Of a stretch of DNA of 64,000 nucleotides, positions 1-64,000 are shown in pieces. Each line of letters begins with the position of its first letter. Within the stretch, counting starts at the first letter, position 1. The notes under the pieces were generated by a model. That model did no database searches and was not told the DNA's origin. It saw nothing but the letters and a program-made list of their open reading frames with translations. The stretch spans positions 372,001 through 436,000 of the forward strand of contig JAZGTN010000176.1 of NCBI GenBank assembly GCA_037783415.1, written 5' to 3'. This DNA comes from Leptasterias polaris. Lineage: Eukaryota > Echinodermata > Asteroidea > Forcipulatida > Asteriidae. Both the position numbers and the translations under genes were made by a program.

Positions 1-2205
1 AAGGCTAATCTCCAATGCCCAATGCCCAAGGAGTCTATAACTGAAAAAAGTTTGGAAATCGGTTGTGTAACTCTTGAGATATGGTCCCACTTCCGGTTGA
101 CCCGGAAGTAAGGATCAACATGGGATCACGGTTACCCAAGGCTAATCTCCCATGCATAAGGAATCTAGTATAACTGAAAAAAGTTTGAAAAACAGTTGTG
201 TAGTTCTTGAGATTTGGTCTCACTTCCGGTTGACTCGGAAGTAAAGGTCCACATGGGGTCACGGTTACATAAGGCTAATCTCCAATGCCCAAGGAGTCTA
301 TAACTGAAAAAAGTTTGGAAATCGGTTGTGTAGTTCTTGAGATATGGTCCCACTTCCGGTTGACCCGGAAGTAAGGATCAACATGGGATCACGGTTACCC
401 AAGGCTAATCTCCCATGCATAAGGAATCTAGTATAACTGAAAAAAGTTTGAAAAACAGTTGTGTAGTTCTTGAGATTTGGTCTCACTTCCGGTTGACCCG
501 GAAGTAAAGGTCCACATGGGGTCACGGTTACATAACGCTAATCTCCAATGCCCAAGGAGTCTATAACTGAAAAAAGTTTGGAAATCGGTTGTGTAGTTCT
601 TGAGATATGGTCCCACTTCCGGTTGACCCATTAGTAAAGGTCAACATGGGGTCACAGTTACTCAAGGCTAATCTCCCTTGCCCAAGGAGTCTATAACTGA
701 AAAAAGTTTGAAAAACGGTTGTGTAGTTCTTGAGATTTGGTCCCACTTCCGGTTGACCTGGAAGTAAAGGTCAACATGGGGTCACGGTGACCCAAGGCTA
801 ATCTCCAATGCCCAATGCCCAATGCCCAAGGAGTCTATAACTGAAAAAAGTTTGGAAATCGGTTGTGTAACTCTTGAGATATGGTCCCACTTCCGGTTGA
901 CCCGGAAGTAAGGATCAACATGGGATCACGGTTACCCAAGGCTAATCTCCCATGCATAAGGAATCTAGTATAACTGAAAAAAGTTTGAAAAACAGTTGTG
1001 TAGTTCTTGAGATTTGGTCTCACTTCCGGTTGACTCGGAAGTAAAGGTCCACATGGGGTCACGGTTACATAAGGCTAATCTCCAATGCCCAAGGAGTCTA
1101 TAACTGAAAAAAGTTTGGAAATCGGTTGTGTAGTTCTTGAGATATGGTCCCACTTCCGGTTGACCCATTAGTAAAGGTCAACATGGGGTCACAGTTACTC
1201 AAGGCTAATCTCCCTTGCCCAAGGAGTCTATAACTGAAAAAAGTTTGAAAATCGGCTCTGTAATTCTTGAGATATGGTCCCACTTCCGGTTGACCCGGAA
1301 GTTAAGGTCAACATGGGGTCACAGTTACTCAAGGCTAATCTCCCTTGCCCAAGGAGTCTATAACTGAAAAAAGTTTGAAAAACGGTTGTGTAGTTCTTGA
1401 GATTTGGTCCCACTTCCGGTTGACCTGGAAGTAAAGGTCAACATGGGGTCACGGTGACCCAAGGCTAATCTCCAATGCCCAATGCCCAAGGAGTCTATAA
1501 CTGAAAAAAGTTTGGAAATCGGTTGTGTAACTCTTGAGATATGGTCCCACTTCCGGTTGACCCGGAAGTAAGGATCAACATGAGATCACGGTTACCCAAG
1601 GCTAATCTCCCATGCATAAGGAATCTAGTATAACTGAAAAAAGTTTGAAAAACAGTTGTGTAGTTCTTGAGATTTGGTCTCACTTCCGGTTGACCCGGAA
1701 TTAAGGTCCACATGGGGTCACGGTTACATAAGGCTAATCTCCAATGCCCAAGGAGTCTATAACTGAAAAAGGTTTGGAAATCTGTTGTGTAGTTCTTGAG
1801 ATATGGTCCCACTTCCGGTTGACCCATTAGTAAAGGTCAACATGGGGTCACAGTTACTCAAGGCTAATCTCCCTTGCCCAAGGAGTCTATAACTGAAAAA
1901 AGTTTGAAAATCGGCTCTGTAATTCTTGAGATATGGTCCCACTTCCGGTTGACCTGGAAGTTAAGGTCAACATGGGGTCACAGTTACCCAAGGCTAATCT
2001 CCCTTGCCCAAGGAGTCTATAACTGAAGAAAGTTTGAAAATCGGCTGTGTAATTCTTGAGATATGGTCCCACTTCCGGTTGACCCGGAAGTTAAGGTCAA
2101 CATGGGGTCACAGTTACTCAAGGCTAATCTCCCTTGCCCTAGGTATCTATAACTGAAAAAAAATTGAAAATCGGCTGTGTAATTCTTGAGATATGGTCCC
2201 ACTAA
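1..2205. repeat. 130-bp satellite array, about 17 monomers (unit U1)
   Basis: Tandem monomers of 129-144 bp, each recognisable by the start AAGGCTAATCTC, at about 2, 139, 270, 402, 535, 665, 795, 939, 1072, 1200, 1330, 1461, 1599, 1731, 1860, 1990 and 2120. The array is cut by the left window edge. Monomers fall into types by the words after CTAATCTC: CCAATGCCCAATGCCC, CCCATGCATA, CCAATGCCC and CCCTTGCCC. These recur in order, giving a higher-order repeat of roughly 670-790 bp. Each monomer also carries ACTTCCGGTTGACCCGGAAG followed by AAGGTCA and GGGTCA. All frames stay open for about 61 codons per monomer, but the period is not a multiple of three and the frame changes, so I do not call genes here. 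Confidence 0.97.
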
Positions 2206-4957
2206 TTAAATATTCACCTCGCTGTAAATGGGCTAATTAGTTAAGAATTAAAAAAAAAATACATTGAGAGTTAAGTTCATGTACTACTAAGCTTCAATTT
2301 GATATAGGATCTAACTCTTTCTTACTTTACGCTTAGGATATTAGGTCACATGCATGGTTGTGTAAACATTTTATTTTACTTGAAATTTTGTTTATGAAAC
2401 TGCTGTTACATGGGTCACCCACTGTTTCAGAAACGGTATGTTGACAAAAAATAACCGTGAATGCTCAGGCTTTACATGTACGTAAGCCTGTGACGGTTAC
2501 ACAGTTAAGTGACAGATCTTACGGTTAAACGTTCACATTTGTACGGTTCGGATAAACGTTGAAAAATTCACTTAAAAAGTGCCGTGTTATGCTGACCATA
2601 ATAACTGCGATCACGATTTTCACAGCACAATATATCCCATAAAACACACACACATATCATTCCCAATTTACAGACTCGTAGTCTTTGTTATTTCAATACA
2701 ACTGTGCGTACAGCAATTTGTGAGAAACATTAAACGCTAGGGGGCGTTCCACAACAATTCGATTGCGCAACATGCTCGCTTTTGCAGGTGCGCAAAGTCA
2801 AAATTCTGCAATAAAGAAGGAAGACACAATGTTTTTGATCACATGCTGGTTGTGTAACATGAAATGTTGTTTATGAAACTGCTGTTACACGAGTCATCAA
2901 CTGTTTCAGAATTACGGTTACACGTTTACAAAAAAATAACCGTGAATGCGCAGGCTTATACGTAAGCCTGTGACGGTTAAGTGACAGATCTTACGGTTAA
3001 ACGTTCACATTTGTACGGTTCGGATAAACGTTGAAAAATTCACTTGAAAAGTGCTGTGAAATGCTGACCATAATAATTGCCACACACACCTATATCATTT
3101 CAATACTTTATGTGCGGCATTAGTTGCAAGAAACATTGAACGCTAGAGGGCGTTCCACAACAAAGCGATTGCACGGTTACCCGGTTAACCAAACGATAAT
3201 CTTGTTAAACGTTTAAATGTTTACGTTTACGTTTAAATGCTGAGGCTTTGTAAGCCTGCCTGTGACGGTCACACGGTTAACCATCCGATCAACCGGTTAA
3301 ACATCTACATTATTACGGTTCGGATATGTTTAAAAATCAGCCTCAAAAAGTGTCGCGAAATTTTGACCATAATAAATGTGAACGGTTACACATGTAACTG
3401 ACCGTTTCAGAAATGATTACGAGTTTACTAAAAAATAACCGTAAATGCATGTAAACAAAATGATGTTGTATTTAAATCGTAATTGTAACAATTTTTCTAC
3501 CCTGAAATGCCAATCGAGTATGTTATATTTGTTTAGGCTAAAACAGTAAATTCATATGGGATACGATTGTATTGTAATTTTGTCTCTTCACACCCCCAAA
3601 TCCAACACTGACCGTTTAGCCATGGAAAAACTAATTTCTCTTTACCACACCTTTCCTCAATCAGCTCTTTTTATTGCTTTGCCTTAAGTTTACCTTGTTT
3701 GCAGTTTTCTATATTAAAAACACTATTGTTGTGTCTTTGTAACGATTAGTATGTTCTTGCTGGGCTAAAGTAGTAAATATGGGGTAAGGGTTTATTGTTA
3801 ATTTTTGTTCTTCACCCCCAAATCTAGCACTGACCGTTTAGCAAAGTAATTTCTCTTTTGGACACCTTTCCTCAATCAGCTCTTTTTATTGTTTATTGCA
3901 ACCGCCATCAAGTTTTGTAACTGATACATCGCGGTTTCCTGAAGTAATGCCTTTGCACAAGAAACTTTAAACATATCGTTTTCCGGCGAACGGGACCCAA
4001 GCGTAGACAAGTTTGCCAGGCCGAAAAAATCACCGAGAACGCGGCGCTCCGATTCTTTACGTCCACGCTGAAATCTGAATCGACGCTGCGCTGATACAAG
4101 ACAATTTCTTTTCGATTCTTGTGAATGAACATAGACTTGTGTCAGTCGGCGACAGGAATGATGACTCTATGTATATTCTAAAAAAACGGCAACAACACGG
4201 GTCATAAATGGGTTCAGGACTTTATCTTGTTTAAGAAATGCCAGAAAAAGCACCGTTAAACTCGAATAGCGCCCTAAAAGATTGAGGGCGCTATACGAGT
4301 TTAACGGTGCATTTTTAACTTTTTTTTTAAAGGTGAAAAATTTATACCTTGTCGTTAATAAACACATATCAAATTCTAGTCAGAGTACCCATGGCGTTCA
4401 ATTTGCCTGAGAATTTGGGTGGTTTTTTTCTAGTGACAATGTTTTAATAAGTTTTGATGCTTTTAAACTGATTGTCTATAAAACCTTTCTTGTTTTAAGA
4501 AACATTTGTGTAATCTAGGACGTTAAATTTGAGCTTATTTGAAAAAACTGTGTTTCTAGAAGTCGGATTTGTTTTCACTATCTCCATGTGTTTTGTACAC
4601 GGGCGAAAATGCACAATAAATGACGTCATTGTGACGTCGTTCCACATTTTAGGCCGAAAAGCACATCTACAGTACCCAAGAAGTCTAAAACTGAAAAAAT
4701 TTTGACGATCGGTCGTCTACTTTTTGAGATAGAGTGGTCTAAAGTCTGGCTAATTAAATATTCACCTCGCTGTAAAGTGGCTAATTAATTAAGAATTTAA
4801 AAAAAATTTACATTTAGAGTTAAGTTTATGTTCTAAGCTTCAATTTGATATATGATTTAACTCTTTCGTATTTGCGCTCTAGGATATTAGGCTTAAACAA
4901 AAAACGTGTGCAATTGCTATGGGATTTAGGTCAGAAACAAAGAATAATAATAACTAG
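2206..4957. repeat. Body of composite repeat unit U1
   Basis: No gene seen. The order of blocks recurs in U2-U6: an AT-rich block GGCTAATTAAATATTCACC at 2206-2345; blocks dense in CGGTTA (2410-3420) with the recurring stem CAGGCTTA/TAAGCCTG; a block containing CACCCCCAAATCCAACACTG (about 3560-3900, partly duplicated at 3690-3860); a block containing GTCAGTCGGCGACAGGAATG; and a closing block (4680-4957). The closing block repeats one satellite-monomer remnant plus the GGCTAATTAAATATTCACC block and ends in (AAT)n and AACTAG. The body is therefore flanked by related direct repeats of a few hundred bases. Confidence 0.9.
4250..4310. repeat. 26-bp-stem hairpin (MITE-like)
   Basis: GCACCGTTAAACTCGAATAG opens an arm of 26 bases matched at 25 of 26 positions by the reverse complement ending TTAACGGTGC, with a 9-base loop. 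U4 has a shortened version at 18759-18808. U2, U3, U5 and U6 keep only the right arm. It is probably a tiny inverted-repeat element or cruciform-prone site. Confidence 0.75.
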
Positions 4958-7675
4958 GGCTTAAGTGTTTGTCAACAAACACAGAGCTGTTCCTGTAATT
5001 TTCAAAGAGTTTAAAACTGAAAAGAAATTGAAAATCGGGTGTGTAGTTCTTGAGATATGGTCCCACTTCCGGTTGACCCGGAAGTAAAGGTCAACATGGG
5101 GTCACGGTTACCCAAGGCTAATCCCCCATGCCCAAGGAGTCTAAAACTGAAAACAGTTTGACAATCGGTTGTGTAGTTCTTGAGATATGGTCTTACTTCC
5201 GGTTGACCCGGAAGTAAAGGTCAACATGAGGTCACCGTTATCCAAGGTTGATATACAATGGCCAAGGAGTCTATAACTGAAAAAAGTTTGAAAATCGGCT
5301 GTGTAGTTCTTGAGATATGGTCCCACTTCCGGTTGACCCGGAAGTTAAGGTCAACATGGGGTCACAGTTACTCAAGGCTAATCTCCCTTGCCCTAGGAGT
5401 CTATAACTGAAAAAGTTTGAAAATCGGCTGTGTAATTCTTGAGATATGGTCCCACTAATTAAATATTCACCTCGCTGTAAATGGGCTAATTAATTAAGAA
5501 TTTAAACAAAAATTACATTGAGAGTTAAGTTCATGTACTAAGATTCAATATTGATATAGGATCTAACTCTTTCATATTTGTACGCTTTAGGATATTAGGG
5601 CACGGTTGTGTAAACACGTTTTTTTACTTGAAATTTTGTTTATGAAACTGCTGTTACACGGGTCACCAACTGTTTCAGAAACAGTATGTTGACCAAAATA
5701 ACCGTGGATGCTCAGGCTTATAGACCTACATAAGCCTGTGACGGTAACACGGTTAAGTGACAGATCTTACGGTTAAACGTTTACATTTGTACGGTTCGGA
5801 TAAACGTTGACAAATTCACTTAAAAAGTGCCGCGTAATGCTGACCATAATCTGTGATCACGGTTTTCACAGCACAATATCCCATAAAACACACACACATA
5901 TCATTCCAATTTACAGACTCGTAGTCTTTGATACATGTATTTCAATACAACTGTGCGTGCAGCAATATTTGTGAGAAACATTGAACGCTAGGGGGCGTTC
6001 CACAACAATTCGTGAATGCGCAGGCTTATACGTAAGCCTGTGACGGTTACACGGTTAAGTGACAGATCTTACGGTTAAACGTTCACATTTGTACGGTTCG
6101 GATAAACGTTGAAAAATTCACTTGAAAAGTGCTGCGAAATGCTGACCATAATAATTGCCACACACACCTATATCGTTTCCAATTTACAGGCTTAATTCTT
6201 CGTTATTTCATTACTTTGTGTGCGGCATTAGTTGAAAGAAACATTGAACGCTAGAGGGCGTTCCACAACAAATCGATTGCACGATTACCCGGTTAACCAA
6301 ACGATAATCCTGTTAAACGTTTAAATGTTTACGTTTACGTTTAAATGCTGAGGCTTTGTAAGCCTGCCTGTGACGGTCACACGGTTAACCATCCGATCAA
6401 CCAGTTAAACATCTACATTAATACAGTTCGGATAAATGTTTAAAAATCAGCCTCAAAAAGTGTTGCGAAATTTTGACCATAATAAATGCGAACGGTTACA
6501 CATGTAACTGACCGTTTCAGAAATGATTACGAGTTTACTAAAAAATAACTGTAAATGCATGTACACAAAATGATGTTGTATTTAAATCGTAATTGTAAAA
6601 AAAATTCTACCCTGAAATGCCAATCGAGTATGTTATATTTGTTTAGGCTAAAACAGTAAATTCATAATTATGGGATACGAGTGTATTGTAATTTTGTCTC
6701 TTCACACCCCCAAATCCAACACTGACCGTTTAGCCATGGAAAAACTAATTTCTCTTTACCACACCTTTCCTCAATCAGCTCTTTTTATTGCTTAAGTTAT
6801 TGCAACCGCCATCAAGTTTTGTAACTGATATATCGCGGTTTCCTGAAGTAATGCCTTTGCACAAGAAACTTTAAACATATGGTTTTCCGGCGAACGGGAC
6901 CCAAGCGCAGACAAGTCTTCCACCCGAAAACATCGCCAAGAACGCGGCGCTCTATTCTTTACGTCCACGCTGAAATCAGAATAACTATCTGATTACTCGA
7001 CAGATTGAGGACGCTATACGAGTTTAACGGTGCATTTTTTACTTTTTAAAAAAAGGAAAAAAAATACTCCTTGTCGTTAATAAACACATAATTCTAGTCA
7101 GAGTACCCATGGCGTTCAATTTGCCTGAGATTTTTTTTTTTTTTTCTACTGACAATGTTTTATTAAGTTTTGATGCTTTTAAACTGATTGTCTATAAAAC
7201 CTTTCTTGTTTTAAGAAATATTTGTGTAATCTAGGACGTTAAATTTGACCTTATTTGAAAAATTATGTCTCTAGAAGTCGGATTTGTTTTCACGATCTCA
7301 ATGTGTTTTGAACACGGGCTAAAACGTGCAATAAATGACGTAATTGTGACGTCGTTCCACATTTTTTGCCGGAAAGCACATCTACAGTATCCCAGAAGTC
7401 TAAAACTGAAAAAAGTTTGACGATCGGTCGTCTACTTTTAGAGATAGAGTGGTCTAAAGTCTGGCTAATTAAATATTCACCTCGCTGTAAAGTGGCTAAT
7501 TAATTAAGAATTTTAACATTTTTTACATTTAGAGTTAAGTTTATGTTCTAAGCTTCAATTTGATAAATGATTTAACTCTTTCGTATTTGTGCTCTAGGAT
7601 ATTAGGCTTAAACAAAAAACGTGTGCAATTGCTATGGGATTTAGGTCAGAAACAAAGAATAATAATAATAACTAG
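4958..7675. repeat. Composite repeat unit U2
   Basis: Opens with the palindrome GTGTTTGTCAACAAACAC (4965-4982), then about three and a half 130-bp monomers (4995-5455), then the AT-rich body, and ends in (AAT)n-AACTAG at 7675. It has the same block order as U1 but is the shortest copy (2.7 kb) because it has fewer monomers and only two CGGTTA-rich blocks. No gene seen. Confidence 0.9.
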
Positions 7676-10600
7676 ACATGAGGTGTTTGTGTACAAACAC
7701 GAAGCTGTTCCGGTTTTCTGATTCATAAACAAAATTTAACCCTTGTCTAACATTTACTGCTCAAATGGTTTATAACTGAAAAGAAATTGAATATCGGTTG
7801 TGTAGTTCTTGAGATGTGGTCTCACTTCCGGTTGACCTGGAAGTAAAGGTCAACATGGGGTCATGGTTACCCAAGGCTAATCTGCAATGCCTAAGGAGTC
7901 TATAACTGAAAAAAGTTTGAAAATCGGCTGTGTAACTCTTGAGATATGGTCCCACTTCCGGTTGACCCATAGGTAAAGGTCAACATGGGGTCACGGTTAC
8001 CCAAGGCTAGTCTTCAATGCCCCACGAGTCTATAACTGAAAAAAGTTTGAAAATCGGTTGTGTAATTCTTGAGATATGGTCCCACTTCCGGTTGACCCGG
8101 AAGTAAAGGTCAACATGGGGTCACGGTTACCAAGGCTAATATCCCATGGCCAAGGAGTCTAGAACTGAAAAATGTTTTAAAATCGGCTGTGTAGTTCTTG
8201 AAATATGGTCCCACTTCCGGTTGACCCGGAGGTAAAGGTCAACATGGGGTCACGGTTACCCAAGGCTTATCTGCAATGCCCAAGGAGTCTATAACTGAAA
8301 AAAGTTTGAAAATCGGTTATGTAGTTCTTGAGATATGGTCCCTTTTCCGGTTGACCCGGAAGTAAAGGTTTACATGAGGTCACGGTTATCCAAGGTTGAT
8401 CTACAATGCCCAAGGAGTCTATAACTACAAACAGTTTGAAAAACGATTGTGTAGTTCTTGAGATATGGTCCCACTTCCGGTTGACCCGGAAGTAAAGGTC
8501 AACATGGGTTCACGGTTACCCAAGGCTTTTCGAGATACAGTGATCTCAAGATTGGCTAATTAAATATTCACCTCACTGTAAATGGGCAAATTAATTCAGA
8601 ATAATAAAAAAAATTACATTGAGAGTTAAGCTCATGTACTAAGCTTCAATTTGATATAGGATCTAACTCTTTCATATTTGTACGCTTTAGGATATTAGGT
8701 CACATGCAAGGTTGTGTAAACAGGTTTTTTTTGCTTGAAATTTTGTTCATGAAACTGCTGTTACACGGGTCACCAACTGTTTCAGAAACGGTATGTTGAC
8801 CAAAAATAACCGTGAATGCTCAGGCTTATACATAAGCCTGTGACGGTTACACGGTTAAGTGACAGATCTTACGGTTAAACGTTTACATTTATTTGTATGG
8901 TTCGGATAAACGTTGAAAAAATCACTTAAAAAGTGCCGCGTAATGCTGACCATAATAACTGTGATCACGATTTTCACAGCACAATATCCCATAAAACACA
9001 CACATATCATTCCCAATTTACAGACTCATAGTCTTTGTTATTTCATTACATCTGTGCATGTAGCAATATTTGTGAGAAACATTGCACGCTAGGGGGCGTT
9101 CCACAACAATTCGTGAATGCGCAGGCTTATACGTAAGCCTGTGACGGTTACACGGTTAAGTGACAGATCTTATGGTTAAACGTTTACATTTATTTGTACG
9201 GTTCGGATAAACGTTGAAAAAATCACTTAAAAAGTGCCGCGTAATGCTGACCATAATAACTGTGATCACGATTTTCACAGCACAATATCCCATAAAACAC
9301 ACACTTATCATTCCCAATTTACAGACTCATAGTCTTTGTTATTTCATTACATCTGTGCGTGTAGCAATATTTGTGAGAAACATTGCCAGCTAGGGGGCGT
9401 TCCACAACAATTCGTGAATGCGCAGGCTTATACGTAAGCCTGTGACGGTTACACGGTTAAGTGACAGATCTTACGGTTAAACGTTCACATTTGTACGGTT
9501 CGGGTAAACGTTGAAAAAATCACTTGAAAAGTGCTGCGAAATGCTGACCATAATAACTGTGATCACGATTTTCACAGCACAATATCCCATAAAACACACA
9601 CATATCATTCCCAATTTACAGACTCATAGTCTTTGTTATTTCATTACATCTGTGCGTGTAGCAATATTTGTGAGAAACATTGCACGCTAGGGGGCGTTCC
9701 ACAACAATTCGTGAATGCGCAGGCTTATACGTAAGCCTGTGACGGTTACACGGTTAGGTGACAGATCTTATGGTTAAACGTTTACATTTATTTGTACGGT
9801 TCGGATAAACGTTGAAAAAATCACTTAAAAAGTGCCGAGTAATGCTGACCATAATAACTGTGATCACGATTTTCACAGCACAATATCCCATAAAACACAC
9901 ACTTATCATTCCCAATTTACAGACTCATAGTCTTTGTTATTTCATTACATCTGTGCGTGTAGCAATATTTGTGAGAAACATTGCCAGCTAGGGGGCGTTC
10001 CACAACAATTCGTGAATGCGCAGGCTTATACGTAAGCCTGTGACGGTTACACGGTTAAGTGACAGATCTTACGGTTAAACGTTCACATTTGTACGGTTCG
10101 GGTAAACGTTGAAAAAATCACTTGAAAAGTGCTGCGAAATGCTGACCATAATAACTGTGATCACGATTTTCACAGCACAATATCCCATAAAACACACACT
10201 TATCATTCCCAATTTACAGACTCATAGTCTTTGTTATTTCATTACATCTGTGCGTGTAGTAATATTTGTGAGAAACATTGCACGCTAGGGGGCGTTCTAC
10301 AACAATTCGTGAATGTGCAGGCTTATACGTAAGCCTGTGACGGTTACACGGTTAAGTGACAGATCTTATGGTTAAACGTTTACATTTATTTGTACGGTTC
10401 GGATAAACGTTGAAAAAATCACTTAAAAAGTGCCGCGTAATGCTGACCATAATAACTGTGATCACGATTTTCACAGCACAATATCCCATAAAACACACAC
10501 TTATCATTCCCAATTTACAGACTCATAGTCTTTGTTATTTCATTACATCTGTGCGTGTAGTAATATTTGTGAGAAACATTGCACGCTAGGGGGCGTTCCA

Positions 10601-12272
10601 CAACAATTCGTGAATGCGCAGGCTTATACGTAAGCCTGTGACGGTTACACGATTAAGTGACAGATCTTACGGTTAAACGTTCACATTTGTACGGTTCGGA
10701 TAAACGTTGAAAAATTCACTTGAAAAGTGCTGCGAAATGCTGACCATAATAATTGCCAAACACACCTATATCGTTTCCAATTTACAGGCTTAATTCTGTG
10801 ACGGTCACACGGTTAACCATCCGATCAACCGGTTGAACATCTACATTATTACGGTTCGGATAAATGTTGAAAAATCATCCTCAAAAGTGTCGCGAAATTT
10901 TGACCATAATAAATGTGAACGGTTACACATGTAACTGACCGTTTCAGAAATGATTACGAGTTTACTAAAAAATAACTGTAAATGCATGTAAACAAAATGA
11001 TGTTGTATTTAATTCGTAATCGTAACAATTTTTCTACCCTGAAATGCCAATCGAGTATGTTATATTTGTTTAGGCTAAAACAGTAAATTCATATGGGATA
11101 CGATTGTATTGTAATTTTGTCTCTTCCACAACCCCAAATCCAACACTGACCGTTTAGCCATGAAAAACGAATTTCTCTTTACCACTCCTTTCCTCAATCA
11201 GCTTTTTATTGCCTTATTGCAAGCGCCATCAAGTTTTGTAACTGATACATCGCGGTTTCCTGAAGTAATGCCTTTGCACAAGAAATGTTAAACATATCGT
11301 TTTCCCGGCGAACGGGACCTAAGCGCATACAAGTTTGCCACCCCAAACCATGGACAAGAACACGGCACTCATATTCTTTACGTCCACGGTGAAATCTGAA
11401 TAACTATCTGACTACACGACGACGACGCTGCGCTGATAGCAAGACAAATTCTTTTCGATTCTTGTGAATGAACGTAGACTTGTGTCAGTCGGCGACAGGA
11501 ATGATGACTCTATGTATATTCTACATAAACGTCTACAACACGGGTCATAAATGGGTTTAGGGCTTGAACGAATCTAGGAAACCCTAGAAAGATTGAGGGC
11601 GCTATACGAGTTTAACGGTGCGTTTTTTTTTACTTTAAAAAAAAGGAAAAATAATTACTCTGTCGTTAATAAACACATATCAAATTCAAGTCAGAGTACC
11701 CATGGCGTTCAATTTGCCTGATAATTTGGGGGGTTTTTTCTACTGACAATGTTTTAATAAGTTTTGATGCTTTTAAACTGATCGTCTATAAAACCTTTCT
11801 TGTTTTAAGAAACATTTGTGAATCCAGGACGTTAAAGTTGAGCTTAATTGAAAAAACTGTGTTTCTAGAAGTCGGATTTGTTTTCACTGTCTCCATGTGT
11901 TTTGTACACGGGCGAAAATGCGCAATAAATGACGTCATTGTGACGTCGTTCCACATTTTAGGCCGAAAAGCACATCTACAGTACCCAAGAAGTCTAAAAC
12001 TGAAAAAAGTTTGACGATCGGTCGTCTACTTTTTGAGATAGAGTGCTCTAAAGTCTGGCTAATTAAATATTCACCTCGCTGTAAAGTGGCTAATTAATTA
12101 AGAATTTTAACATTTTTTACATTTAGAGTTTAATTCATGTACTAAGCTTCAATTTGATATAATGATCTCACTCTTTCGTATTACGCTCTAGGATATTAGG
12201 CTTAAAGAAAAAAACGTGTGCAAATGCTATGGGATTTGAGTGGAAACAAAGAATAATAATAATAAGAACTAG
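7676..12272. repeat. Composite repeat unit U3
   Basis: Opens with the palindrome GTGTTTGTGTACAAACAC (7683-7700), has about six 130-bp monomers (7765-8530), then the AT-rich block, an expanded 300-bp array (8700-10780), the common body, and (AAT)n followed by AACTAG at 12267-12272. The CR1/L2-type LINE directly follows. No gene seen. Confidence 0.9.
8700..10780. repeat. 300-bp tandem array with dimeric higher order
   Basis: Blocks starting GTGAATGCGCAGGCTTATAC recur near 9111, 9415, 9711, 10014, 10312 and 10612 (spacing 296-304), with a related first block near 8811. Two versions alternate. Version A has CTTATGGTTAAACG and TTTATTTGTACGG. Version B has CTTACGGTTAAACG and CACATTTGTACGG. The order is A-B-A-B-A-B, so the amplified unit is about 600 bp. 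Each block has the CAGGCTTA-TACG-TAAGCCTG stem and several CGGTTA words. Confidence 0.93.
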
Positions 12273-12698
12273 AGCTAGAGATATAGAGGGCGCTGTTCAA
12301 GATGGCAGTTTGGTTTTTTTTTCTCTCTGATGTTTGGTTTTTAAAATCCATTTTAATCACATTTTCTGTGCGACATCCATCATCATTTGAACTGCTACTG
12401 GCTTTTTGAACATTCAAACATTGATGTGTGTGATATTTTGTCTTCAGCCGGCAAGTTATTCTCACCCTTTCTGTGATTTTTGTTCTGCACATTGAGGGCA
12501 TCAGATGTTACATGTATGACTTTGACTAGACCAACCCGGAAGTAAACTCTTATGCTAAACTTCAAGTCAGTTCAACAACGGTATGTCTCCTTGTATTCCT
12601 GTCTTGATTGGGAACCGGCCATCCTGTAATAACTTTCGTCATGTGGTTAGTATAATCATAACAATTTGATTCAAATACACTCAGAACAACATGTGCAA

Positions 12699-15521
12699 AT
12701 GACCACGTTCGGCATGCTTAATGCTCGATCCATTAAAAACAAGACTGTTGCATTTGAAGAGTTCGTCCTGGAATATGGATTGGATGTGATTGGAATTTCT
12801 GAGACATGGCTGACTCAAAATGATCCTGCCGTAATTGCTGATCTTACACCTGATGGTTACTCATTTACTCATGTACCACGAGTCAATAAGCGTGGGGGAG
12901 GAGTTGGCATGCTGTTCCGAAGCACCATTGGTGTTAAAATTCGCAACCGAGATAGGACGTTCAGCTCCTTTGAGGCTCTTCAGGCAGAGTTGGTGATCAA
13001 CAAAACCTTGATTCATCTGGTAATAGTCTACAGACCACCTGGGTCTACAGCTCCTTTCTGTACTTTCCTGGACGAGTTTGCATCCCTTGTAGACAGCTAC
13101 CTGTTTGACCAGTCATCTTTAATCATAACAGGTGACTTTAACATTCACATGGATAACCCATCAGCTGTAAAACCATCACAATTTGCTAATTTGTTATCTG
13201 CACATGGACTGCAACAACACGTTCATGTCGCTACCCATCAGGGAGGCCACACTCTAGATCTCCTCATCACACGTTCTAGTGATCACAAACTCTGGGACAT
13301 CTGTGTCGAGGGAGGAATTTCTGACCATTTTGCAGTCTTCTTTAATCTACATATGCAGAAACCAGCTGTACCTACTAGAACTTACATCTCGAGAAATCTA
13401 TGTTCACTCGATCTCAATGCCCTCTCTAATGATATAAGAGACCGTCAGCTCACCAAGACTTGTTCTGAATCACCTACATCCGGGACTGAAATATACAATG
13501 CTACTCTGCTTGACATCTTAGACAAGCATGCACCATCTCAAACACGTACTTTCAAGATTCGTCCAAACACAAGTTGGTATAATGCTGAAATTTCAGAGGC
13601 TATACGCAAACGTAGACAGTGTGAGCGCAAATGGAGGTCTTCGAGACTTGAAATTCATCGTCAAATCTATTGTAACCAGCGTCAACTTACTTCAGCCCTG
13701 ATACAGAGAGCCAAGCGTCAGCATTATTCCAGTGTTGTTGGCAAGTGCTCTGGTGACCAGAAACTTCTCTTCAGATTTGTTGATAAACTGCTCCTCAGGA
13801 ATACATCTTCACCTTTGCCACCACATGTCTGCCAAGAAACCCTTGCCAACCAATTCAGTAAATTTTACACATCAAAGGTGTTGACCATCCGTGCCAGCCT
13901 ACCCCCAGTTTCCACTGATACTTCACCGACACTTACACAAACTTCCTCAGAGCTGTCTTCCTTTAGATCTGCCTCCATCGAGGAAGTAAAGCAACTCATC
14001 TTGAAGACACCTTCTAAATCATGTGAGCTGGATCCAGTCCCAACGACAATACTCAAGCAGTGTGTTGATGAGATTGCTCCTGCCATTACCAGCATCATCA
14101 ATCGTAGCATGGCCTCCGGGGATGTGCCGTCCACCCTTAAAACGGCCCTGGTTCGACCATTGCTGAAAAAGCCCAACTTGGACCCTGGTATCATGCATAA
14201 TTATCGTCCTGTTTCTAACCTCACGTACCTCTCCAAAGTACTTGAACGTGTGGTTTTCAACAGACTTGCATCATATCTTCAAACGAACAACCTCCTTGAT
14301 GAACGACAGTCTGCCTATCGCCCACACCACAGTGTCGAAACGCTTCTTGCTCACCTGTCAGGCCATATTCTCCAACAAATGGACACTGGCAGAGTCACAG
14401 CAGCTGTATTTTTGGACCTGTCGTCAGCCTTTGATACGATTGACCACGCTATTGTTATCAGCCGATTATCTTCACTTGGGATATGTGGCACAGCTCTGCA
14501 GTGGTTCAAGTCTTACCTTTCTAATCGCCATCAGTCAGTTTGCATCAAGAACTCAAAAACCACATCTGTTCCTCTTGTCTGTGGTGTTCCGCAGGGGTCG
14601 GTTGGTGGACCTCTTCTTTTCTCCATATATACCAGTCCTCTCGGTCAGATAATCCATGAGCACGGCATTCAATATCATTGCTATGCAGATGATTTTCAAC
14701 TATTTACATCTTTTAGTCCACTGCAATCCAGTGCATCGGCAGCCATGGCAAAGCTTGAGGCATGCATTGATCACATAAGAACATGGATGAGCTCAAACTA
14801 CTTAAAGCTGAATGAGACCAAATCAAACTTCATGTTATTTGGCACCAAGAACAATCTCACTAAGTTAAACATATCATCTGTGCGCATTGGCGCTAGCCAC
14901 ATTAGTCCCTCTCCAACATGTCGTAACCTGGGGGTCGTCTTTGACAGTCAAATGACATTTAATGATCATATATCCAGTTTGTGTAAGTCGGTCAGATTCC
15001 ATTTACGCAATATAGGATTCATTCGTGGATACTTGACACGCACAGCTACGGAACAGATTGTACATGCTTTAATATCATCAAGGCTTGATTTCTGCAACTC
15101 ACTCATGTACAACCTGCCCCAGTATCAGCTCAACAGGCTTCAACGAATCCATAACTCCGCTGCTCGACTTGTTACAATGACAAAACGCTCGGATCATATC
15201 ACCCCAGTGTTGAGGTCCCTCCATTGGCTACCTGTGCGAAATCGTATCATCTATAAGATTCTCCTGCTTGCATTCCACACACTTCACGGATCAGCACCTG
15301 CTTATCTACAAGAAGCCTTACCACGATTTGTACCATCACGTAATCTCAGATCATCTCAATCCGTTTTGCTCGTTGTTCCCCGTGTCCAACGTTCATGGGG
15401 AGGCCGTTCAATACACCATTCTGCCACTTCACTCTGGAACTGCCTACCAACTGTAATTTCCTCATCTACATCCATTGCTTCCTTCAAGACCCGTTTGAAG
15501 ACTCACTTGTTTTCTAAATAA
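12699..15521 (+). CDS. LINE ORF2-like protein: AP endonuclease plus reverse transcriptase
   Basis: About 940 residues from the ATG at 12699; the frame is open 11 codons further upstream, but that start would be TTG. The N-terminal exonuclease-endonuclease-phosphatase domain (residues 1-225) shows LNARSIKNK, SETWL, VYRPPG, GDFNIH (about 145) and SDH (about 208), which nick target DNA. The reverse transcriptase shows FLDLSSAFDTIDH (about 571), GVPQGS (about 631) and the catalytic YADD (about 662). The C-terminal region with LDFCNSLMYNLP and LHWLPVRNRIIYKILLL is typical of CR1/L2-group proteins. No stop or frameshift interrupts it. One oddity is PQGSVGGP where the family usually has PQGSVLGP. 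The enzyme would copy its own RNA at a nicked target. I am sure of the family and less sure of the exact clade. Confidence 0.95.
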   Translation: MTTFGMLNARSIKNKTVAFEEFVLEYGLDVIGISETWLTQNDPAVIADLTPDGYSFTHVPRVNKRGGGVGMLFRSTIGVKIRNRDRTFSSFEALQAELVINKTLIHLVIVYRPPGSTAPFCTFLDEFASLVDSYLFDQSSLIITGDFNIHMDNPSAVKPSQFANLLSAHGLQQHVHVATHQGGHTLDLLITRSSDHKLWDICVEGGISDHFAVFFNLHMQKPAVPTRTYISRNLCSLDLNALSNDIRDRQLTKTCSESPTSGTEIYNATLLDILDKHAPSQTRTFKIRPNTSWYNAEISEAIRKRRQCERKWRSSRLEIHRQIYCNQRQLTSALIQRAKRQHYSSVVGKCSGDQKLLFRFVDKLLLRNTSSPLPPHVCQETLANQFSKFYTSKVLTIRASLPPVSTDTSPTLTQTSSELSSFRSASIEEVKQLILKTPSKSCELDPVPTTILKQCVDEIAPAITSIINRSMASGDVPSTLKTALVRPLLKKPNLDPGIMHNYRPVSNLTYLSKVLERVVFNRLASYLQTNNLLDERQSAYRPHHSVETLLAHLSGHILQQMDTGRVTAAVFLDLSSAFDTIDHAIVISRLSSLGICGTALQWFKSYLSNRHQSVCIKNSKTTSVPLVCGVPQGSVGGPLLFSIYTSPLGQIIHEHGIQYHCYADDFQLFTSFSPLQSSASAAMAKLEACIDHIRTWMSSNYLKLNETKSNFMLFGTKNNLTKLNISSVRIGASHISPSPTCRNLGVVFDSQMTFNDHISSLCKSVRFHLRNIGFIRGYLTRTATEQIVHALISSRLDFCNSLMYNLPQYQLNRLQRIHNSAARLVTMTKRSDHITPVLRSLHWLPVRNRIIYKILLLAFHTLHGSAPAYLQEALPRFVPSRNLRSSQSVLLVVPRVQRSWGGRSIHHSATSLWNCLPTVISSSTSIASFKTRLKTHLFSK

Positions 15522-15907
15522 TTGTACTACCTTCCAGGTTTTTGGTTACTATGTGGGGGTTTAAGTTTACACAGTGTCAGTTTTACACAATCCTCTACTT
15601 TGTTCACGGAGAGGGGTGGGGTCGCATTTTCTTGGGGGGGGGGGGGTTCTGGTCGGGTTTTTTATATTGCCTGTTTGTCGTCTTTTTAATTGTTTTGTTT
15701 TTTTAACTGCTACTGGCTGGTCCGGTTTTTAGACTTTTTGGGGTTTTGTTTTAATTGTTTTAATGACTGATATTTTTGAATTTTTGAATTTGTGTTCTCT
15801 CAGGTTTATTGCTTGTTAAATTGTGTTTGGCCGTAGCTTTTTAAACTGTTTTTCTGTGAAGCGCTTTGAGCGTCTTTTTAGGCGGATTTTGGCGCTATAT
15901 AAGTTTA

Positions 15908-15908
15908 C

Positions 15909-15942
<34 letters not shown>
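15908..15942 (+). repeat. (TTA)n tail of the LINE
   Basis: About eleven TTA trinucleotides directly follow the LINE 3' end. Simple-repeat tails instead of poly(A) are typical of CR1/L2-group elements. Confidence 0.9.
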
Positions 15943-15943
<1 letters not shown>

Positions 15944-18900
15944 GTGTTTGTCAACAAACACAGAGCTGTTCCTGTAATTTTCAAAGAGTTTAAAACTGAA
16001 AAGAAATTGAAAATCGGGTGTGTAGTTCTTGAGATATGGTCTTACTTCCGGTTGACCCGGAAGTAAAGGTCAACATGAGGTCACCGTTATCCAAGGTTGA
16101 TATACAATGGCCAAGGAGCCTATAACTGAAAAAAGTTTGAAAATCGGTTGTGTAATTCTTGAGATATGGTCCCACTTCCGGTTGACCCGGAAGTAAAAGT
16201 CAACATGGGGGTCACGGTTACATAAGGCTAATCTCCCGTGCAAAAGGAATCTATAACTGAAAGAAGTTTGGAAATCGGTTGTGTAGTTCTTGAGATGGTC
16301 CCACTTCCGATTGATCCGTTAGTAAAGGTCAACATGGGGTCACGGTTGCCCAGGGCTAATCTCAAATGCCCAAGGAGTCTATAACTGAAAACAGTTTGAC
16401 GATCGGTTGTATATATTTCGAGATATAGTGGTCTCAAGATTGGCTAATTAAATATTCACCTCGCTGTAAATGGGCTAATTAATTAAGAATTAAACAAAAA
16501 AATTACATTGAGAGTTAAGTTCATGTAATACTAAGCTTCAATTTAATATAGGATCTAACTCTTTCATATTTTTACGCTTTAGGATATTAGGTCACATGCA
16601 CAGTTGTGTAAACAGGTTTTTTTACTTGAAATTTTGTTTAAACTGCTGTTACATGGGTCACCAACTGTTTCAGAAACGGTATGTTGACAAAAAATAACTG
16701 TGAATGCTCAGGCTTATTTGTAAGCCTGTGACGGTTACACAGTTAAGTGACAGATCTTACGGTTAAACGTTTACATTTATTTGTACGGTTCGGATAAACG
16801 TTGAAAAAATCACTTAAAAAGTGCCGTGTAATGCTGACCATAATAACTGTGATTACAATTTTCACAGCACAATATCCCATAAAACACACACACATATCAT
16901 TCCCAATTTACAGACTCATAGTCTTTGTTATTTCATTACATCTGTGCGTGTAGTAATATTTGTGAGAAACATTGCACGCTAGGGGGCGTTCCACAACAAT
17001 TCGTGAATGCGCAGGCTTATACGTAAGCCTGTGACGGTTACACGGTTAAGTGACAGATCTTACGGTTAAACGTTCACATTTGTACGGTTCGGGTAAACGT
17101 TGAAAAAATCACTTGAAAAGTGCTGCGAAATGCTGACCATAATAATTGCCAATTAACACACCTATATCGTTTCCAATTTACAGGCTTAATTCTTTGTTAT
17201 TTCATTACTTTGCGTGCGGCATAGTTGAAAGAAACATTGAACGCTAGAGGGCGTTCCACAACAAATCGATTGCACGAAAATGATAATCCTGTTAAACGTT
17301 TAAATGTTTACGTTTACATTTAAATGCTGAGGCTTTGTAAGCCTGCCTGTGACGGTCACACGGTTAACCATCCGATCAACCGGTTGAACATCTACATTAT
17401 TACGGTTCGGATAAATGTTGAAAAATAATCCTCAAAAAGTGTCGCGAAATTTTGACCAAAATAAATGTGAACGGTTACACATGTAACTGACCGTTTCAGA
17501 AATGATTACGAGTTTACTAAAAAATAACTGTAAATTATGCATGCAAACAAAATGATGTTGTATTTAATTTGTAATCGTAACAATTTGTCTACCCTGAAAT
17601 GCCAATCGAGTATGTTATATTTGTTCACGTTTACAAAAAAATAACCGTGAATGCGCAGGCTTATACGTAAGCCTGTGACGGTTACACGGTTAAGTGACGG
17701 ATCTTACGGTTAAACGTTCACATTTGTACGGTTCGTATAAACGTTGAAAAATTCATTTGAAAAGTGCTGCGAAATGCTGACCATAATAATTGCCACACAC
17801 ACCTATATCGTTTCCAATACTTTGTGTGCAGCATTAGTTGCAAGAAACATTGAACGCTAGAGGGCGTTCCACAACAAATCGATTGCACGGTTACTCGGTT
17901 AACCAAATGATAATCCTGTTAAACGTTTAAATGTTTACGTTTAAATGCTGAGGCTTTGTAAGCCTGCCTGTGACGGTCACACGGTTAACCATCCGATCAA
18001 CCGGTTGAACATCTACATTATTACGGTTCGGATAAATGTTGAAAAATCATCCTCAAAAAGTGTCGCGAAATGTTGACCATAATAAATGTGAACGGTTACA
18101 CATGTAACTGACCGTTTCATAACTGATTACGAGTTTACTAAAAAATAACTGTAAATGCATGTAAACAAAATGATGTTGTAATTAATTCGTAATCGTAACA
18201 ATTTTTCTACCCTGAAATGCCAATCGAGTATGTTATATTTGTTTAGGCTAAAACAGTAAATTCATATGGGATACTATTGTATTGTAATTTTGTCTCTTCA
18301 CACCCCCAAATCCAACACTGACCATTTAGCCATGGAAAAACTAATTTCTCTTTACCACACCTTTCCTCAATCAGCTCTTTTTATTGCTTTATTGCAAGCG
18401 CCATCAAGTTTTGTAACTGATACATCGCGGTTTCCTGAAGTAATGCCTTTGCACAAGAAATTTTAAACACATCGTTTTCCGGCGAACGGGACCCAAGCGC
18501 AGACAAGTCTGCAAGGCCGTAGACATCGCCAAGAACGCGGCGCTCCGATTCTTTACGTCCACGGTGAAATCTGAAAAACTATCTGATTACACACGCTGCG
18601 TTGATAGCAATACAAATTCTTTTCGATTCTTTGAATGAACGTAGACTTGTGTCAGTCGGCGACAGGAATGATGACTCTATGTATATTCTACAAAAACGTC
18701 AACAACACGGGTCATAAATGGGTTTAGGACTTGAACGAGTCTAGGAAACCCCTCAAGAGCACCGTTAAACTCATATAGATTGAGGGCGCTAAACGAGTTT
18801 AACGGTGCATTTTTAACTTTTTAAAAAAGGTAAAAAGTGGCTAATTAATTAAGAATTTTAACATTTTTTACATTTAGAGTTAAGTTTATGTTCTAAGCTT

Positions 18901-19001
18901 CAATTTGATATATGATTTAACTCTTTCGTATTTGCGCTCTAGGATATTAGGCTTAAAGAAAAAAACGTGTGCAAATGCTATGGGATTTGAGTGGAAACAA
19001 A

Positions 19002-19040
<39 letters not shown>

Positions 19041-19223
19041 TAATAAAAATCTCGACGAAAACAATAGCTGTTCCGACTGCGTCAGGAACAGCTAATAATC
19101 TCGACGAAAACAATAGCTGTTCCGACAGCTAGGTCGGAACAGCTAATAATAATAATAAAAATAATAATAATCTCGACGAAAACAATAGCTGTTCCGACTG
19201 CGTCAGGAACAGCTAATAACTAG
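15943..19223. repeat. Composite repeat unit U4
   Basis: Opens with GTGTTTGTCAACAAACAC (15944-15961), identical to the U2 opening. It has about three monomers (15985-16400), the AT-rich block (16438-16600), CGGTTA-rich blocks, the CACCCCCAAATCCAACACTG block (18300) and the GTCAGTCGGCGACAGG block (18651). The closing block is shortened: the stretch with the monomer remnant is missing and it resumes at about 18836. It ends in (AAT)n with three hairpin minisatellite copies and AACTAG at 19223. No gene seen. Confidence 0.9.
19050..19216. repeat. Hairpin minisatellite in (TAA)n, 3 copies
   Basis: Each copy reads TCTCGACGAAAACAATAGC followed by TGTTCCGAC, a short loop, GTCGGAACAGCT or a close variant, and then TAA repeats. 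The first and third copies have the loop form GACTGCGTCAGGAAC; the second has the fully paired form. The same unit occurs at 23420-23543 (2 copies), 27488-27534 (1) and 31163-31390 (4). Confidence 0.9.
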
Positions 19224-21868
19224 ACATTAGGTGTTTGTGAACAAACACAAAGCTGTTCCGTGTATTATTGTTTTGCTTAGATTAAGAGCTTCAAAGCTTT
19301 AAAGTTGGTCTGATGTCAAGATAGAAGAATATTGACCTTTGACAGGCCCTTTTTCACTTAAGTGTGCCTAAAAACCTAAACCTGGTCTTCATTCTGATAC
19401 TGAATCGAAAGGAGCTTTTAAACCAGAAATAAAGATCAACATGGGGTCATGGTAACCCTTGTCTAACATTAAATGTTCAAAGGGTATAAAACTGAAAAGA
19501 AATTGAAAATCGCGTGTGTAGTTCTTGAGATAGGGTCCCTCCGGTTGACCCACAAGTAAAGGTCACCATGGGGGCACAGTATTCCAAGGCTAATCTCCAA
19601 TGCCAAGGATTATATAACTGAAACAAGTTAAAAAATTGGTTGTATAGTTCTTGAGATATGGTCCCACTTCCGGTTGACCCAAAAGTAAAGGTCAACATGG
19701 GGTCACGGTTACCCAAGGCTAATCTCCCATGCAGAAGGATTCTACAACTGAAAAGTTTGAAAATCGGCTGTGTAACTCTTTAGATATGGTCCCACTTCCG
19801 GTTGCCCCATAGGTAAAGGTCAACATGGGGTCACGGTTACCCAAGGCTAATTTCCAATGCCCAAGGAGTCTATAACTGAAAAAAAGTTTGAAAATCGGTT
19901 GTGTAGTTCTTGAGATTTGGTCCCACTTCCGGTTGACCCAGAAGTAAAGGTCAACATGGGGTCACGGTAACCAAGGCTAATCTCCCATGCCCAAGGAGTC
20001 TATAACTGAAAAAAGTGTGAAAATCGATTGTGTAGTTCTTGAGATATGGTCCCACTTCCGGTTGACCTGGAAGTAAAGGTCAACATGGGGTCACGGTTAC
20101 CCAAGGCTAATCTCCAATGCACAAGGAGTCTATAACTGAAAAAAGTTTGAAAATCGGTTGTGTAGTTCTTCAGATATGGTCCCACTTCCGTTTGACCCGG
20201 AAGTTAAGGTCAACATAGGGTCACGGTTACCCAAGGCTTACCTTCAATGCCCAAGGAGTCTAAAACTGAAAAAAGTTTGACGATCGGGTGTATACTTTTC
20301 GAGATACAGTGGTCTCAAGATTGGCTAATCAAATATTCACCTCGCTGTAAATGGGCTGATTAAGAATTTAAAAAAAATTTACATTGAGAGTTAAGTTCAT
20401 GTACTAAGGTTTAATTTGATATCGGATCTAACTCTTTCATATTTTTATGCTTTAGGATATAAGATCACATGCACGGTAGTCTCGATTGGCGACGTTCATT
20501 TTTGTTTAACTTAGTGCGATATCGCAACACGAATTACTGTCCACAACACGAATTACTGGAGAAGAGATATCTGATCACACGCACATCTGGATCAAAACGA
20601 ACCAGATTTATAGACTTGACCAGTCCTTCTGAGTCAGCCTCCCAAACAGTCAATGTATTGGTGGCTAGTACAAAAAACAGCGTTGCCAATCAAGACTACA
20701 TGCATGGTTGTGTAAACAGTTTTTTTTCTTGAAATTTTGTTTATGAAACTGCTGTTACATGGGTCACCAACTGTTTCAGAAACGATATGTTGACAAAAAA
20801 TAACCGTGAATGCTCAGGCTTATACATGCACGTAAGCCTGTGACGGATACACAGTTAAGTGACAGATCTTAGGGTTAAACGTTCACATTTGAACGGTTCG
20901 GATAAACGTTGAAAAATTCACTTAAAAAGTGCTGTGTTATGCTGACCATAATAACTGCGATCACGATTTTCACAGCACAATATCCCATAAAACACACACA
21001 CATATCATTCCCAATTTACAGACTCGAAGTCGTAGTCTTTGTTATTTTAATACAACTGTGCGTGCAGCAATTTGTGAGAAACATTAAACGCTAGGGGGCG
21101 TTCCACAACAATTCGATTGCGCAACATGCTCGCTTTTGCAGGTGCGCAAAGTCAAAATTCTGCAATAAAGAAGGAAGACACAATGTTTTTGATCACATGC
21201 TGGTTTTGTAAACAGTTTTTTTTACATGAAATGTTGTTTATGAAACTGCTGTTACATGGGTCATCAACTGTTTCAGAATTACGGTTACACGTTTACAAAA
21301 AAATAACCGTGAATGCGCAGGCTTATACGTAAGCCTGTGACGGTTACACGGTTAAGTGACGGATCTTATGGTTAAACGTTCACATTTGTACGGTTCGGAT
21401 AAACGTTGAAAAATTCACTTGAAAAGTGCTGCGAATTGCTGACCATAATAATTATTGCCACACCTATATCGTTTCCAATTTACAGGCTTAATTCTTCGTT
21501 ATTTCATTACTTTGCGTGCGGCATTAGTTGCAAGAAACATTGAACGCTAGAGGGCGTTCCAAAACAAATCGATTGCACGGTTACCCGGTTAACCAAACGA
21601 TAATCTTGTTAATCGTTCAAATGTTAACAATTGGGATCAGCGTAAACAAATTCACTTGAAAAGTGCTGCGAAAATTGTGACTATTTAGTGTCAGAAAACA
21701 GTTACACGTTTAAAAAAAATATATGAGTGTGCAGGCTTATACGTAAGCCTGTGACAGTTACACGGTTAAGTGACAGATCATCCGGTTAATCGTTTACATT
21801 TGTACTGTTCGGATAAACGTTGAAAAGTGTTTTGTTAGTATAATATAGTCCCTAGGAAAAAAAAAACG

Positions 21869-22118
21869 CAGGGCCCAAATTTATGGCCAGCTTAATGCTG
21901 AATTCTGCGCTATGGGGTCACCATTCTCTGCTTAACGAGCAAGCAGCACAGAATTTCTGCACTAGCTGTGTAAGCGTAGAATGCCTAATGTTAACTACGC
22001 AAGCACACAAAATGCCATGCTAACCCGTGTAATACGCTTGACATAAGCACAGAATAACCTGCTTCAGTAAGCGCCGATCCTAAGCTTACGGTAAGCAGAG
22101 CCATAAAATTGGGCCCTG
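21869..22118. mobile_element. 250-bp hAT-like MITE, copy 1
   Basis: Starts CAGGGCCCAAATTTATGG and ends CCATAAAATTGGGCCCTG, a nearly perfect terminal inverted repeat with the CAGGG start common in hAT elements. Internal words such as TAGCTGTGTAAGCGTAGAAT and TTACGGTAAGCAGAGCCA recur in a second copy at 55650-55889. No clear 8-bp duplication is visible. It interrupts U5 relative to the other units. Confidence 0.8.
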
Positions 22119-23419
22119 ATGTATTTAGATTGATGTAAAAAAAAAAAATTTGTAAATATTGGTTGTTTCAGAAACTGTTTACCTTGTTTGCAGTTTTCTG
22201 TAATATATAAACATTATTGTTGTGTCTTTGTAACGATTAGTATGTTCTTGCTGGGCTATTGTTAATTTTTGTTCTTCACCCCCAAATCTAGCACTGACCG
22301 TTTAGCAAGGTAATTTCTCTGTTGTACACCTTTCCTCAATCAGCTCTTTTTATTATTTATTGCAACCGCCATCAAGTTTTGTAACTGATTCATCGCGGTT
22401 TACTGAAGTCATTCCTTTGCACAAGAAACATTAAACATATCGTTTTCCGGCGAACGAGACCCAAGCGCAGACAAGTTTGCCAGGCAAGAAAAATCGCCAA
22501 GAACGCGGCGCTCTATTCTTTACGTCCACGCTGAAAATTATCTGAATAACTATCTGATTACACGACTGCGCTGATAGCAAGACAAATTCCTTTCGATTTT
22601 TGTGAATGAACGTTGACTTGTGTCAGTCGGCGACAGGAATGATGACTCTATGTATATTCTACATAAACGTCAACAACACGGGTCATAAATGGGTTTAGGG
22701 CTTGAACGAATCTAGGAAACCCTAGAAAGATTGAGGGCGCTATACGAGTTTAACGGTGCGTTTTTTTTTACTTAAAAAAACAAGGGAACAAATTTACTCT
22801 GTCGTTAATAAACACATATCAAATTCAAGTCAGAGTACCCATGGCGTTCAATTTGCCTGAGAATTTTGGGGTTTTTTTCTACTGACAATGTTTTAATAAG
22901 TTTTGATGCTTTTAAACTGATTGTCTATAAAACCTTTCTTGTTTTAAGAAACATTTGTGTAATCTAGGACGTTAAATTTGAGCTTATTTGAAATATTATG
23001 TCTCTAGAAGTCGGATTTGTTTTCACGATCTCAATGTGTTTTGAACACGGGCTAAAACGCGCAATAAATGACGTAATTGTGACGTCGTTCCACATTTTTT
23101 GCCGGAAAGCACTACAGTATCCCAGAAGTCTAAAACTGAAAAACGTTTGACGATCGGTCGTCTACTTTTTGAGATAGAGTGGTCTAAAGTCTGGCTAATT
23201 AAATATTCACCTCGCTGTAAAGGGGCTAATTAATTAAGAATTTTAACATTTTTTACATTTAGAGTTAAGTTTATGTTCTAAGCTTCAATTTGATATATGA
23301 TTTAACTCTTTCGTATTTGCGCTCTAGGAAATTAGGCTTAAACAAAAAACGTGTGCAATTGCTATGGGATTTAGGTCAGAAACAAAGAATAATAATAATA
23401 ATAATAAAAATAATAATAA

Positions 23420-23543
23420 TCTCGACGAAAACAATAGCTGTTCCGACAGTAGGTCGGAACAGCTAATAATAATAATAATAATAAAAATAATAATAATCTC
23501 GACGAAAACAATAGCTGTTCCGACAGCTAGGTCGGAACAGCTA
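23420..23543. repeat. Hairpin minisatellite, 2 copies
   Basis: Two copies of the TCTCGACGAAAACAATAGC hairpin unit, separated by (AAT)n, just left of the R4/Dong-like insertion. Confidence 0.9.
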
Positions 23544-23971
23544 ATAATATAAATAATAATAATATAAATTATAATAATAATAATATGGCGGCGAGACAAG
23601 GAACACTGCTTCAGATCGGCTCTCGATTCTATAGAAGATAAATATTGTTTCCTGCTGTTTGTTTTGCACCAAAAGTTAACTCCTTGTTGGTACTACTTGG
23701 TAGACACCGCAGGGTAAGTTTGAAGGCAACTAGTCAACACCTTGTTGCTGTTTTTGGTGGAAAAAGATTGGATTTTTTCGTATTTGGAAAACTTTCTTCA
23801 ACGTAGACCGCACAGTGTGCATTGAATCAGTGAACAGACGCGCGCGTCACGTGCGTCCTTTGGAACATCTTGATTACAACCAGTGTTAAGTGGTCTCCGT
23901 AGGGGTGGATATTCTACAGCGTTGCTGTATGTAATTCTCCCTGAAACTACAAACTTTCTCACAATTGTGTG

Positions 23972-26900
23972 ATGTTTATAATGAGTGCTATGGAGCATCA
24001 AGTCAACGGTGAAAGAGTGACAAACTCCCAGAGAGGAAGTCCTTCACCCGATGTGGTTGGTATGCCTGAGCAGGTACCACCAGATCGTATCCAAACTGCT
24101 CACAACAGGATTCGTGTTGTAACCAGGAGAAAGTGGAGTAAGAACGATAATAAAATCGCAATGGAATGTTATATTAGGAGTGAGCCTGACAAGAGAGGAT
24201 ACAGAAGGAGGATGATTAGCCTTTGGCAAGATACAGGACTGTTTGAGATTAGCGAGCAGCGTCTTGCAGACCAGATAAGTACTATCAAACGGAACCAGTG
24301 GTTAACAAACGTGGAAATTGAGGAAATGAGGAGGATAGTGCAAGCTGATGGTGATAGAACGGATATTGTTAACCACCAAGTACCAGAGGAGGCGGCTGCT
24401 GCTAGCTCGCAGAGTGAGGATGAGGTGGATCAGCCTGGGTTGCGAGATGGTCAGAACGATGATGGCATCGACGAAGAGGAGGGCATAGAGTTTACGGAGG
24501 AAGAGGTGCAGATTACGACAAGGCTTAAGGAGGTGATGGAAGAAGCGAAAAGGTCAAACGGGTGGAGTACCCCAGCTTTGCGCTGGGTCCCAAGGAAAAG
24601 GCTGACAGAAATGTCAGCCTTGGTAAGTAATGTCCTGGGATCGGTAAGTACGGATAATATATCGGAAACTAACTGTCTTATTTTTGCAGGGGCAGTTGTA
24701 GTAGGGGAAATGTTAGGGGTGAAGGCGTCACAATCAAAACAAGACAACAGTACACCATGGTGGAAACGTCGGCTGGAGGGTCAAATTAAAGACTTGCGAA
24801 AAGATCTCAGTAGAATAGAACAAATGAACAAGGGTTTATTGAAAGATTCAGACTTGAGGAATACACTAATGACAAAGTACAATATCAAACGTAAGGGGGT
24901 AAGTGTTGTAATAGAGGAGATTAAGCAAAGAGTTAAGGCTAAGGCTGCAAAAGTGAAGAGGTATGACGACAGGGTAAGGCAATTTCACCAGAATAGGTTG
25001 TTTAACACCAATCAGCGTCAGTTGTTTAAGGAATTGGATGGAAAGGCTGACAGCACGCAGGCAGGCCCAAGACCAACTGAGGCCAAAACTTTCTGGGGTG
25101 GAATTTGGGACCAACCAGTACAGCACAACCGACAAGCGGAATGGCTAGCGGATGTGAAAGATGAATTGACAGGGGTACAACAGCAAGAAGGGTTCCAGAT
25201 TGACGTGGACAAGATAAAGAGACAGGTAAAGAAAGTACCAAATTGGAAAGCCCCGGGTCCGGACCATGTGCATGGGTACTGGTTGAAGAACTTCCGTAGT
25301 TTGCATGAGCGAATGGCCCTACAATTGCAAGACTGTCTAGTACAGGGTAAGGTCCCATCTTGGATGACTGAGGCAAAAACGGTTTTGATCATGAAGGATG
25401 TCAAGAAAGGTAACATTGCCAGTAATTATAGACCAATTACGTGCTTACCTGTCATGTATAAACTCTTGACCAGTATAATTGCAGAAGACCTCTATCGCCA
25501 TATGGATGACCAGCAGTTGTTTCCGGAGGAGCAGAAAGGCTGCAAGAAGCGGTCCAGAGGTACGAAGGATCAACTTATCATCGATAAGGCTGTACTAAAG
25601 GACTGCAGGGGCAGAAAGACTAATTTGGCAATGGCGTGGATCGACTACAAGAAGGCGTATGACATGGTATCGCACACATGGATAATGGAATGTCTGGATA
25701 TGGTTGGAGTGGCTGATGCAGTAAAATGTCTTCTAGGTGAGAGCATGAAGATGTGGCGGACAAATCTGACAGCCAACAACGAAGGTCTGGGCAAGGTATG
25801 GATAAGAAGAGGTATTTTCCAAGGTGACTCTCTGTCTCCATTGCTGTTTGTCCTTGCACTGATGCCACTGTCGATGATTCTGAGGAAGGTGAGTGCAGGT
25901 TATGTACTGAAGGACGGATGTAAGATCAACCATCTGCTTTTTATGGACGATTTGAAGTTGTTTGCAAAGAATGAGGCAGAGATAGATTCCTTGGTGCAGA
26001 CCGTCAGAATTTTCAGCGATGACATCGGGATGCAGTTCGGTCTGGAGAAATGTGCTTCAATGACCATGAAGAGGGGAAAGAGGGTACATTCCGATGGCAT
26101 CGCTCTGCCAGATGGTGCACAGATGAGGGCTTTGGGTGAGGAGGAGAGTTATCGGTATCTTGGTGTACTCGAATCAGACCATGTCCTTCACGAGGAGTCA
26201 AAGGTAAGGCTGAAGGCAGAATACATCAGACGGGTAAAGAAATGTTTGAAGTCTAAACTGAACGGGGGTAACATGATAAAGGCGATTAACACCTGGGCCG
26301 TGTCTTTGATGAGGTACAGTGGGGGTATTATCGAGTGGACTAAACAAGATCTAGATGTCGCTGATAGGAGGACAAGAAAACTCATGACCATGCATGGCAT
26401 GCTTCATCCGCGGTCAAATGTTAGTAGACTCTATCTTCCGAGGTCAGAGGGCGGAAGGGGATTGCTGAGCGTGGCGGACAGCGTTAACATCGAACGCAGG
26501 AGTTTGCAGTGTCATGTCGGGAGGTCCGAGGAGAGGTTGTTGAAAGCTGCGCAAAGATATACGAGGACAGACGAAGTTGGGCCAAAGGAGTACAAAAGGG
26601 TAATGAAAGAGGAAAGGCAACAGGATTGGAGGAATAAACCGCTTCATGGCCGATTCTTGAGATGCACTGAAGAAGTGGCGAGCGCCAAGTCCTGGAATTG
26701 GTTAAGGAGCGGAGAACTGAAGAAGGAAACCGAGGGCTTGATTACTGCGGCGCAAGACCAATCGCTAAGGACAAATGTAATGAAGGCAAGAATAGAGAAA
26801 GCAAACGTCTCTCCTATGTGTAGAATGTGTAATAAGGCTGAGGAGACTGTATTTCATATTGTCAGCGAATGTAGTAAGATGGCCCAGACGGAGTACAAAG

Positions 26901-27385
26901 GAAGACATGACAAGTTGGCCAAGGTGATCCACTGGGATCTGTGTAAGAAGTATGATGTCCATGTCACTGCGAAATGGTACGACCATGTACCGGAGAAAGT
27001 TATAGAGACCGACCAGGTCAAGATCCTCTGGGACTTTAACATTCAGACTGATCATGTTATAGAACATAGGCGTCCGGATGTTGTAGTCTTAGATAAGACG
27101 ACGAAGATGTGTCATCTCATTGACATAGCAGTGCCAGGTGACATAAGGGTAGCTTCGAAGGAGTTAGACAAGATCCAAAAGTACCAAGACCTGGCCAGGG
27201 AACTTCGTAAGATTTGGCAGGTGAAAGTGAAAGTAGTCCCTGTGGTGGTTGGAGCACTTGGCACCATTCCGAAAGCACTGGGGAAACATCTAGATGAAAT
27301 AGGTACAACTGTGAGGGTAGATCTGTTACAGAAGGCAGCACTTTTGGGAACAGCGAGAATCCTGAGAAAGACACTTGAGATCTAA
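23972..27385 (+). CDS. RLE-type LINE polyprotein: Myb-like domain, RT, CCHC, PD-D endonuclease
   Basis: About 1137 residues from the ATG at 23972; another ATG is at 23981. An N-terminal Myb-like region (residues 52-124, RRKWSKNDNKIAMECY ... NQWL) probably binds DNA. An acidic linker follows. The reverse transcriptase has NWKAPGPDHVHGYW, WIDYKKAYD (about 557), GIFQGDSLSPLLF and the catalytic FMDD (about 658). The C-terminal part has CRMCNKAEETVFHIVSEC (CX2CX8HX4C, about 950) and RPDVVVLDKTTKMCHLID (RPD at about 1035, matching the RPD-X12-14-D motif), the restriction-like nuclease of R2/R4-group elements. No stop or frameshift. No N-terminal C2H2 finger is seen, unlike R2. I am sure of the RLE class; the R4/Dong assignment also rests on the TAA target. 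Confidence 0.95.
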   Translation: MFIMSAMEHQVNGERVTNSQRGSPSPDVVGMPEQVPPDRIQTAHNRIRVVTRRKWSKNDNKIAMECYIRSEPDKRGYRRRMISLWQDTGLFEISEQRLADQISTIKRNQWLTNVEIEEMRRIVQADGDRTDIVNHQVPEEAAAASSQSEDEVDQPGLRDGQNDDGIDEEEGIEFTEEEVQITTRLKEVMEEAKRSNGWSTPALRWVPRKRLTEMSALVSNVLGSVSTDNISETNCLIFAGAVVVGEMLGVKASQSKQDNSTPWWKRRLEGQIKDLRKDLSRIEQMNKGLLKDSDLRNTLMTKYNIKRKGVSVVIEEIKQRVKAKAAKVKRYDDRVRQFHQNRLFNTNQRQLFKELDGKADSTQAGPRPTEAKTFWGGIWDQPVQHNRQAEWLADVKDELTGVQQQEGFQIDVDKIKRQVKKVPNWKAPGPDHVHGYWLKNFRSLHERMALQLQDCLVQGKVPSWMTEAKTVLIMKDVKKGNIASNYRPITCLPVMYKLLTSIIAEDLYRHMDDQQLFPEEQKGCKKRSRGTKDQLIIDKAVLKDCRGRKTNLAMAWIDYKKAYDMVSHTWIMECLDMVGVADAVKCLLGESMKMWRTNLTANNEGLGKVWIRRGIFQGDSLSPLLFVLALMPLSMILRKVSAGYVLKDGCKINHLLFMDDLKLFAKNEAEIDSLVQTVRIFSDDIGMQFGLEKCASMTMKRGKRVHSDGIALPDGAQMRALGEEESYRYLGVLESDHVLHEESKVRLKAEYIRRVKKCLKSKLNGGNMIKAINTWAVSLMRYSGGIIEWTKQDLDVADRRTRKLMTMHGMLHPRSNVSRLYLPRSEGGRGLLSVADSVNIERRSLQCHVGRSEERLLKAAQRYTRTDEVGPKEYKRVMKEERQQDWRNKPLHGRFLRCTEEVASAKSWNWLRSGELKKETEGLITAAQDQSLRTNVMKARIEKANVSPMCRMCNKAEETVFHIVSECSKMAQTEYKGRHDKLAKVIHWDLCKKYDVHVTAKWYDHVPEKVIETDQVKILWDFNIQTDHVIEHRRPDVVVLDKTTKMCHLIDIAVPGDIRVASKELDKIQKYQDLARELRKIWQVKVKVVPVVVGALGTIPKALGKHLDEIGTTVRVDLLQKAALLGTARILRKTLEI

Positions 27386-27469
27386 GGCTACGGGACGTAG
27401 CCCGACTCAAGGAGTTACCGGCACAAAAGAAAATGTGATCTTTCTTTTGTAGGCTGTGATGAAATGAAA
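27386..27469 (+). promoter_or_regulatory. 3' UTR stem-loops of the R4/Dong-like LINE
   Basis: Directly after the stop lies GGCTACGGGACGTAGCC, a 7-bp stem with a 3-base loop. A second stem pairs ACAAAAGAAA with TTTCTTTTGT around 27422-27450. LINE 3' UTR structures are often recognised by the encoded RT for priming, so these are candidates for that role. Confidence 0.6.
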
Positions 27470-27540
27470 TAATAAAAATAATAATAATCTCGACGAAAAC
27501 AATAGCTGTTCCGACTGCGTCAGGAACAGCTAATAACTAG
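27470..27540. repeat. Displaced tail of unit U5
   Basis: (AAT)n, one hairpin minisatellite (27488-27534) in the GACTGCGTCAGGAAC form, and AACTAG. This matches 19155-19223 closely and shows that the LINE entered the TAA tract of the unit end. Confidence 0.88.
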
Positions 27541-29790
27541 TCATTAGGTGTTTGTGAACAAACACAAAGCTGTTCCGTGTATTATTGTTTTGCTTAGATT
27601 AAGTGCTTCAAAGCTTTAAAGTTGGTCTGATGTCAAGATAGAAGAATATTGACCTTTGACAGGCCCTTTTTCACTTAAGTGTGCCTAAAAACCTAAACCT
27701 GGTCTTCATTCTGATACTGAATCGAAAGGAGCTTTTAAACCAGAAATAAAGGTCAACATGGGGTCATGGTAACCCTTGTCTAACATTAAATGTTCAAAGG
27801 GTATAAAACTGAAAAGAAATTGAAAATCGCGTGTGTAGTTCTTGAGATAGGGTCCCACTTCCGGTTGACCCACAAGTAAAGGTCAACATGGGGGCACGGT
27901 ATTCCAAGGCTAATATCCAATGCCAAGGATTATATAACTGAAACAAGTTTAAAAATTGGTTGTATAGTTCTTGAGATATGGTCCCACTTCCGTTTGACCC
28001 AAAAGTAAAGGTCAACATGGGGTCACGGTTACCCAAGGCTAATTTCCAATGCCCAAGGAGTCTATAACTGAAAAAAGGGTGAAAATCGATTGTGTAGTTC
28101 TTGAGATATGGTCCCACTTCCGGTTGACCTGGAAGTAAAGGTCAACATGGGGTCACGGTTACCCAAGGCTAATCTCCAATGCACAAGGAGTCTAACTGAA
28201 AAAAGTTTGAAAATCGGTTGTGTAGTTCTTCAGATATGGTCCCACTTCCGTTTGACCCGGAAGTTAAGGTCAACATGGGGTCACGGTTACCCAAGGATTA
28301 CCTTCAATGCCCAAGGAGTCTAAAACTGAAAAAAGTTTGACGATCGGGTGTATACTTTTCGAGATACAGTGGTCTCAAGATTGGCTAATCAAATATTCAC
28401 CTCGCTGTAAATGGGCTGATTAAGAATTTTAAAAAAATTTACATTGAGAGTTAAGTTCATGTACTAAGGTTTAATTTGATATCGGATCTAACTCTTTCAT
28501 ATTTTTATGCTTTAGGATATAAGGTCACATGCACGGTAGTCTCGATTGGCGACGTTCATTTTTGTTTAACTTAGTGCGATATCGCAACACGAATTACTGT
28601 CCACAACACGAATTACTGGAGAAGAGATATCTGATCACACGCACATCTGGATCAAAACGAACCAGATTTATAGACTTGACCAGTCCTTCTGAGTCAGCCT
28701 CCCAAACAGTCAATGTATTGGTGGCTAGTACAAAAAAACAGCGTTGCCAATCAAGACTACATGCATGGTTTTTTTTCTTGAAATTTTGTTTATGAAACTG
28801 CTGTTACATGGGTCACCAACTGTTTCAGAAACGATATGTTGACAAAAAATAACCATGAATGCTCAGGCTTATACATGTACATGCACGTAAGCCTGTGACG
28901 GTTACACAGTTAAGTGACAGATCTTAGGGTTAAACGTTCACATTTGAACGGTTCGGATAAACGTTGAAAAATTCACTTAAAAAGTGCCGTGTTATGCTGA
29001 CCATAATAACTGCGATCACGATTTTCACAGCACAATATCCCATAAAACACACACACATATCATTCCCAATTTACAGACTCGGAGTCGTAGTCTTTGTTAT
29101 TTCAATACAACTGTGCGTGCAGCAATTTGTGAGAAACATTAAAAGCTAGGGGGCGTTCCACAACAATTCGATTGCGCAACATGCTCGCTTTTGCAGGTGT
29201 GCAAAGTCAAAATTCTGCAATAAAGAAGGAAGACACAATGTTTTTGATCACATGCTGGTTGTGTAAACAGTTTTTTTTACATGAAATGTTGTTTATGAAA
29301 CTGCTGTTACATGGGTCATCAACTGTTTCAGAATTACGGTTACACGTTTACAAAAAATAACTGTGAATGCGCAGGCTTATACGTAAGCCTGTGACGGTTA
29401 CACGGTTAAGTGACGGATCTTACGGTTAAACGTTCACATTTGTACGGTTCGGATAAACGTTGAAAAATTCATTTGAAAAGTGCTGCGAAATGCTGACCAT
29501 AATAATTGCCACACACACCTATATCGTTTCCAATACTTTGTGTGCGGCATTAGTTGCAAGAAACATTGAACGCTAGAGGGCGTTCCACAACAAATCGATT
29601 GCACGGTTACTCGGTTAACCAAATGATAATCCTGTTAAACGTTTAAATGTTTACGTTTAAATGCTGAGGCTTTGTAAGCCTGCCTGTGACGGTCACACGG
29701 TTAACCATCCGATCAACCGGTTGAACATCTACATTATTACGGTTCGGATAAATGTTGAAAAATCATCCTCAAAAAGTGTCGCGAAATTTT

Positions 29791-29832
29791 GACCATAATA
29801 AATGTGAACAACCGTTCACATTTATTATGGTC
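29791..29832. repeat. 42-bp perfect palindrome (19-bp arms)
   Basis: GACCATAATAAATGTGAAC, four bases, then its exact reverse complement. In U1-U5 the same place reads GACCATAATAAATGTGAACG followed by GTTACACATGTAACTGACCG, so the right arm is new in U6. Confidence 0.95.
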
Positions 29833-31162
29833 GTTTCAGAAATTATTACGAGTTTACTAAAAATTAACTGTAAATGTATGTAAACAAAAATGATGTTGTA
29901 TTTAATTCGTAGTCGTAAAAATTGTTCTACCCTGAAATGCCAATCGAGTATGTTATATTTGTTTAGGCTAAAACAGTAAATTCATATGGGATACGATTGT
30001 ATTGTAATTTTGTCTCTTCCACAACCCCAAATCCAACACTGACCGTTTAGCCATGGAAAAACTAATTTCTCTTTACCACTCCTTTCCTCAATCAGCTTTT
30101 TATTGTCTTTGCAAGCGCCATCAAGTTTTGTAACTGATACATCGCGGTTTCCTGAAGTAATGCTTTGCACAAGAAATGTTAAACATATCGTTTTCCCGGC
30201 GAACGGGACCTAAGCGCATACAAGTTTGCCACCCCAAAACATGGACAAGAACACGGCACTCATATTCTTTACGTCCACGCTGAAATCTGAATAACTATCT
30301 GACTACACGACGACGACGCTGCGCTGATAGCAAGACAAATTCTTTTCGATTCGATCTTGTGAATGAACGTAGACTTGTGTCAGTCGGCGACAGGAATGAT
30401 GACTCTATGTATATTCTACATAAACGTCTACAACACGGGTCATAAATGGGTTTAGGGCTTGAACGAATCTAGGAAACCCTAGAAAGATTGAGGGCGCTAT
30501 ACGAGTTTAACGGTGCGTTTTTTTTTTACTTAAAAAAAAAGGGAAAAAATTTACTCTGTCGTTAATAAACACATATCAAATTCAAGTCAGAGTACCCATG
30601 GCGTTCAATTTGCCTGAGAATTTTGGGGGGTTTTTCTACTGACAATGTTTTAATAAGTTTTGATGCTTTTAAACTGATTGTCTCTAAAACCTTTCTTGTT
30701 TTAAGAAACATTTGTGTAATCTAGGACGTTAAATTTGAGCTTAATTGAAAAAACTGTGTTTCTAGAAGTCGGATTTGTTTTCACTATCTCCATGTGTTTT
30801 GTACACGGGCGAAAATGCGCAATAAATGACGTCATTGTGACGTCGTTCCACATTTTAGGCCGAAAAGCACATCTACAGTATCCCAGAAGTCTAAAACTAA
30901 AAAAAGTTTGACGATCGGTCGTCTACTTTTTGAGATAGAGTGGTCTAAAGTCTGGCTAATTAAATATTCACCTCGCTGTAAAGTGGCTAATTAATTAAGA
31001 ATTTTAAAAAAATTTACATTTAGAGTTAAGTTTATGTTCTAAGCTTCAATTTGATATATGATTTAACTCTTTCGTATTTGCGCTCTAGGATATTAGGCTT
31101 AAAGAAAAAAACGTGTGCAAATGCTATGGGATTTGAGTGGAAACAAAGAATAATAATAATAA

Positions 31163-31390
31163 TCTCGACGAAAACAATAGCTGTTCCGACAGCTAGGTCG
31201 GAACAGCTAATAATAATCTCGACGAAAACAATAGCTGTTCCGACAGCTAGGTCGGAACAGCTAATAATAAAAATAATAATAATCTCGACGAAAACAATAG
31301 CTGTTCCGACCTATGTCGGAACAGCTAATAAAAATAATAATAATCTTGACGAAAACAATAGCTGTTCCGACCTATGTCGGAACAGCTAAT
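31163..31390. repeat. Hairpin minisatellite, 4 copies
   Basis: Four copies of the TCTCGACGAAAACAATAGC unit (the fourth with TCTTGACG), separated by (TAA)n or (AAT)n. The first two have the AGCTAG loop and the last two a shorter CTAT loop, so copies appear to have spread in pairs. Confidence 0.9.
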
Positions 31391-31393
31391 AAC

Positions 31394-33110
31394 ATAAAAT
31401 AATCCTCACTGTTCACGCCTTAGACCAGCTGATAAAACTTCCAGCATTCAACCCTGATCACTTAATGACTACTTCGACTCTATTTTAGCCTAGACGAAAT
31501 GAAATACAAATCTAGAATCATTTCTATGCAATGAAACAATGTAATGAACAGTAGCAAAATAAACATGCACATGTACTCTCAAAACCCCTTGAAAATAGAC
31601 ACAATTTCTGCATAAACAGTAAAGAAACTATATGCAAGTGATAATACGACAATATCCATGATATAGTAAGCATCAAATTTATAACATTATTGTCTTACCC
31701 ATAAACACGATACAAAAGGGGCAAGTAGCCAAAAGAACCATTCGAAACGAACGGATAGATTTTGTGGTTTACAACTTTCAAGCATGGAAAACTATGATTA
31801 CGAGAGGGCGCTAATCACAACTTACAAAACAAATGTAGACTTTCTTTAAGTCAACTGAACGCTTTAGCTAGCGCCAAGCCGCCAGTTACAAATAGTTCAT
31901 GCCGCCATTGACGTCTTGCCTCTGCTGCATCTGCCCTCACTGACTCTGCTGACACTTGCCCAGCTCCTATGACATGTAACACACAACTCCTATACACGAG
32001 TCTCCAACAGGATACTTAATGGTCAGCAACTTGAAGTATCAAGTGTACATGGCAAAACCCTGGTTAGTCGCATTACGGTCAGTCGCATTACAGTTTGTCC
32101 GGTCAATTCAGCCAAGTCTATAGATACATGTACATTAGGTTGCAGTATGACGTAAATCGGCCATCTTTACGGGCAGTTTGGAACACACAGTCATGCGTTT
32201 CGCGTGAGAACGGCGTGCAACACGCGCACATTTCACAAACTCACTGCACGATTGGTCAGTGAACAACGCGGCTGCGTTAATAATTAGAGCGCTTGACGCG
32301 CCTGCATGCCAAAATGCAATTTGCCCGTAAAGATGGCGTCTACTGGGAACTATCTACATGTATATGGAGCCCGAACTGAGTTCTTGTTTTACAAAATTGG
32401 GTTCGCTCTTTGTCAACAACTTAAATGAGTTGATTTCACTTGATTGGCCGAAACGCACTCGATTGGTGTGAATAATTATGACGTAATGCTTCTCACAGTG
32501 CTGCCATCCCATAGTATTTATCACATTGATCCCACGGATGTGCTTGTTCCTAACGTAGTAAACTTTATAGTTAGGGGGTGAAGGAAGGGCGTGTTGCCGT
32601 GGGAGCGAAAAGGCAAGGGAAATTCCCTTGGTGAGAAATCACTGCGTGGTCGGGAAACGTCGGGGAATTACGTAACGTGCACTACATGTATGTCTGTGTG
32701 TATCGGTATAAAAATCGAGGCACCAGCTTTTAGAGATCGCAACTTTCAATCGTGGAAGAGAAACCATGAATTAATTGTGTCGGAACCACTGATAAAAAGC
32801 ACACAAAAATGTAAGACGTTCCGTTTTCATGGAATATGGATATTAAATTCAGTGATTTTTTCTCAGCGGTTTATCCATACAGTCATGTCTTGTTTGTTTA
32901 TTTTATTGCTCATGTCCTCCCTGCGGTAAAATCGTTTTTCCGTGTTTGAAAAAATTTCACGATATATCGACATATCGGCGATATTTACCCGACGATATAT
33001 CGCCAGTCAAAATTTACGATATCGTCCAGGGCTAAATGTTAATTATTTTGCTGAGTATGTGATTGAAGAGAAATGAAATTGCTGATTTAAAGTGACAATC
33101 ATTTACAGTC
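31394..33110. other. Intergenic sequence, no gene recognised
   Basis: Single-copy-looking DNA. It contains a short direct pair of the word GGTTAGTCGCATTAC/GGTCAGTCGCATTAC (32064-32093), an inverted-repeat element at 32160-32336, and a tract rich in CGATATATCG (32950-33030) ending TATCGTCCAGGGCT that looks like one end of a hAT-like MITE. The longest ORF (32591-32929) shows no recognisable domain. Confidence 0.6.
32160..32336. mobile_element. Small inverted-repeat element (MITE-like)
   Basis: GCCATCTTTACGGGCA at the left and TGCCCGTAAAGATGGC at the right are exact reverse complements bounding about 177 bp. No target duplication is clear, so this could be a chance remnant of an older element. 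Confidence 0.5.
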
Positions 33111-33115
33111 ATTGT

Positions 33116-33556
33116 TTAAAAGTGGTCTGTAAATTTGAAATGGCTACGGTTGTTGGCTATCACAGGTTCTTCAAAGCAACAAACAATTTGTTTTGTTATG
33201 TAAAAAACATCCTTAGGATTGGGCATTTCCGGTTTTGAACACACGGAAATCTCCTTGATCACAGATCTCCTCGACTTCACCTGGATACACTTCACCGTCA
33301 TATTTCACCACACACCACTCACCAATTTATGCATTGCTACTCTGATTTTGTTCAAGTTTCTTCTTTCTCAAGGAAAATGGTAGAAACAGGACATGAGCTT
33401 TTTGCTTTTGTTTGCTCTTTTGGGAGATTGTTCTGTGCTTCTTCTTGAACTGTTTATATTTTCCTTGTACTTTCAGTTTCTCAACATAACATTTCTGTTT
33501 TTCAGCACTAGTCAGTGGCATTCTACAATTTGTGGAGAGCAAGCTATTTCAATGTC
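33116..33556 (-). pseudogene. Decayed transposon-associated ORF, unknown function
   Basis: Minus strand. A basic N-terminal part starts MPLTSAEKQKCYVEKLKVQG (from about 33504), rich in Lys/Gln, and resembles the starts of many uncharacterised repeat-borne ORFs in animals. About 200 bp further on, in changing frames, is a C-terminal part with KYDGEVYPGEVEEICDQG (about 33230-33305) and KDVFYITKQIVCCFEEP. The middle appears deleted and the tail is frameshifted. I recognise the style of the family but cannot name it. Confidence 0.45.
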
Positions 33557-33559
33557 ATT

Positions 33560-33999
33560 ACTTCACTTTTTTGACTCAAAATTCTCAGAAATTTCTCATA
33601 TTTCTTTATTTTATTACACTTGATAACATTAGGACACGTCTACGTATGTCTTTTTTCATTAATATACCTGTATTGTTTCTGTACAATCAAACAATGAAAC
33701 CAGAAGTTACAGCCAGATATTGGGAATGGCACATGTACAACACATGTTTGTAGTTCTGCACATGTGCTTTGGAGAAGTGCATTGTAGGTAGGGCATTGTG
33801 TAGAAGGCAATGCTGCCATTTTATACATCATGAGTGACATCTACAGAGCCCCAGATCTCTTAATTCATGTAATAATGTCCTCTAGTCAGTCATGACCAAG
33901 ATCTCCAGCTTTGCTGACCTCTAAGCATCCTCCTCTTGAAAACAGATTTGGTCAGTCGCATTACACTGCATGGTCAGTCGCATTACCGGTTAGTCGCAT
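33560..33999. other. Intergenic sequence, no gene recognised
   Basis: Nothing coding is supported. Three copies of the word GGT(C/T)AGTCGCATTAC lie at 33953-34000, directly next to the left end of the inverted-repeat element that follows. Confidence 0.6.
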
Positions 34000-35216
34000 T
34001 ACCGTAATCTTTGGCATATAAGCCGCGGCTTATACATTGATTTTGGCCCTTTTAAACATTTCGGCGGCTTATATGCCGGGCGGCTTATACACTAACGCAT
34101 AAATCTTGTTTTGAAAAAGACCATTAGTAAAATATTCTGAAACAAAACAAGTGTCTGAACCAGAAAAAAAAACCAAAACACACCAAAACATGGCCTATGT
34201 AATGTGATGGTTTTGACGAAATGTTGAAAATCCCAGCTCATCTTTCGAGCTGAGGAGTCGTAAAACTTGCGCCAACGATGCTTGCTTCGATTATGACTTT
34301 CGCTGGTGACCGCTTGCGTGTACCGTACTTATGCCCTGAAAAGGCAGGTGACCAGTGGGGTATGAATGTGCGGCCCAAGGTACATCCGGCGGTGTTATAA
34401 CACGTGCCTAGAAGTGTGACGTCAGATGTTCAGGCTAAACTCGTGTAAGCTGAAACACGCGACACCACCACGGCTACGAGTGAATGAGACACAAAGAACT
34501 AGGCCGTCAAATCGGGGGGATCACCATGCAGGCGTTGTTTGTTTAACGTAAACAAAACCTTTTGCAACTGCCCTCATTGTTTGAAACTCAGTCCCCTTGA
34601 ACAAGTGGCGGCACTCCAATGTCAACTTAAAGGCATGAAACCGCGCCGTCTACGAGTGAATGGGACACAAAGAACTAGGCCGTCAATTCGGGAGATCACC
34701 ATGCAGGCGTTGTTTGTTACTTTATAACTGGCATCAGAATATTGGGGCGTGGGCATTTAGCACATTGTTATAAAAGATAATTTATAGATTATTTTTGTAT
34801 AAACCGATTTGTTTCATCCTTCGTGATTATCACAGGGACAGGGTATTCACTTTACTATCATGAAACTGGTCGGGATGTGGGACGAAATAAATATTTTTTT
34901 TCTATCATTAATTCTTGGGGTTTTTCTTTCGTGACAATCAAAGGGGCAATCAATTCGCTTTATTATCATGATATTGGGCTATTATTGACTTTTATTAAAA
35001 AGAAAAACAAGACAAAACCAAACAGTCCTTCTCAGGACTACCACAAAATAAAAGAGATTATTGCCTATCAGTCACCACAGTCCTGTTTACAATGTAGAAT
35101 TGAACTTTATTAAATGTTATTATTATTACTTTTTTACGGAAGCCGGATAGTGCCAGGAAATAAGAAGTGAAATATTTTTTCATGAACGCGATAATATTTT
35201 TTTTGTACCATTTATC

Positions 35217-35530
35217 TGGCGGCCGCCACTTAATTATCCGGCGGCCGCCACTTAATTATCCGGCGGCCGCCACTTATTATCCGGCGGCCGCCACTTAATT
35301 AAGTGGCGGCCGCCACTTATTATCCGGCGGCCGGCACTTAATTATCCGGCGACCGCCACTTATTATCCGGCGGCCGCCAGTTAATTAAGTGGCGGCCGCC
35401 ACCTATTATCTGGCGGCCGCCACTTAATTAAGTGGCGGCCGCCACTTATTATCCGGCGGCCGCCACATAATTATCTGGCGACCGCCACATAATTATCTGG
35501 CGGCCGCCACATAATTATCTGGCGGCCGCC
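35217..35530. repeat. Left arm array: about 15 units of a 20-22-bp GC palindrome
   Basis: Repeats of GGCGGCCGCC separated by ACTTAATTAT, ACTTATTATC or ACTTAATTAAGT. The units contain the 8-base palindromes GCGGCCGC and TTAATTAA. Occasional variants read GGCGACCGCC. Confidence 0.95.
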
Positions 35531-35618
35531 ACATAATAATCTGTACCACACGTTCTTTATTTTGCGGATTTTAAGAGGACGGGTCATAGGATTCGGGGGG
35601 GGGTTAAGAGGACATGTT

Positions 35619-36163
35619 GGGTGCGTTCGATTAGCTTCCCCGGGTCGACCCCGGTCTGCTCATCCGGGTGAGCCCCTAACCATGAGCTAATCGAACGCCA
35701 ACTTCCCCCAGCATTCACACCGATGCATCTTGGGACAGCCGACCGGAACTACTTCCATTTTGTGCCGTATGTCCGATACTTTCCGTGGATTCACGAAAAC
35801 ATCGTAAAATAATTATTCTCAAGGTAAAACTGCAACATTAAACAATTTGTACAACCCCACAGTGATACACCCGGCTTCGAATAAAAAATACTTATTGCTC
35901 ACAAAAACGCTGTTGTAATGGCGAAAATGTGTGTCAAACTTCCTAAAATGTCCCGCTGAATTACAAACAAAATGGTGGCCATTGAGAAAGTTTTTCGCCG
36001 TGACGTCATGAACCAGGGGCAGCCCCAAGTGACCCGCTCCACAAGCAGGGCACTTGGGGCTGACCCGGGTGAGCCCCGCGAATGACGTCAAAGCTATTCG
36101 AACGCACCGGGGGAAGACCTGGGTCGACCCGGGTCGACCCGGGGAAGCTAATCGAACGCACCC
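35619..36163. mobile_element. Nested inverted-repeat MITE with GTCGACC ends
   Basis: Starts GGGTGCGTTCGATTAGCTTC and ends GAAGCTAATCGAACGCACCC, with CCCCGGGTCGACCC just inside both ends. A second right-end fragment (36345-36388) lies in the right arm of the foldback element, so this element was present when part of the arm was duplicated in inverted form. No coding capacity. Confidence 0.8.
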
Positions 36164-36477
36164 ATTATAGGAACCAGGGGAGTAAAGAGGAAAGCTCATA
36201 GGTTCCGGGGATCACTCCCCCTTCTCTTACCCACCCCCCTGATCCTATGACATGTCATCTTACCCTTAACCCCCCCCCCCCCCCATGATCCTACGACCTG
36301 TCCTCTAACCCCCCCCCCCCCCCCGCCGGATAATAAGTGGCGGATGAGCAGACCGGGGTCGACCCGGGGAAGCTAATCGAACGCACCCGATATGTCCTCT
36401 TAACCCCCCCCCCCTGAATCCTATGACCCGTCCTCTTAAAATCCGCAAAATAAAGAACGTGTGGTACAGATTATTAT

Positions 36478-36885
36478 GTGGCGGCCGCCAGATAATTATG
36501 TGGCGGCCGCCAGATAATATGTGGCGGCCGCCACTTAATTAAGTGGCGGCCGCCACTTAATTAAGTGGCGGCCGCCGGATAATAAGTGGCGGCCGCCACT
36601 TAATTAAGTGGCGACCGCCAGATAATAAGTGGCGGCCGCCACTTAATTAAGTGGCGGCCGCCGGATAATAAGTGGCGGCCGCCGGATAATAAGTGGCGGC
36701 CGCCACTTAATTAAGTGGCGACCGCCAGATAATAAGTGGCGGCCGCCACTTAATTAAGTGGCGGCCGCCACTTAATTAAGTGGCGGCCGCCAGATAATAA
36801 GTGGCGGCCGCCACTTAATTAAGTGGCGGCCGCCGGATAATTAAGTGGCGGCCGCCGGATAATAAGTGGCGGCCGCCAGATAAAT
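36478..36885. repeat. Right arm array: about 19 units of the GC palindrome
   Basis: The inverse of the left array with a different copy number (19 against about 15). Units read GTGGCGGCCGCCACTTAATT, or end in GGATAATAA or AGATAATAA. Two GCGACCGCC variants sit in matching contexts at about 36610 and 36718, which suggests internal duplication of a multi-unit block. Confidence 0.95.
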
Positions 36886-37297
36886 GGTACAAAAAAAATA
36901 TTATCGCGCTCATGAAAAAATATTTCACTTCTTATTTCCTGGCACTATCCGGCTTCCGTACTTTTTAGTTATGAAACTGTTTTGGGAATGTTCACCAAAG
37001 AACTTTTGTAGTAATATATAAACGTATCTCGTTTGTTACTTTCCTTAATAAAGATACCAATATGAAAAGGAATGGCCCCGTCTGGTGGTCTAGGAACTGG
37101 CCCTCGTATTTCCACACGGACCGTCAGTTCAGGGAGTGATGCGCCAGCCAATGCTCCAAAGGTTGCATGTACCAATGTCCACACTTAAAAAAAGAAAAAA
37201 GACCCACTTGACTGCAGACCATTCTAATTAACGATTTCAATAACGATCGTTGGTGTCAACTCCAACACATTTTGACTTTAATGCAACGCAAGACGCA

Positions 37298-37358
37298 CTT
37301 TGTGGTGATGTACAATGACTGATGTGCCGCCCGCCAGTCACTGTACATCACCACAAAG
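37298..37358. repeat. 23-bp-stem hairpin, 15-base loop
   Basis: CTTTGTGGTGATGTACAATG plus ACT pairs with AGTCACTGTACATCACCACAAAG at 22 of 23 positions. The size is like a small-RNA precursor, but it could equally be a tiny inverted repeat. The word TTTGTGGTGATGTA recurs at 43317. Confidence 0.7.
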
Positions 37359-37489
37359 GACCGTAAACACGCACGGCCCTTCTGTGTGTGCAGTCATTAC
37401 TGCGGCTTATACGCATAATCTTGTTTTGACAAATTCTTGACATAGCAGCTTAAATACAGCGGGCGGCTTATATGCTGAAGATTACGGTA

Positions 37490-39679
37490 CACTGTTTGAT
37501 GAGTTATATATGATGAGCCAAATATATTGTTGATTTTTTTACTCATTTCAGACTTGACTATGAGGGTAGAAAGATTATTTGAAATGCCATGAAAATAATC
37601 AGTGGATTTTTCTTACAATTGAAATAACTTCATCTCTCGGTCAGTCGCATTACACCCTGTGTATAAGTACACTCACATAATGCTTAAATGGGAGACATTA
37701 ATTGAAATTCATTCTGGATTGTAAAAAGTTGGTCCTGGTGCTAATCACAGGTATCAAAGTTTTGCTGGAAGAATCTCTATGGGGACAAATATTTAACTTT
37801 GAAGAAATCACCTTGATAAGCTCACTTTTAAGGGTCCATTCACAGCTTGTGAAAACATCTCTGCATTTGTACAATATGGTACAGAATGTCCAAAAAAAGT
37901 AATATGTTTTCTTTCATGTATTAGCTATAACTTTTAAGTGGAATGAAAGTTGTGACACAAATTTAATTTGTTTGTGTAATGTCCATGTTTGCTTGGAATT
38001 GCCCCAATGGTCGAGTGATTACTTTGTATTTATGTTTATTAACTATACAATAATTCATCATTCAATCAATGATTAACACAGTTATAGTGCTTTTTTTGAT
38101 ATTCATATGCTGGGAATAAAATAAAGAAATAAAAGTCAAAGCTGAAAATTGTTTGAAACTATTATCGATTTATTATCCCGCAAACTGTAGTCCAATGATG
38201 ATGTATTTTTCCATCCAGGTCTTGATTTTCCACAAGATCGTAAATAGTTTTTGATCATAGGCCTCGGGTTATAGCTGTACATAACAATTTAAAAACAAAA
38301 TTGTGGTCCTTGCTTTATGGTCAGATGGTCTGCGGTCCATTTTTCCAGGATTCGGGACAGACACGGATAAGAAAATTGCTGTTCAAAAGCAATGAAGGCA
38401 TGACTTATTTTCATAAGAGCGTTTTCATCCAGGAATTCAACTCTCAGATTGACAGTAGTTTAGGTTTTTGGCTCCAAGGTCCGGTACTGCAATAGGGGCA
38501 TGACTTGTTCGCAAAACAAACCGCCCAGCGATCCCAGAGTCCACAGACGAAAGTCACACACGTGTACACATATGCAGGCACTGGGGAGCGGCAATTTTGT
38601 CCCTGCAACACATGCAGTATCACACAGTATAGTATTGAGTTGCGTGTGGGTCGAATAGGACAGCTAACTTTTTGCAGGGAGATCTTTTTAGAAATCATAG
38701 TCAGCCAGACATTTTTACTTTTAAAATATAAAAATAAGCGCCGTATTAATAGAGGTCAAACATTTAACAAAATTCAGGGTATTTAATTTAGTTGATGAAG
38801 ATTATATAAAATAATATAAGACAAGTTTTGAACTTTCTTCAATAAATCTGATAAATTTGGCAGCATGGGCAAAACCGCCTACTGTATTGAATAATGGAAT
38901 AATCCTGTACAAAGAATGAACAAAGCTTGGCGCGCTCAACTTGCTATCGCTGTTGCCTGAGCGCTCTTGCTGCTGTATTTTCTTTATTTCCACGGTTCAT
39001 TTAACGCCATAAGGCATAAGGTAGGGGTTGTTGCCAGTGTGTTAAGCAAATATTTTGTTACAAATCTAAAAGAAATTGTAGCAATTTTCATTATCTGCTA
39101 TGATATATTGTTGCATCAAAAGAGTTGCTTACTGCATGAGTTTTACCATCTTGCACCTGTGGCACAAATTCTACAGCAATGCATCTTGATAAATATCAGT
39201 TGCGAGTATAGTATCGAGGTCACAATATTTGAAGTGGGATTAGTTGGATAGTAAATTTCACTAGTCGCCCAGGCCTAGTTTAGTGGGCTTTGTAAACGAG
39301 GCCTTAGGGCTGTGCATGACCTCTCGTCTAAAAAAATTTACATTTCAGGTAAAATCAAACCAAAACCAAAACTATGAAGGAAGTTGTATACAAATACTTA
39401 GAAGAAGTGCAACACACTGTGATTCAATATTCAGTGTGAGCTTCACAGCACTATAGCCGGTCAACCATGTGTGATGGACGGCGTGGCTCAAGGCAGGAGG
39501 ATTCTCTGTACAACTCATGACCTCATGTATGACCACAACAACACTCTTTGTTTAATGTATTGGTCAAAACAATTTAGAACTACATTGTGTGTAGACATTC
39601 AGTTTTTGTCATGTGACAAAAACAAGGTGTTCGTGCTGAGTGATTGAATGAATTGGTGACAACAATTAACTCATCAATC
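37490..39679. other. Intergenic sequence, no gene recognised
   Basis: I see no domain, splice-supported exon or repeat family here, apart from one more GGTCAGTCGCATTACA word at 37640. ORFs up to about 90 codons have no recognisable features. Confidence 0.6.
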
Positions 39680-40300
39680 CAATCAGGAGTTATGAGTTTT
39701 GAAACATTAAAACATCATGTTCCGGTTTGAACCGGAAGTCAAGGGCAAATGGGGGTTACATTTTGTGTAGCGCTTGTTGAGACTTTGAAGACCTTTCTAA
39801 TGATGTATAGATTGTAAAAATCCAATGTGTGGTTCAGAAGTTATGATTTTTTCAAATATAAAGTTTAAATTTCCTGTTTGAACCGGAAGTCAATGTCAAA
39901 TGAGGTCACAAATTATAGCGTTTGTAAGGTTTTAAAAGACTTATCTGACGACATACAGATAATAATCAACCAAAGTGTGGTTCAGGAGTTATGATTTTTA
40001 AATTTCATCTTCCTGTTTGAACCGGAAGTTAAGGTCAAATGGGGTCAATTGTTTGTATTGTTTCTTAAGTTGTTACATATCTTCCCCATGATGTATAAAT
40101 TGAAAAAGTCAAATGTGTGGTTCAGAAATTATTATTTTTTGAAAAATTATATTTCAATATCCGGTTTGAACCAGAAGCCTATGTCAAACTGGTCTCATTT
40201 TGTATAGAGCGTGTTCAGTTCATTAAAACCTTTCAGCTGATGTATGACTTGTAAAAATCAAATATGTGGTTCAGGAGTTACGAGTTTTTCAAATATTAGA
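39680..40300. repeat. Diverged satellite, about 4 monomers of 140-150 bp
   Basis: TTCC(G/T)GTTTGAACCGGAAG recurs at about 39720, 39872, 40010 and 40159. Each is followed by a GGTCAAAT-like word and, further on, GTGTGGTTCAGGAGTTATGA. The layout parallels the 130-bp satellite of 1-31 kb (GTGTAGTTCTTGAGATATGG, then ACTTCCGGTTGACCCGGAAG, then AAGGTCAACATGGGGTCA), so the two look like distant relatives. Confidence 0.8.
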
Positions 40301-40620
40301 TGGATTATCTGTGGGTGGGCAATATATCTTGGAACATCAATGCCAACGTATTCCTACATGTAGTCTTGGTGCGAGACGTTGTTGTTCATTATCACTCAAC
40401 TATCGCGATTCTCTGCTCTGCATGCACTCAGCGCTCTTTACTATAAAACCAACAAAACAGGGCGATGTTGGAAACAAAAAGGTTTTCCCACCACATCTCA
40501 CACAAACAAAGAGGACAGTGCACAGTCAGCGCGTGTACTCGTAGTGACATCAGTTTCAGGGTTATGTGTACATAGTGCGTTGTCAATCAAAATGGAGGAA
40601 AACGTGTGGCTCAACAGGTG

Positions 40621-41180
40621 CAGAGATGCCAACATTTCAAATTCAAAAAGAGTAATTTGCCCTCAGACTCGGAATTGTCCATACAATTTAGCATTAAACA
40701 GACCTATATCATACATGATGTACTATCCTGTTGTTACGACGAGAGCATGCAAGACGCGATGACACGCTGTCTTCTCATCGCCCCGATATCAACGTCACTA
40801 TACCTGGGGCGACTTGGTTAGCAACTGACATAGCTGGTTGCCAGTCTTCTAACACATTGTCTACATGTAAAACTAGGACACCAGCCTAATACTTACTACG
40901 CCCAATTAGGCTCTTTTACCGTGGGCGCGTTGTTTTCACTGACACATTACTACGTATGCGCTGTTTCATGCGCTACAATTCGCACAAACAGTCAGATACC
41001 AAATATATTTTAGTGATACGCGCTATGAAAATAAATAGGAGTCAAGACACAACACGTATATTAAATGGTTTAATACTAGATATTTATAAAATCGTAAAGA
41101 ACGAAGCAAGGATCGTATTGTCGTAATTTGATAAATAAATCGTACAAATTAGGCCTAAATCGTAAATGTTGGCATCTCTG
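40621..41180. mobile_element. 560-bp hAT-like nonautonomous element
   Basis: CAGAGATGCCAACATTT at the left and AAATGTTGGCATCTCTG at the right form a 17-bp terminal inverted repeat. CAGGTG lies directly outside both ends (40615-40620 and 41181-41186), a likely target duplication, though shorter than the 8 bp usual for hAT. No transposase ORF. Confidence 0.65.
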
Positions 41181-41695
41181 CAGGTGTGTTTTAACGTCCT
41201 TTTTGACCGGATGTAAAGGTCAAAATGTTGATATTTCTGTGCAAAAGTTTGAGCAGGATTAACGTTTAACAACCTGCATTGACCAAAACAAATAAAGTAA
41301 TGAAGATCATTTTCAAAAAGACGATTGCCGTGCTTCCAATGGTTGCCATATACAAAATAGTGCAAAAGGATTAACCATACTGGAAACGGGTGGTGTGTGA
41401 CAATCATTTTGAACGAAGGCCACCAGTGCAAATTCTCAAGATGTAAATGGAAAAAATTGTAAAAACCCAATTCAACGGGATGGTCAGTTTCCAGTTTTTG
41501 TTATAGCTCTTTCATGGATTGTTGGCGCAGTTTTCTGTAACCCTAATAAACCACCTTGGTAAAGGGCCTTCACTTGGACCCTACATTCATGATGAATAGC
41601 TCTAAGAGGATTTTATGCATGGCTGCGAAAATATAACCTACATGTACGTACTTTTACAGATTCAGTTAACTATTAATAAAACAAATTTATACTAC

Positions 41696-41891
41696 CTTGT
41701 TTGTTGTTGAACTCCTGCCAGATCTTGACTGTGTTATCATCACTACATGACGCTAGTCTCGTTCCTGTTTTGTCAAAGGTTATTCCCCAGACCGTAGACT
41801 CATGTCCACTTAAGGTGCACATACAACTCCAATCATCATCATCTTCTTGGAATAACTTGATGGTGTTGTCATAGCTGCAAGAAGCCAAAAT
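41696..41891 (-). CDS. CIAO1: CIAO1 internal exon (WD40), 196 bp
   Basis: CIAO1 is the WD40 protein of the cytosolic iron-sulfur targeting complex that hands Fe-S clusters to nuclear and cytosolic apoproteins. The exon encodes [20 protein letters not shown] followed by [15 protein letters not shown] and [20 protein letters not shown]. These are two WD40 blades that closely follow the remembered vertebrate CIAO1 pattern, including the EDDW and GHESTVW words. Splice sites are good: TTTTTCAG before the exon and GTAGTA after it. The phase matches the upstream exon at 48208-48299. No stop interrupts it. Later exons (the C-terminal blades) were not found at lower coordinates, so the gene is partial here or has a very long intron. 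Confidence 0.9.
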
Positions 41892-44800
41892 CTGAAAAAT
41901 CAAATATTATCAAAAGTAGCTTGGTTTATTCCTGGTTTTTTTTTTTACTTAATGTGTTGTACTTAATGTTGGCATTGGATTGAGAATGTCAGATAATTGA
42001 CTAAACTCTGAAGGCTGCTGCAAGGACTTTCACATCAACCCAGACACATACATGTAGTACAATTTCTCATCGTGACTGTTCAAAACAAGCTTACAGCACA
42101 CAATTCTCAAGTAGGAGGCATTCAACAATCTTGGGAGTCTGTCATCCCCCTCATTGTCCTGCCCAAAAGTTCTAAGCCACGTTCTGCCCAACGTTCTAAA
42201 AGTTAGTGAAACTAGTAGAGTCTGAATTAAAATGTGCCAGACTCTGGCACAATTTAATGAACCAATTCCAGGGGTTATGAGCGAGCAAGGCATGCTGGGG
42301 GAAAATGGCACGGCAAGATCGATCACCCCTGGGACTGAGGTTGTGGCTATGTATACTTAATTGGTCCACAACCAAACTGCATGCTTGTTTGACTCACTTA
42401 GGTGGATTTTTTATAATGACTGAGCGACAGTAATTTGTAAGTACAACTAAACTGATGCATTCTACTTGCAAAGTAAGAAAAAACGTTGTCTTACGTTAAC
42501 AACTGCAGTTTGTATTGGTTGTTTTATTTGCACATACCTAGACATGTAAGTTGGAGAATTGCAAGAACTTTCAGTCTCTTTTTTAATAATGTGAAGTGAC
42601 ATCACTACACCATTCCTACCATTTACTAAACATATAAATACTCTTGAGACTATCATACATAACCCTCCCTCTCTGATTATACATCCTCTGTGAAGTTCAA
42701 TAACTAGTTCATGTCATTCCTTTTATCAAGACTGTTTTAAAGTTACTTTTTGTTTTTTCTCCTGATGTACATGTACCCTATATACACCACACATCTATTT
42801 TTCATAAATAGTTTACATGTCCCATAAAAACACTTAGTGCTGTCTTAATGTTTTTCAATTATTTAAGAGAAAAGTTAGGGGCTATATTTTTTTCTGCATA
42901 AATACACTTGATGCAAAGTTAACTTTTGAAGCTGATTTTGGTGTCTGTATTTCATATAAATCAAAGTATGCTAGTGTAGGCCAAATAAACATTATTTTGA
43001 CAGTCCTTGCATCTTTAATGAGTTGACGCTGGATGTCGAGTTAACACACCAATTTTCCCCAAGATGCATGCCGGGAGATGTGAGTTTTGTACTTTCGTAT
43101 CACATTCGATGATCCGAACAGAGGCCGACCGTACTTAAAGCATTATGAACCCCGTAGGCCTATTTCCTTAAATTCAACCTAGAAACCACATCATAAAGGA
43201 AAGGTAAATGCTTGGTAATCAATCTTAATATTAATGGCAATAAAACACTATTGGTTAGAAGCCTACAGCAGCTTGCGATAGTAAAAAGCATTTTGAGAAA
43301 CACTTCACTTCAAAGTTTTGTGGTGATGTAAAAATATATTCAGCTTTTAGGCCCCAAAATATGAATCTGAGAAACTTTTCTGTCAAAAACGCTTCTCAGA
43401 TTGTGTTTTCCTATTAGGGATTATTCTTCCTGCACGGACATACATGTACATGTACATGTATTCGCTCCGGACATATTTCGGCGATATCTCAAAAACATGA
43501 CCACCTTTAGAAATGAAATGTTAATAGGTTAGTTATATTGTATTTTAAATAGGATTAAAACAATCGAGCGCTTAAAACAAAATTAAAAAGTATACTTTGA
43601 CCTGTAACATATTTCACAGGTTTACATATTTTGCAATATTTAAGCATTTTATAATTTGCTATGCACAATTTACGTATGTAGTGCTATGCAATTTTAGTTT
43701 GATACAAAGAAAAATTGTGTAGCAGTTTTGCTACGCAAAACCTTTTGACAAAATCGTTCCCCGACTTGATTTAAAAAGGAGAACAAAGTTCCGTGCAAAA
43801 AAAACAGTAATTTCATACATGTACAAACTGCAGTTGTTAACATATCCAGACAACATTTTTTTTTACTTTGCAAGTGGGAGGCATCAGTTTTAGCTGTAAA
43901 ACCCCATATCACCGCGCTCAGTCATAATAAAAAATCACCACATGTGAGTCAAACAAGCATTAAGTCTGGTTGTAAACCAGTTTGCTTTGCCTACACAATA
44001 ACGCACGGTTCATGGGCATTCTATCGATGGATCACAGGTTGGCCAAAGAAAGGGGATGTCCACATTACATTATCCTATTGATGTTCTCAACACCATAGAT
44101 GCCAATGCCGATACATAAGTCAACCTCAACACTACTGACTACCTCACTGACTACCTCGCTAATTCCAAATTAATAGGATGAATGTCCAACCAGCTGCTTA
44201 GGCATGGATCAAGAGCAGTGTGAAAAATACTATCAATACTCTCCGACTGGAGAAAAGTTCAATGATGCGCGATCATAGGGTGAGAACTACATGTACAATG
44301 GGTGGAGGATCTGTAAATATTAGAATGTAGAAAGTGGGTTAAAACAATTCAAAATAGTGCTGATGACCTTCAACAATGGACAAACAACAATAAACGGGCA
44401 TAATTAGAAAATCACAGGTGTGTTGAAGAAAGCACAACTGGAATATTTCTAGGCATGTGATTTTGCCAAGAGCCAAATTTGGAGCACAGGCTGGGACTGA
44501 GAATCCAAATAAACTTAGCCATGTTTGCTGCTTCGTTGGGAAAATTACAAACACAAACGTTTTTATGAACTCCCCAAAATACAACAAAACAAAACAAAAT
44601 CAAGAAAAAAATAATCTTATATTAAACAGCAAAATACTTTTTTTGTTCATCCAGGGTATCCTAAATTGCATCAGTTTTGTAGAATGAAGCCTACAGGTTG
44701 GTAGTTTTTTGTAAACAAGCTAAAATGTTCATGGAACTGTGCTCTTCAGACCATACTGTTGACGAAATTTGCGTGTGGACCAGCGGCGACAACACTGTTT

Positions 44801-44904
44801 ATTGTTTTAGCACACACCAGCAATAATGATTATTGCAATGATTTTTTTCCCCAAGCATTGGCAAACACGTAAAGTCTTTGTTCAAGGCGTTTGTAACTGG
44901 TTTT

Positions 44905-45215
44905 GTATGCTAGCGTAATGCGCTGTATTATTCACCAATACAGGGTGTTTAGTTTCGAATCGCCCTCTAGCATTCAATGTTGCTTGCACTTATTGTATCA
45001 CACAAAGTTACGAGATAACAAGGACTACAAGCCTGTAAATTGGAAACAATGTGACTGTTTGTTGGCGCAGGGGATCGTGCATTGTGTACTAGCGATTGCA
45101 ATGAGGTCTGCGTTTCCCAGCACTTTCAAGTGAAAATGTAAGCATGTAACCGAACGATTGGTCGGTTAACCGTGTAACCGTAACAGGCTTACGCCTAGGC
45201 GTGCATTATAGTGGG
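44905..45215 (-). repeat. Dispersed, diverged fragment of the composite unit
   Basis: Read on the minus strand it follows the CGGTTA-rich block of U1-U6: the CAGGCTTA/TAAGCCTG region, ACGGTTACACGGTTAA, TTTTCACTTGAAAGTGCTG, TTGTTTCCAATTTACAGGCT, and AACATTGAATGCTAGAGGGCG. It shows that pieces of the unit occur outside the tandem cluster, in a host intron. Confidence 0.8.
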
Positions 45216-45779
45216 ATCAGGCAAGTGATTATCCGCACTCATGGGGAAGCTTTTACTAAAAGTTTTAGGCGTGCGATGGAGTGCGGGTGTGATCACACAC
45301 TTGAAATCAGATGGACTGCAGACAGCACAAATGGAATCAATCACAGCTTGTCAACCAATCACAGCTTGTCAACCAAGTAAGCTTGGCCATTAAACTTCGG
45401 CAGTTTTGTTTTTGATGGTATGAATTTTGATGTAATGTATTGTAATCCACAAAAATGGAAATAAATGCAGTAAATAACAGGGGGTTACTCTCAGGGGAGA
45501 GTTTAGCTGATGAAAATCACACATAACGAAACTTGAAATACATCATCTTAATACCAATGCCAAATTACGAATGTAAAGTCACATTTACACGAAAGTAAAG
45601 TCACATCGACAAACCAGCGAAGAAATCCATAGGAGGCTGTCAGCCCGCTAACGAGAATAACGACATGTAGTCAAGTTAATTGATTCAGGTGACCGGTGTA
45701 CATGTAGGTTGCCGGCCACAAGCTCTGTCGTGAGAAAAAAGTCCGATTCGTGACGTCACACATCTGCCACAATGCCGAC

Positions 45780-47560
45780 ATGCCAAGGCCGGTAGTGTGC
45801 TACATGTACTGCGTCTGCTGCTCTTGCCAATTCAGCTGCAGCAGATCCAGCTTGCACTGCAGCTCGCCAGGCCGTCCTATTCTTAACTGTACCAGCTTAA
45901 TCCATTCTTAATCCATTCCTAATCTGGCCAGCTGTAGAACCTTGTTGTTTGTCACATGGTCAGACCACTTGACAACAAGGATGGTTCGCATGTGCCGTAG
46001 GAAGACCCTGGACAGGCGGTGAATGTGTCTACGGTAGAGCGTGTAGGACTCCGAGCTGTACAGGAGGCAGGATAGTACAATGGCTCTCTAGACCTTGCAC
46101 TTCGTTGTTGTGGTAATGCTGTACCTACTCCACAGTCGGTCACGCAGGCGACCAAAAGCAGCACAGGCTGAGCGGATGCGCATGGACAGCTCTTTCTCCA
46201 GACTGCAGTCACTGGAAACGGTGCTTCAACGGTACACGAAGGAGTCCACAATCTTCAGTGGCTCACCATTTAGCATAATGTTTGGTTCATTGTATGGAGT
46301 TCCAGGAGCTGGTTGGTACAGTACCTCAGTTTTTCTGATGTTGATAGTCAGTCTGAAGGAAGCAGATCCTGCAGCAAACTAGTCCAGAATCTTCTGCAGG
46401 TCCTGCGCAGAGTGTGAGACAAGGCCAGTGTCATCAGCAGAGAGCAGATTACGTGCACACTACTGATGGACCTTTGTCTTGGCATTTAGATGTCGTGGGT
46501 TGAAAAGCTTGCCCTCAGTTCGAGTTGTAAGATAGATGCCCTCAGTGACATCTCGGTTTGCAACTTCCAGTACAGCGATCAGGAAGAGGGTGAACAAAGT
46601 AAGGGCCAGGACACAGCCCTGTCTCACGCCGTGTGCAACAGAGAAAGGGTCTGAGGCTTCACCATCAACAAGAACTTGTGCCTGCATGTCCTCATGGAAG
46701 CCTCAAAGAATGTCAACAAATTTCTCTGGGCAGCCATATTTTGATAAAAGGCGCCAGAGGCACACGTGAGTCGAATGCCTTTAAAAAATCAACAAAGACG
46801 ATGTACAGAGGCATGTTCTGCTCAAAAGACTTTTCCTGAAGTTGACGCAGTGTAAAAATCATGTCCCCCATACTGCTCCAAAACCTGCACTGAAACCGCA
46901 CTGTGTTTCAGGAAGTATGTGGTTAGCTTTGGGTTGAAGTCACTTGAGCATGATCTTCCCAAGAACTTTGCCAGCGCTTGCGAGGAGTGAAATACCACAG
47001 TAGTTGTCACAGTCTTGATGGTTACCCTTCTTCTTCGACGGTTACCCTTCTTCAAAGCATCTTTGAAGTCTTGTGGAAGCTCCCCGCGCTCCCAAAAGAG
47101 CTGAAACATATTGAGTAGCGCCTTGAGGAGTGTCTCACCACCATGCTTAAAGACTTCCGTGGGGATTCCATCTTAACCAGCAGCTTTGTTGTTTGCCATA
47201 CCAGCCACAGCACGTCTAAGTTCACCTATTGTTGGGGCAAAATTGAGCTCCAAGCGTAAGGGCTGCTGGGGAATGACTCAAGAACATCCTCATCTACATG
47301 TACAGTGGAGGATTGGTTGAGCAGCAGAGAGAAGTGTTCTTTCCTGCGAGCTTGGATCTCCGGTTTGTCAGTCATTAATTTGTTGCCATCAGAGGAGAGA
47401 ACTGGGCTTGTAGTTGAATGGCATGGGCCGTAAATTCCCTTGAGCGGCTGGAAGACGCCTCGAGAGTCGCCCATGTCTGCTAGAGCTTGAACCTCATCGG
47501 CTTTTTTTACCCACCAATCATCTTCCATGCGTCATAGTTCCATAGAAACTGAGGTTTGCA
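45780..47560 (-). pseudogene. RTE-like LINE reverse transcriptase, degenerate
   Basis: Minus strand, 5'-truncated and frameshifted. In order: DDWWVKKADEVQALADMGDS (about 47520); a linker with ELPQDFKDA; the first RT motif VDFLKAFDS (about 46765); GVRQGCVLALTLF (about 46620); and SADDTGLVSHSAQDLQ (about 46410), where the family has YADD. A C-terminal part with YRRHIHRLSRVFLRHMRTIL follows. Several stops and frame changes make it inactive. The style matches the RTE group and its craniofacial-protein-like relatives. It lies in the CIAO1 intron in the same orientation as the gene. Confidence 0.85.
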
Positions 47561-48207
47561 TAGTCATCTTCAATCAGTCACCTGATATGAATATTGCATA
47601 CATTACAAGTCATTTACATAGTCTGGTCAAGCCTACAAAAAGCAAATATCCAAGACCTTGGTGGGATCCAGGTGGTCGGTGGGAAAAATAACACTAGTCA
47701 CAGTGCCCTTTATATTTAATCAAAAAAGCGTGTACAGGGTGTGCGGGCCGGGTGTACATAGATCTGAACATTGTGTGTACGCGCAAACACCATGGTCTTG
47801 GAACCAAGACTACTTTGTCATAGAATGAAATATAGCCACCAGCAGGTTTTACTTGGACAATAATGGACCAGTCTCAAGCACATGAATCATAGAATGTTTG
47901 CTATTTTTAATTGGACTCTGGAACTTAATAATATTATGCCAGTGATGTAATCAAAGGGACAAGAACTTAACAAACTTTGAAAGGAAAGATGTGAGGCGCC
48001 TTTTGTGCAGGTTTTGACACCTAAAATGGCAGACAGGAGACGCGCGTGTATGCGCGCTGCGCGTTGTGCAATGGGTCTATACACGAGTCTGTATCATGAA
48101 ATGTGGCCTAAATAAATATGGCACTAAAGAACACAAGAAATAGTATTACTTATATATTACACATGTTATGGATCAGACAACATTGTGACACAACGTTCAT
48201 AGCCTAC

Positions 48208-48299
48208 CTCTTTATGTGGATGCCAATTTACATTCTTTACATCTTGAGTGTGAACACTCACAACACCAACACACTGGTAATCATCATCTTCATGATCAA
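48208..48299 (-). CDS. CIAO1: CIAO1 internal exon (WD40), 92 bp
   Basis: The exon encodes (V)DHEDDDYQCVGVVSVHTQD followed by VKNVNWHPHKE, matching the CIAO1 blade with the HTQDVKxVxWHP signature. The acceptor is TTTGTCAACAG and the donor GAG|GTAGGC. It starts in phase with one base of the Val codon on the previous exon and ends at a codon boundary, so it joins in frame to the exon at 41696-41891. Upstream exons (first blades and start codon) would lie at higher coordinates on this strand. I did not find them before 64000, where the sequence is mainly transposons. Confidence 0.88.
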
Positions 48300-49039
48300 C
48301 TGTTGACAAAGTTAAAACAAATTATATAAGTCTATTTATGAGCAAAATATATTTGCATAGCTGACAAAGAAAGGTTTTCCCATGTTCATCAAGGAGATCA
48401 GACTTCTATCTGCTTTCTTTTCATTACATGTAGGTCAGTTTTGTAATACAAAAAGATTTAGGGTGAAAGTTGAGCGCAGGAGTTAAGAATGACAGAAGAA
48501 ATATAACTCATATTATCATTCAGTAATCAAATGTCTTATCCTTAGTTTTAACGGCTGTTCAATCAATTTTCTCTCCCATCAAATTAGAAAGTTGCATTGG
48601 TTACTGTTGGGGTTTATTAATACACGAAATTTATCATTTACATTGCAATTGGTGACCCAGAGTTTAATAGGAAAATTGTTCTAGGTCATACTGTGTTCTG
48701 TGAAATACATGTACTTTAGGGTTAACACATAACAATTACACACACTTCAAAACTGTAACACTGTATTTCCATTGCTCACTTGTGACAAACACAGGTTTTG
48801 TTTATTAGATAATACATGTATATATGGATTAAAAACTTCATTTGAGTTAATTGAGTCAGAGAATTAAAAAGTAAACATTTGCACAAGCAGTTCATTTTTG
48901 ACGTACATAGATGCCAAGGACAATATTTATGCTGAACATTTAACATAATCCCATTGACAATTTAGTGGCAAAACAAGGATTCAAGCTCTGCTATATGAAC
49001 CAATCAGATCCTGGTATTTTAATGCAGTATTGAAAGGGC
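48300..49039. other. Intronic or intergenic sequence, nothing recognised
   Basis: AT-rich sequence 5' of the CIAO1 exon with no repeat, domain or exon that I can support. Confidence 0.6.
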
Positions 49040-49135
49040 TACCATAATTTTTGGACCATAAGCCATGGCTCATTAGTTGATTTTTGCAGCTTATATTCTG
49101 GGCGGCTTAAACTCCAAGGTGTAAATTAATTTTCA
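49040..49135. mobile_element. Diverged single end of the TACCGTAATC element family
   Basis: TACCATAATTTTTGGACCAT, continuing AAGCCATGGCTCATTA and GGGCGGCTTAAACT, parallels the left end at 34000 (TACCGTAATCTTTGGCATAT ... GGGCGGCTTATACAC). No matching right end is seen nearby. Confidence 0.6.
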
Positions 49136-49356
49136 CTAAAATTTAAATGGCAAAGTTCTCTGACTACAGTATATTGACAAATATTTTTAAATGATCATAT
49201 CAGGGAAAAATCCCAAAAACGATCGCAAAGTCTCATTTCTGTTCTGTACTTGCCTGTGCAACGTCAGTTTGTACAGTGCTTCTCTCATAGCATTATATGG
49301 CTACTCTGCAAAAAAATTGCATGTTTAACACATGGCCTGGTTCCTTACTCATTTAA

Positions 49357-49561
49357 CCCTCCTACTGTTCGCAACATTTTCAAGTGAGTTGACCAACCAT
49401 TTGAAACCATTCAACTGCCAAAGTTGTGTATGGTGGCACAACTGTGCACAGAACTGTGTACTGTGTATGCATTCCCTCATGGTATCATTGCAAGGCTGGC
49501 ATAGCTTATCTATCATTCAAAACCACAGTGAATGGTATTGAATGGTCAAACAGCAAGAGGG
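49357..49561. mobile_element. TTAA-flanked (piggyBac-type) MITE, copy 1, 205 bp
   Basis: Starts CCCTCCTACTGTTCG, ends CAGCAAGAGGG, with TTAA directly outside on both sides (49353-49356 and 49562-49565). A second copy at 62320-62532 is nearly the same. TTAA duplications and CCC-type ends are features of the piggyBac superfamily. It also has an inner inverted pair: ACCATTTGAAACCATTCA and GTGAATGGTATTGAATGGT. Confidence 0.88.
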
Positions 49562-49731
49562 TTAAAGATTGCAAACGCATTCTACTAAAAGGGCACCACA
49601 CTTTCCTCAGGCCTGCACACACTGTGTAGCTATTTTTTACTTGCCCCATGAATGAACATGTGGTGAGTAAGGAGTCTGAGTCTAGGCTTTCCTATGAATA
49701 TGGATATTTAGGCTTAAAAGTTTCAACTATC

Positions 49732-50009
49732 AGGCCCATATTCAACTATCAGGCCCATATTCAACTATCAGGCCCATATTCAACTATCAGGCCCATATTC
49801 AACTATCAGGCCCATATTCAACTATCAGGCCCATATTCAACTATCAGGCCCATATTCAACTATCAGGCCCATATTCAACTATCAGGCCCATATTCAACTA
49901 TCAGGCCCATATTCAACTATCAGGCCCATATTCAACTATCAGGCCCATATTCAACTATCAGGCCCATATTCAACTATCAGGCCCATATTCAACTATCAGG
50001 CCCATATTC
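49732..50009. repeat. 19-bp minisatellite, about 15 near-identical copies
   Basis: Unit TTCAACTATCAGGCCCATA, with copies identical by eye. It is open in all frames because 19 is not a multiple of three; the apparent 126-residue ORF (49648-50028) is a by-product. The uniformity points to recent expansion. Confidence 0.97.
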
Positions 50010-50573
50010 CTTCCGCATTCAGGAATGAGATTGTAAGAAATTGCAAAAGATTGAAAATTGAATGTGCGTAATGTACAGTAAAAACAGTCTGTGCCTTAAC
50101 ATTTATGTTTGTATGTGTATACCATCTCTAAAACAGTCGGTTACACATGTTAGGGTTTTTGAGAAACAAATTTTGGTGTTCACATAAATTTTCTTTACAC
50201 AAAGTGCACAATGTGTTCAGAACATTGCTTTTATGGCGACATTTTGAGTTAAAGCAATCGACCTGCAATTCCCAAGCCCCCCCCCCCCAAAAAAAAAACC
50301 ACACCACAACAACACAAACTAGAACAGTGAGGCTGCCATGGCGAGCTGCAGATTGTTTTAGCTCATTCAACTGGAAGTTGTATAATATTTATGAGTTTTA
50401 TTCTTTTTTATTTGAATTTGCATGTCATTGATAAAATTTCATTTAAGTTCCAAGTCGATACATATTGCATAACATTGTAATAAGGAGTAATACAATGTAG
50501 CCACTCAAGTTTTCCTTGTTTTAGCTCGTTCAATTGGAACTGGTGTCAAACTCCAGAGTTTTATTATTTTATG
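50010..50573. other. Intergenic sequence, nothing recognised
   Basis: Holds a C-tract followed by an A-tract (about 50277-50298). No gene seen. Confidence 0.6.
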
Positions 50574-52085
50574 TACCGTATTTTCCTGCGGATAAGACGC
50601 GTCTTATCTGACTTTTTAGACCCCCAAAACATCGGTGCGTCTTATCTTTCGATGCGTCTTGTCTGCTGACGATTGATTTTTTTGGGGATGATCACTGCGT
50701 ACAATAATACCTTTATTTTGTCCAGTTCAAATCAACGGTCTTTGTGTGAAGAATCCTTACTCAATAATGCGGTCAAACAAGGCTCAACTATCCAGACACT
50801 GAGACCGTATTTTCGTTTCAACAATGCCGCAATCCCCCAGACTGTCCTTTCATTCCAACAATGCCGCAACTTGTTCATCCCCCATGACCGTGCTTTCATT
50901 CCAACAATGCCGCAATGTGTTGGTACTTTCGGTCCAACAGACGTCGGCGTCGTACAAACGTTTTTCTGTGTGGCCGCGTATTCGTTCCGAAAATGCTGCA
51001 ATCAGATTTACTGTCAATGCTGTTGTACAAACGGCATTCACCCAACCTCTATTGTGTGGTGAACTTTGAGGGTTTTTATTGTACAGAATATCTCCGAAGT
51101 GTGCTTGACGTACTATTATGGCTTGACGTACTATTTAAGGATGGGATAATTAAGTACCAATGTTTGTTGGCCAACCTATACGAATTGCACTTTCGTTTGT
51201 TTCATTAAACGTTCAAATATTCATTTTTTAATTGCCTCTTTTTAGTCAAATAAAAAAAATTATCCTTGAAAACAAGGTAATGACCCTTGAAAACAAAACT
51301 AACATTATTTAAGAAGAGGATAGATGTTTTAAACAAATATCTTATGAACGAGATTATAAGTTTGAAATAAATAAAAAGAACTTTAAAACAAAATCTTATG
51401 AACGAGATTAACAAATTAAAGGTTTGAAATAATGGAAAAGAATTTTATATACAAAAAGAAACACATTACAAAAACTTAAACAAATATATATAATGAAACA
51501 TTTTGTTACGTCTTCCCGGGTGTGGGGATTATTTGCGTAAGGTATATATAAAGGCGACGCTAGTTTTGGTATTAGTCACCGGTAGAGGGCGCAACATCTA
51601 CTGGCTCGGAGGGACTTAGACTGGTAACCTGTCTTTATCAGCAAGGATCCTCATTGTGGGACGTCGGATGTTCATGCTAGGAGGGCCTGGGTTCGTGTTG
51701 CAATATCTTCAGACAGTGCGTGGACCATTGTTTCTGGCCGCTGATTGGGCCGGACTTCATATTATTAACAATGCACAGCGTTGGCTGAATGGATGGACGA
51801 AGGTCGGTATCAATTTACGTTGGTCTTTTCTGCATGGCTCTACACGCCCATGTGGTTACGGTTTCATTCATGCTTCGAATAGTGTGAACGCTCCAAAAGG
51901 CAACAAAATGACGTCTTTGTGTCAATGTACCGACACCGGGTGGCGCCTGGTGTTCTTCTGTGTGCTGTTAAACATGCGTCTTGTGCGGCGGTGCGTCTTT
52001 TCTGCTGACGATTGAATTTTTTTGGGGTCATTTTAGGGTCCTGCGTCTTGTCCGCCGAGCGTCTTATCCGCAGGAAAATACGGTA
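50574..52085. mobile_element. 1.5-kb inverted-repeat element, TACCGTATTTTCCTGCGG ends
   Basis: The left end TACCGTATTTTCCTGCGGAT, continuing AAGACGC, is the exact reverse complement of the right end finishing at 52085. Subterminal words GCGTCTTAT/GCGTCTTGT and TCTGCTGACGATTGA repeat at both ends. The interior has a degenerate tandem with CATTCCAACAATGCCGCAA (50815-50915), and at 51506 a stretch TGTTACGTCTTCCCGGGTG with TATATATAAAGG that looks promoter- or LTR-like. No transposase; no clear target duplication. ORFs inside (51656-52015) are unrecognised. Confidence 0.75.
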
Positions 52086-52553
52086 CTACATGTTTCTGTA
52101 CATGTAGTAGCAAAATTTCATAAAAGTTTCAAGTTGATACATTGCTGCAATAAGGAGTTGTGAACATTCAATGTTTGTATTGTTTTTAAAGCACTCCCAT
52201 TCATATGAATGTACCTGTAGGCATGGTACATGTAGGTGGAAAAGGTTGATATAAGTTTCAAGTCAATTTATGGACATTCAAGGTTCTCATTGTTTTAACT
52301 CACTCATCTGGAACTGATGAAACAATCACTGCTTTCATTCTTAATGTGACTGATGCAATAGTATGTGCATGTCTGTTGTAATGTTGCATGGCCAAAGTCA
52401 AAGTTATAAGTCAGTTTTAAAACTTCAACAATAACTCTGACTTTGGCTCTCTAAAATCACACTGAATGTGGATGGCCGGACTATGGAAGCTTGAATAGAC
52501 TTCACATTACTGACTTTACTGAGATAATTAATCTCAGAAACACAGATTATTTT

Positions 52554-52769
52554 TATGGAAACACGGAATCCAATGATTAGGTACATTGTACATGTATCTC
52601 TGAAAAACGGAATCCAATGACAAGGTATCTCGGAAACTCGGAATTCAATGATAAGGTATCTTTGAAACTCAGTATTCAATGATAAGGTATCTAGGAAACT
52701 CGGACCTCAATGTTACGGTATCTCAGAAACTCAAAAATCAATGATAAGGTATCTCGGAAACTCTGAATT
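52554..52769. repeat. 31-bp minisatellite, about 6.5 copies
   Basis: Degenerate unit resembling CTCGGAATTCAATGATAAGG plus TATCTCGGAAA. It lies directly upstream of the gag remnant. Confidence 0.88.
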
Positions 52770-52779
52770 TCTAGAAGTG

Positions 52780-53436
52780 CCAAGAAGGTCAAACTAGTGC
52801 ACGTTCTAGCGGACAGACTTAACTTAGAGTTGGCTGAGTTTCCGCAAAATTCTGATAGAGAAATTGAGCTTGCAAAAATTGAGCTTGAAAAGGAAAGGCT
52901 CAAGCTTGAGTTTCAAGAAAAAGAAAAGATAGGCAAGAAAGAGAAAAAGAAAGAGAGCTTGAACTTCGAAAGCTTGAACTCAAACAAAAGGAAAAACAAA
53001 AAGAACAAGAATTTGAACAGCGTAAACTTGAACTAGACATATGCAGGTTCAAAGAAAGGCAAGGAGAAAACTTCAGATGACTTTGATCTAGAGAAAAACG
53101 TTGGCCTGAGAAAAATTGGCCTTTGCTCCTGCAGAGCACTTTTGTGTGTAAGGCTCAGTAAGTCTATGCCACACTTTCAGAGGACCAATATAGTTAATAT
53201 TCTACGGTTAAGTCATCCATTTTAAATGCATATGAGTTGGTTACTGAGCCCTATAGGCAGAAATTTCGTAAATTGACTAGAAGACCGAATGGCCAGACCT
53301 TTGTAGAGTTCGCTAGACAGAAGGAAATTGTTTTTGATTGATGGTATCGATATCTCAAAGTTGAGAAGAATTTTGAGGAATTGAAAGAAGTTGTCCTCAT
53401 GGAAGTATTCATAAACAGTGTCCCTCTGAGTATTAA
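52780..53436 (+). pseudogene. gag remnant, first part (coiled coil and SCAN-like capsid)
   Basis: An N-terminal charged coiled coil (REIELAKIELEKERLKLEFQ, from about 52851) is followed after frameshifts by a capsid-like segment with AYELVTEPYRQKFRKL and NGQTFVEFARQKE (53225-53325). These are the usual words of the SCAN-like gag of this retrotransposon group. It has several stops. The frame breaks at 53436, exactly at a TTAA where the 5.8-kb element begins, and the continuing codons are found at 59236. Confidence 0.8.
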
Positions 53437-53732
53437 AGTGTCACTAGAGCGGTTTTCACTTCGGTTCCCCTTTTAAATGAAACTGAAGAATGATACTTCA
53501 TTATGACACATAAAAAAAATCTAAAGAATTGGCCTTTTCGGTCATGCCAAAATAACCACTTTTACAGACCCTTTTTTTGCTCTTCCACTCCGAATCGCGA
53601 AAATACTCCCCGCGTAGAGTTTCTGCTGAGACCAACTGCATGACGTCACACGGGGGTTAAGGTCTTGTTTCGTTATATACTTCACTGCACACTGAAGCCT
53701 GATTTCCGAATTTTCTCCGACAAATTCCACCA

Positions 53733-53995
53733 TTGCTAAAAGTGATAAATCTTAGGAAGATCATAGCATAACTGCTGAAGTCACTTATGACAGTAGCAAC
53801 AATAGTGGCAGTAATTCTGCTAGTAGGTTTAGTGATTTCAGTCGTCAGAAGACGAAGTCAAAGACATGCAGGATGACAACGTAATCTGCGGTGCTGAACC
53901 CACCGGCTCGAGTCGTTCACGCGCCCCCGGCCGCGGTGTGCCAATGCAGGGAAGACAACGCCGGACAGGCCAACGATCGTATACACCGACCGGTG
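53733..53995 (+). pseudogene. Possible transposase N-terminus or exon, Ser/Asp-rich
   Basis: Reads YDSSNNSGSNSASRFSDFS, then in a shifted frame SSEDEVKDMQDDNVICGAEP and a basic Gly/Arg stretch, followed by ACCG|GTGAGT, a good splice donor. Acidic Ser/Asp-rich starts are common in piggyBac-type transposases, which fits the TTAA ends of the surrounding element. No catalytic domain is found downstream, so the call is weak. Confidence 0.35.
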
Positions 53996-55649
53996 AGTTG
54001 TTTATCAACGATAAGGGAATCATTATACATTTACACTACAGTCTGGTCTGAATTTAACCGGTTAACATTTTGACTTCACTCCATTGGAAAAACGATTCTA
54101 GTTCTAACGTGTGTGAAACCAAATTGTTTCGATAAAGTACTGTATGTGTGTGTGCCGCATGTATACGCGTACGTGTGTACAAACACACCTACATGTATTG
54201 TACATGTACATGAATCGTGTTTAGTGTTTGGTGTACAAACATACATATCATTGTACATGAATCGTGTTTAGTGTTTTACCTACATGTAGACAGAACAGAT
54301 ACGAGTCAAGTTGTGCATTTATTTTTATGCAAGACTGTGTAATTGATTTGCCAACTAAATAAGATACTAAAATTGTGAAATAAAAAAAGATGGAGCAACA
54401 AATATGTTTTGCTTTGATCTAGTGAAAAACATTGAAGCTAAATGAAAATATTAAATCTCTCTATTTCTTGGGCAGGATAATTGATATATAGTCCTGTCCT
54501 ATAAAGTGATTGATAGAAAGTTTCTGGCTGGTATTTCCATCCTGAATTGTGCAAAATGGCAGAATCACCCTTGACTTTACCCAGGATTCCTATCAGAGTA
54601 TGCACGCTTTGTCATTAGGTCAACAGTAATTTTTGATAAATAAGTTGTGTACAATGGGGGGAAGAAATACTTTCAAAGCAACTTAAGTGTGCATGTATGG
54701 ATGAGTCATCCATATATCAGGTCATGCATCCCCCCCCCCCCCCCAACCAAAACACACATAAAAACTTTGAAGAAAACGGGAACCTAAACAATTTGAACTT
54801 ATTTAAAAAAATAGTACAAAAATACCACACACCCTGTACTTGCCCACTACACTGGAAGACAAAATTATTTATTATTATTTTTTTTCTCTTCCCCCTCTCC
54901 CTCCTAATCAAGGTGTACTTGTGGACACTGCGTCATCCAACACCTTGTAGCAAACTGAATGTGACAGGTGATGGGGATAGACCTGTATGATACAGAGAGA
55001 TGTTGTAGCCAGATGAGTGGTATGAATCTGTTTTGCATACTGTACAGCTCAATATCGGAGAAGGGGGTGTACAGGGAACAGTTGACCGGTAAGTAGTGTG
55101 AAGACAAAAGTTATTGTTAAAACTCTCAATTTTTATTACCAGGTTGAACAAAATACATTATTATTTAGAATGTGATTAGAAAAAATTATATTACACAGAT
55201 TGAGGGAAACCTACAACTGCCCCTCCATTTTTTTAATTATTGTTTAATAAATAGCGAGAAACTGTGTATTGAGTTTCCTCAACTAGTACTGATTTGTTCC
55301 ATATTTTTATTTCTCATTAATCTCCAGGAAATATCGACAGGTGGCTTACGTCAAGGCAAAAGAAGGGGTTGGGTATATTTGGGAAGATTCAACCGTGTTC
55401 CACTTTCATCCTGTGTAGTGAATACAATCTGACAGCTGTACCCAAACCCAGATGGTACATAAAGTCTTCAGCTAACCTGAACTGGATTAAATGTTGTCTT
55501 GCTTTACCCTGTGGCTGCACTTTTCATGATAATGTATTTCTTCAAAAATATTTTGCTTTTTAGTTTACCAACATGAATGTAAACACAAGATTTTTTTAAA
55601 ATTGTATGTGCTTGTTTGATTGAGGAATTATTCCTTGTGAATCCTGTTC

Positions 55650-55889
55650 ATAGCCCCATTTCATGGCTCTGCTTACCATCGTACTCTGCGCTTGCAATCG
55701 CCATTCTCCAAGCGAATTTCTGCGCTAGCTGTGTAAGCGTAGAATGCCTAGTAACGTGGACTACGCAAGTGCACATGCATAAATTTCCTGCTTACCTGTG
55801 AAATACGCTTGATGTAAGCGTGGAATTCCATGCTTCTGCAAGCGGCGATTCTTTGCTTACGGTAAGCAGAGCCACGAAATTGGGTCCAT
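55650..55889. mobile_element. hAT-like MITE, copy 2 (240 bp)
   Basis: The same family as 21869-22118: it shares TAGCTGTGTAAGCGTAGAAT and TTACGGTAAGCAGAGCCA, with ends GCCCCATTTCATGGCTCTGC and GCCACGAAATTGGGTCC. The terminal CAGGG is eroded. Confidence 0.75.
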
Positions 55890-56594
55890 ATCGTAACATT
55901 ATCCCTACTGGCTTTGAAATAAATTTCCAGAGGTTGAAATTAAATTTAACTTTACAGTAGTAGCCCACAGTGCTAGTCAAGTCAAATTGTTACAGTTCCT
56001 CATCTAATGAATATGGAGTTTTGTATTTTGTACACTTTTCACTCAAAGACGTGTACTAAAGTGTAGTGATCAACTTTTAATTTTCAACTGTTTATTAGAA
56101 AGAAAACAAAATAAATTGAAAGAGTCAATAAAATTTGCTAATGAGCCACAGAATCTGTTTCATAATTTACGTACTCCTTTAGATTGTCCTTCTCAGCCGT
56201 CTATACACAACCAATTGTGTTTAATGCCATTAGTCGAGAAACTCTCTTTGTTATCCCAAATTCTGATCAAGACTAGAACAACATTTCATGTTTCCTAATA
56301 TATTCCGATAGTGCCGTTGATGTTGAGGGTTCAGCCACATAGATGTAGGTCCAGCCGTTGATAGTCCAGATGTTGATGGATCAATTGTTTCTCCAGTCTT
56401 GATGATTTCCATTAGCATCTAAAAATGCAAAATATTCCATTGAAAACAATTAAAATTAGGTTTTTATTTTATTTGTATTTTTATTTATCAGTATTTTTAA
56501 TTATTTTATTTATTTATTATTATCAAATAATAAACCACAAGGAAAACTGACTGGGTAAATGTTTAAATGATTTTGGGTTGAACAAAGAAAAATT

Positions 56595-56668
56595 GACTAG
56601 AGCGGGATTTGAACCAACGACCTCCGGTTTAACGTGCCAGCGCTCTACCAACTGAGCTATCTACATGT
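56595..56668 (-). tRNA. tRNA-like sequence (repeat-borne, probably not a functional gene)
   Basis: The minus strand has an A box TAGCTCAGTTGG, D stem GCTC/GAGC, a B box GGTTCAAATCC and the 3' part TCTAGTC. The acceptor stem is poorly paired at its start. The anticodon-loop region ACGTTAA lacks the usual T before the anticodon and its stem closes with a mismatch. Best read as a pol III-type tRNA-derived repeat. Confidence 0.5.
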
Positions 56669-57044
56669 AGCCCTATGTTGGCGGTCTCCCTATTTTGTCA
56701 ATATCTTTGTTCGGGGGGTGCCAGTCAGAAGCCATTCAACCGCAAACTGCCGTGTAGCCAGGGATCACACCCAAGTGTACGATACAACCTGGGAAGCGGC
56801 AGCCAGGGATCACCTTAAGGGGATGCGACTTTTTATATCAGATATCAAATAATAAACCACAAGGGAAACTGACTGGGTAAATGTTTAAATGATTTTGGGT
56901 TGAACAAAGAAAAATTGACTAGAGCGGGATTTACACTGCCGTGTAGCCAGGGATCCCTGGCTACACGGCAGTTGGCGGTTGAATGGCTTCTGACTGGCAC
57001 CCCCCGAACAAAGATATTGACAAAATAGGGAGACCGCCAACATA

Positions 57045-57117
57045 GAGCTAGATAGCTCAGTTGGTAGAGCGCCGGCACGTTAAACCGGAGGTCGTTGGTT
57101 CAAATCCCGCTCTAGTC
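57045..57117 (+). tRNA. tRNA-like sequence, second arm
   Basis: The same as the left-arm copy with a few changes (GCCGGCACG here, GCTGGCACG there). A and B boxes are intact and the acceptor pairing is degenerate (AGCTAGA against TCTAGTC). It reads outward from the foldback. Confidence 0.5.
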
Positions 57118-59231
57118 AATTTTTCTTTGTTCAACCCAAAATTATTTATTATTAAATCAAACTAATTTTTATTTTGGGGTGGGGGGGGGGGTGGAGGCAG
57201 AGGGGAATTAATTTGGAAAGGGAGATCAATCCACTCACACTATTTCAGTTGTCATTTATGACCAATAATAATTTCTTTGGAGCATGCATGTCATTTCATT
57301 TGTTAAACAAACATTTCGATTGGATTGGGCACCCTTCTATTTTTTGCATTTTCTTAAAACTTCCCATGTCTAAAATTCACGGTGGTAGTTGTAGGCAAAT
57401 AAAGGATCAATGAGGAAAAAAGCTCGCCACTTCTAATTTTTATAGGATAGCATATCCCATTGTTTATTGACATGACGACGAACACATGACCGGTTAATAC
57501 ATGTATGTACGTGTACATGTACAGTGTACACGTCAAGCACGGTTTCGCCCGGTATCCGGACATCACAAATTTTCCGCCCATGCCCGCGGTAGCCGGAAAC
57601 TTCAGCGTCTTTCTCTCCCAAACGTTTCCTACCAACCACTTAATAACTTTAACACACTTACCAGTGGGTTTTAGCTTTCCATATTCGTCCGATTGGCCCT
57701 TTCACTGTCTGTCTTTTCGTCTGTTTTCCTTGATCGCGTTGTGTCAGTTTATGTGGAGCCTTCAGTGTGTGTGGGCGAAGTATCCGATAACACAGTCATC
57801 GTCGGTAAACTACACTTTCAAAACGCTGAAGTTGGATCGCGTTTAAGTTTACAAAATGTTCCCATTCCTTCATGAATAGCAGAATCAGCCGGAAGTTTTT
57901 GGAATCTGAGGTTAGGAATTTATTACTTCTCTTTATGCAACCTCCAATGCACCCGATTTTGGTATTTTAAAGTCTCATTTACACTTCACCTGCTAGGGGT
58001 CTGCTTTTCTTCAGGCCTTCGCTGCATTGTTTACACGCACTTGGTCGGTGATTGCGCAATATCACCAGCAGGGGGGGCGGAAGGGGTGTTGCGCAATCAT
58101 TTGCGATCGCTGTTTGGGTACACTCCATTTTAAAAATAGGTAATGACCATTAAAAAACAAAAAGAAATCCATGTACATGTATACCGTTAAAATTTTCACT
58201 TTATCAGCACTGAAAACATAACAGTGTATATTGTAAGAGTATTTTCAATTGTTGAGATGCTTAATTTTAAATAAAGTGCGTAAAAATATTATCGAAAATT
58301 TTCCGTTGGTTTATTGCAGCGGCTAACGTGTATGAATGGGTCCAGGTGGGAATTTCGTTACAAATGGTCTCCCCTAAAATGGCTACAAATATCGACATAA
58401 TGTGAAAAAAATTATCGTTCATCCTCTGATTTTTTTCCATTAACGTAATATTTAGGAATAGATCTTTCATTCCTGAAAGTTTAATCAAAATCCCTCGGTA
58501 TATCCTCCAGATATTTGACGATTATTTTGGAGAGAATGGATCCCGCCAATACTTAGTTTGCGTTCAAACGATCTCTGTTGACGGACGGGAACATTTGCCG
58601 CAGGTAATTGTAATTCTGAGGCAACATACACATCTTAAACAGATATGTTATACATGTCGTTTAGGTAAAATATATGTTGTTTATTAAATAGTTAATTTAC
58701 TGAAGCAGTTGGCAAGGCAAAAAAACCAATTTACAAATGTTTTCTGGTGTAAAGATTTTGTGAATTTACAACATTTGAAGATAACAATACCCTCTGATAA
58801 AATGGACTCGTCCAGGCAGTCTCGACGGCACGCAGCGGAGAGCAACCGTAAATTCAAATAGTGTGTACTGTGCATACACACACATCCGTTTGTACGTGGG
58901 GAGCTTCGACCAGTCCACGTCGCGATGGTCGAATGAGATTATTTTCAACGTAGGTGGCGCGCTGGTGGCGCTACCCCTTCCGCCCCCCCCTGATCACCAG
59001 CAACCTAATCCCCCGCGTGACGTCATGATTGTTATAACCAATCAAACGCCCTCGACGGCCAAATGCTTTCAAGTTTTGCAAATCCCCAATAATGACCCTT
59101 TTTTTTGATGCGATATTACAAAAAAAGTGTAAACCCAAATAAGTTCACTTACTCATTAAACAGTAGTCTGATATAATGTTTGCAAGATGTATAATAGTTT
59201 GTGCTTTCTCAAAAATCGCTCTAGTGACACT

Positions 59232-59470
59232 TTAAAATCCATTTGGAAGAATACCAGATCACCAAAGAAAGGTACAGTGGTGGCTGATGATTATAAATTA
59301 ACTCATAGAATGAGTATGGGCAAAACTAATTTCCAGTCAAGTGTTTTTTATAAATATTAAAGATAAGGGCAAGTCAGGTTCTGAGGAGCAGTCTAGCACT
59401 GAAAGTCCGTATTCATCGGATAAAGAAGCCTTCATCACCAAGTAGAGCCAATGACACCCAGAAGAAGTCG
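59232..59470 (+). pseudogene. gag remnant, second part
   Basis: Continues the capsid region after the 5.8-kb insertion: IHLEEYQ, then after a frameshift VVADDYKLTHRMS, the words that follow in related gag proteins. No zinc knuckle is visible. Stops occur at about 59360 and 59443. Confidence 0.75.
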
Positions 59471-59502
59471 TTTCCTCCATGTGATTTGTTTATCGTGCTG
59501 AT

Positions 59503-59938
59503 GTGTCATGTGTGTCTGATGTAGCCGACAGTCCAGTTGTTATCCTAAGGGATACAGGCGCATCACAGTCACTGATGCTGGAGGATGTGTTGTCATTGTC
59601 TCAAGACAGTTCGCTAAATGCCAAAATATTGAATCATGGTATTGGGGGTAATTTTATGCCTGTCCCGTTGCATAGGGTAAAATTGAAATGTAACTTGTTC
59701 ACTGGCCCTGTGGATGTTGGAGTTGTTCCTAGTCTATCGATTAAAGGTGTCGGATTTTTGCTAGGTAATGAAGTTCGGGAGGTAAAGTGTCAGCATCCCC
59801 TATTGTCTCTGGCAAACCTGTGGATGAGCCAGAAATTCATGCTTTGGAGGAAGAGTTTCCAGAAATCTTCCCCGAATGTGCAGTCACGCGATCTGAGATG
59901 AAACAGACGGAAAAGGAGGTAGCAGAGTCAGTGCCTAT
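59503..59938 (+). pseudogene. Retropepsin-like protease and linker
   Basis: VVILRDTGASQSLML carries the aspartic protease signature DTGA. It is followed by the flap-like region HGIGGNFMPVPLHRVKL and, after a frameshift near 59800, a linker with DEPEIHALEEEFPEIFPE. The protease itself (59503-59800) is uninterrupted. The following insertion begins at 59939. Confidence 0.85.
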
Positions 59939-61259
59939 CAAGCTTTTAGCCAGGATTTGAAAATAGGGTGTCCAAATTTGACTGGATTGAAAAACAGGGC
60001 GTCCAAATTGTTGGGGTAAATTTTCAGCAAGCATGTACCACAGAACTATTATTGCATTTACTGTGTACTCCACGTATGCTTTGGGTCTGCATGGGCCGAT
60101 TAAAGGGTTTTAAAAAAAGAAATCAGCACCGTACAGCCCTAAGAATCGTAGTATTTCGCGCAGTGTTATTATTATTTTTAAAGTTTGGGCGGGGTCACGA
60201 CTTTTTCATATTGATTTCCCCCGTACAAGAGTCGAGTTGCGGTTTTCTATTTCTATAGCCCGTGAATTATATACGAAACAATCGTTAACATTTCAATGTA
60301 CATGTACATCATGTACATGTACATTTACAGTGTACCACTACGAGGGATAGTTTGATAGGGAGGTGAGCATTCACTGTCCTTCAATATTACGGTGTGCAGT
60401 GAGCATTCTTTATTAAACCTGCATTACCCATACTCATGGTGGGAGGTTCACACATTACAAACAGACACGCACGTTTTACTCATACACTGCACATGTGCGA
60501 TGTTCTGCATACATTAATATGCGCTGAAAGGTTGCCGGCAGCCAGAAAAGAGCAGGAATGACGTGCCTAGACTTGGTTCCAAGTCTGTGCTCCTGGTTTT
60601 TAGTCTACCTGCATTGCCTGAAATAGCGCCCTCTTGTGGATTAACCTCCGTCTTTAACCTACGAGTTAGAGCGCGTGATAGCCAATCTGCGGGGGGATTT
60701 TGTGTGGCTGATGCAGAAAAATAACCCTTATCTCAGACTTGAAATCAAGTCTACAACACGTGTGTCTCGAGTGCTGCCGATCTATCACACACAACCCTGG
60801 TAGGTACACGACAGGTACAAATGTACATGTACATACACAACGCTTTTTACGTCGACATACATGTACATGTACATGTACTTTGTCAACTTGTCTACTGCGT
60901 GGCGTTTCACCGCTATAGTTTCTAAAGCCTTTGCGGTTGTTCAAGCCTTCCCACTAGTCGGGGGCACTGTCTGATGTTAAATTTGATCCCTTTGTCGGTA
61001 AACAATGAATGGGCGATCAGTATATTTAAGATAAATTGGTTGTATCTTGCATAAAATTACCTTCACTGCAGCTGGCAGGTAGTAATAGTTTTGGATTTGC
61101 ATTCGTTTTGCTTACAATTTCAGGTATTCGGATGTAATTTTTTTAAATTATGTACAAAAAACAGGGCGTCTTCAAGGGCGTCCGACAGTTTTTCGGGGCG
61201 TCCAAAAATAAAATAGGGCGTCCAAAAGACGCCCCGACGTATCGCTGGCTAATAGCTTG
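59939..61259. mobile_element. 1.3-kb hAT-like element with 8-bp target duplication
   Basis: The ends CAAGCTTTTAGCCAG and CTGGCTAATAGCTTG are inverted repeats with one mismatch. GTGCCTAT lies directly outside both (59931-59938 and 61260-61267). The word AGGGCGTCC, or AGGGTGTCC, recurs near both ends (59966 and 59996; 61164-61230), a layout typical of subterminal transposase-binding repeats. Removing the element and one GTGCCTAT keeps the retrotransposon frame open. No transposase ORF; nothing recognisable in the interior. Confidence 0.88.
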
Positions 61260-61267
61260 GTGCCTAT

Positions 61268-62929
61268 AGAGGAGGACTGTGCTGTTTGACTGGCTGAAAC
61301 TTTTTTCAATGAAACTTTTTTCAATGATTTAGAAGAAAAGGACAGAGTGTCTCAAGATGCTAAGTTTAGCCGATCCTTGCTGATAGAGCAGTAGAAAGCA
61401 GACCAAGATTTAAGGAGGCTCGCCCAGACAGCGTGTTCTTAGGAAGAGGCTCAAGGGGTTCCGGAATGCTACTACATCAAGTCTGGCATGTTAATGAGGA
61501 AATGGAGACCTATACCCAGAGACCAGCTGATGAAGAATGGAGTATTGTTCATCAAATTGTTATTCCTCAGTATTACCAAGATGAGGTCTTGAGAATTGCT
61601 CACGAGATTCCGGTCGCGGGTCATCTTGGCATCAGAAAGACTCAAGCTAGAGTCATATGGATCATTTTTAATGGCCTAAGTTACACCAAGATGTGGTGGA
61701 ATTCTGCAAGACGTGCCATACTTGTCAGATGGTGGGAGAGCCACAGCCATCATATCAAGCCTGCACCAATGATACTGATTCCTGCAGTTGATGGGCCGTT
61801 TACAAGAGTCCTGGTGGATTGTGTGGGTCCTCTATTTGTTGACTTCATGGATTTGTCAACCAGATTTCCAGAGGCAATTCCACTGAGGAAGATAACAGCC
61901 AAAGTTGTTGTTGAGGCTCTTATGCAGTTTTTCACAAGATATGGTTTACCGAAAGAAGTGCAGTCCAATCAGGGGTCTAACTGCATGTCGAGTGTGTTTC
62001 AAGAACTTCTGCGTGAGCTGGGAATCAGGCAGTTAAAATCATCTGCATATCACTCGCAGTCTCAAGGTGCTCTGGAGAGGTACCACCAAACCCTCAATAA
62101 CATGATAAGGGCATACTGCGAAGATTTCCCAGAAGATTGCGACAAAGGAATTCCTTTTCTGTTGCTTTCAACCAGAGACTCTCTGAACAAGTCAACTGGC
62201 TTTACCACATTTGCGTTGGTCTGCGGTCATGAGGTGAGGGGGCTATTGAAACTCATTAAGGAGAGATTTTTGTCACAGGAGTATGAGACAAATCTGCTCG
62301 ACTATGTGTCAAACTTTAACCCTCCTACTGTTCGCAACATTTTCAAGCGAGTTGACCAACCATTTGAAACCATTCAACTGCCAAAGTTGTGTATGGTGGC
62401 ACAACTGTGCACAGAACTAACTGTGTACTGTGTACATGCATTCCCTCGTGGTATCATATTGCAAGGCTGGCATAGCTTATCTATCATTCAAAACCACAGT
62501 GAATGGTATTGAATGGTCAGACAGCAAGAGGGTTAAAGAGAGGTTGTCAAGGCATGTTCTGTGGCACAAGAACATCTGAAGGTGTCTCAACGGGTCATGG
62601 AGACAAGAGCAGACAAGAAATCTGAAGTCTGCATCTTTAAACCCGGCGAAAAAGTGCTAGTTCTGTTGCCTCTGCCTGGCGATCTCCTTAAAGTGAATTT
62701 TAGTGGGCCCTCCTGTGTCAAAAAGAAACTCAGTGATGTTAATTATGTAATCAGTACCCCAAACCGAAGAAAGAGCCATAGAGTTTGTCATGTTAACATG
62801 CTTAAGAAGTATTATGAGAGTGATAATTCTGGCCAACCAGTGGGGGTACCTGTGATTGAGGCAAAACCTGACGATGACAACTCATCCAATGAAGACCTCA
62901 AGACAAAAGCGTCTGAACTTGGATTTTAA
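61268..62929 (+). pseudogene. Integrase with C-terminal chromodomain-less tail, split by a MITE
   Basis: The zinc-binding start HEIPVAGHLGIRKT is present; the CC half (FCKTCHTCQMVGE) is only readable in another frame between two frameshifts (about 61690-61750). The DDE core has LVDCVGPL (first Asp) and ALERYHQTLNNM (Glu). The second catalytic Asp is replaced by Asn (VQSNQGSN), and a stretch between the first two motifs is deleted. After the MITE the frame resumes and then shifts by one base (about 62550). The tail has FKPGEKVLVLLPLPGD and SHRVCHVNMLKKYY. Inactive. Confidence 0.9.
62320..62532. mobile_element. TTAA-flanked (piggyBac-type) MITE, copy 2, 213 bp
   Basis: The same family as 49357-49561, with CCCTCCTACTGTTCG and CAGCAAGAGGG ends and TTAA at 62316-62319 and 62533-62536. 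It sits inside the integrase frame. The last 65 codons of the 359-codon ORF ending at 62512 are MITE sequence. Confidence 0.92.
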
Positions 62930-63039
62930 GCTGTTCAGCTTTCTAACTCTGAAATTCTTGCTAACTTGAACGAAATCCTTATCAAACCTACTCCAAAGGT
63001 ACAAGCATGTTTGTTCTGACAAACCCGGTTGTACATCGG

Positions 63040-63466
63040 TAGCAGTTCATGATGTAGGAGAATCTAGACCTAGAAAAAAAGCTCCCTACTGACTTAATAA
63101 CCCTGACAAGTTAGCCAAGGTTCAAGAAGAGATTAAATTCATGATAGAGCATGACATTATAGAACCTAGTTAGAGTTCTTGGAGTTCTCGCATTGTCATG
63201 GTTCCAAAACCAGACAATACTGGTAGATTTTGTATATAGATTATAGAAAAGTCAATACAGAAACTAAGAAGGATTCTTATCCGATCCCAAGGTTGGAAGA
63301 CTGTATTGATCAAGTGGAAAATTCTGCATATGTCAGTAAAATAAATCTGTTAAAAGGTTATTGGCAAGTGCCCTTGACTGACCGAGCCAAAGACATTTCT
63401 GAATTTGTGACACCCGATGGTCTCTACGACTCTACCAATGCAAAACGATGCTACCCCGAGTAGCAA
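63040..63466 (+). pseudogene. Reverse transcriptase, N-terminal part only
   Basis: Shows EEIKFMIEHDIIEPS, SRIVMVPKPDNTGRF, IDYRKVNTETKKDSYPIPRL and LLKGYWQVPLTDRAK, the fingers and first palm motifs of Ty3/gypsy RT. After FVTPDGLY the sequence jumps to the connection to RNase H. The part that should hold the catalytic YxDD is missing, and stops interrupt at 63172 and 63237. Confidence 0.9.
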
Positions 63467-63469
63467 ATA

Positions 63470-63996
63470 TTAAAGCCTTTCAAGACTTTCCTGTGCCCAC
63501 AGGAAAGAGGGTATTGATGAGAGTCCTGGGTATGAGTGGATTTTAAAGAAAGTTTGTTCCGAACTTTAGCGCTATTGCGACTCTATTGACTCAACTTTTA
63601 CAAAAGAATGTAAAGTTCGTTTGGTCAGACTCCTGTCAAAATGCGTTTGATAATTTTGCCAAACTTTGACAAGACAATGAGTCAGAAATCGAGCGACCTA
63701 TCAGTTATTTCTCAAAGAAATTGAACAAATACCAGGCAAAATCGAAAAAGAGGCATTAGGTTTGGTCCTTACCCTACAACACTTTGAAGTGTATGTACTG
63801 AGTGGTGCTGGGGAGACGATAACTTACACTGATCACAACCCACTTGTGTTTTTGAAAAAGTTCAAGACTTAGAACCAGAGATTATTCCGGTGGACATGGT
63901 GGAGATTGATTTTGCAACCATATCCACTCAAGATTGTTTATACATGTATTGCTTGAAAGAGCAATGTAATTGTGGATGCTCTGTCCAGAGTTTAGA
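63470..63996 (+). pseudogene. RNase H region
   Basis: Begins with AFQDFPVPTGKRVLMRVLGM, the usual segment before RNase H, followed by FVPNFSAIATLLTQLL, then ERPISYFSKKLNKYQ and ITTHLCF-like remnants. It ends with VDALSRV, equivalent to the family ADALSR end mark. Several frameshifts. The window ends four bases later. Confidence 0.85.
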
Positions 63997-64000
63997 GTAA

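Follow-up and report, generated by a model that had tools for sequence, protein, structure and literature searches.

HINE/DINE-1 elements are among the described systems closest to the repeats reported here. In the passages of Thomas et al. (2014; PMC4067079) drawn on, HINEs are recognised by a 5' subTIR within a few nucleotides of the terminus and an inverted copy of it inside the 3' end (at 38-60 bp in HINEs of mites), a palindrome 8-35 bp from the 3' terminus is a further HINE criterion, and CTRR is given for Helitrons and CTAG for proto-Helentron. The same passages cite the sea urchin Tsp (Cohen et al. 1985) and bivalve pearl (Gaffney et al. 2003) elements as DINE-1-like, so that a likeness of the present units to Tsp and pearl may be expected. 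Arrays of Helitrons are also known. In the passages cited from PMC5148889, three Helitron2 copies lie in tandem in Metarhizium acridum, a case that the authors left open between insertion into the 5' end and rolling-circle replication.

The window is the whole stretch of Leptasterias polaris DNA that was analysed (64,000 nucleotides), and its positions 1-31387 consist of six units (U1-U6; Table 1) in one orientation. All have the same order of modules: left end, 130-bp monomers, R1, AT-rich stretch, ~300-bp blocks, body, R2, closing block and TAA-rich stretch. The array extends leftward past the window edge, where U1 starts 489 bp outside and is preceded by a partial unit, U0 (U0/U1 join at C176:371512), with a DUF1759 gag-like fragment to the left of U0; the total is therefore seven units, six in the window and the U0 fragment alongside. 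An earlier note made from the sequence alone had described six units of one shared order, a length range of 2.7 to at least 5 kb, a body between two related direct repeats and a right array edge at 31393, and the present analysis agrees on each point, with the edge at ~31387. Unit length runs from 2.7 kb (U2) to more than 5 kb (U1, 5.4 kb including the 489 bp outside the window), and R1 and R2 hold their positions, with mean identities of 93% for R1-R1, 96% for R2-R2 and 87% for R1-R2. The architecture, which the note called fixed, is fixed in its order but not in its content: U4 is without body block C and the beginning of R2, body block A is matched only partly in U5, and block B is without a match in U2. 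Dot-plot breaks at different places in each copy, named in the note as a sign against its own reading, are thus seen in part, as these block losses, with the order intact. Two non-LTR retrotransposon insertions, which the note did not mention, also inflate the array, and neither is part of the unit: the first (endonuclease and reverse transcriptase) lies inside the left end of U4, and the second (reverse transcriptase) sits within the terminal (TAA)n of U5. Each has a long open ORF. Terminal hairpin clusters belong to the architecture as well, with three, three and four hairpins after U4, U5 and U6, respectively. Among the ~300-bp blocks of U3, the copies at 9112, 9710 and 10308 are 99% alike. 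The unit has no coding capacity, as every listed ORF of at least 120 aa in 1-31393 falls within, or overlaps, one of the inserted retrotransposons, and an Rfam search of the units for ribozymes or other RNAs returned, at the gathering threshold, two tRNAs only, both outside the array. Chance is excluded by genome-wide counts of a 19-mer taken from the unit, which are 806+718 compared to 0 for the reversed-pattern control.

Table 1. Features of the array in window coordinates; for units, strand (-) is the transposon's own 5'->3' direction.
Feature	Position	Strand	Description
U1	1..4953 (left 489 bp outside window)	-	16 monomers of 130 bp matched at 48-2159, two more outside window
U2	4954..7671	-	3 monomers
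U3	7672..12268	-	6 monomers; ~300-bp block array 8811-10607
U4	12269..19219	-	split by non-LTR insertion; body block C absent
U5	19220..27536	-	terminal hairpin cluster split by second non-LTR insertion
U6	27537..31387	-	last unit; four hairpins at end
R1 of U1	2202..2344	+	other R1 starts: 5455, 8553, 16441, 20322, 28382
R2 of U1	4745..4890	+	other R2 starts: 7460, 12054, 18834 (partial), 23190, 30951
3' terminus of U2	4954..4993	-	CTAG, palindrome GTGTTTGTNNACAAACAC (4965-4982), inner subTIR copy
5' terminus, U6 cluster	31164..31387	-	four hairpins AGCTGTTCCGAC..GTCGGAACAGCT, differing loops, TAA-rich spacers between
Other 5' hairpin clusters	19051-19218 (3), 23421-23546 (2), 27489-27535 (1)		
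Hairpin-less head-to-tail junction U1/U2	4935..4957	.	AAACAAAGAATAATAATAACTAG
Similar hairpin-less junctions	7650-7675 (U2/U3), 12244-12272 (U3/U4), U0/U1 outside window		
Non-LTR retrotransposon 1	12277..15940, boundaries approximate	+	ORF 12651-15521, endonuclease + reverse transcriptase domains, 3' (TTA)n tail
Non-LTR retrotransposon 2	23587..27468, boundaries approximate	+	ORF 23945-27385, reverse transcriptase domain

The 5' end of the element is TT-AGCTGTTCCGAC..GTCGGAACAGCT, a hairpin-forming subTIR followed by a (TTA)n microsatellite, and the 3' end is CGGAACAGCT, a palindrome and CTAG-TT, with the 130-bp and ~300-bp tandem repeats internal to the element. The subTIR AGCTGTTCCG at the right end is found again ~31 bp from the CTAG end, and in each of the window's four intact ends the palindrome GTGTTTGTNNACAAACAC starts 11 nt from the terminus; the 3' terminus of U2 recurs at 7672, 19220 and 27537, and the U4 palindrome lies at 15944-15961. 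Some isolated copies, L084 and L086 among them, have a short or irregular TTA-rich stretch next to the 5' hairpin. Across the 630-Mb genome there are 1393 exact copies of the 3' terminus (723+670) and 965+847 copies of the 5' hairpin motif, with control counts of 0 for both. The 5' hairpin, of which one copy was folded whole, has a folding energy of -14.2 kcal/mol (z -8.6). The 3' palindrome, folded as single-stranded DNA in three copies, had no unusual stability compared to shuffles (z -0.77 to -0.97), and the 3' hairpin is a putative one, recognised by sequence. These ends show that the unit had previously been read back to front, as its "opening palindrome" with CTAG is the 3' end and the hairpin beside (TAA)n is the 5' end. 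The AACTAG thought to close each unit is instead an AA flank plus the CTAG terminus that starts the next unit, because isolated copies in unrelated flanks show it; U6 has no AACTAG after it.

Complete single units are dispersed in unrelated flanks (L029, L084, L085, L086, L088 and L090), as the earlier note had suggested looking for, but the flanking duplications expected with them do not go beyond AA: the flanks of these six complete isolated copies have in common AA (5/6) or AAA (1/6) and nothing longer. This absence of a longer duplication points to rolling-circle transposition, and a 2-bp AA target duplication is possible. Eight of the 30 distinct left ends sampled were excluded as tandem, and the 22 others all have AA at -1/-2, immediately before CTA(G/T). 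Three of these (L024, L034 and L038) were later dropped because they adjoin another copy; among the remaining 19, AATAA lies no more than 16 bp away in 8, compared to 6.8% of 6506 control sites (p 1.8e-5), and the A content nearby is 54% compared to 32% in the control. Of 100 left ends listed from the 1393, 51 have no neighbour within 9 kb and 49 are in clusters of 2-11, and neighbouring left ends less than 9 kb apart in this list are on the same strand in 33 of 34 cases (p 2e-9).

There is a strong case for classing the unit as a non-autonomous Helentron-type rolling-circle transposon (HINE; Helitron2) and not as a mere macrosatellite. The ordinary stability of the 3' palindrome, the position of the inner subTIR and the lack of a matching autonomous element at the loci examined speak against this assignment. 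The earlier note had offered a macrosatellite or a nonautonomous mobile element with internal satellites; the second is retained, with an element class that the note had missed, and the first is unsupported because complete single units are dispersed in unrelated flanks. A canonical Helitron (Helitron1; 5' TC, 3' CTRR, A/T insertion) does not match, as the 3' CTAG fits but the 5' end is TTAGCTG and the flanks are AA/AA, and a retrotransposon or DDE transposon identity was rejected on the absence of long TIRs and of longer shared flanks in the six copies compared. The family is new, while its kind, HINE-like elements, is already known. Features in common with HINE/DINE-1, as presented in the passages from PMC4067079, are the lack of coding sequence, the palindromic 5' subTIR with an inverted copy inside the 3' end, the palindrome near the 3' terminus, the microsatellite, the central tandem repeats and the mention of clusters. 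The preference for TT and the lack of a clear target duplication described there may be common to both, as the units have AA (=TT) flanks and, in six copies, no longer shared flank. Unlike those elements, the present ones end in 3' CTAG, have the inner subTIR at ~31 bp, a little closer to the 3' end than the 38-60 bp of mite HINEs, are without a linked autonomous partner and occur head-to-tail in arrays with as many as 11 of the listed left ends. Cg_HINE of the Pacific oyster, as described in the passages from PMC7492417, likewise has subTIR, inverted repeat and microsatellite in its left flank, a satellite-like array in the centre, and subTIR and palindrome in its right flank; in contrast, the units studied here contain two kinds of internal repeat (130 and ~300 bp) as well as a body enclosed by R1 and R2, occur in tandem as whole elements, and are without the 5' hairpin at inner joints. 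Helitron2 elements of Fusarium and its relatives (PMC5148889) also have asymmetric terminal inverted repeats and several 5' termini with one 3' terminus, and some of them carry a hairpin at each end; they differ in being fungal, in having no satellite arrays in the passages cited, and in the TNAT/T target of FoHeli1 and 2.

The 5' hairpin is missing at four of the six junctions (one of them outside the window), where the next CTAG abuts (TAA)n, and the junction sequence AAACAAAGAATAATAATAACTAG has 53 exact occurrences in the genome (control 0). Each clustered hairpin is preceded by a TAA-rich spacer and ATCTCGACG (ATCTTGACG once), so that a split TAA spacer is represented by its two halves, one at the hairpin-less junctions and one in the hairpin clusters. 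Hairpins total 10 for seven units (U0 counted) and 13 for nine units in a second array, C2; these totals pass only the lenient requirement that hairpins be no fewer than units. Serial insertion in its simplest form, in which every element brings one hairpin, was rejected as the sole process, since counts of hairpins and units mismatch cluster by cluster: 3 hairpins follow U0-U4 compared to at least 5 expected, while 3 follow U5 alone and 4 follow U6 alone. Local duplication of some hairpins is likely by their appearance, as U6 has two pairs by loop. Whole arrays were compared for two cases, the window and C2. Right ends in the C2 array are 98-100% alike in 8/9 units, while identity among the five window units that can be compared is 91-96%. 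The window units are of different left-end types, and the right end of U3 is 97-98% like 7/9 C2 units.

There are several potential explanations for these arrays. The observed termini, dispersed single copies, AA/AA flanks and head-to-tail arrays are probably explained jointly by HINE units whose arrays would grow through self-insertion into TAA-rich DNA and through unequal exchange. A Rep/helicase(/endonuclease) protein would move the element in trans, new copies would prefer TAA-rich DNA as a target, and the TAA/TTA stretch just inside the 5' hairpin would be a preferred target for the element's own kind. Because this target is asymmetric, one orientation would be allowed, and each insertion, head-to-tail, would leave a hairpin-less joint on one side and stacked hairpins on the other; unequal exchange may afterwards have multiplied or homogenised units in some arrays. 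Head-to-tail self-insertion at this target beside the 5' hairpin, followed by unequal exchange, is the most likely way in which the arrays were built. A more specific version is offered tentatively: the TAA microsatellite between the 5' hairpin and the body may be a landing pad that the element itself carries, making it a self-seeding builder of macrosatellites in which stacked hairpins record past insertions and every self-insertion would be head-to-tail, since the TAA target is strand-asymmetric. One genome thereby displays the likely route by which a dispersed rolling-circle transposon first forms short head-to-tail arrays and then homogenised blocks resembling a macrosatellite.

It is also possible, if rather unlikely, that the same class of element forms an array in one step, when rolling-circle replication of a circular intermediate runs past the end, sometimes having started at TT within (TTA)n rather than at the hairpin, and the concatemer is inserted. 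Perfect-looking head-to-tail joints with a hairpin (L070 and L007), the identical hairpin-less joint at its 53 sites, a like joint in another subfamily (L024, L027 and L036), and the circles and precise head-to-tail joints reported for Helraiser in the passages from PMC4778049 are in keeping with such concatemers. However, neither the 91-96% identity and differing left-end types of the window units nor the closer resemblance of U3 to most units of a distant array than to its neighbours is predicted, unless the concatemer is old. Countable junction types could separate self-insertion from rolling-circle concatemers. A plain macrosatellite under unequal crossing-over, with the dispersed copies as escaped fragments, is very improbable: although the C2 array is homogenised and higher-order repeats occur inside units, the dispersed copies do not break off at random but end at exact common termini, in flanks that are unrelated, and this precision contradicts it, as do the 51 of 100 listed left ends without a near neighbour. 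Repeated mis-joining of one unit during assembly is, if anything, more improbable still, given that the units differ by 4-9%, their internal copy numbers vary, two different retrotransposons are inserted and similar arrays are found on other contigs.

Movement in trans would call for an autonomous partner, and the genome does contain the domains concerned: Rep (73 PF14214 matches), helicase (PIF1; 72 PF05970 matches) and, at one locus, EN. At the loci examined, an autonomous element with these termini was not found: the terminal patterns are absent from 15 Helitron_like_N (Rep) loci with 1.5 kb flanks, and no matching 3' end lies in the 6 kb that follow the C37 Rep-EN ORF, only one look-alike of the palindrome with 3 mismatches, on the strand opposite to that needed for a 3' end. 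Over the 2 kb compared past the Rep-EN ORF, C102 is 99% alike to C37. At L048, one of these 15 loci, a Rep coding sequence runs straight into unit sequence, which was read as a chance fusion or insertion, and the locus was rejected as a partner. Another type of element, L054, bears the same 5' hairpins; its interior is present in 13 copies, and no contig that carries one has a Rep or helicase (PIF1) match. The best named relatives of the Rep protein are those of Patiria miniata (61% over 81%) and Strongylocentrotus purpuratus (54%), with one further record at 76%, followed by fish and mollusc relatives at ~50%.

The opening palindrome of the unit, together with the AGCTGTTCC that follows it, occurs in 1393 exact copies in the genome carrying the window (630 Mb in 334 contigs). 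Where copies have unrelated flanks, the shared sequence begins at CTAG, and AA precedes it at all of the left ends compared (22 of 22); a hairpin, AGCTGTTCCGAC..GTCGGAACAGCT, forms the opposite end, and outside it comes AA, after which the DNA is unrelated. Complete single copies, including one in which no monomer array was seen by eye, are listed in the table. Read on the opposite strand, the unit matches the layout described for HINEs, non-autonomous Helentron-type transposons, in sections of two reports: a 5' subTIR with an inverted copy, a microsatellite, tandem repeats, a 3' subTIR, a palindrome and the 3' terminus (PMC4067079, PMC7492417). CTAG is the 3' terminus, so the AACTAG that the earlier note took for the closing element of the unit instead belongs to the beginning of the unit that comes after, and in the orientation of the element itself the array reads from right to left. 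No autonomous element bearing these termini was found among the Rep loci examined in the genome.

The flanks of isolated left ends are A-rich. After three of the 22 left ends had been excluded beforehand because they adjoined another copy, the flanks of the 19 isolated left ends were 54% A, compared with 32% in the control. AATAA lay within 16 bp of 8 of the 19, compared with 6.8% of the 6506 sites in the window, each preceded by AA, that served as controls (p 1.8e-5), a control drawn from one 32-kb stretch and therefore a rough yardstick. The flanks of six complete copies shared AA (five copies) or AAA (one copy), and nothing longer.

The left edge of the window (C176:372001-436000) falls within a head-to-tail array. 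In agreement with the earlier note, module mapping recovered six units (U1 to U6) that share a single order, resolved here as left end, 130-bp monomers, R1, AT-rich stretch, blocks of about 300 bp, body blocks A to C, R2, closing block and TAA-rich stretch. From U1 to U6, 16, 3, 6, 3, 6 and 4 monomers were matched. Block C and part of R2 are missing from U4, block A was matched only in part in U5, and block B had no match in U2. The direct repeats R1 and R2 are old duplicates whose places are fixed. The 300-bp blocks are most numerous in U3, where their array is a dimeric higher-order repeat within a single transposon copy. Shared-word spacing across the whole window peaks at 537 and 659-667 bp; these peaks, assigned to U1 by eye only, suggest higher-order expansion of the U1 monomers. 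To the left of the window, a hairpin-less junction joins U1 to a partial unit, U0, which is preceded by a DUF1759-domain fragment.

Features of the array, the window and the complete single copies
Feature	Position	Details
U1 start	C176:371512	left of the window
U1 130-bp monomers	22-2203	n=16
U3 ~300-bp blocks	8811-10607	two alternating types; alternate copies 99% alike across three copies, ~598 bp spacing
Non-LTR element, EN+RT	ORF 12651-15521	splits U4 left end just after CTAGAGCT
Non-LTR element, RT	ORF 23945-27385	within TAA-rich hairpin cluster of U5
Two arrays of 22-bp GC-rich unit	35212-35543 and 36467-36883	TTATCTGGCGGCCGCCACTTAA; opposite orientation, ~0.9 kb apart
Minisatellite	49722-50009	19-bp unit, 15.2 copies with matches of 100%; can be read as an open frame
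tRNA-Asn gene and second, weaker tRNA match	57046-57118 and 56594-56664	opposite strand
ORF	61370-62512	integrase-core and H2C2 matches slightly under Pfam cut-offs
Complete single copy L029		1.1 kb
Complete single copy L084		1.3 kb
Complete single copy L085		1.3 kb
Complete single copy L086		1.4 kb
Complete single copy L088		~3.8 kb; by eye, lacks a monomer array

Two kinds of joint connect the units. At U0/U1, U1/U2, U2/U3 and U3/U4 the body lies directly on TAA and CTAG, while U4/U5 and U5/U6, as well as loci L023 and L070, have hairpins. In an array on contig C2, seven of eight joints are hairpin-less and one has a hairpin. In its exact form with three TAA, the hairpin-less joint occurs 53 times on 32 contigs (0 in the control), and a comparable joint is present in another subfamily (L024/L027/L036). 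Such joints would arise if a new copy entered the TAA stretch between a resident's hairpin and its body, which would create a joint lacking the hairpin on one side of the newcomer and a pair of consecutive hairpins on its other side. Among nine right ends judged by eye to be isolated, seven have one hairpin (L029, L071, L084, L085, L086, L088 and L091), L090 has two and L089 three, three stray left-end matches (L085, L087, L090) being disregarded in the hairpin count. The remaining right ends counted, which belong to arrays or whose status is unclear, have two (L023, L054, L068, L070, L073), three (L001, L007) or ten (L002, L087), and the clusters in the window hold 3, 2+1 and 4. Because hairpin counts per cluster do not track unit counts, pure self-insertion is insufficient, and duplication, exchange or concatemers must act too. 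Matching signs have been described for fungal Helitron2: several 5' termini for one 3' terminus, and three tandem copies ascribed to insertion into the 5' end or to rolling circle (PMC5148889).

Arrays also occur outside the window. Of the 1393 left ends, 100 were listed (contigs C2 to C15); 49 of these lie within 9 kb of another, forming 15 clusters of 2, 3, 8 or 11, where about two close pairs would be expected by chance, and neighbours agree in strand in 33 cases versus 1. In the array on C2, which has nine units, the right ends of eight agree at 98-100%, and the ninth is at 94-95%. Within the window, U4 is missing this stretch and the right ends of the other five units show 91-96% identity; that of U3 matches seven of the nine in C2 at 97-98%, more closely than it matches those of its neighbours (91-96%). 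The C2 array has thus been homogenised locally, and the window array is a mixture of lineages. Between U5 and U6, the left end, R1 and first block are 98-99% identical and blocks B and C, R2 and the closing block 91-97%, an unevenness that points to exchange or conversion.

Two non-LTR elements interrupt the array, and neither insertion recurs in any other unit of the window. Locus L017 has a left end comparable to that of U4, unsplit. Pfam found no endonuclease domain in the ORF of the U5 insertion. Dong/R4-type elements, to which this insertion may belong, prefer TAA repeats.

Earlier publications separately describe HINEs that carry satellites internally, Helitrons in tandem and self-insertion, and part of one report notes Helentron proteins in sea urchin, citing Tsp (PMC4067079). 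No account combining Helitron, microsatellite and self-insertion came up in the literature searched, and a prior description may exist among the many papers on tandem Helitrons. We classify the unit as a new family within a known kind of element, and its signature of array building is unusually clear.

Several further observations concern related sequences. At L048, a Helitron Rep reading frame continues directly into sequence made up of HINE monomers, R and blocks. Locus L054 has two 5' hairpins of identical type but a different interior, which occurs at 13 places at 88-100% identity, its own included (four on C100); such interiors lie on C75, C100, C150, C184, C192 and C241, the three on C184 being in two pieces, and no Rep or helicase matches were found on these contigs. 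Helitron_like_N matches, some of them pieces of one copy, are concentrated on C58 (31 of 73) and C135 (9 of 73), two contigs that account for 1.5% and 0.3% of the assembly length. The same contigs are enriched in hairpin-less joints (7 on C58 and 4 on C135, of 53 in all) and may represent a transposon-rich or sex-linked region. Within the window, the integrase-core ORF is probably a decayed LTR retrotransposon, and the two 22-bp-unit arrays, also matched by L032, resemble the arms of a foldback element.
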